Part shown: positions 1 to 64,000 of the stretch, piece after piece
How the letters are laid out: each line of letters starts with the position of its first letter
How positions within the stretch are numbered: the first letter of the stretch is position 1
Made by a program: the position numbers and the translations under genes
The notes under the pieces: model-generated
Database searches by the model: none
What the model saw: the letters and a program-made list of their open reading frames with translations, nothing else
What the model was told of the DNA's origin: nothing
Assembly (NCBI RefSeq): GCF_043290135.1
Contig: NC_134710.1
Coordinates: 462,931,376 to 462,995,375, forward strand
Direction of reading: 5' to 3'
Length of the DNA stretch: 64,000 nucleotides
Source of the DNA: Rhipicephalus microplus
Lineage: Eukaryota > Arthropoda > Arachnida > Ixodida > Ixodidae

Positions 1-453
1 CCAGATGTGATGACACGGAAAACAAACTCAGGCGCTGTAACTGGCTATTTTTTGGAATAGAAGATGATGAAAACGAGGACTGGAATGCATCTGAGCAGAA
101 GGTGATTAAATTTTGCTCGGAGAAACTACAGAAGAATACAAGTGCCGCGCAATTTGAACGAGTTCACAGACTTGGTCGCTTTTCTGTTGGCAAATACCGG
201 CCTATAATAGCAAAATTTGCTTTTTTCAAAGATAAGCAGAGCGTTCTTGCTTCAGCTTATAAACTAAAGGGATCGACATTTTCAGTACGCGAAGATTTCT
301 CTTTACCCACGCTACAAGCCAAAAGAAAGCTAATCGAATTTGCCAAAGTGAAAACAAGCCCTACAAGCTCGTCGTTGATCGTCTGCGCATGGGCGATAAA
401 ACGTACATATATGATAGTGCTACTCACGCAGTCAAGCTGTCTGCTAGATAGCT
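1..453 (+). pseudogene. LINE A ORF1, C-terminal part
   Basis: The frame open from base 3 reads as the end of an L1-type ORF1 RNA-binding protein. It has a WLFFGIED-type segment, then a motif around FERVHRLGR and RPIIAKF, then LKGSTFSVREDFS, which matches the RRM to C-terminal-domain pattern of LINE ORF1 chaperones. Around base 355-365 the match shifts to another frame, ending YIYDSATHAVKLSAR and a stop near 453. The protein would coat LINE RNA. The 5' part lies outside the window. It sits just upstream of an endonuclease frame in the same orientation, so it belongs to the same element. The frameshift makes it a relic. The domain assignment rests on pattern recognition. Confidence 0.6.
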
Positions 454-475
454 GAGGCATAGGCGTGCGCATGTC

Positions 476-1640
476 TCTAGAGAAATTCGGAGTAAATCTG
501 CACCAGCTGTATGTGTTTCCTTTACTAACATTCGCAGTTTACTGCACAAGCGTGATCTCATTTGTTCATTCTTAGAAGATAGCCTAACTGATGTCCTCCT
601 GCTCACTAAAACGTGGCTTACTCAGGATGTTGATCACAGTGAAATTCTTTGCGGGAATGCCGATTATAACGTCTTCCGACGTGATCGTCAAAGCAAACGT
701 GGGGGAGGTGTCTTTATTGTTATAAAAAAATCAATACCTACTTTTGTCATCGATACAAACTCAAACTTAGAAATTGTCTGGGTCACGTGCACAATTTGTG
801 CCACTAAAATACTAGTAGGCGTATGTTACCGTCCTCCCGATTCTGAACCATCATTTATAGATCACCTTGGCAGCAGCACCACATTAGCTATTGAGAAATG
901 CCGCACTAATAATGTCTATCTGTTTGGTGACTTCAATTTACCACAAATTGATTGGATCAATTGTTCATCCACCTCAAAAATGTCTCTTGACTTTGTGAAT
1001 TTTGCCCTTGATTTTAATTTCGCTCAAATAATCAACCAGCCAACAAGGGGCAATAATAATTTGGATTTATTACTTACCTCAGATCGTGATAATGTAGGTG
1101 AAATCACTTGCTTTGAAGGGTTTAGTGACCATAAGCTCATTCATTTATCAATAAACATTCCTCTCAAAGTTGCGCGTAAAACTACAAAATTGATTAGAGA
1201 CTACGGTAAGGCCAATTATAGTTGTATGAATTCTGACTTAGAAGAATTCTATCACAGCACATTCTTGCCCTCATTGTCAAGTCGCACCGTCGATGAAAAT
1301 TGGTCATTGTTGAGAGAGGAGATTACCTTATTAGTCGACAAATACGTCCCTGAAATTGCCATATCTAATGATAAAAGAAACCCATGGTTTAACAAATATT
1401 TGCGAACTTTGAGAAATTGAAAAAAAGCTGTATAGGACCGCGATGTGCGCTTGCAGTGCCTCTGCTTGGAATTCATATAAGGAATGTCTTAAAAGTTATA
1501 CTTCGACGTTATTCACTGCTAAACACAAGTATTTTATACATGACCTACCATCAATGTTAAAATGCAATTCCGGAAAATTTTGGCAACAATCATCACCTGC
1601 TTCTGCTGTGACAGATATTACTTTGAAAGACAAAAATTAA
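476..1640 (+). pseudogene. LINE A ORF2, endonuclease domain (APE type)
   Basis: An open frame from about 476 to 1420 encodes an exonuclease-endonuclease-phosphatase (EEP) domain of a non-LTR retrotransposon. Visible landmarks are TNIRSLLHKR near the start, LLLTKTWL, RRDRQSKRGGGVFI, VCYRPPDSEPSF, the catalytic-type LFGDFNLPQIDW, and FSDHKLIHLSI near the end (SDH motif). This enzyme nicks target DNA to prime reverse transcription. A TGA at 1418-1420, another stop shortly after, and a frame change near 1440 precede the linker (AWNSYKECLKSYTS), so the ORF is broken. The RT domain follows downstream after a foldback insertion. Confidence 0.85.
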
Positions 1641-1812
1641 TTACCTCTCCCAAGAGACCAGTGTGCGATTGCATTTAACACATTTCTTTCTTCTGTTTTC
1701 ACACGGGAAGATCATTCTTGCATTCCTGAGTTTCCGGAACTTGATTACCCTTTCATGGCACCCGTAGATATTAACATTGAGGGCATCACTAAACTAATCA
1801 ACAGCCTCAAAG

Positions 1813-2187
1813 TTTCTACTTCTATAAAACTTGTAGCTGGGCGAGTTGGTTCATAATACTGGGTAAACTGGTGTGCGCACAAAAAAAACAGACAAACGAC
1901 AGCAGAGAAGAGACAGGGACAAGCGCTTGTCCCTGTCTCTTCTCTGCTGTCGTTTGTCTGTTTTTTTTGTGCGCACACCAGTTTACCCAGTATTATGAAC
2001 CAACTCGCCCAGCTACAAGTTTTATTGAACCACATTTCTACTACAACGGGCCCTTTCTTCAATGTTTCGTCCGTTCCTTCGTCGTCAACCTTCAATCTCT
2101 TGATCTGCGCTTGTCCCTGTCTCTTCTCTGCTGTCGTTTGTCTGTTTTTTTTGTGCGCACACCAGTTTACCCAGTATTTCTACTTCT
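1813..2187. mobile_element. Foldback insertion A in LINE A, with 11-bp target duplication
   Basis: An 11-bp direct repeat TTTCTACTTCT (1813-1823 and 2177-2187) flanks a 353-bp insert at 1824-2176 that interrupts the LINE reading frame. Bases 1824-2025 form a nearly perfect palindrome of two ~101-nt arms with no spacer, centred at 1924/1925. The outer part of each arm carries GGGCGAGTTGGTTCAT, and the inner part carries a GTGTGCGCAC and GACAGCAGAGAAGAG stretch. After a ~80-bp linker, a third partial copy of the right arm occurs at 2106-2176 in the same direction. The head contains TGGGCGAGTTGG, which matches the tRNA box A pattern TRGCNNAGTNGG at all but one position. The direct repeat indicates target-primed or endonuclease-type insertion. 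Confidence 0.9.
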
Positions 2188-3635
2188 AGTGGTCTAGATA
2201 ATATCAATTCAAAGATACTAAAAATACCATTCCCATGTCCTCTCAAATATTATTTCACATTTTCAGACAGTCTTTGTGTACCGGTCAGCTTCCTAGGGAC
2301 TGAAAAGTCGCAAAAGTTATTCCCATATTTAAAGCAGGATGTAAAGACCAGGTTGAACATTATCGTCCCATCTCGTTAACCTCTATCAGCTGTACATTAC
2401 TTGAACATATCATTGCTTCTCACATTTACAGTCATCTTGAATCAAACAATTTTTTTACTTCCACCCAACATGGCTTTAGGAAAGGTTTCTCTTGCGATAC
2501 ACAACTACTTGAATTCACGACAGATCTACAGACTAACTTAGACATGAACACACAGACAGATTGCGCTTTCCTCGATTTTTCGAAGGCCTTTGACCGTGTC
2601 GCCCATTGTCGTCTGATTTCCAAACTGTCTTCTCCTAAATTGGACTGCTTAACGCTATTATGGCTTCGAAATTTTCTTTCATTTTGTGAACAGCTCACAT
2701 TTGCAAATGATTCTCATTCAGATATCGCAGAAGTCACTTCAGGAGTGCCGCAGGGTAGCGTCCTTGGTCCTCTACTCTTTTTAATCTTCATCAACGATCT
2801 GCCGATTAACAATTCATCCCGTATACTCCTGTTTGCAGACGACTGTGTCATTTATCAAACCATAACATCTCCCTCTGATCATCAGGCCCTTCAAGATGAC
2901 CTAGACCTCGTTTACAATTGGTGTAATAAGTGGTTAATGAGCTTCAACACTTCAAAATGTAAAATAATGTCGGTTTCCCGAAAAACCTCGATTTCCACTT
3001 TTTCACACAAAATTAAAAATACTGAACTATCTCGAACCACATCATACAAATATTTAGGGGTTATTATTGGCTCTAAACTTTCATGGTCTTCCCACATAAC
3101 TTCCATTTGTTCCAAGGCATCCAAAACTCTAGGTTATTTAAGTCGAAATCTCCATTGCTCCACATCGAGCGTCCGCAAAATAGCCTATTTAACATTCGTA
3201 CGTCCACAGTTAGAATATGCTTCACCAGTTTGGTCACCTTATCAAAACTATTTAATACAGATGATCGAAGCCATTCAAAACGGAGCAGCCTGCTTCATCA
3301 CTCAGAACTACCAATGTCACAGCCGTGTATCTCAAATTAAACTCGAGATTGGTTTACAACCATTAGATATCTGCCGCAAGATAGCCCTCCTTGTGTTGTT
3401 TCACAAGTACATTAATAGCAGAAATCAATGCGCTTTCCCTCTACACACACCGGATCGCATGTCTGCACGTATGCGAAATCAGCGCAGCTTTAAGCGTATT
3501 TTTGGCAGGACACGCGCGTTCAACTTATCTGCTTTGCCACAGGCAATCTCACTGTGGAATGATCTTCCCGACGAGATAGTTTCAGTCACTAACAAAAACG
3601 CGTTCCGCGAGAAATTACTCTCTCACTACATCTAG
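2188..3635 (+). pseudogene. LINE A ORF2, reverse transcriptase (CR1/Jockey group)
   Basis: The frame continues after the foldback with SGLDNINSKILK, then the RT core: YRPISLTS, TQHGFRKGFSCDTQL, FLDFSKAFDRVAH, SGVPQGSVLGPLLF and the catalytic FADDCVIY. The thumb and C-terminal part (YKYLGVIIGSKLSW, RPQLEYASPVW, FGRTRAFNLSALPQAISLWNDLP) follows and ends at a TAG near 3635. A stretch of 363 codons from 2544 is uninterrupted. An earlier in-frame stop near 2300 (W to stop) and the insertion at 1824-2176 disable the gene. There is no RNase H domain, as expected for CR1/Jockey-group elements. The order and spacing match a LINE ORF2. Confidence 0.88.
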
Positions 3636-3868
3636 CATCATTTCATAGACATTTGTATGGAGGTGCATATACTTGGTGACTATATTTTCATTGTTCTATT
3701 ACGGTGTTCTATTGTGTGTGATTAGTGTCGCTGTTATGTTGCATTTATTTCTATATTTGAACTGTATACGTTCTCATTTTTGTTTCTTTTTTCTGTAAGC
3801 CCCCCTTACCCTATGCTCTAACGAGAGCCTGTAAGGTATGTTAAATAAATAAATAAATAAATTAATAA
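3636..3868 (+). other. LINE A 3' UTR and AATA-repeat tail
   Basis: After the ORF2 stop comes a short UTR with AACGAGAGCCTGTAAGGTATG followed by tandem AAATA units (about 3843-3868), a simple-repeat 3' tail typical of CR1/Jockey-group LINEs. The tail abuts the interrupted RT of LINE B on the opposite strand. Confidence 0.7.
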
Positions 3869-5518
3869 AGTTGCAACATAGAGTGCATGGATGGGCCCCA
3901 TGATTTTCCGGCGACGAACTTGAATACATTCTCAATGACAATGATGTTTTTCTTCAGGTATGCGACATGCGGGCTCAAGGTTAGGTCACGATCTACGATG
4001 ACGCCTAAGAATCTATGACTGCTTTTATATGCGATTGCTCTGCCATCGATGCACAATGGGTAAACAGACATCTGTTTGCGTGTAAACGCCACCACTGCGC
4101 ATTTTTTTGTGGCGATAGTCAACCATTGCTGGCGAAGGTATGCCGATGTCATCGTTGCCGCTTTCTGTATCCTTGCGCGCACTTGGGGCCGTGTCACGCC
4201 GGACGCCCAAATGGAGATATCATCAGCGTAGAGAAATATATAAGCCGTCTGTGGTTGCGTTTCGGCGAGCCGCACCAGAATCAGGCTGAAAAAAGTCGGA
4301 CTTAAAATAGCCGCTTTCTGACAGCCCACGACTAATGAATTGCTCATTCGTAGGCCCATCTTCAGTTAGAACGAACATCGATCTCTTTGTAAGGTAGATT
4401 CTTACCCATCGAAAAACATGACCACCAAGTTCAGCTGCTTCAATAGGATTGAGAACAGCCTCGTGGGTCACGTGATCATAGGCACTTTTCACGTCTAGGA
4501 ACAGAGCTACCAACAGCCGCTTCTTGGCTTTCTGTTTGTGAACATAGGTCACTACGTCAATGACGCTATCAATTGAGAACCGACTTCTTCGTAAGCCTGC
4601 CATAGTATCAGGATAGATGTTATAACGTTCCAGGTACCATTCCATGTGTGTAAGCAGCATCCTCTCCATGACCTTGCCGACACAGCTTGCTAGTGCTATA
4701 GGCCGGTATAATGCCAAATCCAATGAAGAATTTCCGGTCTTCAACAAAAGCACCAGACGACTGCACTTCCACTCATCAGGCACCATTCCATCATGCCAAA
4801 ACTTATTGAAAATGTCCAGGAGACAGCGCTGGGCTTGCGGGCCTAGATGACGTAGGGCAGTATATGTTAGTCCATCCGGACCTAGGGACGATGAGCGTCT
4901 GCATGTGTTCAATATCGCAAGAAGTTCTTCCATCGTGAATGCAACCCCCATTTGCTGATCTCGTGCGACTGGAGAGTCCTGTGGCAATAGATCAATTGGT
5001 ATGAAGATGTCGCCAGTGATCTTTGCACAAAATTCACCAGAAACATCAAGCTGTGAGCGACGTTGATGTAGCGCCAGAGCGGCGAAGGGATGACGCTGTT
5101 GCGGATGTGAGTGAATACCTCGAAGAGTCCACGACACGGGAGACAAAAGCTTTCGAGGGTCTAGTGAGTCACAAAAACTTTTCCATCGTTTCTCATGGAG
5201 TTTGTGCATTCGATGCTGAATTTTCTTCTGAATGCGTGGGTATTTTTTGAGGTCATAGACAGATTTTGTGCGTCTGTATCGTCTTTCGGCACGTCGGTGG
5301 ACCACTCGAAGTTGTTCCAACTCTTGGTCAAGTGCAGTACGTCTTGATTCTTTCGGACATATCATCGTGGAAGTCTCAATCGCACAACAAATCACTTCTT
5401 CAATGGATTCCGGCGGTTCGTACAAGCACTTGCTCTCCACTGATATCTGATACTCTTTCCAGTCAATATGTCTTGAGTGTCCAGGGGAAGGAGAATGGTC
5501 CAGAACTCTGACTGTCAC
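3869..5518 (-). pseudogene. LINE B reverse transcriptase (I group), interrupted
   Basis: Read on the minus strand, 5518-4223 carries the RT N-terminal linker (VHRRAERRYRRTKSVYD), RSSSLGPDGLTYTALRHLGP, DEWKCSRLVLLLKTG, YRPIALASCVGKVMERML, and VALFLDVKSAYDHVTH. A second frame (4359-3869) continues with the catalytic YADDISIWASG and RFLGVIVDRDLTLSPHV. The frame break near 4330-4360 disables the gene. The sequence stops at GKSWGPSMHSML, directly against the A-rich tail of LINE A, so the RNase H part is missing here. It is close in type to LINE C at 9899-15530. Confidence 0.88.
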
Positions 5519-6249
5519 ATTCGTGGGGATATGGTCACTGCCGTGGCGGGTTTCAATATCCGTGAATCATTAGTCTTTTGTTACAATGCTATGCGACACT
5601 AATGTCAAGTCCAGGCAATTGCTATAAGTTACTTCTCGGAGAACGTAGGGCAGCCGTCGTTCAGTACCTGAAGCCCATGCTGTGATGGGAGATCAACTAG
5701 GTTCGCACCTTTTCAATTTGTCCTGATGCTTCCCCACCGTGAATGATGGGAGTTGAAGTCACCCATCAATATCCAAGGTTCTGCAGTCGTTGCGAATATA
5801 TCAGTTAATATCTGTTGACCCAGTCGATGTGACGGCGCTATATATACGCCTATCAGCGTAAACGACAATTTCTTTTTTCTAACATTTAGGCATACGTAGT
5901 TATTTCCATTGTGAGACTCTCCTCTTTGGCGAACATGAGTGAGTTCTTTACAGATGTACACAGCAACTTGAAATCGCTCAATACACAATGAAGAAACGAA
6001 CAATTCATAGCCCGACAGTCGAGGTATTTTTGAAAAATGCGGTTCACAAATGACGAGGATGGGAAACTTATTCTCGAAAACGAACTGTCGAAAATGTGGC
6101 GAAACAGAGCCAGATGTTCCCTGTTGCGCCACAGTGTCTTCCGGCCCCTCTGGACGTACACCACCTAGTAGCGGGGGCGGGGGAGGTCGCTGTGGTCGTA
6201 GCGGCGGTGGTGGTGGCGGTGGCTGTGTAAGTGAAGGCACTTTCGGCAC
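5519..6249 (-). pseudogene. LINE B endonuclease domain
   Basis: The minus strand from about 6249 reads PPPPP-rich linker sequence, then EEP endonuclease landmarks: PILVICEPHFSKI, SGYELFVSS, NYVCLNVRKKKLSFTLIGVYI, and the catalytic WILMGDFNSHHSRWGS. The frame is broken near 5713, and the remaining C-terminal pieces (a TRHGSDHIPTNV-like SDH motif) lie in other frames down to 5519. It is the nicking domain of the same ORF2 as the RT downstream. The proline run comes from a GGT/GGC-rich tract on the plus strand and may be partly slippage-derived. Confidence 0.8.
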
Positions 6250-6369
6250 AGGACTGCCTTTTCTTTCCTTCGAGCACCGCCGTCGACGGGAACGCCGTCA
6301 TTAAACAACCGTTACCGCTTCCTTTCGCGAGGATCCGTCTTTCACTGTTTGTCCCAGAACGCTCCTCTC

Positions 6370-7253
6370 CTTCTTTAGTACTAGGCAGTTTTGGATGAGG
6401 TCTCATGGTTCCCGTTGCAGTTGCTGCATTTCAAGGGAGTAGCTTGGCAAGCCTCTGCTTTGTAAGGTCCGACCCAACGTGGGCATACTTGCTTGTTGCT
6501 ACACACCGCACTAACATGACCCAGATTTAGACAGTTGTAGCACTTTAGTGGCCTTGGGATGTAAGGTCGGACAACGTGACGCAAGTGACCCACCTTTACA
6601 TGTGATGGGATGCAATGACTTTTGAAGGACACCTTGATGCAACGGGATTTGTCAAGCCGGCATACTTGCAATATGTTCTTTGCCTCAGTAGCTGGCTTTA
6701 TCAGCACAGGAAGGTCTGCGTTCGGTATGAAATTGTCAACGTCATAAATGACGCCCGTCGTCGTGTCACTATGCTGTGGAATGTAGGCAATGAGATTGAT
6801 GCCTCCAAGCTCCGAGACTGTTTGCAAGGTATGTAGTGCAGTCGGGGGCTCAATGTCTATGGCCAAGATTCTTCCGTGGGTTTAGTCTAATATCCTTTAT
6901 CTCACTAGGCACGATAGCCTCGAAACGCGCTTATATCACTGCCTGTTCATGTTTTTCAGGTTGATCGAAGAGTCGACAGGAACAAAAAGTATGGTATGTT
7001 GTTTAGAACTGCATGCTGCCTTCACGGTGGAGACGCTCGCTGTCGAAGACGCGCCGTCAATTCTCCTTTTAGCTTTACGTTTCGCTGCAGGGATTAAATC
7101 GCCGTCGCTGTCTTCACTACTCACCGTGTACAGTTCAGTGCTGTCTTTGGTGCTGTCGTCCTCTCGGCTGTTGCACTTCCTTGAGGTTGACGTCGAAAGA
7201 TACGCCAGCCCCGATTGCGTATGTTGGGGTCTGGATCCATGGCTTTCCCGCAA
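6370..7253 (-). pseudogene. LINE B ORF1, gag-like with CCHC knuckles
   Basis: On the minus strand the 7253-6936 segment has an acidic and basic N-terminal region (SSEDSDGDLIPAAKRKAKRR) ending HTILFVPVDSSINLKNMNRQ. After a frame break, 6866-6381 reads ILAIDIEPPTALHTLQTV, an RRM-like segment, then CYNCLNLGHVSAVC, a classical CX2CX4HX4C zinc knuckle. A second partial knuckle, CSNCNGNHETSS, follows. This is the RNA-binding ORF1 typical of I-group LINEs and precedes ORF2 in the right order. The frame break between the halves makes it a relic. Confidence 0.8.
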
Positions 7254-7370
7254 GAGCGATGATCTTCAGATAATGCGTAAATTCACAAAACAAAACCTAA
7301 ACGAAATACGCAGCGTTCGGCAGAAAAACACTTCGTCGTCGTCGTCTCCGGGAAAAGATCATTTTCTACA

Positions 7371-7790
7371 AACTAACCACTCGAGTCAGTACTATTCACT
7401 TACTAACCTAGGTAGTAGTATTAACCACCCAACGACGTATATATTTTACAAAGCCTGTTAGTATTTGGGCTAATGTTGGTTGCGAGCCGAACGAGGTAGT
7501 TCCTTTCACTAGAGTTACTTTTAATAGCTGCAGATTCTGTGACAAGTAACGGGCTAGTACTTAGTCAATTTACTTACCTGTTTTCTAAGAGTGTAGAGAT
7601 TCCAGGCCTTGAAGTTTTTTCAGGTGGCGGTGGCTAAACGAGCCAAACTCACACATATACACGCGCGCATGCACTGATTGACTCTCGGGCTGCCCACGCT
7701 ATCCAGAGACGACACCGCGGGCGTGCGCTTGCGGTGTGCACATGACATGAAAAGTGCAGTGGCGCCGCGACAAATCCTAGCTGCCGTTCC
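7371..7790 (+). repeat. Dispersed repeat R1, copy 1
   Basis: About 420 bp here (from AACTAACCACTCGAGTCAG to GCGACAAATCC) is repeated with moderate divergence at 40912-41327 in the same orientation. It contains an internal TTTTCTAAGAGTGTAG motif near 7584-7599 that resembles the termini of CACTA-like elements. No coding potential was recognised. Confidence 0.75.
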
Positions 7791-8825
7791 TGTAGTTTTG
7801 GATCGCTGAGACAGCAACCATGACCTGCCGGTCGCGCCACTAGTTCATATTCCAGTTCAATATAGTTGTGCCGTCAAGGTGAGCGGAATTGTATTTTAGA
7901 ATATAATACGCGTGAATGAGATCCACTTATAAAGGTTTTGTTTTAGACAAGCAATATTTACGCAGTCGTATTCGCTTTTGAGCCGACGCTTCACTCAACA
8001 CGAGCCAATACAAGTTTTGCAGGCACATATACCGTCATTCCCAGCGCCAACATGTCCTTTAAGAAATTCGCATAGACTGTGATGACACACTTCACTCTAG
8101 TTATTTGTTTTTGGGAAGCCCATGGCTATGGAGGAAGGAAAAAAACTAGGAGAGGCCCTAACGTCAGTCGTTGTAAAGCGGTGGTGAAGCCGTAAACTGG
8201 CCATATCGACTGGCCAAATTCTCTTCTCTTGTTTACATCCGTAAGTAAAGTAGAAGGCACGACTCTCTCTTTCTGGCTGAAAAAGCACATGGGCGGCGCA
8301 GCCCGCGTGGCGTCACGATCCGAAACTAATTGAACGGGGCTCAACTCTCTGTGCCAGCACGACACCTTCGGCGAAATCATGTCATCTGGGTATTAACAGT
8401 GAGTAACGGCTCGCCAGCAACGAAGTGAGTACAAGAGAACGCGCGCTAGATGCACAGACAACGGCATGTAATTTCACGTCTGTAATTCAGCAACTGTACA
8501 GACATCACGGTTTGTCGTGCGCCTTCTTCTGTGGTTACATTCTGACACAAAGCTGACGCAGTGCCTGGCCACTGTGCCCGTGTTCCGCGTGAAACTATCT
8601 GACCTCAGCATTCTGCGACCGTGGTGACTTTGAGCTCGGTGAAGTGACACTTGAACGCGGTTTCTCTAACATTGACATTACCCTGCTAGGGGCCAGTATA
8701 ACAAGCGGAACGCACATGCAAGATGTTACGGTACGCATACCGTACACGAAACTTGCACAGGGTTAAATATCTGGAGGACAAAGCGCAGCTTCTGTAGTCG
8801 CTACAGCTCCGCCAGCGTTTGCCTA
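7791..8825. other. No recognised feature
   Basis: This stretch has only short spurious frames. I see no tRNA, LTR, terminal repeat or conserved protein motif in it. Confidence 0.5.
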
Positions 8826-9050
8826 CTACTCCTGGTAAAATTTATGGGTTCGAATTATGTGTTCATCAAAATCACACTGATTTTGGCTTTCAAATGAGCA
8901 GTCATCATAAGGACAAAATATGACCCCACAGTGCCTCTCAACAATGTGCGCAAGAATATCTACCGAAGAAACAGTGATGAAACACTTTAAACAGTGAAAC
9001 AATGAGATTATGGGAGGATTTTCAGTAAAATGGTTAATAAAGTCAAACAC
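8826..9050 (-). CDS. Small ORF with two C2H2-like zinc fingers
   Basis: A 74-codon minus-strand ORF has CLKCFITVSSVDILAH followed by IVERH (C-X2-C-X11-H-X4-H) and CPYDDCSFESQNQC with DEHIIRTH (C-X4-C-X12-H-X4-H). Two adjacent C2H2 fingers of this kind head a large, repetitive family of metazoan proteins whose body is seen at 60640-62145, so this may be an N-terminal exon of another copy. It could also be an exon of a host zinc-finger gene. The boundaries and any splice sites are not established. Confidence 0.45.
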   Translation of the reverse strand: MFDFINHFTENPPIISLFHCLKCFITVSSVDILAHIVERHCGVIFCPYDDCSFESQNQCDFDEHIIRTHKFYQE

Positions 9051-9120
9051 ATCACTGAATGAAATGGTGCAGTTTTCTTCGTGGTAAATAAATTACTGTC
9101 TACCAGGAAAAGATGTATCC

Positions 9121-9463
9121 TTGAAAGTCGCTGTCAGACGGTCGTTGTCAGGCTTTGCTTTATTTTGTGTAGGCCAACGTGATTCATTCATTTCAATAGT
9201 ACGCTCAATAGTGGATTTCCTCTGGTCATTGTTAGGTTTTGTTTCACACTGTGCCCACTCTCAGCATGTCTTTTCTTTATTTCAACTACTTCCTGAGGAG
9301 TGAACTTTACTTCCCCATTGTCAGGTGCTGTTTCGCATTGTGCATACTCAAATGGGGAAAATTGACGTTGTTCACTTTTAGCTTTACCCGCCTCTGTTTG
9401 AACAGTTTCCCGTTCTGATGTATCTTGAAACCTGTAATACCACCTTATGCATTTTTTTTTCAA
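9121..9463 (-). CDS. ORF with a short internal repeat, unrecognised
   Basis: The minus strand reads through three imperfect ~85-90 bp units centred near 9150, 9235 and 9325. Each encodes a C/Q-x-T/A-x-PDN or LTMTRGN-like stretch, for example AQCETAPDNGEVKFTP followed by QEVVEIKKRHAESGH. The family is not recognised. It lies just upstream, in transcription order, of the C2H2 ORF at 8826-9050 and could be part of the same gene or element. Confidence 0.3.
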
Positions 9464-9687
9464 AATTGCATCACCTATTGCTTATGTTTAAATTATGATT
9501 TCTGTTTTTTAGAGTGCAAAGATTCTGTTATGCAAAGGTGATCTGAGCTTGTTGTCAACTTGTTTTTTTCTGCCGATGTCTGCAGTCTGCTGCATTGACC
9601 AAATACATGCTTCCATCTGCTATGAACCAGGCAGGAAAGGCTGTGGCATGGGCGGTTGCACAGGTTCTCTAGACAGATACTGTTTAA

Positions 9688-9870
9688 TTACATTTTGCAG
9701 CTCTTGAATGACATCAGAGGTGTCTCCATTTTTAAGCAGCAGCCTAAATGTTTTTTGTCAAGGTGCTTTTTCATAATGTGGCGTATAACAACCCAGTCCT
9801 CTTCCTTGCCGAAGTCACAGCATAAACCATTCACTTTAAAATAATCAAGATCACAGCTGTAGTGCTCCAA
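9688..9870 (-). CDS. Small Cys/His-bearing ORF, unrecognised
   Basis: A 60-codon minus-strand ORF contains CDLDYFKVNGLCCDFGKEED and HIMKKHLDKKHLG. The HxxxKHLDKKH pattern looks like a degenerate zinc-finger end, but no family was recognised. It ends about 30 bp from the 3' end of LINE C. It may be a further exon of the broken gene or element at 8826-9463. Confidence 0.3.
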   Translation of the reverse strand: MEHYSCDLDYFKVNGLCCDFGKEEDWVVIRHIMKKHLDKKHLGCCLKMETPLMSFKSCKM

Positions 9871-9898
9871 CAGTACACCTGGAGAGCCAGCTCTAATC

Positions 9899-10316
9899 TT
9901 TTTTTATTGATATGATATATAAGGAGATGTTGGCGCACCATTATGGCGCCGGCTACTCCTTAGCCGTTAATTGAAACTTGAACACGTATCTTGAAGCAAA
10001 AACATACAAAGCAGTGCATGGTAAATAGAAAACTCAGGCACAGATATGTAAAGACACACTTATACGTACATATCACAATGGTAAGTAAATGTTTGAAAGT
10101 CATTGTAAGAAGTCTCTGGAAACAACAAAACACAAACAACAAACACAAAACACAACAACAAAACAACAAAGCACACGTCTGGTCCTTATAAAGATGCATT
10201 CGCTCGTATGTACATAATAGTCGACACGTCATTCATTTCACAACACACACGTGATGGGTGTCACATGATACTGTATATAATAAGTACATGTGTTACAAAT
10301 GAAAGCTTGTTCTTTG
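9899..10316 (-). other. LINE C 3' UTR and A tail
   Basis: This is non-coding sequence after the ORF2 stop, rich in ACAACAAA on the plus strand. It ends on the minus strand with CTTATATATCATATCAAT and seven A residues at 9905-9899. The short A tract marks the 3' end of the retrotransposon. Confidence 0.6.
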
Positions 10317-10628
10317 TTAATACTTGTCAGCAATCCCGCTGTCTTGTAAAAAACGTGTTAATGCTTTTAAAGCGTGGGACTGTAAAACTTCAGTTGGCCA
10401 TGGGCCCAGAAGTTTTTTCATGCTAAATGGTCTGTGGTCCAATGCGAACAGTTCGCTTTTAAGACGGCGTCTTGGCGTGTCATGATGTGGACAGTTTATG
10501 AGAAGGTGACATACGTCTTCATCTATAAATCCACAATCGCATTCGGGAGTTTCAGCTCTGCCGACTCTGTGCAAAAAATGTTTTGTGTATGCGGTGCCTA
10601 GCCTCAATCGGTGAATTAGAGTTTCCAT
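10317..10628 (-). pseudogene. LINE C ORF2, C-terminal Cys/His module
   Basis: This 103-codon frame starts with TLIHRLRLGTAYTKHFLHRVG and continues with CDCGFIDEDVCHLLINCPHH. It is the post-RNase H module found at the end of I-group and related ORF2 proteins (C-X-C...C-H...C). It ends TRFLQDSGIADKY at a stop, which gives the true ORF2 C terminus. It lies in order and orientation after RNase H but is separated from it by a broken stretch (10629-10814). Confidence 0.8.
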
Positions 10629-10814
10629 TCTTCTATCTTATGCCAGCGTAATTTTGAATTCAATAAATGGATCGATGTGATATAAATCGCAGCTCTTAGT
10701 ACTTTGGTCAAACCAAGCAGTTTTGCTCATTCTGAAAGTTGTATTCTTTATTATACTACGCAATTCATTTTTCGAAATCGGTAAAGAAACAGTAACGTCT
10801 TTACGATGTGCTTG

Positions 10815-11510
10815 TCATGCTGCTTCATCGACAGCTGTGTTTCCAGGAATGTTGCAGTGGCCAGGTATCCACTGGAATTCGATCTCATGTTGCGCCTTCT
10901 TTGCTTTAGTGAGCTCCTTCTGCGTTTGGTATGTCATACTATCACTTATTACTCTCCTGTTTGTACTGGAGAGTGATCTTAATGCGGCCTGTGAGTCACT
11001 GAAAAGTACCCATTTTCTAGCGTCTGCTACCGAGTTTATAAACTTTAGAGCATACAGAATAGCGAAGAGCTCAGATGTTGTAGATGACGTCGTGCGGCAA
11101 AATTTAAACGATTCCTGAATATTGAGCTGTGGTATGATAAATGCCGATGTTGAAGACGTTGTAGTACTTGAGCCATCTGTGTAAATATGTATGTACCCTG
11201 GATACCGCATGTGTATTTGATAAAGCGCTAGTTGTTGAGCAGCTTGGATGAACATGTCTCTCTTTCTAATAATGCCATCCACTGAGAATTCAATGCTTGG
11301 TATAACAAGCACCCATGGAGGATAGTCCATTTCAGAGTTCCAAAATTCATGGCTGGGTAATATATGTACATTACTTTGGACTTCGTTATGAGCATTGCTT
11401 TTATCTCTTAGTAAAATCTACAGCGCCAATGGGTGGTCCCTGTGTTGCGTCTGTAAGCGAAAAAAATGGCGGCATGTTTCAATTGTTCTCATGACTGGAA
11501 AGGGTGGTTG
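10815..11510 (-). pseudogene. LINE C ORF2, RNase H domain
   Basis: After nonsense codons at 11511 and near 11419, the minus strand resumes with ILPSHEFWNSEMDYPPWVLVIP and an RNase HI domain at 11180-10815. Catalytic residues are visible in order: IYTDGSSTTT (D), TTSELFAILYALKF (E), LFSDSQAALRSL (D), and WIPGHCNIPGNTAVDEAA (H and final D). All four acidic or histidine positions look intact although the upstream frame is dead. This domain removes RNA from the cDNA hybrid and is diagnostic of I-group LINEs. Confidence 0.88.
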
Positions 11511-14002
11511 TCAAGTCTCGGCTATGACAAGGCTGCTGGAAGTCGCTCGTGGAACACTTATGCAGACGCGCAGTCCCCTAGCTAATAGTCTTTGAAGTCG
11601 CTCCTCTGAAGTGCGGGAAAGGCCGTGTAACACTGCTGCAGAATATACAACTTTTTGTCGTATTAAAGCATTGTGAACAGCGAGCATGGATGATACAGAT
11701 CCGCCCCATGATGTGCCAGCAATTCTTCGGAGTATATTCACTAGTGTATTCACATCGTTTTCGAGTTTCTTTATGTGAGGTGCCCATGATAGCTGCCTAT
11801 CAAGTATTACTCCGAGAAATCGATGCTGTGTCACAATCATTAGTGGTTCTTCTTCTAAATTGAGATTGAAGTTCTTTAACTTCTTACGGGTGAAGGGCAA
11901 TACAGCTGTCTTTGCATGCGATAGAATCATTCCTCTTTCTTTTAAAAAGTTGTTGACAATATTTATTCCGTCTTGCAATGCAATCTGAATTAACCGTATG
12001 TCCGTGTCAGATGCCCAAATGCACACATAATCTGCATATAAGGAGTATTCCAACCTGGAAGGCAGTCTTTTAGCTAAATCAGCCATAACACAGTTGAAAA
12101 GAAAAGGGCTGAGTACGCTTCCTTGTGGCACTCCCTGTCTGACGTCGTGTTCTGCACTTTTTCCTTCGCTTGTCTGAATGAATATTTTACGACCTGATAA
12201 AAATTTGGATACCCACCGCAAAGACCTGCCGGACAGTCCGTGTTCCAACATACTCAGCAGAACATGAGTGTGACTGACTGTGTCAAATGCCCTTTTGATG
12301 TCCAAGAACACTGCGACCGTCAAACTACCACAGGCGCGTTCATGCTCCACATACGTTACTAGGTCCAGTATTGCATCCATTGTGCATCTCTGTTTCCTAA
12401 ATCCTGTCAAGTAGTTGGAGAATACACCAGTTCTGTTGCACCACCATTGAAGTCGCGCATCAATCATTTTTTCCATTACCTTACATAAACAGCTTGTCAG
12501 ACTGATTGGACGGAAGGATTCAAGGTTCAAGGGTGTCTTAGCTGGTTTTAAGATCGGAATGATGCGAGCAGACTTCCAAGACTCGGGTACAATTTCTTGC
12601 GTCCATAGATTATTGTAAATATCTAAGAGAATAGTTGTGCCTGTGGGCCCAAGGTTCTTTAGCATATTGTACGTAATGCCGTCCGGTCCAGAGGCCGATT
12701 TTTGACGACATGATGCTATAGCACAATGCAGCTCCCTTAACGTAAATACAGGGTCTAGCTGAGGATGCTGGGCCCAAAAGCAAGCATTAATTTTCTGGCT
12801 GGCTAATGCAACAGAATTATCAAATAAGGCACATTGTGATGCGGCGGGCCTAGTGATGAGTTGACAAAATTCATCTGCTACCACAGCTTCCGGTTTGTCC
12901 AAAGCTACAGCAAGAGCACGAAATGGGAAGCTCTGTGATACAGGGCCACTAAGTGCTCGAATTACAAGCCAAATTCTTGGAACAGGTGTGTGGGGAGAGA
13001 GCGTGCCACAGAAATCACGCCAGCGTCGTTTACCTAAATTTTCTAGTCGTCTGCGCATTACACTGTGGATTTTCTGTGCATTTTTGTATGCTTCTAAACT
13101 TCCGCTGCGTCGATATGCCCTTTCTGAACGTCGTCTGATGGCTCTTAGACGTTCATACTCTCCATCGACTGCAGCATAGTCTTTTGGAATCGGGACTTTC
13201 TTTGTACATTTATTCTCATTATCTTGCAGAAATTCAGTAAACCTTTCAGCTGTCGTGAGTTCACTATTTTGGTTTGTTATGTGGTGCCGAAAAGCTTTCC
13301 AGTTCGTCAATTTGCTGTAGCGTCTGGTGTCGTCTTTTCGCAAGTAGGGGTGACTTATTAGAATGGGAAAATGGTCACTTCCACGTGTTTCTACATCCGT
13401 CGTCCATACCACACCATTCACTAGATCTTGGGAACACAAGGTTACATCGATGCAACTAGAGTAATTATGCCGTCGGAGAAAAGTTGGGGAGCCGTCATTT
13501 AAAATTGTCAAATTGCATTTGTCTGCGGCACACTCAACAATGTTCCCACGTGCATCACATCGATCACTACCCCAGATTATGTTGTGCGCATTAAAGTCTC
13601 CGCATATAAACGTATATGAATTAGAAATGTTGAAGATATTTGTTAGCTCTTCCACCGAAATGCGGCTTGAAGGTTGTAGGTAAAAATTGATCACTGTAAA
13701 GCACTGCTCACCAAAGGATACTTTGCAAGCGACGAATTCCGGGAAGTCCGAATCACTTGAGTTAACTTGACGAGAAGGTAGGTCTTTCTGACGCACAAAT
13801 GTACTCTGCTAGGACCACTTCAACGAGATGACTTATATATCACGTAGTTGGAGAGGCGAAAATCATCATTCATTCCTGCCTCTTGGATGCAAAGTATTGG
13901 AAAGTTATACTTCAGAAGGAGTTTACGGAAGTCAGCACACTTCCTTCGAAGACCATTGGCATTCCACTGGTATATGGAGACATCTTTGTAGCGCTTATTC
14001 AT
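11511..14002 (-). pseudogene. LINE C ORF2, endonuclease and reverse transcriptase
   Basis: ORF2 begins with ATG at 14002, inside the end of ORF1. The EEP endonuclease starts with SIYQWNANGLRRKCADF and FPILCIQEAGM. A TGA plus a 1-nt frame change at 13797-13820 breaks it, and it resumes for 761 codons from 13796. Landmarks there are FICGDFNAHNIIWGS, TRGSDHFPILIS, SASGPDGITYNML, FRPISLTSCLCKVMEKMI, VFLDIKRAFDTVSH and VRQGVPQGSVLSPFLFN. The catalytic site reads YADYVCIW, where the family has YADD, so the second aspartate is lost. A TGA at 11511-11513 ends the frame before RNase H. The protein would nick the target and copy the element RNA. Confidence 0.9.
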
Positions 14003-15404
14003 ATGTTACTTGTCGCAGGTTTGACCCGGACTGTTGACACAGTAGTGCTTCCAGAGGCAGCAGGGCTTTTACTTCTGGCAGGTTGTTTGCTTCCGGTAAA
14101 GCAGACAGGATTGCCTTAAGTGCTGCGAAAAGCATTGGCAGAATCAACTGCATGACTGATGCAGAGGCACGGTCTCCATTGAATGGTTGATTTTCTGAGG
14201 CCTGTTGAGAATGACGTGGCGTTTTGGGGCGAACACTGGCACTGTCGGTTTTGCTACTTTCCGGCAGAGGTCCCGTGGGCGTTCGTAGCTTTGACGCGTA
14301 GGTTGGGTTACTTGAAGGTACTTCTCGTGAGTGGTCTCTCGAGTGTGCTCTTGGCGTCTCTCTTGGCGGTTCTCTTGGCGTGCTTGTCGGCTGTTGTTGC
14401 GGTGGCCGCTGAGGTGGATCACGTACAGGATGAACAATCTCAAGGTTTGGAGATGGTTCATAGGGGCGCGGTTTTCTTCCATGGATGAGCTCATGCTGAC
14501 GCATTTTTGCAGCAGCTTTACTTTGCGGGCAGCCTGAATATGAGGCAGCGTGATTACCTGCACAGTTTGCACACTTAGGCTGAAGAACAGACTTGCACTC
14601 CTTATGATGGTGTTCTTCTGAGCAGATCTTACACCGGCGTGTGTTACGGCAACTTTTCGCCATGTGTCTGAATCGCTGGCAGTTATAGCACCGAAGTGCT
14701 GGACCAAGATATTCTTCCACTAGGTGACTGGTGAATCCTAAGTAGATTCTTCCTGGAATCGGGCGGTCCTCTCGAAAAGTCAGGATCACTGAGTGAAGTG
14801 GACGCGTCGTTACTCCTCCATCTTCCTGGCGGTAGTATTTTATTTGCCGTCGCGCCGATATAACCCCTGCATCTCTCAAGTACTCTAGGAGTTGTTCGTC
14901 TGAATAGTGCAGAGGAACATGTTTTACTTTCCCAACGTTCCGAGTGTATGACTCTGGGATGAAAGGCTTAACTTCCAGGTCACCTACATTTGAAAGCATC
15001 AGAAGTCGCTTAGCTGAACTTAAGGAAGCAACGCTGACACTAAAGCTTCCATCTCTGGTCCTTCTGAATGACTGCACTTTTTCTTTAGCAGCGGAAACTA
15101 CTTCAGCTGACACTCGAGTGGGGTTCACTTTCCAGAAGCTAGCACCTTCAACTGTTGGACGAAAGACTACTGGGATACCCTCTGCTCGTTTCTTTTTATA
15201 AGTAACCAACGTAAATGGTTCATCTTCGCCCATGTCTTCTTCATCACTTAGGTGATAAGTTGACGTTTTATCGTCGAGAGGATTCTCTTCTAAGCGAGGC
15301 TTCTTGCTCTCAGCTTCATCGTCTTCCAATGCTGCTGTGCTCGCTTGAGCCATTTCGCGGTTGTGAATTTGCAAACGTGCCGGCTTTATGATGCTTGGAC
15401 GCAC
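13995..15404 (-). CDS. LINE C ORF1, gag-like RNA-binding protein (469 aa)
   Basis: An uninterrupted 469-codon frame. The N-terminal ~90 residues are acidic and charged (SDEEDMGEDEPFTLVTYKKK). Residues ~90-200 form an RRM-like region with FIPESYTRNVGKVKHVPL. Around residues 240-290 lie zinc knuckles CYNCQRFRHMAKSC (CX2CX4HX4C), CKICSEEHHHKEC and CANCAGNHAASYSGC, a three-knuckle array usual for I-group ORF1. A Pro/Arg-rich linker and a Leu-rich tail follow. It would bind element RNA and form particles with it. Its stop overlaps the ORF2 start codon by 8 nt (ATGAATAA at 13995-14002), suggesting coupled translation. The start is chosen as the first in-frame ATG before the acidic region. Confidence 0.85.
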   Translation of the reverse strand: MRPSIIKPARLQIHNREMAQASTAALEDDEAESKKPRLEENPLDDKTSTYHLSDEEDMGEDEPFTLVTYKKKRAEGIPVVFRPTVEGASFWKVNPTRVSAEVVSAAKEKVQSFRRTRDGSFSVSVASLSSAKRLLMLSNVGDLEVKPFIPESYTRNVGKVKHVPLHYSDEQLLEYLRDAGVISARRQIKYYRQEDGGVTTRPLHSVILTFREDRPIPGRIYLGFTSHLVEEYLGPALRCYNCQRFRHMAKSCRNTRRCKICSEEHHHKECKSVLQPKCANCAGNHAASYSGCPQSKAAAKMRQHELIHGRKPRPYEPSPNLEIVHPVRDPPQRPPQQQPTSTPREPPRETPRAHSRDHSREVPSSNPTYASKLRTPTGPLPESSKTDSASVRPKTPRHSQQASENQPFNGDRASASVMQLILPMLFAALKAILSALPEANNLPEVKALLPLEALLCQQSGSNLRQVTYE

Positions 15405-15530
15405 CTGTAAGCCCTAAGGCTTTTCATTGTGTCCTGCAGTATCACTCATGTGGTTTAACGCACTTGGACGAGCATAAGGCTCGTGGCGATGGCTACCAAC
15501 CACCGTAGTGGTCGCGTACTAGCCAAATCT
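15405..15530 (-). other. LINE C 5' UTR
   Basis: Upstream of ORF1 on the minus strand lies about 125 bp with a short hairpin (CACGAGCCTTATGCTCGT, about 15466-15483). The 5' boundary is uncertain. It is placed near 15530, where a weak AATCTT match to the 3' flank occurs. Confidence 0.4.
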
Positions 15531-15688
15531 TTGATAACGGAACCTCGTACCTGTAGGGTGCCGAGCCCTCGAATTCTTCACCCGGTGTCTTGTCGGCACA
15601 CCGCGAAGAAAAAACGATGCCACGTTCTTCGTGGTTCCTCGCGACGCTAGCTGCGTCGCAGCGGTGACGGCGGTGTCTACGGCGAACG

Positions 15689-16237
15689 CTATGCAGGTGG
15701 CTCTTCTTCCGGCGCAGCGAACACAAAAACGGACATAAAATGGTCAAATGCAAGTCCTCCCACCTGATTTTTCGTCAGGATGGTCGCGATGACTTGTGGC
15801 GTCGATTCGTAACGACAAATACGCTGGATATGGTGATTTCCGCCGCGAAACATCCAGAAAACACGGAGTCGACGCGATGAGCGACTGCTCCGGCCGGGCG
15901 CCTCACGCGTCTCCCTCGAAATCCCAGCTCTAATCAAACACGAATAGCAGTCATATGCCATAGATTCACATTGGTACCCCTTAAGGTGTTCACAGAACAT
16001 AACTGTTGCAAGACATCTGAAACGGTGCTTTTTACAAAGTTCACATATGTACTCTTTTGACCTCACCAAACATAATGTCTGAGGCTGCGGCGAAACACTA
16101 TCATTCGAATGCCATGGCACAGGCTCTACACCAGCATGCTCAAGGTTGGAGTGAACAGCTAGATGAGCCTTGCCGCATGCAAAGTATGTAAATAGATTAC
16201 ATATATACATTTGAAATGCTGTGATCAGGCACTGCAT
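15689..16237 (-). CDS. Cys/His-rich ORF, unrecognised
   Basis: A 182-codon minus-strand ORF contains CGKAHLAVHSNLEHAG, EYICELCKKHRFRC, FCEHLKGYQC and YDCYSCLIRAG. The spacing of Cys and His suggests several zinc-binding units, possibly a degenerate exon of the zinc-finger repeat family noted at 8826 and 60640. No specific family was recognised. The C-terminal third is Ser/Arg-rich and may be intronic. It abuts the 5' end of LINE C. Confidence 0.3.
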   Translation of the reverse strand: MQCLITAFQMYICNLFTYFACGKAHLAVHSNLEHAGVEPVPWHSNDSVSPQPQTLCLVRSKEYICELCKKHRFRCLATVMFCEHLKGYQCESMAYDCYSCLIRAGISRETREAPGRSSRSSRRLRVFWMFRGGNHHIQRICRYESTPQVIATILTKNQVGGLAFDHFMSVFVFAAPEEEPPA

Positions 16238-16239
16238 GC

Positions 16240-16955
16240 TCCTGTTCTACAAGGGGCGGCTGGGCCTCCTAGAAGCCAATGCAGATCCAGACCCTAGAAG
16301 CAAGTAGGAGACCACAAGCATAAAAGCTGGAGGTACTGGAGGCACAAAACAAAAGTATTCTGAATATGACAAGGTAAAAAAAAAACACATGTGCCATGTC
16401 CACGTTCCTAGCAAAATAACAGCCTTTCAAGCACAAAGATTTGAGCTAGGGAGTTAAGAAAAAATATTTCTATAGCACTTTCGTATTGTTATTTCAATGA
16501 TCCAATTACCTTAGATCTCTAGTTACAACTGAGCAAGCAGACTAGTTTAAAATGTCGCATATTTTGTCTGAAAACATGAAAAGCAGGACTTCAGCATGGC
16601 ACACTAAAAAGTGCTCTCACCCTTGTGGACACTTTCAAAGCAAAGCTCAATGAACATGTTTCTGTGCTTCAAAACGGTGTGCCTAAAGAGAGTTCCATGG
16701 CAATCTTACCATATCAAATAAAAGCAAAAGGAAAAAAATTACAAAAAAGGCTGTGGAATTTCTCTTCTGTAAAAATTATTTGAAGCAGTTGGCACGAAGG
16801 CATCTGCCAAAAAGCACCTGAAAATTCACATTCAGCCGCCGTATTTGGCCTGCCTGAACACTCTCACACTTACTTCTGTGCCATGCTGCCCATTTCCGAA
16901 AAATGTCTCAAGGACACGTCTAAAGAGCAGAGGGCACATTTCTACCACATTGCCA
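16240..16955. other. No recognised feature
   Basis: This is AT-rich sequence with short A tracts. I see no protein motif, repeat unit or RNA gene in it. Confidence 0.5.
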
Positions 16956-16959
16956 AATT

Positions 16960-17600
16960 TCGATCAGATTCACTTCACTCTATTTAGTCATCAAATTACG
17001 AATGCTTCTTATTCTAGGCCTCTGAAAACTTCCTTTGCGCACGCAGTAAATAGCAGTGGGGAGATTGTATCCCCCTGTCTTACACCCTTGTTGTTTGGTA
17101 TTTTGTCGCTGTCTTTATAAAGCACTATGATGGCAGTTTCTCTCCTTCAGATTTCTTGCAGGATGTTTACATATGTTTCGTCGACGCATCTGATTACGCA
17201 GTGTCGGCATCACTGCTGATATTTCTACTGAATCAAAGCCTTCTCCTAATCTATGAAGGTATGTGTTATTCGCATCAGGCGGGCTGGATCACTGGGCTTG
17301 ACACAGATTGCCTTTGCAGAGGCATTGACGTTCGATGTGGACTCCCAGGCAAAACAGTATAGTGGTTGGCTGTTTTCTGAGCTTTTCTCTGTTACCTGAT
17401 TGATAGTATGAATGTAGTCGATTGTTGAGTATAGCCTGTCCTAAATCCTGCTTGTTCATTTGGTTGATTGAATTTTAATTTTCTCTTAATTCTGTTACCA
17501 ATTACGTTTATAAAAGACTTGTATACGACAGAGAGTAAGTTTAGCCTGTCACTCTTCGAGTACTCGTCATCTACTTTCTTTTGTATTAAGATTACATTAC
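16960..17600 (-). pseudogene. RTE-clade LINE reverse transcriptase fragment
   Basis: Read on the minus strand, several frames together give an RTE-type RT. Near 17500-17430 there is NRIKRKLKFNQPNEQAGFR, then a TIDYIHTINQV segment. Near 17150 comes a YVNILQEI segment, and at 17085-17050 GVRQGDTISPLLFTACA. The RQGDTISP motif is diagnostic of RTE/BovB-type LINEs. Frameshifts and stops are frequent and the catalytic YADD region is not preserved, so only an old fragment of the finger-palm region remains. Confidence 0.75.
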
Positions 17601-17609
17601 ATTGTAGAA

Positions 17610-18540
17610 GATTTTGGTTCAGAAGATTTCAGGTGCGGTTAGGCACTGTACTTTCACGTACATTTATCCAGGAAAACGGCGTACCACAAGGCTGTGTCCT
17701 TAGCACTACTCTTTTCTTAGTAAAAACGAATTCCATTATTATGGTCATACGGCCCACAACCATGAACTCACTATATTTTGACGATCTTCAAATGACTTCT
17801 CGTGCAACTAACCTATCAACATGTGAGAGGCAACTTCAAGTTGCCTTAAGCAAACTAAGGCATTGGGCTGACAGAAATGGCTTCCGATTTTCTGCACGAA
17901 AGATGGTTGCTGTTGTATTTACATTGAAAAGAGTATTATTTCCAGGCCCAGAGCTTAGAATAAACGACATGGCGATTATTATTAAGCATAAACAAAACTC
18001 CTAGGGGTTAGACTTGACAGTAAACTAAACTTTCTTGCTCATATTATTGCGCTCAAAATCAACGCCAATAAAGCGCTTATTATCTTAAAGGTTTTATCCC
18101 ATAATGATAGGGGTTCTGATAGAATATGCCTATTGAAGGTTTATCGTTTCATCATGCGCAGAATTTTAGGCTATTGGGGCATTGTTTACGGCTCGGCCAA
18201 ACAATCCTACATTCGTCGTCTAGACCCTGTCTGCACACAATGTCGGTCCGCGTTTGTAAAATGGTGCCTAGAGAACATCCCCAGTCCAGAGTTTGCACAT
18301 AGATTTCAATGAATTTCCGCTATGCCAGCGCCGCATTATTTTAAACATTCTCTTATCTTTGAAGGATTAGGTTACAGTCTCAACATATATACAACGACGT
18401 CACCACGCAATGCCACTCACGTTCATACTACTCAAACAGGCCACACCTCATCAAACCATTGATTTTACGCTTCGAAGAGCATTTACGCAGATGGCTCGAA
18501 AACTAAACAGCATGTTGGCACTGGCAGAAAGAGCGTAAAG
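17610..18540 (+). pseudogene. LINE E fragment: I-group RT and start of RNase H
   Basis: The plus strand from 17630 reads a truncated RT: ENGVPQGCVLSTTLFLV, then NSLYFDDLQMTSRATN (family YADD, here YFDD), and LSKLRHWADRNGFRFSARK with VFTLKRV. After a stop near 18004 other frames continue RLDSKLNFLAH and ILGYWGIVYGSA. At about 18480-18530 IYADGSKTKQHVG matches the first catalytic motif of an RNase H (YTDGSK). The order RT then RNase H indicates the I group. It is 5' and 3' truncated and degenerate. Confidence 0.75.
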
Positions 18541-19003
18541 AGTTTATTTACAGGATCCTGCGTGGGGTAGGTGCCTCCCTTGTAGGGCACGGTCTACCCT
18601 TCTAATGTTTTAGTCAAAGCAGTCCTAGGAACACTGGGCCAAGAACTCGACGGTTGAACCTGACTTGACAGAGAATACTTGGGCTACCGCGCTCGTGCTT
18701 GCGGGTCACGAGTTCGCGTTCTCCTCTGCCTGGCCAGGACCCCCTCGAGCCGCTGGATTGCCCATTTCTGAGATTGGCAGTCCACCGAGCGGATCCACCG
18801 CTCCATGTGAGCTGGCCGTTCTTGGCGAGTTGTGCTGTCGTCGGCACCACTTACTCTGCCATGAGATTCCCCAGCCCTGCCGCACACATCACTGTCGGCA
18901 CTGTCGCATGAACTGCCAGTGCCATGTGTCCTAGTGGTGAACAAGAACAGGCGGCACTAGGACACATTGCACTGGGATTGCGACAGAAGCAAGCGCTGTC
19001 AGT
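18541..19003. other. Unassigned sequence between LINE E and Harbinger element
   Basis: This stretch is moderately GC-rich. On the minus strand it ends with GTAAATAAAC near 18541-18550, which could be a polyadenylation signal of an unidentified transcript or LTR. Frames on both strands show no family motif. Confidence 0.3.
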
Positions 19004-19799
19004 GTACCCCCGAATGCCGAGATGTTACTTGGCTCATGACTTCGACTTGACTTGAGCAAGTCGGCGTGAAGCAAGCAGCTTACTTCAAAACGCCTAAGTC
19101 AGCCTTCGCGTTTAATAGATGCTCAGGCTGTCTTGCTTGGTCAAGTCAAGAACGAGCTTCAAAACAGAAACACGCTGCTTGCCTGCTAACGAGGGTAATA
19201 ATGAAGTTGTTCGCGTAAGGCATGTGTTACAGCAAAAAAAGACCATACGTTTTAAAATAACTGTAAAAACGAAGGGCCACAAGCATATTTTTGCCATTTT
19301 ATGGCTAACGAGCGGCACGTGATGCCTGCCGCCACAGCGATGCGTAATGTTGCTTCTGTAAAGCTTTCATTGCCCGCTGGTTTTAGTGCCCACCCAAATG
19401 CGGCGCGTTTCTCCACGGTTGCTTGTTTGCAAGCGAAACAAGCATTGCGTTGGGTTCTTTTCTCATTATTTTTTCAACCGAATGCCATGGCGTGTATTTG
19501 TACTGACCTGGCTCACTAAATAACGTGATTTTCACGGTATTTGCCTTTCTTTTCGCCTGTTGACATGCTTGTAGTGGGCTAGGTCGCAGTTATATATGAA
19601 AAAAAAAACAAGTTCTGGGAATAAATGTGATTCGTATCCTTTTGTTGAGCTTGGTAAACAAGAAAAAATTGGGAGTCAGCACATTGCCCTCAGCAGAATT
19701 TTCTCTCGCTGGGTGCAGCAATGTCTCGCTGTATGGTGGTGAAGGGGATCAAAGAACCCCTGATAGGGGCACCTCTTTTCATGTGTGTTGAATTTTACG

Positions 19800-20612
19800 T
19801 AGCGTTGTTCTACAACGATGCCTTTTTAAGCGAGAAACAGGGCCCTAGATGGGACGAAAGGATAGACGAGGCACACAGACACAGCGCCGAGTCCATTTTG
19901 GACAAAAAGAGACGGAAAAGGTCGTCGTGTTTTAGAAAAAAAAACAGAAATAGCCTTTGCAGTACAAAACACTTCGGCTTTGTCACTACCGGGGCTATTA
20001 ATACGCACCTGTGTGTAGTCGACACTCAGCAACTTCATAAAAGTCCCACATAACTACAGATAGTGACGCCGGTTGCGGCAAGCGCACCAGCATCGCGTAC
20101 AGGTGCTTTGCGACGAGTAGCGTAGCATTTCCTACTGCACGGCAAACTGTCGACTACGGAATGCGGAAGAGATTCCCAGTGACTGTTGGGAATGTGCCAG
20201 CGCCGTAAAACCTGAGAGCCATCAGTAGCTGTAACACTGGAGGCACAGGGTGTCTTCGGTTGTCCCCACTTTCACGGAGTGGCAACATACCCAGCAGCTG
20301 CCACACGGCGTTCTTCGTGAATCTGTATTGAGCGTAGAATTCTTCCTCGTCGTACAACTCCATCGAATTTCCTCAGTCACATAAAGCGGCTCCAAGAATC
20401 TTTGGCAGGCAGTGCGCCTCAGAAAATGCTACGCTCATGGCGAGGTAAGCAAACTCAAAAGCGGCCACCCTCCGCGCGACGTCCATTCGAGAGGTGGCCA
20501 TGTTGGGAGCCGCGTGAAGTCGCTTTCGAATAACGCGTGAAGTCGCTTTCGAACTAGCCCCGCAGCAGACTTGAAACTTGTCCTGACTGCAACCGAGCCA
20601 AGTCGCCTTCAA
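19800..20612 (-). pseudogene. HARBI1-like DDE nuclease, degenerate
   Basis: The minus strand from 20363 reads MELYDEEEFYAQYRFTKNAV, LLGMLPLRESGDNRR and LQLLMALRFYGAGTF, the N-terminal signature of Harbinger nucleases. A TAG at about 20152-20154 interrupts STVCRAVGNATLL, and the match continues VVMWDFYEVAECRL. After stops and frame changes it reads YTQVRINSPGSDKAEVF (family DCTHVRI, containing the first catalytic aspartate, here altered). The second half is scrambled between two frames down to about 19800. The upstream frame 20612-20373 (AAFEFAYLAMSVAFSEA) may be its 5' exon. The family cuts DNA at element ends; this copy cannot. Confidence 0.85.
20511..20557. repeat. Tandem duplication inside the Harbinger element
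   Basis: GCGTGAAGTCGCTTTCGAA occurs twice in a row with a short spacer (about 23-bp period), in the presumed 5' exon of the nuclease pseudogene. Confidence 0.7.
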
Positions 20613-20894
20613 GTCGTCCGCAAGTTCGAGAACGATTTATGGTGACCGGCAAGATTGTCTTGAGTCAAGGACGAGTCAAGTACAAATCAAGTACCATCTC
20701 TGCATTCGGGGGTTAGACTACCAGAGTGCATGTCTATTTTCAGCGCTGATTTGTACTCCTTACGAGAAGCAGTAAAAAAATCTGCAGTGAGAAATACACA
20801 AGCAATCATATACACTGACTCAATAAATTAAATAAAAGCGCTACTTTTAAAATCTGAGAGTGGACTTTTACTAGGTGATATCCTACATATGTAG

Positions 20895-21082
20895 AGAGGA
20901 AGAAGATTATGTGCCAGAGTGGGTCGTGCCTTGAGCGAGAGGAGCCGAGTGCGAGCTGTTTCCCCGAGCGCTGTCATTCCTGTGTCGGTTGTTGCCGCCC
21001 GCTTTCCCTATAAATTGACCTGCTGTGCAGGTAGGTACTACTTACGCCAATAAACCCCGTTTCGGAGTGGTGGAGGTGCTGG
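20895..21082 (+). other. Gypsy-1 5' LTR remnant, leader and primer-binding site
   Basis: Upstream of the Gypsy-1 gag lie a TATAAAT box (21009-21015) and an AATAAA signal (21049-21054), in promoter-then-polyadenylation order. At 21068 follows TGGTGGAGGTGCTGG, nearly identical to the sequences placed just after the LTRs of Gypsy-2 (49040) and Gypsy-3 (52396). This is the likely tRNA primer-binding site. The 5' edge of the LTR is not defined. Confidence 0.55.
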
Positions 21083-21131
21083 GTAACTCAACCTGGAACT
21101 CCGCAACAGGAAATTACCTGCCATTCCTAAG

Positions 21132-22394
21132 ATGGCGGAAGAAAGCACTCAGCAAAGTACGACCCAGCCTCCGATGGTCATCGTGCCCACCGCGTTATGC
21201 GTGCACGATCTACCGTTTTTCGACGCTACCGATGAGCCAGACCTAGAAGATCGGCTGTCGACATTTGAAAAGGTAGGCGTAAGCAACAAGTGGGACGAAC
21301 CTTCGAAGCTGCAATATGTACCCTTCTACCTAAAAGAGGTAGCGAGTCTCTGGTTTAACAACCACCAATCAGAATTCGCCACTTGGGGGGGCTTTTAAGA
21401 TATACGCATTACCGATGTGTCCGGTCGCCCCGTGGTACGCAAGCTTCGTGTTGAACAGCGCTTACAGGGAAGCACCCAACTTCAGAGAGGAGGCTTCACA
21501 AGCAACAGCAAGGATGTGCTCGACTTGTGCAAGCGCCTCGACCCTTCAATGATAGAAGCAGACAAGATCAAAAACATCTTGAAGGGAATGGACGAGTACG
21601 CTTTCCAGATGCTGCTGGCCAAGGGCCCACGTACCGTGTCCGAATTCACCCCTCTTTGCCACAGCTTCGAGGAGTTGCGCAAACGACGGGTCATGACACG
21701 GCTGCCGGCGGCTACTGACGAATCTCTCGCAGCATTGATCCTCGGTGAAGACCACAACACAATATTGTCTGAAATCAAAAGATATGCGCGCGAGGAGGTG
21801 GCCCGACAACTTTCATGCCTGTCGTATCTACCGGCCACGGAACCCTCTTCTGAGCGCGTCGCGCCCGCCATCAGGCAGGTAATCCAGGCTCAGGTCTCTG
21901 AGGCACTGCTGTCCATCATTCAGAACACACCTGTTACCGCGTCATTGACTTACGCTGCTGTTGCTGCTACTCCGCCACGACCTCCGCTTGGGCCGACTCC
22001 CCAGCCTGTGCGAATACCAACGACGCCATTAGGAGCAACACAGCAGCGCTATAACGGAAACCCTTGGCGCACGGCTGACAATCGCCTGATCTGTTAGGCA
22101 TGCGGATATCCAGGTCAAGTGGTGCGCTTCTGGCACCGACGCTTCGCAACGGGTGCGGCTGCATTTACTAAATTATCTGACTGCTCTTTGCCAGCCCCAT
22201 ACAACGCGCAACGAGAACTGCCCCGTCAATGCGACCGACAATCAGTGGAACGCGACCCGTCACCAAGCGAACTAGACTACCACCCTGCTGCTAACTACCG
22301 ATCATTCGGTCCCCGTCGCTCATCCTCGCCACGCCGCTACCGTTCTCCGTCCCCTCTGCGTCGCCGACTGAACCCCATAGAGACGGAAAACTGA
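21132..22394 (+). pseudogene. Gypsy-1 gag
   Basis: A Ty3/Gypsy capsid gene in pieces. 21132-21398 reads PMVIVPTALCVHDLPFFDAT, then SNKWDEPSKLQYVPFYLKEV and SLWFNNHQSEFATW, the capsid N-terminal region. A frame break near 21400 is followed by 21417-22097 (SMIEADKIKNILKGM, FQMLLAKGPRTVSEF), which matches the capsid C-terminal domain. The Pro-rich region follows. The knuckle region near 22095-22150 is degenerate (CGYPGQVVRFWHRRF). The last frame ends in an RS-rich tail, SSPRRYRSPSPLRRR, at TGA 22392-22394. It would form the virus-like particle core. Its stop abuts a frameshift-type signal. Confidence 0.8.
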
Positions 22395-22422
22395 CTGCAG
22401 CAGCTCCGGAAGCACGAGCTGC
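22385..22422 (+). promoter_or_regulatory. Gypsy-1 gag-pol -1 frameshift signal (degenerate)
   Basis: GGAAAAC (22385-22391) in phase G GAA AAC directly precedes the gag TGA. After an 8-nt spacer, GCAGCTC (22400-22406) and GAGCTGC (22416-22422) form a perfect 7-bp stem with a 9-nt loop. Slipping -1 opens a frame leading straight to the protease motif LAIVDIGAAVSV. The heptamer differs from the GGGAAAC of the other copies by one base. Confidence 0.75.
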
Positions 22423-23175
22423 GAAATCGCCACAATGTATAGGTCCTCGCGCCTTCCCCACAAACGTTTTGGAAGTGTTTGTTGAAGGTCTACGAACTCT
22501 TGCGATTGTCGACATCGGTGCTGCCGTATCTGTGACGAGTCAGAAACTCTCCCGTTTGATACGAAGAGTAACACCACCGCCTTCCGACGTTTAGCTGAAT
22601 ATAGTGAGCGCGCGAACAATTCGACCAGTCGGAGCATGTACGGCGAGAGTAATCATTCAGGACGTCCTGTACCACATCGATCGCAGGTGGAATTTTTCGT
22701 GTTTTCTGATGTGACATCTACCGACAATGAGCGCACTTACCATGGCGCACTTCCGACATTGTTGTTACTCCTCTTAGTGCCATTGCTGTCCCCGTCAATT
22801 GCACTGAATTATCAGGCTCTACCTTTGTGTTCTCCCCATGTGACGTTTTCAGGAGCCGGCACGATACGCCTTTGCCATACGCCGTTCTGCCACTTCATCA
22901 AGATACTTCCTGAATCATCGTTTGCAAATCTAATGCATGCTCTCTCACTTTAAGAGCTCAGTAAACACTGGGCCATGTTTTTTCTGTTGATGGCAACAAT
23001 ATTGTGCCTATTGAGTCCCACAACCCTGCCCAAGAACTTCCACTCAACGCTGTGACTCCTGTTTTTATGCGGGATGACTACTCCTCCGATATCTTCGATC
23101 GTTCCATCGACAGCAAGCTTCCTTGGGATCAACGGGATCAGCTAATAACCCTTATGCACGAATTCCGAGATTAAT
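22395..23175 (+). pseudogene. Gypsy-1 pol, 5' fragment with protease
   Basis: In the -1 frame after the gag stop, the sequence reads SPQCIGPRAFPTNVLEVFVE, then LAIVDIGAAVSVTSQKLS, a retropepsin motif in which the usual DTG has become DIG. The frame stays open from the slip site to a stop near 22590. Other frames continue PVGACTARVII and later FMRDDYSSDIF with LITLMHEFRD near 23150, the spacer just before RT. RT, RNase H and integrase are absent, so the element is truncated. Confidence 0.7.
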
Positions 23176-23179
23176 TTCA

Positions 23180-24357
23180 CCTTCCTCAAAAGGAACTTGC
23201 CCCCACCCCCTCCCCCAGCGATCTCCGCGGCAGCGCGGCTTTTTGCGCGAGTTGGAAAGGGCGCTTTTGGCACTCGCAGCAGCAGCAGTGCCTAGCGACC
23301 TCCGCGTGACACCACGCCTCCGACTAAACCCCCAAACGCTCGAAAAAAGGCAAAACCGAGAGGGCTTGAACTGCGCTACCTTCGACTTGCGGGACGGCTT
23401 TTTTTTCGTTTCTCTTTGTCTCTCTCATGCTTCCTCTGCATAGGCGTCGGCTCAGAGTGTAGGAATGAAGGAGCCGACGTCCTCGTCCGTTCGCCTTTTC
23501 TTTCAATTTTTGTCTGCTTTGCGAGTTTGATCAGCCAACCGCAGCTCCCGCCTTTTGCTGTTGCCCTCGTAGGTGGCCATCACCTCGGGAGTGCTTTGTT
23601 GCTTCCCCTGTCGCGTCGCCTACGTACCACCGCATTTGCATCAATTCACTTTTGCCTGCGTGCCTGTCATGTGCGCGCTTCTGCCCACCGGAATGTACAA
23701 AAGGCCCTCTATAGCTGGTTTTTAGAACTGTGCGTGAAGAACATTTTAGTGGATGGCCCAATGCTGATCGCCAAAGGCGAATCATTTGCCGCTGCTCTCG
23801 GTGAAACAACTTCGCCAAAAACACCGGGTCGCTTCACGAATTTAAGCAGTGCTACAACATTGTTGGCAAAACTATTCCCGGTGGAAGTGAAGCTGCCAGC
23901 AGCCAGGGCAGCCAGCAGTGGATGACAAAGGAGTGGCCGGAAATCTTTGCGAAGTTTTCTCCCGTGGAGAGATCTTCAATGCCTGGTGGGACGTGAAGAC
24001 GAACTCAGTGGTCTACTGCTTCCGCAAGGCAATCTTCGAGACGGCGGAACTTGCGGAAATCAATGAAGACGACAAAAACGAGTGCATAGATGACGCGTTT
24101 CGCGAGTTAAGATGAAAACTCGCATCTTCAAAATTTCAAAAACGAAGAAGCCGGCCAAATTTAGCGATTTTTTTCACACAAATAATTGATTCTGTTGTGG
24201 CTTGTGTGCGTAATTCATTGTCATTCCTGAATGCTTCTATCGTTGGTGAGGATTCACTACAGGTAAGCTCTCGGGGCCTCGATTTTTCATATCAAAGTTT
24301 TTATGTATCGAACTAACTTGCGATCTCCTTCGAGTTCGATATATCCATGTTCGACTG
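23180..24357 (+). pseudogene. Tigger/pogo DNA transposon relic
   Basis: Plus-strand frames give a CENP-B-type DNA-binding domain: KALYSWFLELCVKNILVDGP and MLIAKGESFAAALG (about 23690-23810), then EWPEIFAKFS near 23935 in another frame. The frame 23918-24115 reads SRGEIFNAWWDVKTNSVVYC and FRKAIFETAEL, which joins the start of the DDE catalytic domain directly to its C-terminal end, so the central catalytic region is deleted. The right end reads ATATCCATGTTCGACTG to 24357, followed by TA, as expected for Tigger termini and TA target sites. I did not find the left terminal repeat. The GC-rich 23180-23660 portion is of unclear origin. Confidence 0.78.
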
Positions 24358-24359
24358 TA

Positions 24360-24970
24360 ATCATAGTTAACTAGTATTTAATGACAACCAATTGGGGTCA
24401 ACTTGCTTGCGTTGGTTATGGTAGTACACCTGGACAAAAGACATGCAGGAAATAGAGTGAAAAATAGCTTTGCTGTATGAGGCAGTGCACATAAATTTCG
24501 AGATGAAAAACATATCCACCAAAGCAAAATTGCTTGCTGAAGACGATAGCCCAAGGCAGTGATATTGAATGCTGAGGCATGTCAGCAGCCGAGGACCTTG
24601 AGTGACAGTAGCAGTGTGGCCAATATAGCTACCCATTCTTATTTTAGCATGTAATCGCTGAAATATTTCAAAACTTTGCTCACAAAAAAGAATTCATATT
24701 TTCTGAATTATGTGTGTCTTGAATTTCCATAGCATCTTTGCTTAAGTACTATCTTTCAAAATGTATCCCGTTTACCTTCTTTTTGAAAAGAACACTCACA
24801 TTGCATCGTGCCTGTTCGGGTGTTTTACAAACATGGAAACCCATGAGAATGACAAGGCTATACCACTACATTATTTAAAGCAAAAGCCATTGTTGATGAG
24901 CGCAATCTTCTTGCGTCTGCATATCTGTGCACTTAACTTATTGGTGTATTCAAACGGTGTTAATTTTTGT
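24360..24970. other. No recognised feature
   Basis: This is AT-rich non-coding sequence immediately after the Tigger TA site. No motif was seen. Confidence 0.5.
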
Positions 24971-24978
24971 TATATGCA

Positions 24979-25165
24979 CTGCAAAAACTTACACCCATAA
25001 GGGTGTATTTTGTCACATAGGCAACACCTTTTTAGGGTGTTTAGAAACACCTAAACAATATGGTGTTTAGAAACACCCTGAAAAATTAGGATGTAAAGAA
25101 ACGTCACACCCTACATTTATAGGTTTTTAGGTGTTTTTGAACACACCTAAACTATGGGTGTTCGA
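24979..25165. repeat. GGGTGT-rich inverted-repeat element with CACTG end
   Basis: Starting with CACTGCAAAAACTTACACCC, this stretch holds at least eight copies of AGGGTGTTT or its complement (ACACCCTAAA, AACACCT), so it can fold into many alternative hairpins. Similar GGGTGT-rich blocks lie at 32430-32580 and 41320-41370. It looks like a MITE with CACTA-like ends, but paired ends were not delimited. Confidence 0.45.
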
Positions 25166-25523
25166 TGAAGCTACGCCCGTGCGAGTTGGATGTAACACTA
25201 TAAGCCCCATTGAAAGGATGGCAGTTACATGGATAAGCATACTTGATCAAATGAAGCGCAATTATTGGGACAACAAAAGGAGAGACACAGGAGGTGACGC
25301 TTCGTCTTGTGCATTGATGAGAGCCGTTTATAGCACTTCATTCCATAAAGTATGCATCACCAACTGGCCCAAGCCTAAACTGTTCTCAGGGAAAAGCATA
25401 TATGAACCTTCTCTGCGGCTGCCAGGGAAAAAAGAAGACACTGATGTTGCCCACTGCACGTATTACAACTGCATGCATGCAGCTGATAAAATAAAATGCC
25501 GTGGTCATGAAAGAGCTGCATAA
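25131..25523 (+). CDS. Hypothetical ORF, 130 codons
   Basis: This is an open frame with a mid region RMAVTWISILDQMKRNYWDN and CITNWPKPKLFSGKSIYEPS. Its first codons overlap the repeat element before it. No family was recognised and no splice context is clear. It may be chance or a remnant of an unknown element. Confidence 0.15.
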   Translation: MFLNTPKLWVFDEATPVRVGCNTISPIERMAVTWISILDQMKRNYWDNKRRDTGGDASSCALMRAVYSTSFHKVCITNWPKPKLFSGKSIYEPSLRLPGKKEDTDVAHCTYYNCMHAADKIKCRGHERAA

Positions 25524-27480
25524 CACCTGTGTATATACATGTAGGTAGACTGGGCCAAAAATGACAAAGTAGCACGCGTCAGACACATGCGCACACATAC
25601 ACATGCGCGCACGCACCACACCACACTAGTGCAAGCAGTAAGCCGTAGCGTAATGTTAAGCAGAACATAACACTGAAGCAAAAAAAAATTAAGCACATAT
25701 GTTCACATCTGCCTTAGTTTTAGAAAAACTGCAAAAAGTCATTAAGCACAACTCTGACGGCCTTCTGGAAAATTTTGAAATATCTCACGTGACCACGTTT
25801 TTTCCTCTCCACACTAGAAATTCATTGTTTTCAATACAATAAATCGCCATAACTTTCAAAAACATTTGCACTAGTCGGGCAAATGGCTGAGTGGTATGGC
25901 GTTAAATGACACCTATACAAAAAAAAACACGTTGAAAGAGTAAGCGAGTTTCTGGAGTCACATTTACAGCCCAATATAAGCCTCTGTATAACTTTCGACA
26001 TTAAATATGATAAGAGTCGACAAGGTAGTGCAATTGGGGTTGTAAAAATGTGATGTCAGCGTTGGTATATTTCTAATTACAAAAGCACAGCTTGTAACTG
26101 CTGCTTGGACAGTCATCTTCAGCGGCTGAGATGACTGTGCCAGGCTGTTCTTTCTGTACAAAAAATTCAATCCCAGAAACCTGAAATAAATACACAAGTA
26201 ACAAAGATCGAAGTTTCACAAAGAGTGCAACATACAGTATGCACCCTGCACAACTAACTGCTTTCTTATGTGTAAGTATAAATTGAGTGCTTAGCAAGCG
26301 TATTCAGCGGCATTGGGCTCCACTGCAATGAGAAATGCAAAAAAAGGTATACTGAGCAATAAAGGCATAAAAAGTGCGCTGTGGCAGAATTGCTATACCT
26401 TTCGTGACGTAGATATGAACCTTACTTTGCCCTTATAGCTTGCTCAAGCAGGCAAATAAAAAGGTGCAGCTCCAAGTTGATAATGTTCCATTAGCTGCAT
26501 GCGTCGACCAATCTAAGTGAATGTCAAGCTCCATGTTTAAGTATGCATCAACACAGCTACATGTGTATTTCTACAGGTCTACCATGGTAGTCATTCGATT
26601 AGTTTATTAAAAGGAATGCAGTACAACGCGCATAAGCATATACTTATTTTATCTATATTGCACAAAAGCACACCGCCAATGAGCATACGTGGCGGTATGT
26701 ACATTGAGAAAGTTTTCGGTGCAGGTAACTTGTAAAATTAGGTAGTGGGTAGTTACCTTTTGAAACGAAAATGATACTAGTGTTCTTGAACTGGTTCACA
26801 TTGACACGAGTATATAATGGAAGAATTGGCTATTGGGTCTTTCCACATTAGAGGTCTCAGCGATTTGGCGACCATCTCAAATCTATTAAAAAGGTGCTGA
26901 TTTATTGAAAAAAGAAGTCAACTGCTAGAATAATTCGCAGACAAACAATTTTTTGCTCATGTGGCTGCCTCCTGAACTTCCCGGAATCTCATCTGGGTGT
27001 TTGTGGAATAAATTATTTTTTAAGTACCTCTTCTTTTTCCTTGCCAAGTTTGATCTACACGTAAAGGCTTGCGTAAAGTGTTTGAAGCTCAGTAATAATA
27101 ATATTACCATTATTTCCTTAAATACGCCTAAAATAATTTAGCCAAAATGTGTTATATCTGCATTTTCCTATATAAATACTGCACTTTGAATGAACGTCTG
27201 AGGAGTGAATACTTATTCATCATAAGGTATATTTTGAGCAAAAAAATATTTTAAACCTCTCAGGCAGTCAAACTTTACGAGTAAAATTCACGAATTCCAC
27301 AAAATTGTTGTTTTGTCAATAATGAGACGCGACTTGCACACCATGTGGTGGTTTAATTAAAATAATCTTTGTACCTAAATCGAAGGCAAATAAACTGTTC
27401 TTTTCATGTGCCAAGTTTTGTCATAGCAATTTATGTTTTGAGAAAAGATCACAGAATATTCACGGAGTTATTGATGATGA
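25524..27480. other. AT-rich non-coding stretch
   Basis: It includes a CA/CG-rich simple repeat around 25575-25625 (CACACATGCGCG type). Otherwise there are no protein motifs, RNA genes or repeats that I could recognise. Confidence 0.5.
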
Positions 27481-27644
27481 GTGGGGCGAAGCGTCCGTCC
27501 GTCCGGACGCACAAACAGATGGACAGAAAGCCTGACGCAAGTATGGACGGACAGAAAAACGAACGGACACACGGACAGACCAACAGGTGGATGCCAGGAC
27601 GGACAGACGAAAGCACAAATGTACGGACGAACGATTCGCCCCAC
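27481..27644. repeat. GGAC-type minisatellite bounded by GTGGGGCGAA inverted repeats
   Basis: GTGGGGCGAA (27481-27490) and its exact complement TTCGCCCCAC (27635-27644) enclose about 145 bp of degenerate GGACGGACAGA repeats. The paired ends suggest a mobile unit whose interior is an expanding tetranucleotide array rather than a simple microsatellite. Confidence 0.75.
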
Positions 27645-28160
27645 TAATATTCATTTTGTCCGTGTATAAGCTGAGAAAACCACTAACGGCATTTATTGTG
27701 CAACTGATAGAGTGGCTACATACTATTAGTACGACTACAGAGAATGGAACGACCTACGACCTCAAGATCTTTGCCTCTAAATAATAGTTGAAGCTTCTCA
27801 TTCGCCATTTGTTAAGACGGCAGCCGACGCCTCGAAGTTCCCCATTGCCAATGATGGGAAAATTCAATACTTATTCAATTCTTCAAAACAGAAATATTAT
27901 TGATGACACTTGCCACATACAAAGAACTGTTTTTTGCTTTCAATTAAGGGAAAATGTGATTTTAATTTGCAACAACACATTGTGCAAATCGCGTCTCAAT
28001 ATGAACAAAAATGACAATTCTGCGAAATGAGTGATCTTTCCTCGTAGAGGTTAAAAGCTTGACATGTCTAAAATATTTTTTTCATCAAAATATCTTTTCT
28101 GTAAAGTAAGTAGTCAGAGCTCATATATCCATACAAAGTGCAGTATCGCATTGAGAAAAC
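27645..28160. other. No recognised feature
   Basis: AT-rich sequence between the minisatellite and foldback B. No motif was recognised. Confidence 0.5.
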
Positions 28161-28161
28161 G

Positions 28162-28312
28162 CAAGCATAACACGAGTGTTGAAGATTGGGCGAGTTGGTT
28201 CCTCGTAATTGAACTGGTATAGTGCATTACGGGGAAGAAGAAGGAAAAGGCCGAGCAGACCTCGGCCGTTTCTTCTTCCCCGTAATGCGCTATACCAGTT
28301 CAAGCATAACAC
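28162..28312. mobile_element. Foldback insertion B with 12-bp target duplication
   Basis: CAAGCATAACAC occurs at 28162-28173 and 28301-28312, flanking a 127-bp insert (28174-28300). The insert has a 37-nt unpaired head containing GGGCGAGTTGGTTC, then arms of about 40-45 nt (28211-28255 and 28261-28300) that pair with one small indel, with a 5-nt loop. The head is shared with foldback A, while the stem sequence (CATTACGGGGAAGAAGAA) is different. Confidence 0.9.
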
Positions 28313-29040
28313 ATTCTGACTAAATTATTGGAGACGTATGCGGCCGAAAATTCATATTATTATTACTGAGTAAAAAACACCTAGCATTGACCCCTTTGCT
28401 TAACAAGTACCAAATTCGGTATAGACTGGAAGAGCGGTACTTCTAAAATATTTTTTTCACAAACAACACTCACACAACATTCTGGGAAGTTTAGGGCAAT
28501 TATGTGACCGAATAATTTTTCTCTCTGAAATGTTTTAGCAGTTCTCTGTTTTCAGTGCATTAAACCAGCAATATTTTTTTCAAACACATTTGCAATAGCA
28601 GCCAAATTGGCTTGAAAATTTCGAATAAATTGACCCTGTTACTTTCACTCCATGACTATTGCATACTGCTCAATTAGGGCCATTTGTTTTAATGATGCTG
28701 GTAGACTGAGAAAGCATAACTCCTTCGCCCTGCAGCGTAGGCTGTTCAGTGGCTGTGCGTGTTGTGTTCCCAGATAAATATGCTACCCAGTCTTTACATT
28801 TTGGCTGCAACGCATGCTTAGGTACCGTGCAAAATGTATAACATTAGAGTGGTTCTTGCGCAACAAAAAAACTAATAATATGCTTCACATAGCAAAACTA
28901 CTTTTACATCTGAAGTACTTAGCTAAGTTAAACGCCAAAGCTACGCGAGGGCATTATAACTGAATAACAAGAATATATGAAAGTTACGCTAGACGGAAAC
29001 AAGAGAAATAAAATAAATTATGTTCGAACGTTTGCAGTTA
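28313..29040. other. No recognised feature
   Basis: AT-rich stretch with no conserved motif seen on either strand. Confidence 0.5.
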
Positions 29041-29050
29041 TGCTCAAACA

Positions 29051-29150
29051 AGAGAGAGAGAGAGAGAGAGAGAAGGAATGTAGGAAAGGTAGGGAGGTTA
29101 ACTAGACTATGCGTCCAGTTTGATACCCTACACATTGGGAAAGGGAGAGA
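29051..29150 (+). repeat. GA microsatellite with adjacent repeated sequence
   Basis: A (GA)11-type run at about 29051-29073 is followed by GGAATGTAGGAAAGGTAGGG and GTTAACTAGACTATGCGTCC. From memory this GA-plus-AGGGAGGTTAAC arrangement recurs in tick DNA; I could not verify copy number here. Confidence 0.4.
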
Positions 29151-30079
29151 TAAACAAGCGTTTACACTATTCAAGTAGGCAATTCGGCCACACATACACA
29201 AACGAAAGGTCCGTTCAAGCACAAGTCCAGAGTCGGTGCTCGATCCGCTACACAGGCTCGGCTGCCGGCAGTGTCACGCTACGTTGCGGGTGAACGAAAA
29301 ATACCGGTGAAGACGAATTTAACAAAATTGAATGTATTTGCAAGTAGGCAAACTTCACGATGCGCACCTAACGCGAAGCAAAATGCTGTGTTGTCACCCG
29401 ATGCATCAACTTGAGCTATCACGGTAGTATTAGCGCACAAAACACAACAGGAGAGGAAAGAACGACATGGACATCCCGCCCTTGTTTTCGTTCTCGGGCT
29501 TTTTGTGCAATAAAAACAGAGAGAGAGAGCAAATGAAGTACCAACATGTCCAAGCATATGCGCCTTAGATACGGTTGATGCTTGGAGCTAACAGGTGCCG
29601 TCCCGACACATGTATTAATCATTAAACTAAAATTGATGTTCATCATGAGCGGGCCCCGTTAAACACGGCTGTCAACAATCCAAACAAGCAAACAAAAAAC
29701 TTGCCCACAATTACACTTCTCCATCATCCCCGTGAAACAGTACGGACAAATATTCTCGCTAAGTAAACAAATGCTGATTTGTCATCAACTAATGGAAAGC
29801 AAAATGGTTTGAAGGCGTTATTCTCGTGATCACGCAGTCAACAAAGCACTGAACGAAACAACATGAGAACGGGACTCACTATTTCACTTCGAGTGCTCCA
29901 CAATATAAATCCGCAGGTCCAGCCTCCAGGATGGTGCATCTTTGCAATAATCAGCACTGACAGAACACACAGGTCAAGCACAGAGCGCAGGCACACTTCA
30001 AACTAAACACCGACTAATAAACTCTACCGATCAAGCAACCACGCGCACCACACGCACACACACGGCAGGGTTTTTCGCC
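29151..30079. other. No recognised feature
   Basis: Short frames only. Near 30050-30063 there is a CACACA tract before the GC-rich block. Nothing else was recognised. Confidence 0.45.
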
Positions 30080-30715
30080 AGCGCACGCAGTGGCATGTAG
30101 GACGACGCCGGTCCTATTCCCGCGTTCTGCGCCCACTGCACGCGCCCAGCAATCCTGGGCAGCCAAGGTTGTATAGGGGCGAGACCTGATGGCACCGGTG
30201 GTGCTTTCAGACCGGTTAGATGTGGTTTAACGCTAGCTCCGGCCCTGTACTGATTGCGCCGGCGCTGCTTTTGTAGCGTTAGCTACACTGGCTTCGCTGA
30301 GTCAATTTCGCATGACACTGGTCTGCGCATGCGCAATGATACTCCGCCGCCAGTGTGCGCGCAATTCGATGCGCTGCGCAGACGATCAGTGGTGTCACGC
30401 ACCGAAGCCGGCACCCTCTCACACTCGGCTGCGGCCGCCCGCGACTTGCCGCCGGCAGTGTGCGTTTTCCAGAGGAGTGCCGTCATAGCTTTGGTAGACA
30501 TATGGACGCCGATGCGCGCTCCTTCCCTGTGCAGTCGCCATCTGACACTGCGCTGGAGCCGCTTGATAGCGCCTCTGACTGGCGTTTGCCACTGTAGTAT
30601 AGCCATGGAGAAGGAGAGTGCAAATGCTGCTCAACGTTGCCGTAGAGCGGAGAAGCTTAACTTATCGGATCCCGAAGTAGTTTCCCGGCAAAATAAATAT
30701 ACATGTGCCACATAA
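30080..30715 (+). promoter_or_regulatory. GC-rich CpG-dense block with a possible first exon
   Basis: This ~600-bp block is distinctly richer in CG dinucleotides than the AT-rich DNA on both sides, with many GCGC, CCGCCG and TGCGCA motifs. At its downstream edge an ATG at 30604 starts MEKESANAAQRCRRAEKLNL, an Arg/Lys-rich start that runs to a stop at 30715. This is the only place in the window that resembles a host promoter with a 5' exon. No splice donor or downstream exon could be confirmed. Confidence 0.3.
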
Positions 30716-32253
30716 TACGTATACCGTGCGTGTATGGAACAGCTGTAAGCATGATATCTGGAAAGCTAAGAATAATCAGCTGAACCTTTGCTAACGCTAC
30801 GTATATCCTGGCATAGCTGAGCTGAGCCACTGCCATTTTTTTTCCTTTTTTGCGGCAGTGATCTGTTGCAGTATACTCGTTCGTTAACAGTGCATCTAAA
30901 TCGCAGTGAACATTGCGACGGTGCGGTGTGGCCAGCACGAGCTGCTAGTCAGAACGCGCATTTGTAACATTCAGAAGCAATATTTAGCGCACCTTCACCG
31001 ACCCAATGTAGTGAATACTGGCAAAAAAGCTAAGCTGGCGGTTTCGCTTAGCTCTTTGGGTATTTAGGGACTGCGCACTCAGGGTCACGCAGGCGATATT
31101 TTATCAGAATTTTATTTCCGTAAAGACGTTGCTCCTTGCAACATTTCATGCATCGGCCGTTACACTATTTGATGAGAACATATTGCCACGTGCGTGCTGT
31201 GAGAAAGACGAAGACGACAGTGCATACAAGCATCTGCACGCTTTTTTGCCGGAAGCAATAACGAGAAAGAAGAGGAACACTCTGGCGCACAATAAATAAA
31301 AATACTGACTTACTGCTACTTTCACAACCTGTATATACCACTTTTGTTTTCACGTCACGACAATATAATTGTACTTAGCTTGCAGTCCTTGGAGCAGAAG
31401 CGCGGCTGAAAATATTTCATCAATGTTGATTTCTCACTACCTACAAAGTCAAGGCTTTGACCCAAGCACGTCTGCTGGGAAAGTGAAATAGAATAAAAGA
31501 AGTGGAGCCACAAAAAAAAACAGAAAGAGGGAGAGAACAGGAGAATGCGTTTTGGCTCCCCTGAGGAGAGCTTCATTCGCAATTCAGTCAACAAGGCTCC
31601 CGCCGTTGTGAGCAAGGCTGCATCAAGGTCATCCCAATGTCTTTATTCTGCCTTTTTCTTTGTGGTTGGTATCCTCTTCCTAATTTCCTTGACGCACTTT
31701 AGAGGACACATGAAGAGGAACATTAGCTACAGTAATTCAATAAAACGTGCCTGCTAAAAATACATGACGTGAATGTTCGTTTTTAAGAGACCTAAAGGCC
31801 CGTTGATGTGGTGCTTATGGCAGAACAAATGTGCAGGTGGTTTTTTTTTGCAAGCGGCGGACGTTTCACCTTCAGCTTTAAAAGCTTCGATCTTATGGGG
31901 ATAGGGGGGTAGGGGGAGTGTTCGATGAAAGAGTACGCCAGTGAGCGCAACATCACCTTCTTCAGGCAAGTTAGTGCAATTTGTGAGTGTTGACTAATCA
32001 CGCAAATGACACAGATGAAAGGAACAGATACACGAGGATTGGCCCTCACTCTACTGGGCAAGCCGCGCTCCTGTTTATTTTTCGTCTTGTAGTCGTTTGC
32101 GTACTTTATCGATGAAAACTGCGTTTTGGTCACATTATTTCCTGCTTTCATTCATTACTAGACCCGCAAGCAGCTAGTGGAAGGAGCCTTGTGTGGTATC
32201 AAGATGGTTAGTGTATACTAACAATATAAGCCGAACTGCCCGAAAATGTCGTG
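30716..32253. other. No recognised feature
   Basis: Non-coding, AT-rich, with scattered short frames. No repeat or RNA gene was recognised. Confidence 0.5.
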
Positions 32254-32411
32254 CATTTGTAGCCTTGTAGGCCCGTTTGCTCAGATTTGGGTGCACGTTA
32301 AACAACCCCAGGTGGTAAAAATTGCCGGAGCCCTCCCCTACGGCGTCTCTCATAATCATATCGTGGTTTTGGGACGTTCAACCCCACATATCAATCAATC
32401 ATTTGTAGTCC
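32254..32411 (+). mobile_element. tRNA-derived SINE (Ruka-like), 5'-truncated
   Basis: 32265-32399 covers the 3' body of the SINE: TTGTAGGCCCGTTTGCTCAG, CCCCAGGTGGT, GGCGTCTCTCATAATCATAT and a TCAATCAATC tail. The tRNA-like head is missing. CATTTGTAGCC (32254-32264) and CATTTGTAGTC (32400-32410) form a target duplication with one mismatch, so this is a genuine 5'-truncated insertion. Confidence 0.9.
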
Positions 32412-32424
32412 TCTTCACAAAATC

Positions 32425-32590
32425 CTTATTATAAGGGTGTAAATGGTGTGTTTTAGGGTGTCTTAATTATTCAATAACTCCTCAAAGTTTAGAATTGGAG
32501 TGTAAAAAGGGTGTTCACATGGGTGATTTTAATGCGAATACCTGTTTTACAACCTTTAGAGTGTAAATTTTGGTGGTGTATAGCGTCATA
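32425..32590. repeat. GGGTGT-rich repeat block
   Basis: TAAGGGTGTAAATGGTGTG, TAGGGTGTCTTAATT, AAAAAGGGTGTTCACATGGG and TTTAGAGTGTAAATT occur in succession. It is related to the block at 24979-25165. Its terminal AGAGTGTA resembles a CACTCT-type transposon end. Confidence 0.4.
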
Positions 32591-33143
32591 ACATTTTGGC
32601 AGTCCGATAGATAATTTCATATTTCAAGTTTTATTGGTTTTATTTTGTTCTACAGAGTATGCCACCAGGTTTCAATAAACTTATTACATAAACGAACATA
32701 GCTGCATGCTTTTCCTTGATTCAGGGTGCTCGAACTGTGAAGGCACAGCACACTCCTGCAGAAGACGTTTATGGAGACCGCCCCTGAGGTCGTCTGGCCT
32801 GAAGTGTGCGGGACAAAGTGTGTGATGGCTTGCCGGCTTAAACTATAGCTGTTGCATGGCATCAAGCAATTTCCGCAGGGGAGGTGCGGTCTCTAGAGGA
32901 AATCTGCATGAAGGGTTCAAAAAACACCGGAATGCAACTACAGTGAAAATATAAACTTATTTTGTAAACTACGAATATGCTGTCTGCTCGGTAGTTTTTT
33001 TTCTCTTTTAAACTTCAGCGGTTGACTTGAGAGGCTACTAGGAGTAATATTTGTCTTTATTTCCTGTGCAACACTTAGTTGTCAAGAAGCACATATATGT
33101 GAAGGTTATTTATTGCATAACTTCATTCTCGATAACATCAAAG
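32591..33143. other. No recognised feature
   Basis: No coding or repeat signal was seen apart from short chance frames. Confidence 0.45.
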
Positions 33144-33292
33144 CACGGGTGTAGCCAGAGGGGGGGGTTTAAGGTTACCACCCCCCCCCCCTCTGGCTAC
33201 ACCCGAAACTTTTCAGTTTTGCTTGCGTATGTACGCATGCACACACATCAACCTACGCACGAATTTCTCAAAGAGAAATTTCGGCTACGCCA
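33144..33292. repeat. GTAGCCAG-type repeat with G-rich hairpin (hAT MITE-like)
   Basis: GGGTGTAGCCAGAGGGGGGG and its complement CCCCCCTCTGGCTACACCC are separated by about 20 bp, forming a long G/C-rich hairpin (33148-33206). The following segment ends GAAATTTCGGCTACGCC near 33290. The terminal CACGGGTGTAGCCAG resembles the CAGGGGCGTAGCCAG end of the hAT MITE at 58244-58599. No target duplication was found, so this copy is rearranged. Confidence 0.6.
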
Positions 33293-33299
33293 TTGCAGT

Positions 33300-35102
33300 A
33301 CAGCATTCACTATTGTAGACGAAATGAAATAACTAGAACACCAGTGAAGTCACACACGAAGGGCTGGCGAAAGACGCTTCCGCTCCAACTTCGTGTCTGG
33401 CTGCTTGGTCCTGTTTTGTTTCTTATACCTCGGCCAGTCAGCGCAATTAAATGTTCCTTTACCGCTTACCTGTGGTGTGACAAGCTTTTCTGCCGGCTTC
33501 GTACACTTCTGAGCAGTAGAGGTAAGCAAAACGCCATGACACCGTGACGGTAGTTCATATACCGGCACTTAGCGCGGGTGCACCATAAAGCAGATGGCAG
33601 TTACACAAGTTTTCTTTTGCACAGGATGAGTTCTTTTGTAACCGCCGTAGAGTTTTGCTTTTGAAACTAGTTAATAAAAGACTAAAATAGTAGTAGTAAA
33701 AAGCCTCAATCTTAAACTTCAAAAACTATTCTCAATGTACTGCTGAATTTGGGAGGGAAACCAACCGTGGTGCTCTAGCGCTGTCCGCTACTTACTACTT
33801 ACGTTTTGCCTCAATTTAAAGTTTCTGTCAACGTATATTTTATTACAGATATTATAATAAACTGAACAAATCTTTTATCTTCGCAATGTTTTTATTTCAA
33901 ATTGCATTTGAAGCCGTATTCACGCTTTAGGCCAAGCCTCGCCCACCACCAGCCAACCAATGCCTCGTAGACACATATAACGTCATTCTCAGCACTCCAA
34001 CTGCGCTGCTCAAGGTAATTCGCATAGACGGCGGCACCACACTTCCCTCTAGGCATTTGTGAGAAACTGTATGTGCTCGATGCCTGCGATAGAGTGTACC
34101 TGCGAGTTGCGCCGCAAGAGACACTCATCGGCGTCCCTGCCACTAGCGGTCTGTAACCATAGTGTAATAGCAGCTTCGGCTGATTGCAGCAGTAGCGTTT
34201 TCTGTGCACTCGTGCAATGCCGTACGTTCATCTGGGCATATAGTTTCGTAGTATACACTAGAGGGATCTTTGGCGCTAGTGTCTATGGGAGCTACAACGC
34301 ACAACGCTTCAGGAATGATGGGTAGTAAACACATTTGTCTAATCATCGTACTTCTGGCCTGCTTTGGGCTCCGTGTGGGTTTGTGTGGCTTGGAGCTGTT
34401 TTTTCTTACATTTTCAAATCCTTTCTCTTACCTTTTCAAACGACTTACCTTTTCAAATTGTGTCATGAATTTCAAAAGGAATCTTTCTTTCAAAACAAAA
34501 CTATAACATAGCAATAAACACAGCTGCAAGTACGTTTCACCGCTCGCAAGTATGAAGACTAGGCAAATGTGTGTCCTACCCTCCATTCCCATGGTCGATG
34601 TACGATCACAGCCATAGAGTTTCTCCCAATCACACCTAAAGAGAAATCTGGCGCTAGTGAGCTCCTGGATGCAAGGGAATGACGGGATACGTGAGCTTCA
34701 AACTTGGCTCGGATTTGTATACCTCAAAGACGCGTCTGGATTCACGTAAAATGATTGTTTTCTTACTAAAAGAGCACGTAATAAGCGACCTTATTTTGAC
34801 ACTGCGAAGAAACGTGTTTTATGTAACACTATAACTTTCTGCGTTCATGTACAATTTTAGGAAGCGTAAGTAGTAATAAACGGCTGCTGAACTTGGTAGG
34901 CAGACGACAAAACGAGCAATCTTACCGCCATGTTTATGTCGTCTGTTTCTTTCTTTCATCGTTTTTTGTGCGTATAGTGAAAAAGGATATGATCTATTGG
35001 CACGACTGGCTCGGCTCCGGCGTGAGCTTTCGAGCGGATGCCTCCTGGCAGCGCCACTGCTGCTTTTTATGCCAGCTTCGGCTGCGTTGTCGGCCCGTCG
35101 CG
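33300..35102. other. No recognised feature
   Basis: Several 60-105 codon frames occur on both strands, but none shows a family motif. The sequence is mostly AT-rich, with a short GC-rich stretch near 35020-35100. Confidence 0.45.
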
Positions 35103-35373
35103 GACTCCCGCAGAGTGCCCCGCCGCGGAAGTCTAGTGGCTAAGGTACTCGGCTTCTGACCCGCAGGTTGCGGGTTTAAATCCCGGCTGCAGCGGCTGCA
35201 TTTCCGGTGGAGGCGGAAATGTTGTAGGCCCGTGTACTCAGATTTGTGTGCACGTTAAAAACCCCAGGTGGTCGAAATTTTCGTAGCCCTCCACTACGGC
35301 GTCTCTAATAATCATATGGTGGTTTTGGGACGTTAAACCCCCCATATCAATCAATCAATCGACTCCTGCAGAG
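35103..35373 (+). mobile_element. tRNA-derived SINE (Ruka-like), full length
   Basis: 35116-35360 carries the tRNA-like head: CCGCCGCGGAAGTCTAGTGG, an A box within TAGTGGCTAAGGTACTCGG, and GGGTTTAAATCCC as the B box. The body with CCCCAGGTGGTCG and a TCAATCAATC tail follows. GACTCCCGCAGAG (35103-35115) and GACTCCTGCAGAG (35361-35373) form a 13-bp target duplication with one mismatch. RNA polymerase III would transcribe such a unit from the internal boxes. Confidence 0.92.
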
Positions 35374-35379
35374 CAGCGG

Positions 35380-36610
35380 ATGTGATTACTTTTAACACGT
35401 GCTTGCTTCCCGGTTCATGGAAACGTAAATTACGAGGTTAGTTATTGCGTGGATAACCTAGCAAAAGCGTTGGCACGGCATCAGTAGCTAGTTACGATTT
35501 TCCTCGGGAATACGCACTTCACTGGCGTTTATTCGCGTAGAATGTATCTTGGCTCAAAATGATGTTCGCCCACCGCTCAAGTTTTGGTCAGAGGCTTGTC
35601 AGCCCTCTGGAGGTTGCGCTCCCACTTTCTGTGAAGACCGTCATCACTCGCAGCTACAAACAGCGACGCCTTCGGAGCGCCCCGGTTACCGATTGGGCAG
35701 CCCGGAGCAAAGCAATGAGAATTTTTTCTCCGCTTCGACACGTTGTGAGCTACTTGTTTGTTGGTGCGGGATATCTCGCAAAGTACAGACTCCACCCAAT
35801 ACTGGCGAGACAATGCAGCAGACTGCAACGGAACATGTACAGAGGAGTAGCTTGTAGGAACTGGAAATGCAATGATCCGGCCTGCAAGAGACGCTCATCG
35901 GCTCCGCTCTCTTATGCGGCCCGTGGCCCCCAAGGGCGCGATACACGTCTCGCAAGAACACTTTTTAAGAAGCACGCACCCGGGTTAGAGGAATAAAAAG
36001 CGCGTTTTATGTGCTCTTGTATTTTTTGGCCATCTATGGGCCTCTTGTCTATATCGCTCGGGCTAAAAGTATGAGGAACATCTGCGAATGACAAAAAAGC
36101 GACAGCAGCATGCTTCCCGTTTATGGCATTGGCCTTAACGCGTACTCAACACGGTAGTAGATGTAACACAATACAAGACCCGAAAGAAAAGCAGCATTGT
36201 TACTTTTTCATGTTTTGTTGGGCTGACACTATCATATAGGATAGCCCTTATCTATGCCTTCCTTGCGCTTTAGTCAGTCGGATTTACGAATACATACACT
36301 CGCGGGCCAGATTAACGGTTTCTACAGAAATGCGGACACAACACTTCTTTGGCACCACAGCTGTTCGCAATCTGGTCATTCACCAACGAACACGAGCACA
36401 ACCACAAGCAGCACACATCACAACTCTGAAGAGCTCGACAGCACACAGAGATCGATGCAACAAGCGTAGTTTTTCGTCAAAACGCAGTAATGCTGCAGTG
36501 ACTGCAACTTCTATGCGAACGTGCCGCCGAATGCCGGCGTCGGTTGCGTTGTGTGCCAGCTCAGCGCTCAACGCAACTAGCGTCGTCAGCCCGTTGAAAT
36601 ATAAGGTACA
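35380..36610. other. No recognised feature
   Basis: Frames up to 145 codons (35559-35996) show no recognisable motif. No repeat was identified. Confidence 0.4.
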
Positions 36611-36611
36611 C

Positions 36612-36660
36612 TCTTAGAAAAAAGTTAGCAATCGGTTAGTAAACACATGTGTTTACTAGT
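36612..36660 (+). repeat. CACTCTTAGAAAA terminus-like sequence
   Basis: CACTCTTAGAAAAAAGTTAG here resembles, in reverse complement, the TTTTCTAAGAGTG at 7584-7596. A small palindrome AAACACATGTGTTT (36643-36656) follows. It is possibly one end of a CACTA-like MITE cut by the LINE D insertion just downstream. Confidence 0.35.
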
Positions 36661-36723
36661 TTCTGCAGTATTTTGCTACCTTAACGGCATACTTCTACTA
36701 CGTTCGCGGCATATATAGCCGAT

Positions 36724-39184
36724 TATAGCCGGAGCTGTTTATCGTCCACCTAGCTCGTCTGTAGCAGCATTCATTTCTACTATGGAAACTGTCTTAGACC
36801 CTTTGATAGCCTACAACCGCCCACTGGTTATATGTGGTGATTTTAACGTCGATCTACTTAAAGATGAATACCCTGACTATGTATTGATGCTCCAGTCATA
36901 TAATCTAATGAACGTTATCAATGCCCCTACACGAATAAGTGATAACTGTTCCTCACTTATTGATCATATTATTTGTGGAACTGATATGAGTGTTTTCGCC
37001 GGAGTGTATGACGTTACTATTGCTGATCACTGCCCCACTTTTCTGTTTGTGCCTAATGCTAATTTAGGACCTCCATGCCATAACTCAAAACGAGTTAAGC
37101 GGACAAACTACGCTGTAGTGCGCAAATTACTTGAGCGTACGGATTTTGAAGCCTTGTACCACAGTAATGTTCACACTGAATGGGAAAACTTTATTTGCCA
37201 AATAATGGAGGCAATTAGCCAATCAACCCAAGAATACACAGGCCAAAAACACAAGGAAGCAATATGTCCTTGGGTGACGCGGGACATACTGAATGTTATA
37301 AAGAAAAAAGATACATACTTCACTAGATGGAAACAAAACAAAACAAATGAATACTATGAAAAGCAGTTTAAACACTTCAGAAACAAATCAGTTGGGATGT
37401 TAAGGAAAGCCAAGAAGCAGTATTACAGTGCTAAAACAGTCCAACAGAGCGGTGACATCAAGCAGGTATGGAAGCTAGTGCGTGAAGTTACGGGAATAGG
37501 CGAAAAAAAGCGCATTGCTCCGGATAATCCTACAACAAATACCGCTGATAACTTCAATAACTTTTTTACCAATGTTGGTAACAACTTTCCTGCTCAATCT
37601 CAAGCAGATCCTCTACATTCTTGCCAAAACAAAATATTTGAGGAACACTTTCAGCTTGCAAGCGTAACCACTGAGGAAATTAGGTCAGAAATCCTAAAAC
37701 TCCCATGCAATAAAGCCGTTGGTCATGATGGGATTACTACAAAACTACTGAAGGTAAATGTAGACCTTCTTTCGGAGCCTCTTTCCCGTATCATGAATAA
37801 CTGCCTTCAAAATGGAACTTACCCAAATATCCTAAAGATAGCGAGAGTCGTACCTATTTACAAATCCGGGGATCGAGAAAATCCGAGCAGTTACCGTCCC
37901 ATCTCGGTGCTCAGCATTGTTAACACGCTTTTTGAAAAGGTAATTAGGTCCCATCTCTGTCGATTTCTAAGCTCAAACGACATAATCTGCCCTGAGCAAC
38001 ATGGCTTCATCACAAATAGGTCAACGAGCACAGCTGTTTTTACACTAGCACAGTTCGTCAACTCAGTACTTCATGATAACGAAATTGCCGTCAGCGTTTT
38101 CTTGGATATAAAAAAAGCATTCGATACTGTTTCGCATTCCATTTTATTAAAGAAATTAGAATCTTATTATGGCTTCACCGAGAAGACACTTCGGTTATTT
38201 TCTAGTTATCTGGCAGATAGAAAACAATGCGTCGTGTTTGACCGTATATCTTCAGGATTTAGAAAAATAACATGTGGAATACCCCAGGAAACCGTGCTAG
38301 GTCCTATGTTGTTTTCACTATACATAAATGACCTACCATCTGCTCTTTCACGCAAAACCATAATGTACGCTGATGACACTGCATTGCTTTTTCGAGGTAA
38401 CTTTCTGTGCACGCTAAAAGAAGAAATCACGGCAGAGTTGGCACAGATTTCCGCATGGTTCGCCCGCAACAAGCTCGCATTAAATGTAGCCAAAACTAAA
38501 TATATCATATTTCATTCCAGAAGAAAAAACCTCAATTATAGTCACCTGGACTTAGAAATTAACGACGCGCCCATTGAGCGCGTTTCCGCGTTTAAATACT
38601 TAGGGGTTCTAATAGATGAAAACCTGAATTGGAAAGATGAGGTTAATTACATATCCAAAAAGCTTGCTTTCGCATGCTTCACGCTCATTAAGGCCAAATG
38701 TTACTTTCCATATAACGTGCTACGATCATTATACTTTTCTATATTTCACTCTCAACTCAGTTATTGTAGCGAAATATGGGGCTTTACTTATCTAACGTAT
38801 ATAGCACCGATCATACGATTGCAAAAACGCGCCTTAAGAATTATTACGGCATCGTCCTCTTGTTGCCCAAGCTCAGATTTGTTTTCATCTACTCAGATAC
38901 TGCCTTTCACGTCTCAGCGAAATTATAAAACCGCGGTGTTGATAAATTCTATCATTAACACCAATTTTTCACTACCTGTGAGTGCGTTTTCTACACCGAC
39001 CCGTAACACAAGGCATGCAGGCAACGGCAACTTCAACCTCCCTACTTGTAGGAATGTATATGGCGAACGGTTAATACAATTCACTGGTGCTAAAATCTGG
39101 AACACAATTCCACTTGAAATTAAACTTGCCCGCAACTTTAAATTCACTTGTAAAATGCATTTTGTAAGTTTTTCATGTTCTTAA
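36724..39184 (+). CDS. LINE D ORF2: endonuclease C-terminus plus reverse transcriptase (800 codons open)
   Basis: The coding frame enters at about 36724 (AVYRPPSSSVAAFIST) and is open from the ATG at 36782 to 39184. The EEP part keeps LVICGDFNVDLLKDEYPDY, SLIDHIICG and ADHCPTFLF, but its N-terminal half is missing, so the copy is 5' truncated. The RT has NKAVGHDGITTKLLK, SYRPISVLSIVNTLFEKVI, PEQHGFITNRSTSTAVF, VFLDIKKAFDTVSHS, CGIPQETVLGPMLFSLYIND and the catalytic MYADDTALLF. GIPQETVLGP departs from the usual GIPQGTVLGP, a G-to-E change in a conserved loop. The C-terminal part (FKYLGVLIDENLNW, RHAGNGNFNLPTCRNVYG) is complete. It belongs to the CR1/Jockey group, has no RNase H, and is the youngest-looking LINE in the window. 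Confidence 0.9.
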
Positions 39185-39650
39185 CCAAAGTTAAGCTCAC
39201 GTCCACACTTTTTTACGACTCATCTGGCATAGTTCTTTTTCTTTCCTTCTTTTTGTTTCTAGTTCTGAAGTGAGTTCGATTGTATTGATTTCTTCAACGC
39301 AGTTAATGTTGTGCACAAATGGTGCTAAATATTTTGTGGTATCACTATCTTCTGTATTGTTACAATGTATGCCTTTAGTTCTTTATCACTTGTGTACTAA
39401 AGTATTTGCAGCAATTTAGCATTTATTGTCATGTGTATTTAATTCGATAAAATATACCTTAAAAGCTACCCTGTCATTGAATTTGTGTATAGATTCATAA
39501 TCATATTAACTGCACCTCTGCTCCTGACATGTAATAAAATAATCATGTTATAGATTGGACCACTGACTAGCCACACAGGGGTAATGGTCCAAATACTTTT
39601 GTAACCATGTTTTTGTATTACGTTGATTGAATAAACACTGAATATGAATA
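39185..39650 (+). other. LINE D 3' UTR
   Basis: About 460 bp of non-coding sequence follows the stop, ending with TTGATTGAATAAACACTG and short GAATAT repeats. The GAATAAA and the repeat tail fit a LINE 3' end. Confidence 0.6.
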
Positions 39651-40080
39651 TGATACTAACTAGGGAACCTTTTTTAGTGTTTTTAACTAAGCAACTACTA
39701 AGTCACCTACGTTCCCAGATCGGTCGTAGATGCCGCAGTACGTTTCACCGTTATGGTGATATAGTAAGGACAGTTCACGCAAATTCTAATTTTATTGACT
39801 ATCTTGAAAGAGCAGTTTCGTACTAGGTAATGGCACACACATAAGTAAATAGAAGGGGACATGATGATGCATAGAAAACAACAATTGTATTTTAAATTCT
39901 GTAACTGCTAACCAGTACGCGGTGTGTGGTCCCCAGCAGGGGTATCTATAGTCTTCTAACGGCTGCTACAGTAGAATTCAGATATGTCCAAATTTTGAAG
40001 ATTTACTTGTGTGTGTGTTCTCATGATCCGCTTCTATAGGTTCTCATACTGATGTGAGTATATAATCATGCGAGGATGAA
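39651..40080. other. No recognised feature
   Basis: Non-coding. The 60-codon frame 39644-39826 has no family motif. Confidence 0.45.
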
Positions 40081-40085
40081 AACAA

Positions 40086-40200
40086 TATGCTCATATGAAC
40101 TCATATGAGCATACCTTATGCTCATATGAGCCAACATGAGCATATGAGATTCACATATGATCATACATATGTGAATATGATTTCATCATGTGATCATTTT
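40086..40200. repeat. Nested CTCATATGAG palindrome cluster
   Basis: Within 115 bp there are repeated units of TGCTCATATGAG in both orientations, then CACATATGATCATACATATG, giving several overlapping palindromes built around CATATG. The block can form a cruciform or alternative hairpins. No terminal repeats or flanking duplication were found. Confidence 0.7.
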
Positions 40201-40247
40201 GTCAATTCTCTAAAAGTATGTTGCGGTAATACACACTTAACCCAGTA

Positions 40248-40786
40248 TAGTTACGTGGCGTAATTAAAAGCCATCACTATTTTTCGAGGGCCCCTCCCAA
40301 GATTCGGATTCACAAGGAGAGAGCACGCTTTTGTCCTCCGCCTCCGCGTTAGTCAGCCGACGACGGCGAAAAGAATGCATCACCTAACGGGAAAGAGAGG
40401 CCCGTCGTGCTCGCATTGCGCATTGCCCGCAACCAGAAACACTAGATCATATTCTGCTGCGGTGTGGGGCCTATACTGATGAGCACCGGCCCCGCTACGG
40501 TTATCTAGTGGCTAACGTACTCGGCAGCTGACCCTCAGGTCGCGGGATTAAACCCCGGCTGCGGCGGCTGCATTTCCGATGGAGGCCGAAATGTTGTAGC
40601 CTCGTGTGCTCAGATTTAGGTGCACGTAAAAGAACCCCAGGTGGTGGAAATCTCGGGAGCCCTCCACCACGGCGTCTTTCATAATCAAATGGTGGTTCTG
40701 GGTTGTTAAAGCCCACAAATCAATCAGTCAATCAACCGGTATAGTTACGTGACGTAAATAAAAGCCATTATTATTTTCCTAGGGCC
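40248..40786 (+). mobile_element. Ruka-like SINE flanked by a 47-bp direct repeat
   Basis: The SINE at about 40486-40735 reads CCCCGCTACGGTTATCTAGT, GGCTAACGTACTCGGCAGC, GGGATTAAACCCC as B box, the CCCCAGGTGGTGG body and a TCAATCAGTCAATC tail. Outside it, TATAGTTACGTGGCGTAATT with following sequence (40248-40294) recurs at 40740-40786 (GTATAGTTACGTGACG). The ~490-bp interval between copies is larger than the SINE, so the direct repeat reflects a segmental duplication or a larger composite insertion, not the SINE target site alone. Confidence 0.85.
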
Positions 40787-40911
40787 GCGTCAATTCGTTT
40801 TTTTTATCATGTACTTTTGTAATAAAATCATTTTTACATAGCCACGCACACGAACATTTAACTAATAGGCGTAAACCTCTATTTGCGGGGGTTACAAAAA
40901 ATTTAGTAATG

Positions 40912-41327
40912 AACTAACCACTCGAGTCAGCGCTATTCACTTACTAACCTATGTATTATTTTAAGTACCCCCCGACATATAGATTTAACAAAGCCTGTTA
41001 GTATTCGGGCTAGTGTTGCTTGCGAGACCAACGAGGTAGTTCTTTTCACTAGAGTTACTTTTACTAGCTCCAGATTCTGTGACAAATAACGGGCTAGTAC
41101 TTACTTAGTGAATGTACCAACCTTTTTCCTGAAAGTGTAGAGCTTCCAGGCCTTGACGAAGTTTCTTCAGGCGGTGGTGGCTCAACGCGCCAAACTCACA
41201 CATACTCGCGCGCATGCTCTGATTGACTCTCGCGCTGCCCACGCTATTCAGAGAATACGCCGCTGGCACGCACTCGGCTCGTGTACCTGACATGAAAAGG
41301 CGCAGTGGTGCCACGACAAATCCTACA
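40912..41327 (+). repeat. Dispersed repeat R1, copy 2
   Basis: It aligns along its length with 7371-7790, from AACTAACCACTCGAGTCAG to CACGACAAATCC, including ACGGGCTAGTACTTA and CCAAACTCACACATA. It is followed at once by a TACACTCTAAGGCAAAAGGG block and the minisatellite. Confidence 0.75.
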
Positions 41328-41454
41328 CTCTAAGGCAAAAGGGTGCTAAAAGGGTGTGTCGTTCGTCCTTTTGGGGACTAATGGGGCTGCCACAACCATT
41401 CATCCTTTTTTGGGTTTAACAACATCCGGTTCAACAGTTAGTCGCAATATATTT

Positions 41455-41720
41455 GCACCTTATCAGACTAACGCTTAGTCCCCACAGAAGCACCTTATAG
41501 ACCAACAGTTAGTCCCCACGGATACACCTTATAAATTAACAGTTAGTCCTCACGGATACACCTTATGGTTTAATTGTTAGTCTCCACAAATACACCCTAT
41601 AGACTAATAGCTAGTACCCACGGACATACCTTATAATTTAACAGTTAGTCCCCACAGATGCACTTTATAGACTAACAGGTAGTCCACACAGATACGGTCT
41701 ATGAACTAGCAATTACCACA
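41455..41720. repeat. 34-35 bp minisatellite, about eight units
   Basis: Successive units share CACCTTATAGACTAACAG followed by TTAGTCCCCACGGAT, with 34-35 nt period and 10-25% divergence. They start near 41455, 41490, 41525, 41559, 41593, 41627, 41661 and 41695. The array runs directly into the broken integrase end of Gypsy-4. Confidence 0.85.
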
Positions 41721-42186
41721 ATACACCGGTTTCCTGATGAAGACGCGGGAAATGACCCCAGGACGTCCATGCCAATCTGATAGAAGGGAGCCTTTGATGA
41801 GCCTATTGGTTGCAGTAGTCCCGCTGGTCGTAAAGGTGGAATCTTACGTCACTGACAGTCGCGACATGTGCGAACGTAGTGCGTCACAGTCTTTGCGAGA
41901 CGAGGCCAGTAGTAGGATCGTTGAATTCGTTGCAATGTGCACGTATAGCCGAAGTGTCCGGACGACGGCTCATCATGACACGCACGTAAAATGTCACCAC
42001 GAAGCGTAGCAGATGCTTAGCTTGTGTAGGATTAAAGTTGTTTTTATAAAGCATTCCATCGCGGAAACAAAAGGAGGATAGTGAGCGTGCAAAGCTTCGA
42101 GGAGGGTGGGAATCGCGTTCTTCCAGGTAGTCAATGAGCGGGATGAGCTCCGAGTCATGGCGCTGTTGCTCAGCCAAGCGGGTCAC
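41710..42186 (-). pseudogene. Gypsy-4 pol: RNase H-integrase linker and integrase N-terminus
   Basis: The minus strand reads LAEQQRHDSELIPLIDYLEE, FARSLSSFCFRDGMLYKNNF, then in other frames GHFGYTCTLQRIQRSYYWPR, HYVRTCRDCQ (zinc-binding HHCC region), and QIGMDVLGSFPASSSGNRC at the start of the DDE core. The sequence stops at VVIA against the minisatellite, so the catalytic core is lost. Several frameshifts occur. Confidence 0.8.
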
Positions 42187-43313
42187 TGATTCGACAGAAA
42201 GAAAAGTGTCGTCGTCTTCAAGGTCAGTTTTGGCATTTTCTACCGGTGTACGTGAGAGAAAGTCGGCGTCGGTGTGTTTCCGTCCAGATTTGTGGGTGAT
42301 GGTGGCATCGAAATCTTGTAGCCGAAGGCTTCATCGTGCTAGACGACCTGAGGGATCTTTCAGATTTAAGAGACAACAAAGAGAATGGTGGTCGCTAACT
42401 CCCCTAACGGGCGGCTGTACAAGCATGTGCGGAACTTTGTTACGGCCCAGACAACAGCGAGGCATCCCTTTTCGGTTGCAGAATAGTTATTTTTCCGCTG
42501 GGGATAACGTTCTGCTCGCATAAGCGATCACGCGCTCTACGCTATTATGCCAATGAACTAATACCGCTCCTAGTCCAACGTTGCTGGCGTCAGTGTGTAA
42601 TTCCTTGTCAACGCTTTCGTCAAACTGACCCAGTACAGGCGGAGCCTGGAGGAGGTCTTTTGTTAGCTTGTTGAGGGGTTCAGCAACCTTCGAAAAGTTT
42701 TTGACAAAGCGCCTGTAATACGCACAGAGCCCCACATATCGGCATAGGTCGCGCATATTTCTGGGCACGGGAAAGGTGGCAACGGTGCGGGTTTTCTTCG
42801 GATCTGGGCAGATGCCGGCATGGTTCACAACGTGACCAAGGAACTTCAATTCTTCATATCCAAAATGGCATTTTTCGGTTTGAGAAAAAGCCCCGCGGTT
42901 CCGATTGCTTGAAGAACTGCCTGAAGGCGTTGGACGTGTTGTTCAAACATGTCTGCAAAGACCACTACGTAATCAAGGTAAACAAGACATGATTGTCGTT
43001 TGAACTTCGTGAGGACCGTATCTGTCATTCTTTGGAAAGTAACTGGCACTGAGCATAGACCAAAACGCAATACCTTTAACTCGTACAGGCCATCAAAAGT
43101 AATAAATGCCGTCTTTTCGCGGTCGCGCTCATCCACGGCGATTTTCCAGTAGCCACTAGGCAAATCCATGGAGGAAAAATATTTAGCGTTGCGCATACGG
43201 TCTAACGAGTCATCTATCTGGGCTAGAGGATAAACGTCCTTTTTGGTGACCCTGTTCAGTTTACGGTAATGAACGCAAAAACGCAACGTACCGTCCTTCT
43301 TTTTTACTGGCAC
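42187..43313 (-). pseudogene. Gypsy-4 pol: reverse transcriptase and RNase H
   Basis: From 43313 on the minus strand: PVKKKDGTLRFCVHYRKLNR, YPLAQIDDSLDRMRNAKYF, SSMDLPSGYWKIAVDERDRE and RFGLCSVPVTFQRMTDTVL. The catalytic site reads YLDYVVVFAD instead of YLDD. The second frame (42849-42487) continues LGHVVNHAGICPDPKKTRTV, VGLCAYYRRFVKNFSKVAEP, then RNase H ([28 protein letters not shown]). The remaining RNase H (SDHHSLC-like) is scrambled down to 42187. It is dead through frameshifts and the altered active site. Confidence 0.88.
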
Positions 43314-43489
43314 AACTGGCGAAGCCCAGGTATTAGTCGATGGCTGAATGACGTCATCCTGAAGCGTCCGCTGGACTTAGTCACGTATAGCGTCTTGCTC
43401 TTTTTTTTTATGACACCCTATAGGCATGTTGTCGGATGGGTCTCTCGGTGGTTTCCGTGATGATACGATGCTGAGCAAGTGGTGTCTGT

Positions 43490-44578
43490 TTAACTTTTGA
43501 CGTAGTGGCAAAGCAGTATTGAAATGAGCCCAGTATACGCAAAAGGTTTTCTCGTTGAGCCGAAGATAGTCTCTAGTTTACGTCGAGAGTGCTCGAAGGC
43601 CTCGTCAGGGTGGCCATTCGATGAAAATGAAGCTAACGTGGACGAACCATCGGCATCGGCAAGTTCTTCACAATATGCAATGGCAGTATGTCTCCTTAGG
43701 TGGCGATATTCGTCGCTGAAGTTTGTGACCAGCAGGTCAACATGCCTGTTGCTAGGCTGAATGATTCCTCGGGCAGCACAAATTTGTCGTGAAATAAGGA
43801 GAGACAAACTGGCCTCTGCAATTACCGCGTCAAACATGTCCCGTCCCAATTCTACTTGGACAAAGAGGCTGCTTCCAGGTGGAAGAGTCAGAGAATTGTA
43901 AGTAACACGAAGCGCTCTTTTCCGGAATTGTGTACTGTCAGTTGCATCGCAAAAGGGATCCTCGAACGACACAAGTAATTCACGGAGATGAATGACGGCG
44001 GCGTATTCACGAAGGAAGTCCATTCCTAGAATGACTGGCCGAGAGCACACGCGCAATACGAGAAAAGAGCCCGCAAACGTCGTCATACGTATTCGAATGC
44101 GAGCCGTGCACATACCAGTAGGCGTCACCAGATGGCCACCTGTCGTGCGCAACTGGGGTCCTTGCCATGGTGTGGTAAATTTCGTCAGTTCATATGGCAT
44201 TGTGGTGCTCATTACAGAATAGTCCGCAGCGTTGTCGACGAGGGCGTTGACAGCATGATTGTCGACAAAGACGGCGATTTCGGTGGAAACAATCTTTCTG
44301 CTGTCGGAGCACACTGCAAAACCGGAATGGTCCTCGTCTGGTCGAGTAGTCGAAGGAGGGTCTTTTACAGTTCGCCGGGCCGCGACTTCAACCCCAGAAT
44401 TCGCTCTTCCTAGTTTCCCCTGCGGGAGCTTGGTGACCGGCTCCTGAAAGGAGCGGAAGTCTTTGAGGGCAGACTGGGTTTCGTAGACTGGTGAGCCGAT
44501 GGTGTTCGAGACTGGTGGTGCTGAACAGTTGAAGGTGTTTGCTGGCCCGTGGGATAGGCTTCGATTTCGCAGGGGCAC
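43490..44578 (-). pseudogene. Gypsy-4 pol N-terminus with aspartic protease
   Basis: A 362-codon minus-strand frame overlaps the end of gag in the -1 frame. It holds STEIAVFVDNHAVNALVDNA followed by ADYSVMSTTMP, the retropepsin site with DTG changed to DNA, then PTGMCTARIRI and PVILGMDFLREYAAVIHLRE, the second half of the protease fold. It continues LLISRQICAARGIIQPSNRH and VTNFSDEYRHLRRHTAIAYC, the linker before RT, and ends near 43490. The open frame passes through the GGGAAAC slip site at 44413-44419, as expected for a Gag-Pol fusion. Confidence 0.85.
44382..44419 (-). promoter_or_regulatory. Gypsy-4 gag-pol -1 frameshift signal
   Basis: On the minus strand GGGAAAC (44419-44413) in phase G GGA AAC is followed at once by the gag stop TAG (44412-44410). 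After an 8-nt spacer counted from the heptamer, GCGAATT (44404-44398) and AAGTCGC (44388-44382) pair with one mismatch around a 9-nt loop. gag ends SPSSRRGN then stop; pol reads the overlapping -1 frame as GGG AAA CTA. Confidence 0.85.
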
Positions 44579-45740
44579 TCACCGTAGCGGGGGCATCGAG
44601 CACCAGGGTGGAAGCCGTGGAGACCTAGTTGCTGTTAGTGACAGTTCCGGTATACATGACCCGCTTCGCCACAGTGATAGCAGAGCGGACGGTTATCCGA
44701 GGTGGGCCACGTGCTTGCCTTGCTACCACTTTGTCTTAAGGCAAATGGAAGATAAATGGGTGTGCTCGGAAACCTTGAGCCGAGAGGCGGGCTCGAAGCA
44801 GTGTCGTGGAACGGCTGCAAAGCCTGCTACCTTGGCCGCATAGCAGGATCTGTAGCCGGTGGCACAGGGGATCGCAATGCCGCTGCGTATGTCAGGACTG
44901 GGGCCTCGGGAATCGGTGGTGCGATAGGGGTCAGGGGTGTGACGGCCTGCCGGACTTCTTCTCTGATTACATCCGTGAGGGCTGACACAGGTTGATGGCA
45001 TTCCCACTGTCTGAAGCTATCGCAGTTCGTCCTGAACAATACTTCGAATGAAGTCTGCGAGGGCCTGTTCTCTCGCTGTCAGAGCCGATAGAGCATGCGG
45101 TGGCCGGGATCTGGAGTTCGTATTGTGACGACCGCTGCTGCAGCGTACGTTCAATCGTGGTTGCCTCACTGAGGTACTGGGCGACTTTCGTCGGTGGATT
45201 GGGCACGAGCTGTTATTTTGCTCCATGCATCAAATGCAGCACCTTCTTTTTCTCGGGCATGGCAGGATCTGTGCTCTAATAGCCGAAGCATGTCCTCAAT
45301 AAACATGGATACTTGTTTGTTCGGACGCTGGTTTCTGCAGGATATGGCTTCTGCAGCCCTCTACTTCCTTTCGGCGTTGCGATAGGCGTCACGGATCTGT
45401 CGGCTAAACTCTTGCCAGGTTGCAAAGGAGCCCTTGTTGTTCTCGTACCACGCCTTCGCAGAATCTTCTAAGTAGAAGTAAACTCGGCACAGCTTGCGAA
45501 CATCGTCCCATTCGTTGATACTAGAAACCCGATCAAAGTGGTCGAGCCAGTCATCAACATCTTCGAAGATGTCTCCATGAAACGGCTTTGGCGTCTGTGG
45601 CCCATGAAAAACATGCGCGAGAAGAGCACCATGGGCATCGCTGGTTTGGATCGCCTAGCTTGTCATGGAAGTTGCCACGTTTCTGGGTGTCGATACCAAC
45701 GAACCAAATTGAGGGATAACCTACGCAGGCGGCGGCTGCT
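44410..45740 (-). pseudogene. Gypsy-4 gag
   Basis: Minus-strand pieces give FHGDIFEDVDDWLDHFDRVS, RVYFYLEDSAKAWYENNKGS and WQEFSRQIRDAYRNAERK (capsid, about 45600-45370), then a stop and a frame change. A SMFIEDMLRLLEH segment follows. Near 44715-44635 the zinc knuckle CYHCGEAGHVYRNC (CX2CX4HX4C) is intact, after PRKTD-like sequence. The gene closes with an SPSSRRGN tail at 44410. The 5' end is lost where a TA repeat begins near 45754. It would form the retrotransposon particle. Confidence 0.85.
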
Positions 45741-45753
45741 TCTTGCTCTGGGA

Positions 45754-45780
45754 TATATATATATTTATATATATATATAA
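45754..45780. repeat. Short TA repeat at the 5' edge of Gypsy-4
   Basis: A TATATATATATTTATATA run marks the junction between Gypsy-4 and the 454-bp tandem array, and may be the insertion or recombination point. Confidence 0.6.
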
Positions 45781-46910
45781 GGGAAAGAAGTGTATCCCTA
45801 AGGGTTCGATTTTCCGTGTTTTGACACAATATTAATGAGATCTAACAGACAGTAACGCCAAGGAACGTACAGGGGAAGTTATTAGAACCAATGGGATGTA
45901 AATAGGAAGAAAGAAAAGTAGGTGAAAAAATAACCAGCCATGAGCAAAAATCGAACCTACGACCTTCGAATAACGCGTTCGATGCTGAAACCACTGAGCT
46001 ATCAAAGCGGCGTTCCCTCCATCCACTTTTTTGGGTTTATATGTGAATTTAGGAGTAGGAGTGTCAGTCAGCGCCATCTATAAGCCAAGCGACAAGTGTG
46101 AAACTCTCTCATGCGCATGTGTGGCGTCATGTAGCACGTGAACTTATTACAAGCGGGCAGAAGATTAATAGTCTCTCGTATACAACCTAATGACACCGAG
46201 TTTGCCAGTACGAGACCCTCGTTAATGAATAAGGGAAAGATGTGTATACCTAAGGGCTCGTTTTTCCGTGTTTTGACACAATAATAATGAGATCTAACAG
46301 ACAGTAATGCCAAGGAATGTACAGGAGAAGTTATTAAAACCAATAGTATGTAAATAACAAGAAAAAAAAGTGGGTGAAAAAACAACCAGCCGTGAGCAGG
46401 AATCGAACCTACGACCTTCGAATAACACGTTCGATGCTCTAACTACTGAGCAATCAAAGCGGCCTTCCCTCCATCCACTTTTTTGGGTTTATATGGAAAT
46501 TGAGAAGTAGGAGTGTCAGTCAGCGCTATCTATAAGCCAAGCGACGAGTGTGAAACTCTCTTTTATGTGCATGTGTGGCGTCACGTAGCACGTGCACTTA
46601 TTACGAGCAGGCAGCTGATTAATAGTCCCTTGTATACAACCTAATGACACCAAGTCTGCCAGTACGAGACCCTCTTAAATGAATAAGGGAAAGAAGTGTA
46701 TACCTAAGGGCTCGTTTTTCCGTGTTTTGACACAATAGTAATGAGATCTAACAGACAGTAATGCCAAGGAATGTACAGGGGAAGTTATTAGAACCAATGG
46801 GATGTAAAAAAGAATGAAGAGTGGGTGAAAAAACAACCAGCCGTGAGCAGCAATTTTCTTTTTTCGTATTTACATCTCATTGGTTCTTATAACTTCCCCT
46901 GTAGATTCCT

Positions 46911-46911
<1 letters not shown>
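45781..46911 (-). repeat. Tandem array of a ~454-bp tRNA-derived unit
   Basis: Units begin GGGAAAGAAGTGTAT or a near variant at 45781, 46233 and 46687, giving periods of 452 and 454 bp. On the minus strand units 1 and 2 contain a tRNA-like segment (45955-46020; 46400-46470) with GCTCAGTAGTTAGAGCA as A box/D arm and GTAGGTTCGATTCCTGC as T arm and B box. Unit 3 breaks off inside the tRNA-like part at about 46855. Its AAGGAATGTACAGGGGAAGT (46775-46794) then returns inverted at 46888-46911. These are SINE-like, polymerase III-type units that have become tandem. Confidence 0.85.

Positions 46912-47004
<93 letters not shown>
46912..47004. repeat. Long (TA)n tract
   Basis: About 46 TA dinucleotides in a row. 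A second (TA) tract lies at 47191-47227, bounding a ~190-bp segment with a hammerhead-like motif. Confidence 0.95.
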
Positions 47005-47005
<1 letters not shown>

Positions 47006-47183
47006 ACGGGAGCGTTGTCAACAAGGATAAATCTTATTTCCCAACAATTTCGAGAAGGGTCCTCCCTTCATCAGGGGATGAACTACACTAACACAGACGT
47101 TCAAACGTCGTTGCTGCCGCGTCCCTCTCGCCTTGAAAAAAGATGTGTGCGAGAGTGAGAGCAAAACTAAAAAAACAACACAC

Positions 47184-47224
<41 letters not shown>

Positions 47225-47230
47225 TATGAA
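47005..47230 (-). ncRNA. Hammerhead-ribozyme-like motif 1 (Penelope/retrozyme type)
   Basis: On the minus strand CTGATGA (47074-47068) is followed by an AAGGG-AGGA-CCCTT stem II and then GAAA (47051-47048). This is the conserved hammerhead core order CUGANGA, stem II, GAAA. Penelope-like elements and retrozymes carry small hammerheads of this layout in repeated ends. The cleavage triplet and stems I and III could not be assigned with confidence. The motif sits between two TA tracts. Confidence 0.5.
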
Positions 47231-47400
47231 ATTGATGATCAGAGTTTCTTCCGGCTACCGTAATAAAAGTTATAAACTTAGAGAATAGTGCAGTATAGGA
47301 AACAAAACAATAAAATATTTATTTAATCCTAACAGTTTCGGCTGGTGGACCAGCCTTCTTCGGAGGATGTGAGTGAAATGATACAAGTTCCCGTAGCAGA
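47231..47400 (-). ncRNA. Hammerhead-ribozyme-like motif 2
   Basis: The minus strand has CCGAAGA (47363-47357) where CUGANGA is expected, then GGCTGG-TCCA-CCAGCC as a strong stem II (47355-47340), and GAAA (47339-47336) followed by CTGTTAGGATTAAAT. Core position 4 is C instead of U, so this copy is probably inactive. The similarity in order and spacing to motif 1, 290 bp away, suggests two copies of one element family. Confidence 0.4.
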
Positions 47401-47575
47401 GGGTCACCCTCACAGTTTAAAGACCCTCAAAAAAACAAAAAAAAGAGAGAGAGAGACAAACGGGCGAACGAGGTAGCAACAGACAACAAGAAGCAGAAGA
47501 AGGAGAGGAACTGGAAAGGAGCGACGGAGAGCCGCCAGAAACGAGCGGGTAATTCTGGCATTGTTACTAATGTTA
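47401..47575. repeat. Purine-rich low-complexity tract
   Basis: Plus-strand A/G-rich sequence (AAAAAAGAGAGAGAGAGACA, AGAAGCAGAAGAAGGAGAGG). No coding signal. Confidence 0.6.
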
Positions 47576-47739
47576 CTAATGGGCATTGCAGTTACACTCA
47601 ATTCCAAAACAAAGAAAGCTTGTGCACGATGCGTGCATGATCTGACTGACTGAACTGACTGACTGACTGACTGACAGCTGTAGCGCTTGTCGTTGTCGAT
47701 GTAGTCGGAAAATGCAAAGCATTGACCAAGTACTCAGGA

Positions 47740-48064
47740 TGTTAGGTTGAAAAACTGTGTATTGATCAAGTTGACGCGTGCCGACGTATGTTTCTTCCAT
47801 GACAAACTTATCAAAGAGGAGCACCAGGGCCATCGGGTGAATTTTCTTGTCGTATTTCTTCAGTGGAGGACACGTCCGCCACTTGTAGCGCCACATGTGG
47901 TGGTTGAAGGCCTCGTCATCTGAAAACACCTCGTTGTTTGAGAGCACAATGACGGGTGTCCTGGAAATGGTCTGGTCAGCAGTGTACTTGACAGCCACCG
48001 AGTCTACGTCACCACCAAAAATTTTTTTGACAGTATCGAAAGCGGATGACTCCAACCACCACAT
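47740..48064 (-). pseudogene. Endogenous viral fragment: SF3-helicase, densovirus NS1-like
   Basis: The minus strand reads FGGDVDSVAVKYTADQTISR, then TPVIVLSNNEVFSDDEAF and MWRYKWRTCPPLKKYDKKIH. The T-P-V-I-x-x-SNN stretch fits motif C of superfamily 3 helicases, and the following basic region and PLKKY-IHP pattern fit the helicase C-terminus of parvoviral (densovirus-like) NS1. The Walker A and B part is absent, so only the last third of the helicase is here. The fragment lies between broken Gypsy pol sequence and repeats, and its end is duplicated in inverted orientation at 48053-48135. Other SF3 families are possible. It is an inert relic. Confidence 0.55.
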
Positions 48065-48135
48065 GTGGCGCTACAAGTGGCGGGCGTGTCCTCCACTGAA
48101 GAAATACGACAAGAAAATTCACCCGATGGCCCTGG
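47824..48135. repeat. 83-bp inverted duplication of the helicase fragment end
   Basis: 47824-47906 and 48053-48135 are inverted copies with one visible mismatch, separated by 146 bp of the same viral-like sequence. The right copy joins directly to Gypsy RNase H sequence (minus strand). Confidence 0.9.
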
Positions 48136-48622
48136 AGCTCGGTGGTCGTGCCTTCGAGGTATTCTATTAGGGCCTTAAGTTCCGGGTCGGCCCGCTGTCG
48201 TTCAGCGAAGTCGTCGGTAGTTATCTTTCCCAAGACGTAGTCGTCATCCGGGTCGTCGAGTGGTGGTTAGTTGACAGGCGCACGAAAGAGATAGTCGGCG
48301 TCGCAGTGTTTCTCGCCGGATTTGCAAATGACAGTAATGTCATATTCTTGAAGTCTTAGGCTCCATCGTGCGAGGCGATCTGAAGGGTCCATCAAGGTGG
48401 CTAGCCAACACAAGGCGTGGTGGTCACTCACAACTTTGAAGGGCCTGCCGTAGAGGTAGGGCGAAATTTCGATGTTGTCCAAATGATGGCGAGGCACTTA
48501 TTTTCTCTTGTGGAATAATTCGCTTCTGCTTTGAATAGTGATCGGCTGGCGTAACTAATAACCTTTTCAAGTCCGTCAGCTATCTGCACAAGAACGGTGC
48601 CAAGACCTACGCTGCTTGCCAT
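48136..48622 (-). pseudogene. Gypsy pol RNase H fragment
   Basis: The minus strand from 48622 gives MASSVGLGTVLVQIADGLEK, VISYASRSLFKAEANYSTRE, then [54 protein letters not shown] and ERQRADPELKALIEYLEG. This is the Ty3/Gypsy RNase H and connection to integrase, in two frames. The viral-like inverted copy cuts it off at about 48136, and its 5' end abuts the LTR of Gypsy-2. It does not continue into either neighbour, so it is a separate relic. Confidence 0.85.
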
Positions 48623-48648
48623 GAGCTATGCTGCTGCAGCATAGCTCA

Positions 48649-49037
48649 TGCTACGTTCCATTCCTCAAGATTTGTTATCGCCCCAATACATTACACAATT
48701 CTCAGCGCAAACCGCGCCTGCAGTTTTCGAGAAGCTTCGGGACTGTAGTAGATCATTTCGATAAGATCACGCTCACTCCGCGAACTGAACAGATTATTTT
48801 GGAACACTTGTCACCGCCAGCGATAACGCTACAACATTCGATGGCAATAGTATAAATGCCGACGCACTTCGCCGCTCTTCAATAGTTAATCGACGGCCGA
48901 CACTACATTCGCCGCTATCAGTCTAAGACTGCTACTGTAATGGGGCTTTCCGTTTACCGGGCACAGGTTCGCCCAAATAAACAGTTAAATTCCAACGCAA
49001 AGTGTCCTATCTTCCGCCACGTCAGGACCCCGTGACA
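48649..49037 (+). other. Gypsy-2 5' LTR
   Basis: It starts TGCTACGTTCC and ends CCCCGTGACA, 389 bp, with TATAAAT at 48851-48857 and AATAAA at 48976-48981. At 49040 TGGTGGAGGTGCTGC follows, the same primer-binding motif as in Gypsy-1 and Gypsy-3. It would drive and terminate element transcripts. No matching direct 3' LTR exists here; the only other copy is an inverted 78-bp piece at 51248-51325. Confidence 0.85.
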
Positions 49038-49244
49038 TCTGGTGGAGGTGCTGCTTCTTTGATATTCCGGACGCCCCCTTCAAGCCACGACCCCAGACCA
49101 AGCGGCAAAGAAGACACGGACACTAACCCTGAATAGCGAACAAGCCACAGGCAGAGGGGACTACAATCAGAGTACGGGCCCCTTCCTGAAGCAGCCAGGC
49201 AGACCCGGATCCCGACAATAACTACTGCAACCATTACCGCCCCC

Positions 49245-50441
49245 GTGCAGCCTGTACCACTCCTGCTCCGGCAACCCAAAGAGCCGCCAACTTTTCGCGG
49301 TTCGCCACTGGAAGACCCAGAAAACTGCATCGAGAGGTTCGGCCACGTCGCTGCCTTCAGTGACTGGACAGACGATGACAAGCTCCAGCTTGTGTATTTC
49401 GCTTTAGAAGATGCTGCTCGGACCTGGTTCAAGAATCAAGAAAGAAGCCTTACAACGTGGGACATCGTTCGCGCCAGGTTCCTCACTACTTTCGCAGGTG
49501 TGGTGTGCAAGGAGAAGGCCGCAGCTCTTCTCGAAACCCGCATGCGGATGCCAAACAAAAACGTGGTGCTATTCACGGAAGATATGATTGAACTTTTCCG
49601 CCATGCTAACTCCGACGTGTCTGAGGAGAAGAAGGTCCGTCTGCTTATGCGAGAAGTAAAGCAGGAACTCTTCACCGGACTGGTCAGAAACCCGCCTAAG
49701 ACGGTCGCCGAATTCATTTCAGAAGCATCTACGATAGAGAAGAGGCTCCAGATGCGCACGCGGCAAATTAATCGTAGCTTCTCGTCTACAAGCTACGCCA
49801 GCATTTAAGCGCCTGTAACCGCTGACTTGCGTGAGACGATCCGAGCGATCGTGCAAGAAGAGCTGCGAAAATTACTTCCTTCAGCGCAGCCTCACGTGGA
49901 ATCCATCGCGGACATCGTACGCCAAGAGATCCAGCAATCGCTGGGCGTTCCTCAGCCTCAAGAGCCTCAGCTGCAAGCCATAAGCTATGCTGCTGCAGCC
50001 CGCCGCTACTCCCCTCCTCCACGCACACACCAAAACACTGCCTCATCACACTTCCGTTGCCAGACGCCACCGCCGCCACCACCCCCACCGACATCCTACC
50101 GTTCGCCAGCGGCCCAGCGCAGTGCGCCGAGGAAGACTGACGTCTCGCGCACCCCTGACCACCGCCCGCGCTGCTACCATTGCGGCGAGACCGGACACAC
50201 CTACCGCCATTGCTAGTACCGACAGATGGGACTGCGTGGCTTCGCCGTCAATGCACCACGTCCACAGCCAGGAGAACGACCACGTGACATCCCCGACTAC
50301 GTGACATACCTGACAGGACCTCAGTGGACACCACGAAGCCTTTCGCGTTCGCCGTCACCCAGCCGCCGCACGTCACCGCGCCACCGGCAGTACTCTGGCC
50401 TAACGCGGGGCCGGTCTGTTAGCCCGTATCCGGGAAACTAA
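49245..50441 (+). pseudogene. Gypsy-2 gag
   Basis: One reading frame runs from about 49220 to the TAA at 50439-50441, with two in-frame stops (TAA 49806-49808 and TAG 50214-50216). Capsid landmarks are EPPTFRGSPLEDPENCIERF, WTDDDKLQLVYFALEDAART, WDIVRARFLTTFA and KVRLLMREVKQELFTGLVRN. After the first stop come TIRAIVQEELRKLLPS, a run of prolines, and the zinc knuckle CYHCGETGHTYRHC. The tail is RS-rich (SLSRSPSPSRRTSPR) and ends YPGN then stop. Only point mutations separate it from a full gag. Confidence 0.9.
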
Positions 50442-50471
50442 GGGCAGCAACCGATGGAGGTGCGGTTGCTG
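50432..50471 (+). promoter_or_regulatory. Gypsy-2 gag-pol -1 frameshift signal
   Basis: GGGAAAC (50432-50438) in phase G GGA AAC is followed by the gag TAA (50439-50441). After a 6-nt spacer CAGCAACCG (50445-50453) pairs perfectly with CGGTTGCTG (50463-50471), a 9-bp stem with a 9-nt loop and an optional extra G-T pair. pol (VAVRRTTEDPP onward) is in the -1 frame. Confidence 0.9.
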
Positions 50472-51257
50472 TGCGACGAACTACCGAAGATCCTCCGACG
50501 ACAACGACGCGGCGACGGAGTTTTTCGAACACAACGACAACCAGACAAAGCCCTGACGGCAAAACCTCATTTACCGAAGGTGACCTGACGACGCAACATG
50601 AAATCAGCGGAACAAGCCGACGCAGCCGTAACCCGACGCCACGCCCTAACTGTAATGCGAGACGGTGAACTATCGACCTCGATGTTCTTATCGACGGCCT
50701 TAGTGTGACCGCTCTCGTCGATACTGCAGCCGACTACTCCGTCATCAGTGGGTCGTTCGCCGCGAAGTTGAAGAAAGTTAGGAAAGCTTGGGAAGGCCCT
50801 GAAATCCGCACAGCCGGAGGTCCTCACGCAACACCTGCAGGAATCTGCACAGCGAGAGTCACCATTAACGGTCGTATTTAACCTACAGACGTCTTAGTCC
50901 TACAGCGTTGCTCGAGAGATGTCATCCTTGGCATGAACTTTTTATGCCTCCATGGTGCTGTCATCAACCTAAAAACAAAATCGATAACGTTATCCACAGA
51001 AGAAGCACTACCGCTGCACACGCCGTCAGGAAACCATGCCTTGAATGTGCTGGAAGAACAAGTCACTCTTCCGCCTCGCTCAAGCATCGATATTTCAGTC
51101 GGTGCTCCCAAATCACCTGACTTGGAAGGCGTCGTTGAAGACAGTGAGCATCTGTTGGTCACCCGAAATATTTGCATCGCAAGAGGAATTCCAGAGCTGC
51201 GGAGAAGCAAAGCAACAGTTATGCTCACGAATTTCAGCAATGAGTACAAACTGCAGG
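50442..51257 (+). pseudogene. Gypsy-2 pol, protease fragment
   Basis: The -1 frame gives a Thr/Arg-rich lead (TTTTRRRSFSNTTTTRQSPD). After a frameshift near 50668 the protease follows: DVLIDGLSVTALVDTAADYS (DTG changed to DTA), IRTAGGPHATPAGICTARVT, then a stop near 50880, and SRDVILGMNFLCLHGAVINL. The linker LLVTRNICIARGIPELRRSK and MLTNFSNEYK ends abruptly at 51248-51257, where the sequence changes to inverted LTR. RT and integrase are absent. Confidence 0.85.
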
Positions 51258-51325
51258 CGCGGTTTGCGCTGAGAATTGTGTAGTGTATTGGGCCGATAAC
51301 AAAGCTTGATAAATGGAACGTAGCA
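51248..51325 (-). other. Inverted fragment of the Gypsy-2 LTR
   Basis: The reverse complement of 51248-51325 aligns with 48649-48726, the first 78 bp of the LTR, with about five mismatches. The joint with pol shows AAACTGCAG, present in both partners, so it was probably formed at microhomology. Gypsy-2 thus ends in inverted instead of direct LTR sequence. Confidence 0.85.
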
Positions 51326-51530
51326 TCTGTAGAGGCTGTCGCCGCCGCTCCGAATAGCAGATGGCCTCCAGGCAGATATGGACGTTCGACTTGGTGCATC
51401 CGAACACTTGCGGCTGCTCTAAGCGCCGTTGTGCTTTCTGCCGTTTATTCAAAAGTGCTGCGCCGACACGCCTTGCCTCAATAGTAACAATCTTTAAAAG
51501 GGTAAGGGCATGTCGGTATTGCATATTTAA

Positions 51531-51759
51531 AAGTGAACTGAATCGCTAAAAACAAGGACGCAAAAAAGCGCTTGTTCTTTTTTTCTTTCTGTTTATTAGT
51601 GTGCTTGAACGGACAGTTATACCAGGAAAGTTATACCAAAAAACTGACAGTTATATCAACACTGACAGTTATACCAACAAACTAATTACGTATTAGTTCA
51701 GTGCTCGTGTTGTCTCTGGTTCTTTTCTGCGTCCTTGTTTGTCGCACTGCAGTTCACTT
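51531..51759. repeat. Imperfect inverted repeat with AAGGACGCA arms
   Basis: AAGTGAACTG (51531-51540) with AAACAAGGACGCA soon after returns inverted as TGCGTCCTTGTTT and CAGTTCACTT (to 51759). The ~155-bp interior holds three or four degenerate ACAGTTATACCAA units. It resembles the foldback insertions but lacks the head motif and a clear target duplication. Confidence 0.6.
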
Positions 51760-52217
51760 GTAAAGCAATCTCATTTTCTCTGAAAATGGAAAAGAGTGGA
51801 TGCGAGCAGGGGAGCCTAGAAAAATTACGTGCTAGGCGTGATAGATGAGCGCAAATCTAAACGCAGAGTGCCAGCCAGCCGCTCAACGGAGATTTGGTCA
51901 GCCGCTCAACTTGCCTCCCTGGGCACTTGAGCCCAAGGAAGCTGGCGTGTACAAAGAGTAGCTGTGGCACATCTGCCTTCATAAACCTTTTTCACTATAA
52001 CTGCCAGAATTTCGGCCAGCTCTTGTCTCCCGACCAACGCCATTGCGCTAGCAGTCGTTGTCCGGGAACAGGTCCTTCAACCGGAATGGGCCGGTCTACG
52101 ACGAACTCTCGACGCCCCACGCAGGTGGACTTTCTCAGGCCTTGTTACCGTGAAAACTAGAGCTATCTTTACAATTGGAGAAAATTTCGGCCTTGTTTGT
52201 AAGACACAAGATCATAT
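51760..52217. other. No recognised feature
   Basis: Non-coding DNA just upstream of Gypsy-3. No motif was recognised. Confidence 0.45.
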
Positions 52218-52394
52218 TGACGCGTGTCTACATGTGGACGATAACGATGATGGGGCATTTAGTGGGCACGAGGTAGTGGGCCTCTAGCTTCTCTCGAGGC
52301 TGAAGAAGACAATCTTGTGACTGAGCTGTTCAGGACACGCTGCCTTTCGTCGTCCCAAGGTGTATCTGTGTTTTATTCGCGTTGTACCGCGACA
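52218..52394 (+). other. Gypsy-3 5' LTR
   Basis: 177 bp, unusually short for a Gypsy LTR, followed after one base by the primer-binding site. There is no obvious TATAAA or AATAAA inside, unlike the Gypsy-2 LTR. Confidence 0.95.
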
Positions 52395-52426
52395 CTGGTG
52401 GAGGCGCTGGGCCGCAACCCTGTCTG

Positions 52427-53905
52427 ATGCTCCACACGCCCGCTGGGAGCCGCTCATCGAGTCCAAACGCACTGTCACCTGTAGAAACACCGGTGCATCG
52501 CTCCAGTCGACGGTTGCGAGGCCTCGCGCCAGAGCTGACTCACTCGCCGGAACCTGCTAGGCACCGCACAGCTCAACCAATGGCCAACGCAAGCCCACAA
52601 CAGGTGCCCCAAGGCAGCTTTCCGACACACCCATCTCAGGTGACCCTCTTTCAACCCCTCGTTCCCGATCGCTTTAGTGGCGGTGCCCATGAAGACGTTC
52701 ACGACTGGCTTGACCACTATGAGCGTGTTGCCAAGGTAAATCATTGGTCGGAACAGGAAAAGCTTTGGCGCGCCTATTTCTACCTTGACGACGGTGCTCG
52801 TACTTGGTATGAGAATAGAGAAGGCAATCTGTCAGCTTGGCCCGACTTTCGAGAGACTTTCGTCGATACCTTCGCCAATATCGATAGAAGGGACCGCGCG
52901 CAGCAGTTATTGGAGCTACGGGTTCAAAAACCCAACGAAACCGTTGCAATGTTTGCCGAGGACATGACTCGTCTCTTTCAACGAGCTAACCCGCACATGA
53001 CGGAAGATAAAAAGTTGAGTTACCTCATGCGCGGTGTCAAGGAGCAGCTTTTTGCCGGGCTACTGCGCAACCCTCCGACTACCGTGGTTGACTTCATTAA
53101 GGAGGCTACGGCTATCGAGCGGGCCCTTCATCAACGCTGCAGGCAATATGACCGCATGTCCTGCAATGTCCCAATCAATGCTACCGCCATGACGTCTGAG
53201 AGTCAGAGCTGCTTGCGAGACTTGATTAGGGAGATAGTTCGCCAGGAACTGCAGAAGTTGCGGAATCCTGTTGCTGAAATTCCCATCGCATCGATCGCTG
53301 AAGTCGTACGCGACGAAATCCACCAAGCGTTGTCTACGCCTAGTCCTGATGCTCAGCAGCGTCCTATGAGCTACGCTGCCGCTCTCCGACGTCCACCACC
53401 CGCTATGCCGATGCTGTACCACCAGGTGCCGATGGCCCCTTCATATCCGCCGCAAGAGCAGACACTGCATCAAACACCTACGCTACAGCCACACAACCAG
53501 CCATCCACAGCCACCCCATGGGCATCGACGCGTCCACCGACCCGGAAAACAGATGCATGGCGCACCGTGGACAGGCGTCCACTATGCTTTCACTGCGGAG
53601 GTGCACGACATATTGCCCGTCATTGCTGGCATCGAGGTGATTCATTCCGTCCTCAACGACCTTGGTTTGACGGTCGACGTGCCAACGACGAATACACTCC
53701 GCGCCGTGACGACACCTCTTTCTATGGAGCGCGTTATCACTTTGAGGACGGCTCTACCACTGCAGAGAAGGCAATGCCTGCTCAGCCTCCTGGTCCGAGA
53801 CGTCAGTCCCGCTCTCCGTCCCCCGCGCGTTCGCCTTTGTCGCACCACCGCACCTATGCGAACCTTAATACAAGGAGGTCACCTAGCCCGCGCCGGGGAA
53901 ACTGA
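52427..53905 (+). CDS. Gypsy-3 gag polyprotein
   Basis: The frame is open through the leader; the first ATG after the primer-binding site is at 52427 (492 codons), and a second at 52580 (441 codons) is the more likely start because similarity to the other gags begins there. Capsid landmarks: PLVPDRFSGGAHEDVHDWLD, WSEQEKLWRAYFYLDDGART, ETVAMFAEDMTRLFQRANPH and LMRGVKEQLFAGLLRNPPTT. Then comes a linker, SYAAALRRPPPAMP, and the zinc knuckle CFHCGGARHIARHC (CX2CX4HX4C). The tail is RS-rich and ends RRSPSPRRGN then TGA. It forms the particle and binds genomic RNA. There is no internal stop. It is expressed from the LTR, with pol reached by frameshift. Confidence 0.93.
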   Translation: MLHTPAGSRSSSPNALSPVETPVHRSSRRLRGLAPELTHSPEPARHRTAQPMANASPQQVPQGSFPTHPSQVTLFQPLVPDRFSGGAHEDVHDWLDHYERVAKVNHWSEQEKLWRAYFYLDDGARTWYENREGNLSAWPDFRETFVDTFANIDRRDRAQQLLELRVQKPNETVAMFAEDMTRLFQRANPHMTEDKKLSYLMRGVKEQLFAGLLRNPPTTVVDFIKEATAIERALHQRCRQYDRMSCNVPINATAMTSESQSCLRDLIREIVRQELQKLRNPVAEIPIASIAEVVRDEIHQALSTPSPDAQQRPMSYAAALRRPPPAMPMLYHQVPMAPSYPPQEQTLHQTPTLQPHNQPSTATPWASTRPPTRKTDAWRTVDRRPLCFHCGGARHIARHCWHRGDSFRPQRPWFDGRRANDEYTPRRDDTSFYGARYHFEDGSTTAEKAMPAQPPGPRRQSRSPSPARSPLSHHRTYANLNTRRSPSPRRGN

Positions 53906-53933
53906 GAGCGGCGACCTCCGGGGGCAAGGTTGC
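53896..53933 (+). promoter_or_regulatory. Gypsy-3 gag-pol -1 frameshift signal
   Basis: GGGAAAC (53896-53902) in phase G GGA AAC is followed by the gag TGA (53903-53905). GCGACCT (53911-53917) pairs with AGGTTGC (53927-53933, one G-T pair) around a 9-nt loop, 8 nt downstream. The -1 frame has a TAG just upstream of the slip site, so the overlap is only about 18 nt, which confines any slippage to this site. Confidence 0.88.
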
Positions 53934-56900
53934 AGGCCATAAAAATAACGACAAGAAGCCCCCACAGCACGACGCCATACAGCCGATAAGCCGTGAAAAC
54001 GATGAAATTGTGACTGCTGACCTTAGTGTTCTTCTCGACGGCCAGAAAGTGACAGCTTTAGTCGACACTGGTGCCGACTTCTCCATTATCAGTCAGGACC
54101 TCGCCGACAGCCTCAGAAAAGTGAGGACGCCGTGGACGGGCCCTCATATAAGAACAGCAGGAGGCCAGTTATTGATGCCCTCGGGAAGATGTACCGCAAG
54201 AATTGACATCGGAGGTTCTCCTTTCACGGCGTCGTTCGTCGTTATCGCCGCATGCTGCAGAGACGTAATTCTCAGCATAGACTTTTTACGGGAATATGGT
54301 GCCGTCATCAACATACCAGGGAGCTTGATTACGTTTTGCAAAAGTTCGGGCTTACCCGATTCCCCAGAGGCGCGACCAAACCAACTGCGTCTTACTGATG
54401 AAGATGTGGTTCTCCCTGCGAGGTCATGCACGCTTGTTTCTGTGGCCGCCGCTGCTCAGTTTGACGCCGAAGGAGTTGCGGACCGAATAAGCTCGCTGCT
54501 CTTCACCCACGGCATTTCTGTCGCACGAGGTATCGTCAGAGTTGCTGCTGGACGCACGGACTTGCTGCTGACCAATTTTAGTGCTGAGCGCCGGCATCTT
54601 CCTAAAGGCACGGCTGTCGCTTACTTCGACGATGTCATAGATGCCGAAGGCTGCTTGGCGGTAGTCGACGAGTCGCTAAATCTTGATTCAGCGCCTGTTC
54701 TGGACGTTAGCATTACTTTGCCAAAAGACGATCGACGCAGACTCCTTGAGTTACTGGCCAAATTTCAAGACTGCTTTTCGACAACATCAAGAGTTGGCCG
54801 CACGCCTCTAACCAGGCATCGAATAATTACCGAGGAAACGGCGAGACCTATTCACCAGAACCCTTATCGCGTGGCTCCAAAAGAACGTGAAGCGATACAA
54901 CAGCAGGTAGACAGAATGCTTGAAGATGACGTCATTCAGCCTTCACAGAGCCCCTGGGCGTCGCCTGTAGTCCTCGTTAAGAAAAAGGACGGCAGCCTGC
55001 GCTTCTGTGTGGATTACCGAAAGCTAAATCAGGTGACCAAGAAAGACGTATATCCACTACCGCGTATAGACGACTCTCTCGACAGACTTCGACATGCTCG
55101 ATACTTCTCTTCAATGGACTTGCGGAGTGGATATTGGCAAATCGAGGTGGACCCGAGAGACCGCGAGAAGACCGCTTTTGTGACACCAGATGGGTTATAT
55201 GAATTTAAGGTCTTGCCATTCGGTTTGTGCTCAGCCCCTGCTACCTTTCAAAGACTCATGGATACCGTGCTTTCTGGGTTGAAGTGAAAAACATGCTTAG
55301 TATATCTGGACGACGTCATAGTGTTTTCCGCGACGTTTGACGAGCACCTTGAAAGACTTGAGGTGGTCTTACGAGCCATACAGTCCGCGGGCCTGACGTT
55401 GAAGCCTGAGAAGTGCCACTTTTGCTACGAAGAGCTGCGATTTCTTGGTCATGTCGTCAGTCATGCTGGTATTCGTCCCGATCCTGAAAAAATCGCAGCC
55501 GTAGAACAGTTCCCTATGCCGACCGATAAAAAGGCTGTCAGACGCTTTCTCGGCCTCTGCGCGTATTATCGACGATTTATCGCAGACTTCGCACGCATAG
55601 CATCACCACTAACTCGCCTAACAAGAGAAGACGTCACCTTTGAGTGGAATAACGAAGAGGAAGCTGCTTTTAACGATCTTCGCCAGCGACTACAAACACC
55701 CCCAGTCCTTGTCCACTTCGACGAGAGAGCCCCTACGGTGCTTCACACCGATGCTAGCAATGTCGGTCTGGGAGCTGTGCTTGTGCAGCAGCAAGATGGC
55801 GCAGAAAGGGTAATCGCTTACGCAAGCAGAACGTTAACACGTGCTGAGGCTAATTACTCCACGACTGAGAAGGAGTGTCTCGCCGTGGTATGGGTGGTTA
55901 CAAAATTTCGTCCGTATGTATATGGCCGCCCCTTCAAAGTAATTAGCGACCACCATTCACTGTGTTGGTTAACTAATCTTAAAGTCCCTACCGGCCGATT
56001 AGCGCGTTGGAGTCTCAGGCTGCAGGAATTCGACATGACAGTCGTACATAAGTCAGGGAAGCGACATATGGACGCCGACTGTTTGTCCCGTTCACCCATT
56101 GAGTCGGCAACCCTACCTGAGGAGGAGGAAACATCATTTCTCGGTGTCCTCGACACGACCACCATTGCGCAGCAACAACGAGACGACGCTGAGTTGCTTG
56201 GCTTAATTACCTACTTGGATGGCAGATCTCGGAAGGCGCCAAGAGTTTTCGCAAGAGCGTTGTCATCATTTTGTTTACGTGGCGGAATACTCTATAAAAG
56301 AAATTTTTCGTCGACGGGATCTGCCTATCTGCTCGTCATCCCAGCAGCCCTTCGCACCGAAGTACTGAAAGCATGCCACAACGAGGTTACCTCTGGCCAC
56401 TTGGGTTACACAAGAACGTTGGCCAGGGTACAGCAAAGGTATTACTGGCCAAGATTAACCACAGCCGTGAAGCACCACGTCCGTACCTGTCTCGACTGCC
56501 AGCGACGCAAGTCACCGCCAACTAAACCAGCTGGCCTCCTGCAACCCGTACAGGTCCCAATGACTCCATTCCACCAGATCGGCATGGACATTTTGGGCCC
56601 ACTCCCTACTTCTACTGCAGGCAAGCGATGGGTTATCGTCGCGACGGATTGTTTGACCCGTTATGCCGAGACAAAGGCTATCCAGAGAGGTACAGCAGCG
56701 GAGGTGGCAAGATTTTTTATCGAGAATATTGTACTGAGGCATGGTGCACCAACCGTCGTAATCACAGACAGTGGAACCGCATTTACAGAAGCTCTTTTGG
56801 ACCATGTTTTGATGCTGAGTGGAACAACGCATCGTAAGACCACCGCATACCACCCACAAACAAACGGGCTGACAGAGCGTCTAAACAAAACCATTGAAGA

Positions 56901-57423
56901 CATGCTTTCGATGTACGTTGACGTCGAACACAAAAACTGGGATACAATCTTGCCTTACATAACGTTTGCATACAACACGGCCAAGCAAAAAACGACCCGC
57001 ATGACACCTTTCAGCCTCGTTCATGGACGGGAAGTACGAACCATGTTAGATGCAATGTTACCGCACGAAGGCGACGACATCGTCCCGGACGCCGACACGT
57101 TTACGGAACGCGCAGAAGAAGCTAGGCAACTTGCACGTTTACGGATCAGCCAGCAGCAAGACTACGATGCAGGCCGCTACAATGCTCACCGCAGAACAGT
57201 CGTCTACCAAACTGGCGACAAAGTATGGGTTTGGACGCCCATACGAAAACGAGGACTTTCCGAGAAACTTTTAAGAAGATACTTTGGACCGTACCTAGTT
57301 GTGCGACGACTGAGCGATGTCACTTACGAAGTTGTTCCCGACTGTTCGTATAGTACAAGGCGTCGCCAGCACCATCCTGAACTCGTTCACGTAGTCCGCA
57401 TGAAACCCTACGTCAGCGAGTGA
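53903..57423 (+). pseudogene. Gypsy-3 pol polyprotein with one internal stop
   Basis: In the -1 frame after the slip site: protease with TALVDTGADFSIISQDLAD (intact DTG, about 54058-54115), a second half SIDFLREYGAVINIPG, then RT with VLVKKKDGSLRFCVDYRKLN, SSMDLRSGYWQIEVDPRDRE and LPFGLCSAPATFQRLMDTVL. TGA at 55285-55287 interrupts where relatives have a tryptophan codon, just before CLVYLDDVIVFS (catalytic YLDD). The frame then stays open to 57423 (700 codons from 55321): RNase H (HTDASNVGLGAVLVQ, ISDHHSLCWL), integrase zinc domain (HNEVTSGHLGYTR, CLDCQRRK), DDE core (GMDILGPLP, VVITDSGTAF, HPQTNGLTERLNKTIEDML) and the GPY/F module RRYFGPYLVVRRLSDVTYEV. All visible catalytic residues are intact. 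Confidence 0.92.
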
Positions 57424-57502
57424 TTGCATGATACTTTAATTTAGAAAAAAAACTGCATTACAGACTGCGCATCGGGGCGATGCTCTTTGGGAGAGAGGCA
57501 AA

Positions 57503-57679
57503 TGACGCGTGTCTACATGTGGACGATAACGATGATGGGGCATTTAGTGGGCACGAGGTAGTGGGCCTCTAGCTTCTCTCGAGGCTGAAGAAGACAATCT
57601 TGTGACTGAGCTGTTCAGGACACGCTGCCTTTCGTCGTCCCAAGGTGTATCTGTGTTTTATTCGCGTTGTACCGCGACA
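57503..57679 (+). other. Gypsy-3 3' LTR
   Basis: 177 bp, no difference from the 5' LTR found by eye. It is preceded by a purine-rich tract and followed by the ATAT duplication. Confidence 0.95.
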
Positions 57680-57683
57680 ATAT

Positions 57684-58235
57684 TTAGAGCATTTTAAAGT
57701 TTTTTGTTGGAAGTTAGCAGACGTGTTGCGTTCGCCCTTCTCGTCCTTAAGTCACTTGGCGCTAAATATTGACTAATAGCCTGTCCTCGATATGGTCGTG
57801 CAGTAGGAGGACAAGGTGGACCACGTACTGACTACCATGGAAGGTACATGGAAGGTACAATGCAATGTACGAAAGGCCTAGGCGGCGTCTACATCACTTA
57901 TTAGGTAGTCGCCCCAGCTGCAGGGGCGTAGGGAGATCTTTTTCGGGGATTGCACCTCCTTGATCTTAGGCTGGGCCAGCAGATATGGTCGAGTGTCATT
58001 CTGGGCTTTGTATGCCATGGCAAATAATATTTAATAATTATAATAATAATATTAATAATAATATTATTAAAAATAATAATAATAATATGAAATTTCACGT
58101 GAGGACACTGGCCATAGCTCACACTGTTGCGCTGCAGGCTACGTAAAAGGACACGTTCCACTTGATTTATCGTGTTGTAAAACGCTTGCTTTTCAGTGAG
58201 GATCCAGCCTCGGCTACGTTGGCTGGTCAGCTTTG
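57684..58235. other. Unassigned DNA with an AAT-repeat tract
   Basis: 58021-58088 is an AATAATATTAATAATA tract. Otherwise no coding or repeat feature was recognised. Confidence 0.6.
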
Positions 58236-58607
58236 CGCCTCACCAGGGGCGTAGCCAGAAATTTTTTTCCGAGAAGGGGGGTGTTCAATCATACTTTTTA
58301 TATAAGTTCGTGCGTGCGTTTGTATGTGCGCGGTGCGCGTGTATGCATATACGCAAAGAAAATTGAGAATGGTGTCATGAAGGGCCATGATTCGTACATG
58401 ATACTGAGGAAAACAGCACATAAAACAGGACCGAGAAAGAATGAGCACACGACAGGGCGGGAACAGCGCATATAAAACAGCACCGAGAAGAATGAACGCA
58501 TGACCGCGCTTGTGTCGTGTGATGATTCGGTATCAATAATGAGAAATTTCGGGGAGTTCGAACTCTTGATCTCCCAACTCCCTCCTGGCTATTCCCCTGC
58601 GCCACAC
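58236..58607. mobile_element. Non-autonomous hAT MITE with 8-bp target duplication
   Basis: 58244-58599 (356 bp) begins CAGGGGCGTAGCCAG and ends CTGGCTATTCCCCTG, imperfect terminal inverted repeats. The flanks CGCCTCAC (58236-58243) and CGCCACAC (58600-58607) match at 7 of 8 bases, the target length expected for hAT. The CAGGGGCG start also fits hAT ends. There is no transposase inside; the interior has TATGTGCGCGGTGCG-type and AGCACCGAGAAGAATGA repeats. Confidence 0.85.
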
Positions 58608-58746
58608 TATGGCGCGTTAAAAGTTTGGTTTGGAGACGCCCTCACTTTTATTTGGAGGAGCGAGCGCGCGCAAACCGACCGGCAGGCGACAGTCAAAATG
58701 ATATAGGTCACTCTCTGACCGCGTTGCAGAAAAGCCGCGCCACTCG

Positions 58747-59260
58747 TTCCGACCCTAGCGGCAGCAGATATGAAGTAGTGAAGGCACGCTGGGCAAACGT
58801 TCGATGGCACCTTTACAGGTTTGGAGTAAGCAGGGTTGGGCTCGTAGTCACCGCTGCAATTACTTAGAGCCTGGAAATTTTACGAGTGCAAAGCTGAGAA
58901 ACGGTATTTGCAAGCTACGGCAGGCACAAACAACCGCAGGAACTCGACGCACGCGGAGACGCTTAAACTGTGTGGATTTTGTACGGCCGCCTCTGCACTT
59001 CTGATACCTCTCTTTAGTTGTGTCTGCTGCTTCGTGTGAGTGTTTGCGTGTGTGGACGATTTGTGTGCGTGAGAGAGAGAGTACAGCTATACGTATGCAT
59101 CAACTGAATATGTTCCGACCCAAGCGGCACCACAATGAACTAGTGGATTCACGCTAGCCAAACGTTCGGTGGCACCTTTACAGCTCTGGAGTTAGTGGTG
59201 TTTGGCTCGTGGTCACCGCGGCGATTACTTCACGCTTGGAAATTTTACGTGTGCAAGGCT
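58747..59260 (+). repeat. ~155-bp direct repeat, 360-bp spacing
   Basis: 58747-58900 and 59107-59260 share GTTCCGACCC, CAAACGTTCG, TGGCACCTTTACAG, GTCACCGC and GGAAATTTTACG in the same order with about 25% divergence. This is an old local duplication of non-coding sequence. Confidence 0.75.
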
Positions 59261-60640
59261 TCTCCGTGCACTTTGTGATGTTCCTGACGTTGTCACACAT
59301 TTCACTACTCCTGTGTTTGAAGCTGGCATGCCTATCTTGTTCAAGGACAATGCTGATGGCCTTTTATACAAATAGCACCTTCAATCTGACAAAAATGAGG
59401 ACAGCACACACACAATTATTCTCCTCTTTTATACTGATGAGGTAAAAGTCGCCAATTCATTAGGATCTAAGCAAAGCCTACATAAACTTCTAGCAGTTTA
59501 CTGTTGCTTGCTCAATGCCTATGTTACAAGCTGCCACTCTAGCGTCGCCAGCACGAAGTCGGCGACGAGAATGACAGCAGGTTAGTTCGTTCCGTACGCA
59601 AGCAGAGACAGTGAAGAGATCAGAGACGTGAGAAAACAAAACAAACTTTACTCGAGTGATATTGCAGCACACGGGATCTAGTACAACACTTCAGTACAAC
59701 TAACAAAATACATCAACACTCGATACAACAAACAAAATACATATAAAACAATAAATCAGCTTACGAGAGAGAATTATTACAAACTACACAAACTAACAAC
59801 AATAGAACTACGGAGGAGAAAGTTTGAAGATGTAAACAGGTTAAGGCATACGTGTGATGACCGGCAGCGTTTCGTCCCCGAAGATCGGATGCGAAAAGTC
59901 GAAGAGAGTTCTGGCACGACTGCGATGTCGGCGGTGTTGCAACGCTGGTGGCTCCGGGAGGCTAGTGCTTGCAGGTGACCTCGGGCAGGATGAGCTAACT
60001 CGAGGCGAAGTCCCGATGTCTACGTTGCAGACGGTAATATCGCGTCACAACTAGACGAACGGCTAAGTTTAGGTGGCCAGTCGATACAGAGCCACACTAA
60101 AAACTTCTAGAATAGATACTTGTTGATCTGTTTCTAAACCATGTTGGTCAGCGACTAGACTGCCTACCAGGGCTACAACCTGCGCTTAAATCCTCCTCGT
60201 GTCCCCTCGCTCTCTTCCTTGGGGACAAGAGTCCTGGGTCCAATCATGCGCGCTTCATTGATGAAAATCCGCTCCAAAAATATATTGACCCCACCTCTTT
60301 TCAGTTAGGAGAGGGCCCTCAACTAGCGAGAGTGACAACCTGTTGGGGTGCTGTCATACGGCTTGGCCACCAGAGGTTTTCCCACGGTTTTCCTGTGAGA
60401 ACGGTCAGACTGTTTGGCTCTCAGCCGGTGCGTCCCGTAGTCTAATCCTTGTTCGGGGTACATCGCGGCCTTCCACGACCCTGCAGACGCCGCCGCAGGT
60501 ACAAAGGATCAAACGTCGGCGGCGACGTTCGAAGAAAAGCACCCCATTCTGCACTTCCCGGCTCTCTTTCATGCGCCCGCCGTTCTCACGGTCAGCGGCG
60601 TAGTACGGTGCCCGTTAATTGCCGTGACGCGAGGTCGCAA
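59261..60640. other. Unassigned DNA
   Basis: No conserved protein motif was seen. AACAAAATACAT-type repeats occur around 59700-59750. The segment from TGTTACAAGCTGCC (59523) to about 60340 could be a solo LTR, but I found no matching partner or target duplication. Confidence 0.3.
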
Positions 60641-62145
60641 AAATGTCAGTCCGTGACAGTCCACGTGAAGTACAGGTCCCAGCTTCACAACATATACACG
60701 GTATTACTTGTTCGTGAAGCTCATGTAAAAAATTATGGCCTGACTGTTGTACTTCCGCCACTTGTTGACGACCTGAAGGAGTTGTTTTATGAAGGGCTGA
60801 CATTCAATGAGAGGGGAGCAACAAAGCACGCCCAAGTCATTGTATTTAGCTTTTGCGGTGACAATCTCTCATTGAATCGTCTTGGAGGGTTTTCACGTTG
60901 CATCTCAAGTGGTAGAGTATGCAGATTCTGCATGGCGTCGGCAGAACAATTGGCAGACTTGTCAAGTGAGGTGATGTGTCAGGCACGCACAGCCACCAGA
61001 CATCACTCACACTTGCAAGCAATCACTGTTAACAATCTGGATAACAGACGCATTTATGGAGTCAACGAGGCGTCTGCCCTGCTTCAACTGCCATACTTTG
61101 ATGTAACTCGTCAGCTACCGGCAGACATTATGCATGACATCTTCGAAGGTGGAGCTGAGTGTGTTACGCCAGGTGCTTCAGTCACTTCTGTCGAATGGCA
61201 TAGTCTCCAAACATGATATTGAGGAGATATCGTCATTCCAGTATGGGCCAACAGATTCAAAATACAAACCAGTGCCAATAAACATGTCATTCATTACTAG
61301 TAATGCCACGCTGAAGGGCACAGCAGCGAGCAAATGGTGCCTAATAAGATTTCGTCCTCTGATTCTGGGCGATAAGATTCCCGAGGGCAATGATGACTGG
61401 GAGATACTACTCAAGTATCGAGAAATTATGGATGCTGTATTTGCTCCTGTAATTCCTTCTAGTCAGCTTGCCTATTTGGATGTGCTTGTACAGACATTTT
61501 TAGTAGAGTTTTCTCAAAAGTATGGCACAACTGCAACAATCCCCAAGCTTCACTTAATGGTTCACTATGCAAGGTTCATTCGGCAAGCAGGGCCACTAAA
61601 AAACTTTTGGTCTATTAGACTTGAAGGAAAATAATAGTATTTCAAAAATACTAGCTATGTCAAATAAAAACTACAGAAATTTAATCTACTCTCTTGCAAT
61701 GTGCCAGCAGCTGAAGCTGAGTTATTCGCTATACACTTTCCAGCTTTATGAAGGCCTCCACACAGGAAAAAGCAAGCCTGTCATCTGCAGCACACTCCCA
61801 AAATGCGTGCAAGACGTCTTGTTAGCCACAGCTAACAAGATCTGTTGCAGGTCTTGTTAACAGGCAGCAATTGACCATTGTACATACAGCTCTGGTGCTG
61901 TTCTGGCTGAGAAAAATGGAGATACCTTGAAGTTCTGTGAAATCAAAGGTCTCTTTGTCGACAAAGGAAACCTCTATATCTTAGCCAGAGATTTAATAAT
62001 CCATGGCTTTGACCGTCACAGGTTTCGCCACTCCGCTGAGAGGTCCAAGGAGCTTTTAATGCGTACTCCTGAAGGTAAGTTTCAGTTCCATCTTCTGGAT
62101 AACTTTGACGATGGGCACATTGTTCCAGAATGGGAGTGTTGGTGA
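60640..62145 (+). pseudogene. Metazoan repeat-family protein with LPADIMHD-EG motif, possibly TNP2/EnSpm-type transposase
   Basis: A chain of plus-strand frames gives one protein: HVKNYGLTVVLPPLVDDLKE, then VFSFCGDNLSLNRLGGFSRC, RVCRFCMAS (zinc-binding pair), LLQLPYFDVTRQLPADIMHD and IFEGG to about 61160. A frame change leads to LRQVLQSLLSNGIVSKHDIE, KWCLIRFRPLILGDKIPEGN and PKLHLMVHYARFIRQAGPLK, with NFWSIRLEGK at 61630. A further shift gives NYRNLIYSLAMCQQLKL, and 61927-62145 gives CEIKGLFVDKGNLYILARDL. This order is that of an abundant family in animal genomes, often with N-terminal C2H2 fingers. I relate it to the TNP2-like transposases of CACTA elements with limited confidence. It is broken by at least two frameshifts and has no clear ends. 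Confidence 0.6.
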
Positions 62146-62315
62146 GCAAACTATTCCACTGTAGTGACTGTCATGAGGTGTTTCAAATGCCTGATGAACC
62201 TGTGTCATGTTAGTGTACATAACTTTATAGCACAGTTTTCACAATTTTGTGCGATGTTAATGCAATTTTGAGCTTTTAGATGAATGTGTAGCATGTGTTT
62301 AAACTACAATATTGC

Positions 62316-62490
62316 TATAGTGAACTATTCGGGAATTAAAAACAGCGCACAAATATAGACAAGGACAGAGGAAGAGACGATATCATGCTGCGTCTCTTCC
62401 CCTGTGCTTGTCTATATTTGTGCGCTGCTTTTACTTCCCAAGTATGAACCACCACCTAACCCAACTTTCGCTATTAATATAGTGAACTAT
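62316..62490 (-). mobile_element. Foldback insertion C with 13-bp target duplication
   Basis: TATAGTGAACTAT at 62316-62328 and 62478-62490 flanks a 149-bp insert (62329-62477). Read on the minus strand, a head with GGTGGTTCATACTTGGGAAG leads into CAGCGCACAAATATAGACAA and GAAGAGACG. The complement returns after a ~10-nt loop, giving ~50-nt arms with a few mismatches (62330-62378 and about 62389-62442). The stem shares GCGCACAAA and GAAGAGAC with foldback A. Confidence 0.9.
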
Positions 62491-62725
62491 GTGGCGGCCA
62501 CCAAGTAAAAGATTAGAGAAAGAAAGACAAGAACAGTGATAGACTAGGAAGTGGGTCACAATCACAGTGGTTTTTCACTAGGCTGTGTTTAGGAAGTGAC
62601 TAGAGTGCTAACATGCAGAATAGTGCTGCTCAGTTCAGAGATTAGTAGCTTTACATTGGTAGCAGAATTAATGCCTACATACAAAAAGATGCCCTCTAGT
62701 GCGATGTGTTCACATGAATTGTGCC
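62491..62725. other. Short gap between foldback C and SINE
   Basis: Non-coding sequence with no recognised motif. Confidence 0.5.
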
Positions 62726-62996
62726 AGAATCTATGCTGATTTGATTGATTGACATGTCGGGTTTAACGTCCCAAAATCACCATATGTATATGAGAGATGC
62801 CGTAGTGGAGGGCTCCGGAAACTCCGACCATCTGAGGTTCTTTAACGCGCAGCCAGATCTGAGCACACGGGTCTACAACATTTCCGCCTTTATCAGAAAT
62901 GCAGCCGCCGCAGCCGGGATTCGTTCCCGCGATCTGCGGGTCACCAGCCGAGTACTTTAGCCATTAGACCACCACGGCAAGGCGAGAATAGATGCT
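62726..62996 (-). mobile_element. tRNA-derived SINE (Ruka-like), minus strand
   Basis: On the minus strand 62984-62738 reads CCGTGGTGGTCTAATGGCTA, GGGAACGAATCCC as B box, GGCTGCATTTCTGATAAAGG, a body with CTCAGATGGTCGGAG and a TCAATCAAATCA tail. AGAATCTATGCT (62726-62737) and AGAATAGATGCT (62985-62996) form a 12-bp target duplication with two mismatches. Confidence 0.9.
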
Positions 62997-63619
62997 CGTG
63001 TCATTTACACCAGATCATAATTTTATACAAGAAACCCTCCCGCAACTCGGCCACTTTTGGTTTCAGATTCTTGTATGACACCTTCAAGCAGTAACCCTGT
63101 AGAGCCTGAATATGCTCACTGTCAGCCTGCATCTTTTCTCGTGTATGGTTTTAACACGAAAGCTACCACTGATCGAGTGCCTCTTTTTATTGCTTTTGAA
63201 AGCCGACTTAACCAGTAAGTACTCCCCATTCAGATATGTTTAGCCCAACATATGTCTTCAGCAGAAAGTTGCATCAATGACCTCAGCAGGCGTGTTTACA
63301 GGCTGAGGTCCCCTGCTTAAGCTATGCCTCTACCTCTTGGCAACACCAGACACCCTCCTCAAATGGTCTCAAGCAGTGGTGGCAAAGCTTCTTTCCAAAT
63401 CTAGCTACCTTTGACTACACACGGCCATGGTCTGTTTTTTGTGTGCAGTTTCGGTTTGTTACTGCTCTCCTTTCATAGTCACCTCAGCATGCTAGCCAAC
63501 TGAAGGCTTTTTTTATGTAGCTTTGCCTCCTACTTCCATTATTTCAACTCTGGCTTTACTTCTCGTGGAGCACCTCTCAATTAACTTCTAAAAAGTGAGC
63601 ACTGGCTCTGAGGTCCCGA
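62997..63619. other. No recognised feature
   Basis: This may include older Gypsy RT sequence upstream of the RNase H fragment, but no motif is clear. Confidence 0.4.
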
Positions 63620-64000
63620 TCAGGAAAATGCCTTACAGAACCAAGTCGGCCCTCACAACTGCGCTGACTATTACACTCCACCAACAGAGCATTTCTAGCA
63701 TCACCCACACTGATACAAGTGAACTTGGTCTTAGAGCAGTTTATTCATCCCGACTTTGAAGGAAACGTGAAACCCATTGCCTATGCCAGTCACTGCCTTA
63801 CTGAACCTGAGAATTGGTAGTATGCTTCAGAAGTTTAGTGCCTCATCGAAGTCTGGCCTGTCAAGAAGTTTCAGTGCTACATCTATGGCAAGCATGTCAC
63901 TATTGTTACTGCTGGCTTCAGATGAGAACTACCTAAACATGAAGCTTGCCCAGTGGGCCTTGAAACTTTAAGGTTGCAGCTGTACAGCCACTCATTGCAG
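63620..64000 (+). pseudogene. Gypsy RNase H fragment
   Basis: Mixed plus-strand frames give KSALTTALTITLHQQSI, THTDTSELGLRAVYSS (catalytic HTDAS-type motif), KPIAYASHCLTEPENW and VWPVKKFQCYIYGKHVTIVT, then QWALKL-like sequence at the window edge. This is the RNase H core of a Ty3/Gypsy element unlike the other four in detail (it reads closer to vertebrate-type Gypsy RNase H). It has several stops and frame changes and continues past the window. Confidence 0.75.

Follow-up and report, generated by a model that had tools for sequence, protein, structure and literature searches.

Slip sites joined to a stop codon are known from Rous sarcoma virus (RSV) and barley yellow dwarf virus, and Gao et al. 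reportedly surveyed, in 2003, gag-pol junctions of the -1 type in LTR retrotransposons of animals. The type of mechanism is familiar from retroviruses; its conservation in the tick elements considered here is unusually good. The heptanucleotide GGGAAAC is described as among the most shift-prone in the -1 direction with mammalian ribosomes (PMC5009743). Eight of the nine GGGAAAC rows given in PMC3835772 combine a spacer of 6-7 nt with a computed H-type pseudoknot whose stem 1 measures 6-7 bp, the ninth (CAEV) having 4 and 10 instead. PEG10, a mammalian gene derived from sushi-ichi, is presented in PMC2800197 with a GGGAAACTC heptamer region, a 5-nt spacer and a pseudoknot. The tick Ty3/Gypsy clades named in PMC4748124 include Mag, CsRn1, Squirrel and Toxo.

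The window considered in this study, a stretch of 64,000 nt from Rhipicephalus microplus, contains four diverged Gypsy copies, whose gag-pol junctions are laid out in Table 1. An earlier note on this DNA described at each junction a heptamer, the gag stop, a spacer and a stem closing a 9-nt loop, and all of these were found again in the four copies, with stem and loop in a single ungapped register from the heptamer. The stop codons vary as claimed (TGA, TAG, TAA and TGA in copies 1 to 4). Other particulars need amendment. The heptamer is the retroviral GGGAAAC in three of the four copies, and an X XXY YYZ heptamer stands in the zero frame at these three; the GGAAAAC of copy 1 does not fit XXXYYYZ. 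An uninterrupted stem of 7-9 bp holds for copy 1 (7 bp) but not for copy 2, with its A.G mismatch, or copy 3, with 10 contiguous pairs, and the stem of copy 4 includes a G.U pair; counting the 10 pairs of copy 3 reduces the spacer of copy 3 to 5 nt, below the 6-8 nt proposed. The stems do not differ completely, since all four share GC at offsets 15-16 and again at 36-37. Finally, the -1 frame leads on to the protease at 22385, 44419 and 53896, but at 50432 one stop (codon 78) precedes the protease motif (codon 94).

Table 1. Features of the four Gypsy copies (positions within the window).
Feature	Position	Strand	Remark
Copy 1 heptamer position, GGAAAAC (non-canonical)	22385..22391	+	
Copy 1 gag stop TGA, adjoining heptamer	22392..22394	+	
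Copy 1 predicted stem 1, 7 bp; 9-nt loop 22407-22415	22400..22422	+	
Copy 2 putative slippery heptamer GGGAAAC	44413..44419	-	
Copy 2 gag stop TAG	44410..44412	-	
Copy 2 predicted stem 1, 6/7 pairs, one A.G mismatch, 9-nt loop	44382..44404	-	
Copy 3 putative slippery heptamer GGGAAAC	50432..50438	+	
Copy 3 gag stop TAA	50439..50441	+	
Copy 3 predicted stem 1, 10 bp; 9-nt loop 50454-50462	50444..50472	+	
Copy 3 candidate pseudoknot partner CCTCC (loop GGAGG)	50492..50496	+	
Copy 4 5' LTR, TG..CA ends	52218..52394	+	identical to 3' LTR 57503-57679
Copy 4 gag frame, Pfam Retrotrans_gag; start mechanical	52382..53905	+	
Copy 4 putative slippery heptamer GGGAAAC, end of open 507-aa gag frame	53896..53902	+	
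Copy 4 gag stop TGA	53903..53905	+	
Copy 4 predicted stem 1, 7 pairs, one G.U; 9-nt loop 53918-53926	53911..53933	+	
Copy 4 candidate pseudoknot partner GCCCCC (loop GGGGGC)	53958..53963	+	
Copy 4 -1 frame: protease, then first part of reverse transcriptase (RT)	54010..55287	+	
Copy 4 separate ORF: remaining RT, RNase H, integrase	55321..57423	+	

Copy 4 has the features of a Ty3/Gypsy LTR retrotransposon: gag, protease-RT-RNase H-integrase (Pfam), LTRs of 177 nt each with TG..CA ends, and a short target duplication (ATAT, 4 bp, at 52214-52217 and 57680-57683). Its proteins are 24-35% identical to those of copy 1. The sequence GGGAAACTRR occurs three times in the window, each time at a junction, as compared to 0.39 expected, and none of 100 shuffles reached three. 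Individual hairpins are less telling. That of copy 3 is more stable than its shuffles (z of -4.1), and the other three have z values of -0.3, -0.4 and -1.7. Since three of the four hairpins are unremarkable by themselves, the argument has to come from comparing copies with one another. A scan with Rfam covariance models of positions 50400-54050, which hold the junctions of copies 3 and 4, matched neither of these junctions; its two matches (E 0.16 and 0.31) lie far under the gathering scores.

To the scale of the genome, GGGAAACTRA is found 18,226 times and the reversed pattern only 6,720 times. A sample of 88 of 100 listed sites (duplicates L009-L013 are excluded from all counts) was classified by tblastn with masked flanks, iterated from the four window copies, and 65 of the 88 proved by flanking homology to be gag-pol junctions. 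This sample was selected for a stop after the heptamer and is therefore unable to test stop placement. At 45 of 69 junctions both flanks lie in the expected frames by homology; at the other 24, a flank lies in another frame or has no match, so that the expected frames are not both demonstrable. Over the length examined, 34 of the 69 are open on both sides, as compared to none of 23 sites that share the decamer but are not among these junctions.

A second sample was reached by way of the protease rather than the heptamer (264 kb; seven junctions, four of them the window copies). A stop directly follows the heptamer position in all seven, as located by a score that itself counts the stop, and this agrees with the earlier note's proposal that slip site and gag stop would act as one fused element. 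Five of the seven have an XXXYYYZ heptamer, the other two (one being copy 1) are off by one base, and 5-7 of the 7 columns of stem 1 are paired in register.

No relatives were found in a viral contig collection searched with one protein and one alignment, and the matches of the DNA pattern to at least 120 stretches of that collection are taken for chance. A genome contig collection yielded 10 loci with Gypsy-like RT, only two with a protease motif, and none had GGGAAAC followed by a stop on the strand read.

The comparison between families bears on stem 1. On average 6.54 of its 7 columns are paired at the 69 junctions, as compared to 2.30 at the 23 other sites, and when arms were swapped among 26 families, none of 20,000 swaps reached the observed pairing. 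The main clade, A, gives 7 of 20,000 by itself; the two small clades, B and C, are weaker when taken together, at 495. Changes were also counted on a tree built from the junction flanks: two-sided compensatory events number 10, against 1-3 when the 3' partner is slid and 2.55 when tips are shuffled, and pair-breaking changes number 23, against 7-18 and 53, these controls leaving some effects of relatedness in the figures. Only at 42 of the 69 junctions is the stem in the 9-nt-loop register longer than every other contiguous stem.

Pairing of this kind might arise as a by-product of codon conservation, if a conserved -1 leader peptide (GKLxAAT.GG.VA...PP) were all that is maintained. The peptide is indeed conserved across families and resembles sequence that precedes the protease in proteins P0006 and P0058, database entries of R. 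microplus and a pseudoscorpion; a search of database proteins for the leader had no hit at E 0.01 in 54 candidates. Its Gly-Gly and Pro-Pro codons also supply much of the complementarity of the second stem discussed below, where even swapped loops pair over 3.7 nt. Against this, both partners in column pairs 17-35 and 20-32 occupy the third position of a -1 frame codon, so their covariation is left unexplained by protein constraint; at 20-32 the 26 families have T-A 8 times, C-G 16 times and other combinations twice. Together with the swaps and the 10 compensatory events, this co-change largely refutes the peptide as an explanation of stem 1. Nor can constraint on a peptide fix a stop beside the heptamer while TAA, TGA and TAG interchange. 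I consider the peptide alone a very improbable account of the junction.

A frameshift signal with an RNA structure is the preferred reading. Stem 1 lies a few nucleotides past the heptamer, in one register, as a putative stimulatory structure would. The earlier note had looked to covariation in the stem, a constant spacing and a non-random heptamer to bear out its interpretation: base-pair covariation is present over 26 families, the register of heptamer, stop and stem recurs across them, and the heptamer is not random at the junctions sampled. The interpretation is supported at the level of sequence comparison. Heptamer, stop, register and stem 1 covariation are observed, and so are the reading frames at most of the junctions examined.

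Stem 1 may be extended by a second stem. A tendency to pair is seen between its loop and sequence 20-25 nt past stem 1. With the loop alone, the mean Watson-Crick run with its own partner is 4.31, as compared to 3.70 with swapped partners, a difference reached in 34 of 20,000 swaps, in a version of the test picked after others; a control window at 75-93 gives 2,106. In the 56-72 window, over 26 families, Watson-Crick runs give 74 of 20,000 and duplex energy 1,092; duplex energy in a wide window over 18 families is not significant (12,467 of 20,000). A control with the window reversed (4.5 vs 4.56) is uninformative, because GGNGG/CCNCC is palindromic in reading order and reads the same backwards.

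These results leave room for a stimulator that is a simple hairpin with no pseudoknot, which I regard as the less probable structure, though one to be taken seriously. It would account for stem 2 covariation that is modest in clade A (339 of 20,000) and unsupported in clades B and C (8,725), for the weaker or negative energy tests, and for the mere 10 of 26 families with at least 5 contiguous Watson-Crick pairs. Beyond the window, the three loci reached through the protease vary likewise, with a run of 5 in one and of 2 and 3 in the others. It would not account for the excess of own loop-partner runs over swaps across all families, at a similar distance and set against the control window, nor for the 7 bp that some families attain by different sequences (GTGGAGG/CCTCCAC, TTGGGGG/CCCCCAA). 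The candidate stem 2 is moderately supported, and in many families it probably extends stem 1 into an H-type pseudoknot.

Taken together, the junctions very probably carry a programmed -1 ribosomal frameshift signal of Ty3/Gypsy elements. A ribosome translating gag would arrive at G GGA AAC with a stop codon next and would be stalled by a stem of about 7 bp with a 9-nt loop, starting 5-8 nt past the heptamer, and, probably in many families, by base pairs between the G-rich loop and the C-rich stretch downstream. Most ribosomes would terminate at the adjacent stop, giving Gag. A fraction would slip to GGG AAA and continue in the -1 frame, with Leu next, through protease, RT, RNase H and integrase, giving Gag-Pol. 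As the stop is the next A-site codon, late slippage should face competition from release factor, and this would make the stop part of the switch. Slippage, its efficiency and this competition are inferred from known systems.

Pol might instead be expressed by splicing, or by termination and reinitiation at the gag stop, the slippery site being a relic. Some public protein models of relatives (for example P0006, P0058) attach other sequence upstream of the pol frame, and such predicted models may be read as spliced. A relic, however, is unlikely to keep covarying pairs and a heptamer while the proteins of copies 1 and 4 diverge as far as they have, and I give this route only a slim chance. Gene annotation could benefit from the frameshift reading, because a frameshift-dependent pol would easily be annotated as a gene of its own or as a spliced one.

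Many different tick Gypsy retrotransposons, then, have one common RNA signal, a slippery sequence with its stop and a conserved hairpin, perhaps a pseudoknot. A broader proposal, rather unlikely as it stands, is that heptamer, gag stop and covarying pseudoknot form an ancient recoding module, held in fixed register amid such protein divergence, with the stop as a gate sensitive to release factor. If so, more than ten thousand junctions in one genome (a rough extrapolation) would amount to a large natural experiment in -1 frameshifting, and families differing in stops, stems and stem 2 strength would set different ratios of Gag to Gag-Pol. The natural variants, with three stop codons and many stems, offer material on the influence of a neighbouring stop and of a pseudoknot on frameshift efficiency.

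Covariation carries the retrovirus-like signal, with the gag stop at the A-site position, beyond mere resemblance and across Gypsy families. The zero-frame stop right after the heptamer makes these junctions apparent slip-plus-stop sites of the RSV type; RSV differs in its heptamer (AAATTTA) and in a larger predicted structure, as given in PMC3835772, and is another type of element. The GGGAAAC heptamer is common to tick Gypsy and to the betaretroviral and lentiviral MPMV, SRV-1, SMRV, JSRV, FIV and maedi-visna. The tick elements have the gag stop directly after it. In them the candidate partner for stem 2 is 20-25 nt past stem 1, as compared to 9-15 nt of long loop in the viruses of PMC3835772. 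PEG10, as described in PMC2800197, is likewise of Ty3/Gypsy origin, and its -1 codons, GGG AAA CTC, give Gly-Lys-Leu as in the tick elements, but there the heptamer is followed by a sense codon and the overlap of the frames is 61 nt, whereas in the tick elements the stop is immediate.

In all four Ty3/Gypsy copies of the window, the gag frame ends at the heptamer position followed immediately by a stop, as the earlier note had claimed, the stops being TGA, TAG, TAA and TGA in copies 1 to 4, respectively. With the first heptamer base taken as 0, the arms of the hairpin that follows (stem 1) lie ungapped at offsets 15–21 and 31–37 in every copy, with the loop at 22–30. The 9-nt loop claimed for these hairpins stands, in one register throughout, and the stems themselves require amendment: that of copy 2 has one mismatch and that of copy 3 reaches outward to offsets 12 and 40. 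The leader peptide of the -1 frame starts with GKL and is similar among the four copies. A KL..AA.(.)GG leader is also present upstream of protease in a pseudoscorpion protein (P0058) and in a second database protein (P0025), hinting that the junction peptide may be older than ticks.

The four copies are widely diverged from one another; copies 1 and 4 are 24% identical in gag and 35% identical over a 66-residue protease stretch. Copy 4 is a young insertion, since its two 177-nt LTRs are identical, and an ATAT target duplication lies on both sides. It has an open gag frame of 507 aa and a pol split over two ORFs, the first ending at 55287 and the second starting at 55321. Considering the best 120 of 5,304 protein matches, the best six relatives named by organism are from ticks (Rhipicephalus microplus and Ixodes scapularis) and the next is from a spider. 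The other features of the window are collected in the table. I take the ORFs with reverse transcriptase domains to be LINE-like, and the tRNA-Thr-like gene may be a tRNA-derived repeat.

Gypsy copies and other features of the window
Feature	Position	Strand	Remarks
Ty3/Gypsy copy 1	about 21219–22657	+	
Ty3/Gypsy copy 2	about 45600–41714	-	
Ty3/Gypsy copy 3	about 49038–51250	+	
Ty3/Gypsy copy 4	about 52218–57679	+	
Long ORF, reverse transcriptase domain	2544–3632		endonuclease domain clear in one of the three such ORFs, weak match in another
Long ORF, reverse transcriptase domain	11514–13796	-	
Long ORF, reverse transcriptase domain	36782–39181		
tRNA-Thr-like gene	46388–46460	-	anticodon TGT; within three-copy direct repeat (45777–46982, ~453-nt spacing)
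Palindrome	1820–2029		near-perfect, 105-nt arms, no spacer; its 72-nt stretch 1923–1994 found again at 2107–2178
Tandem-unit array	41431–41729		34-nt spacing

The sequence GGGAAACTRA occurs 18,226 times in the 3.26-Gb genome, as compared to 6,720 times for the reversed pattern. I sampled the first 88 of 100 listed places, all on one contig (C1), and called gag-pol junctions by homology of the flanks, with positions -10 to +94 masked, in successive rounds that began with the four copies of the window. At 65 sites a flank matched the gag tail or protease start of another copy, and 23 had no match, which, if C1 is representative, extrapolates to very roughly 13,000 junctions in the genome. Among the 23 non-junction sites, L017, L020, L038 and L214 represent a single repeated place with a peptide that I read as protease-like. 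On C1, five junctions spread over about 1.7 Mb (L002, L004–L007) are identical across the printed stretch, which suggests that one Gypsy family has recently multiplied.

Adding the four junctions of the window gives a set of 69. At 45 of these, each flank has its match in the frame expected; at the other 24, one flank lies in another frame or finds no match. At 34 junctions, but at none of the 23 non-junction sites, the frames to either side stay open throughout the length examined.

Stem 1 covaries, as the test proposed in the earlier note bears out. All seven columns pair in 46 junctions, six in 16, five in six and three in one, whereas non-junction sites average 2.3. When 3' arms were swapped among 26 families (clustered at 75% identity), the observed pairing was reached in 0 of 20,000 trials. 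The shuffles remove relatedness incompletely: swaps within the main clade (18 families) reached it in 7 of 20,000, and swaps among the 8 families of the two small clades, pooled, in 495. The 9-nt-loop register is the best on average of those scanned; taken singly, 42 of the 69 junctions have their longest contiguous stem in this register. On a FastTree phylogeny built from the flanking sequence of 64 distinct junctions, structure excluded, there are 10 two-sided compensatory changes (1–3 with slid partners, 2.55 with shuffled tips) and 23 pair-breaking changes (7–18 and 53, respectively), such breaks being presumably expected in decaying copies. In columns 17–35 and 20–32 both partners occupy third codon positions, and the peptide therefore does not account for their covariation.

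The 88 sites were chosen with a stop and are thus uninformative as to its adjacency to the heptamer. A protease-anchored sample was therefore drawn by tblastn from 264 contiguous kb (the window and the preceding 200 kb), taking as junction the top-scoring position in the 900 nt before protease, where the score includes heptamer, stop and stem (best 14–16, second-best 9–11). In all seven loci found, which include the four copies of the window, a stop (TAA 2, TGA 3, TAG 2) directly follows the heptamer position in the stem register, in keeping with the proposed fusion of the two. Five heptamers are exact and two are off by one base; 5–7 of 7 stem columns pair. The test is small because only three loci lie outside the window; their stem 2 runs are 5, 2 and 3.

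Stem 2 is a candidate pseudoknot pairing of the stem 1 loop, which most families have rich in G, with a C-rich stretch starting 20–25 nt past stem 1. Watson-Crick runs average 4.31 between a loop and its own stretch, compared to 3.70 when swapped across families (34 of 20,000; 20 of 20,000 when restricted to the 21 families whose stem 1 is good), and a control window farther downstream gives no own-loop advantage (2,106 and 3,945 of 20,000). Swaps within the main clade give 339 of 20,000, and those in the small clades together lend no support (8,725). One energy-based test is weaker (1,092 of 20,000) and another negative (12,467). In the main clade, the loop and its stretch probably form a pseudoknot.

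The earlier note's overall finding is correct, on evidence stronger than sequence-only reading could give. Most is to be gained from the probable pseudoknot and from the stop as a putative release-factor gate, both testable. The first tick genome paper places Ty3/Gypsy elements in clades Mag, CsRn1, Squirrel and Toxo and gives them two ORFs, its available passages describing no frameshift signal (PMC4748124); among the titles and abstracts listed from a library with few subscription papers, none is on frameshifting in Gypsy elements of ticks or other chelicerates. The signal is of an already known kind. Of nine retroviral GGGAAAC rows in a table of viral pseudoknots obtained by computation, eight have a 6–7 nt spacer and a stem 1 of 6–7 bp (PMC3835772, table). 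RSV has a stop directly after its heptamer, as does barley yellow dwarf virus, and an artificial stop after the HIV-1 heptamer lowers apparent frameshifting by about 70%, in an eRF1-sensitive manner (PMC4373837). PEG10 shares the heptamer and Leu codon of the tick junctions, and has a pseudoknot besides (PMC2800197).
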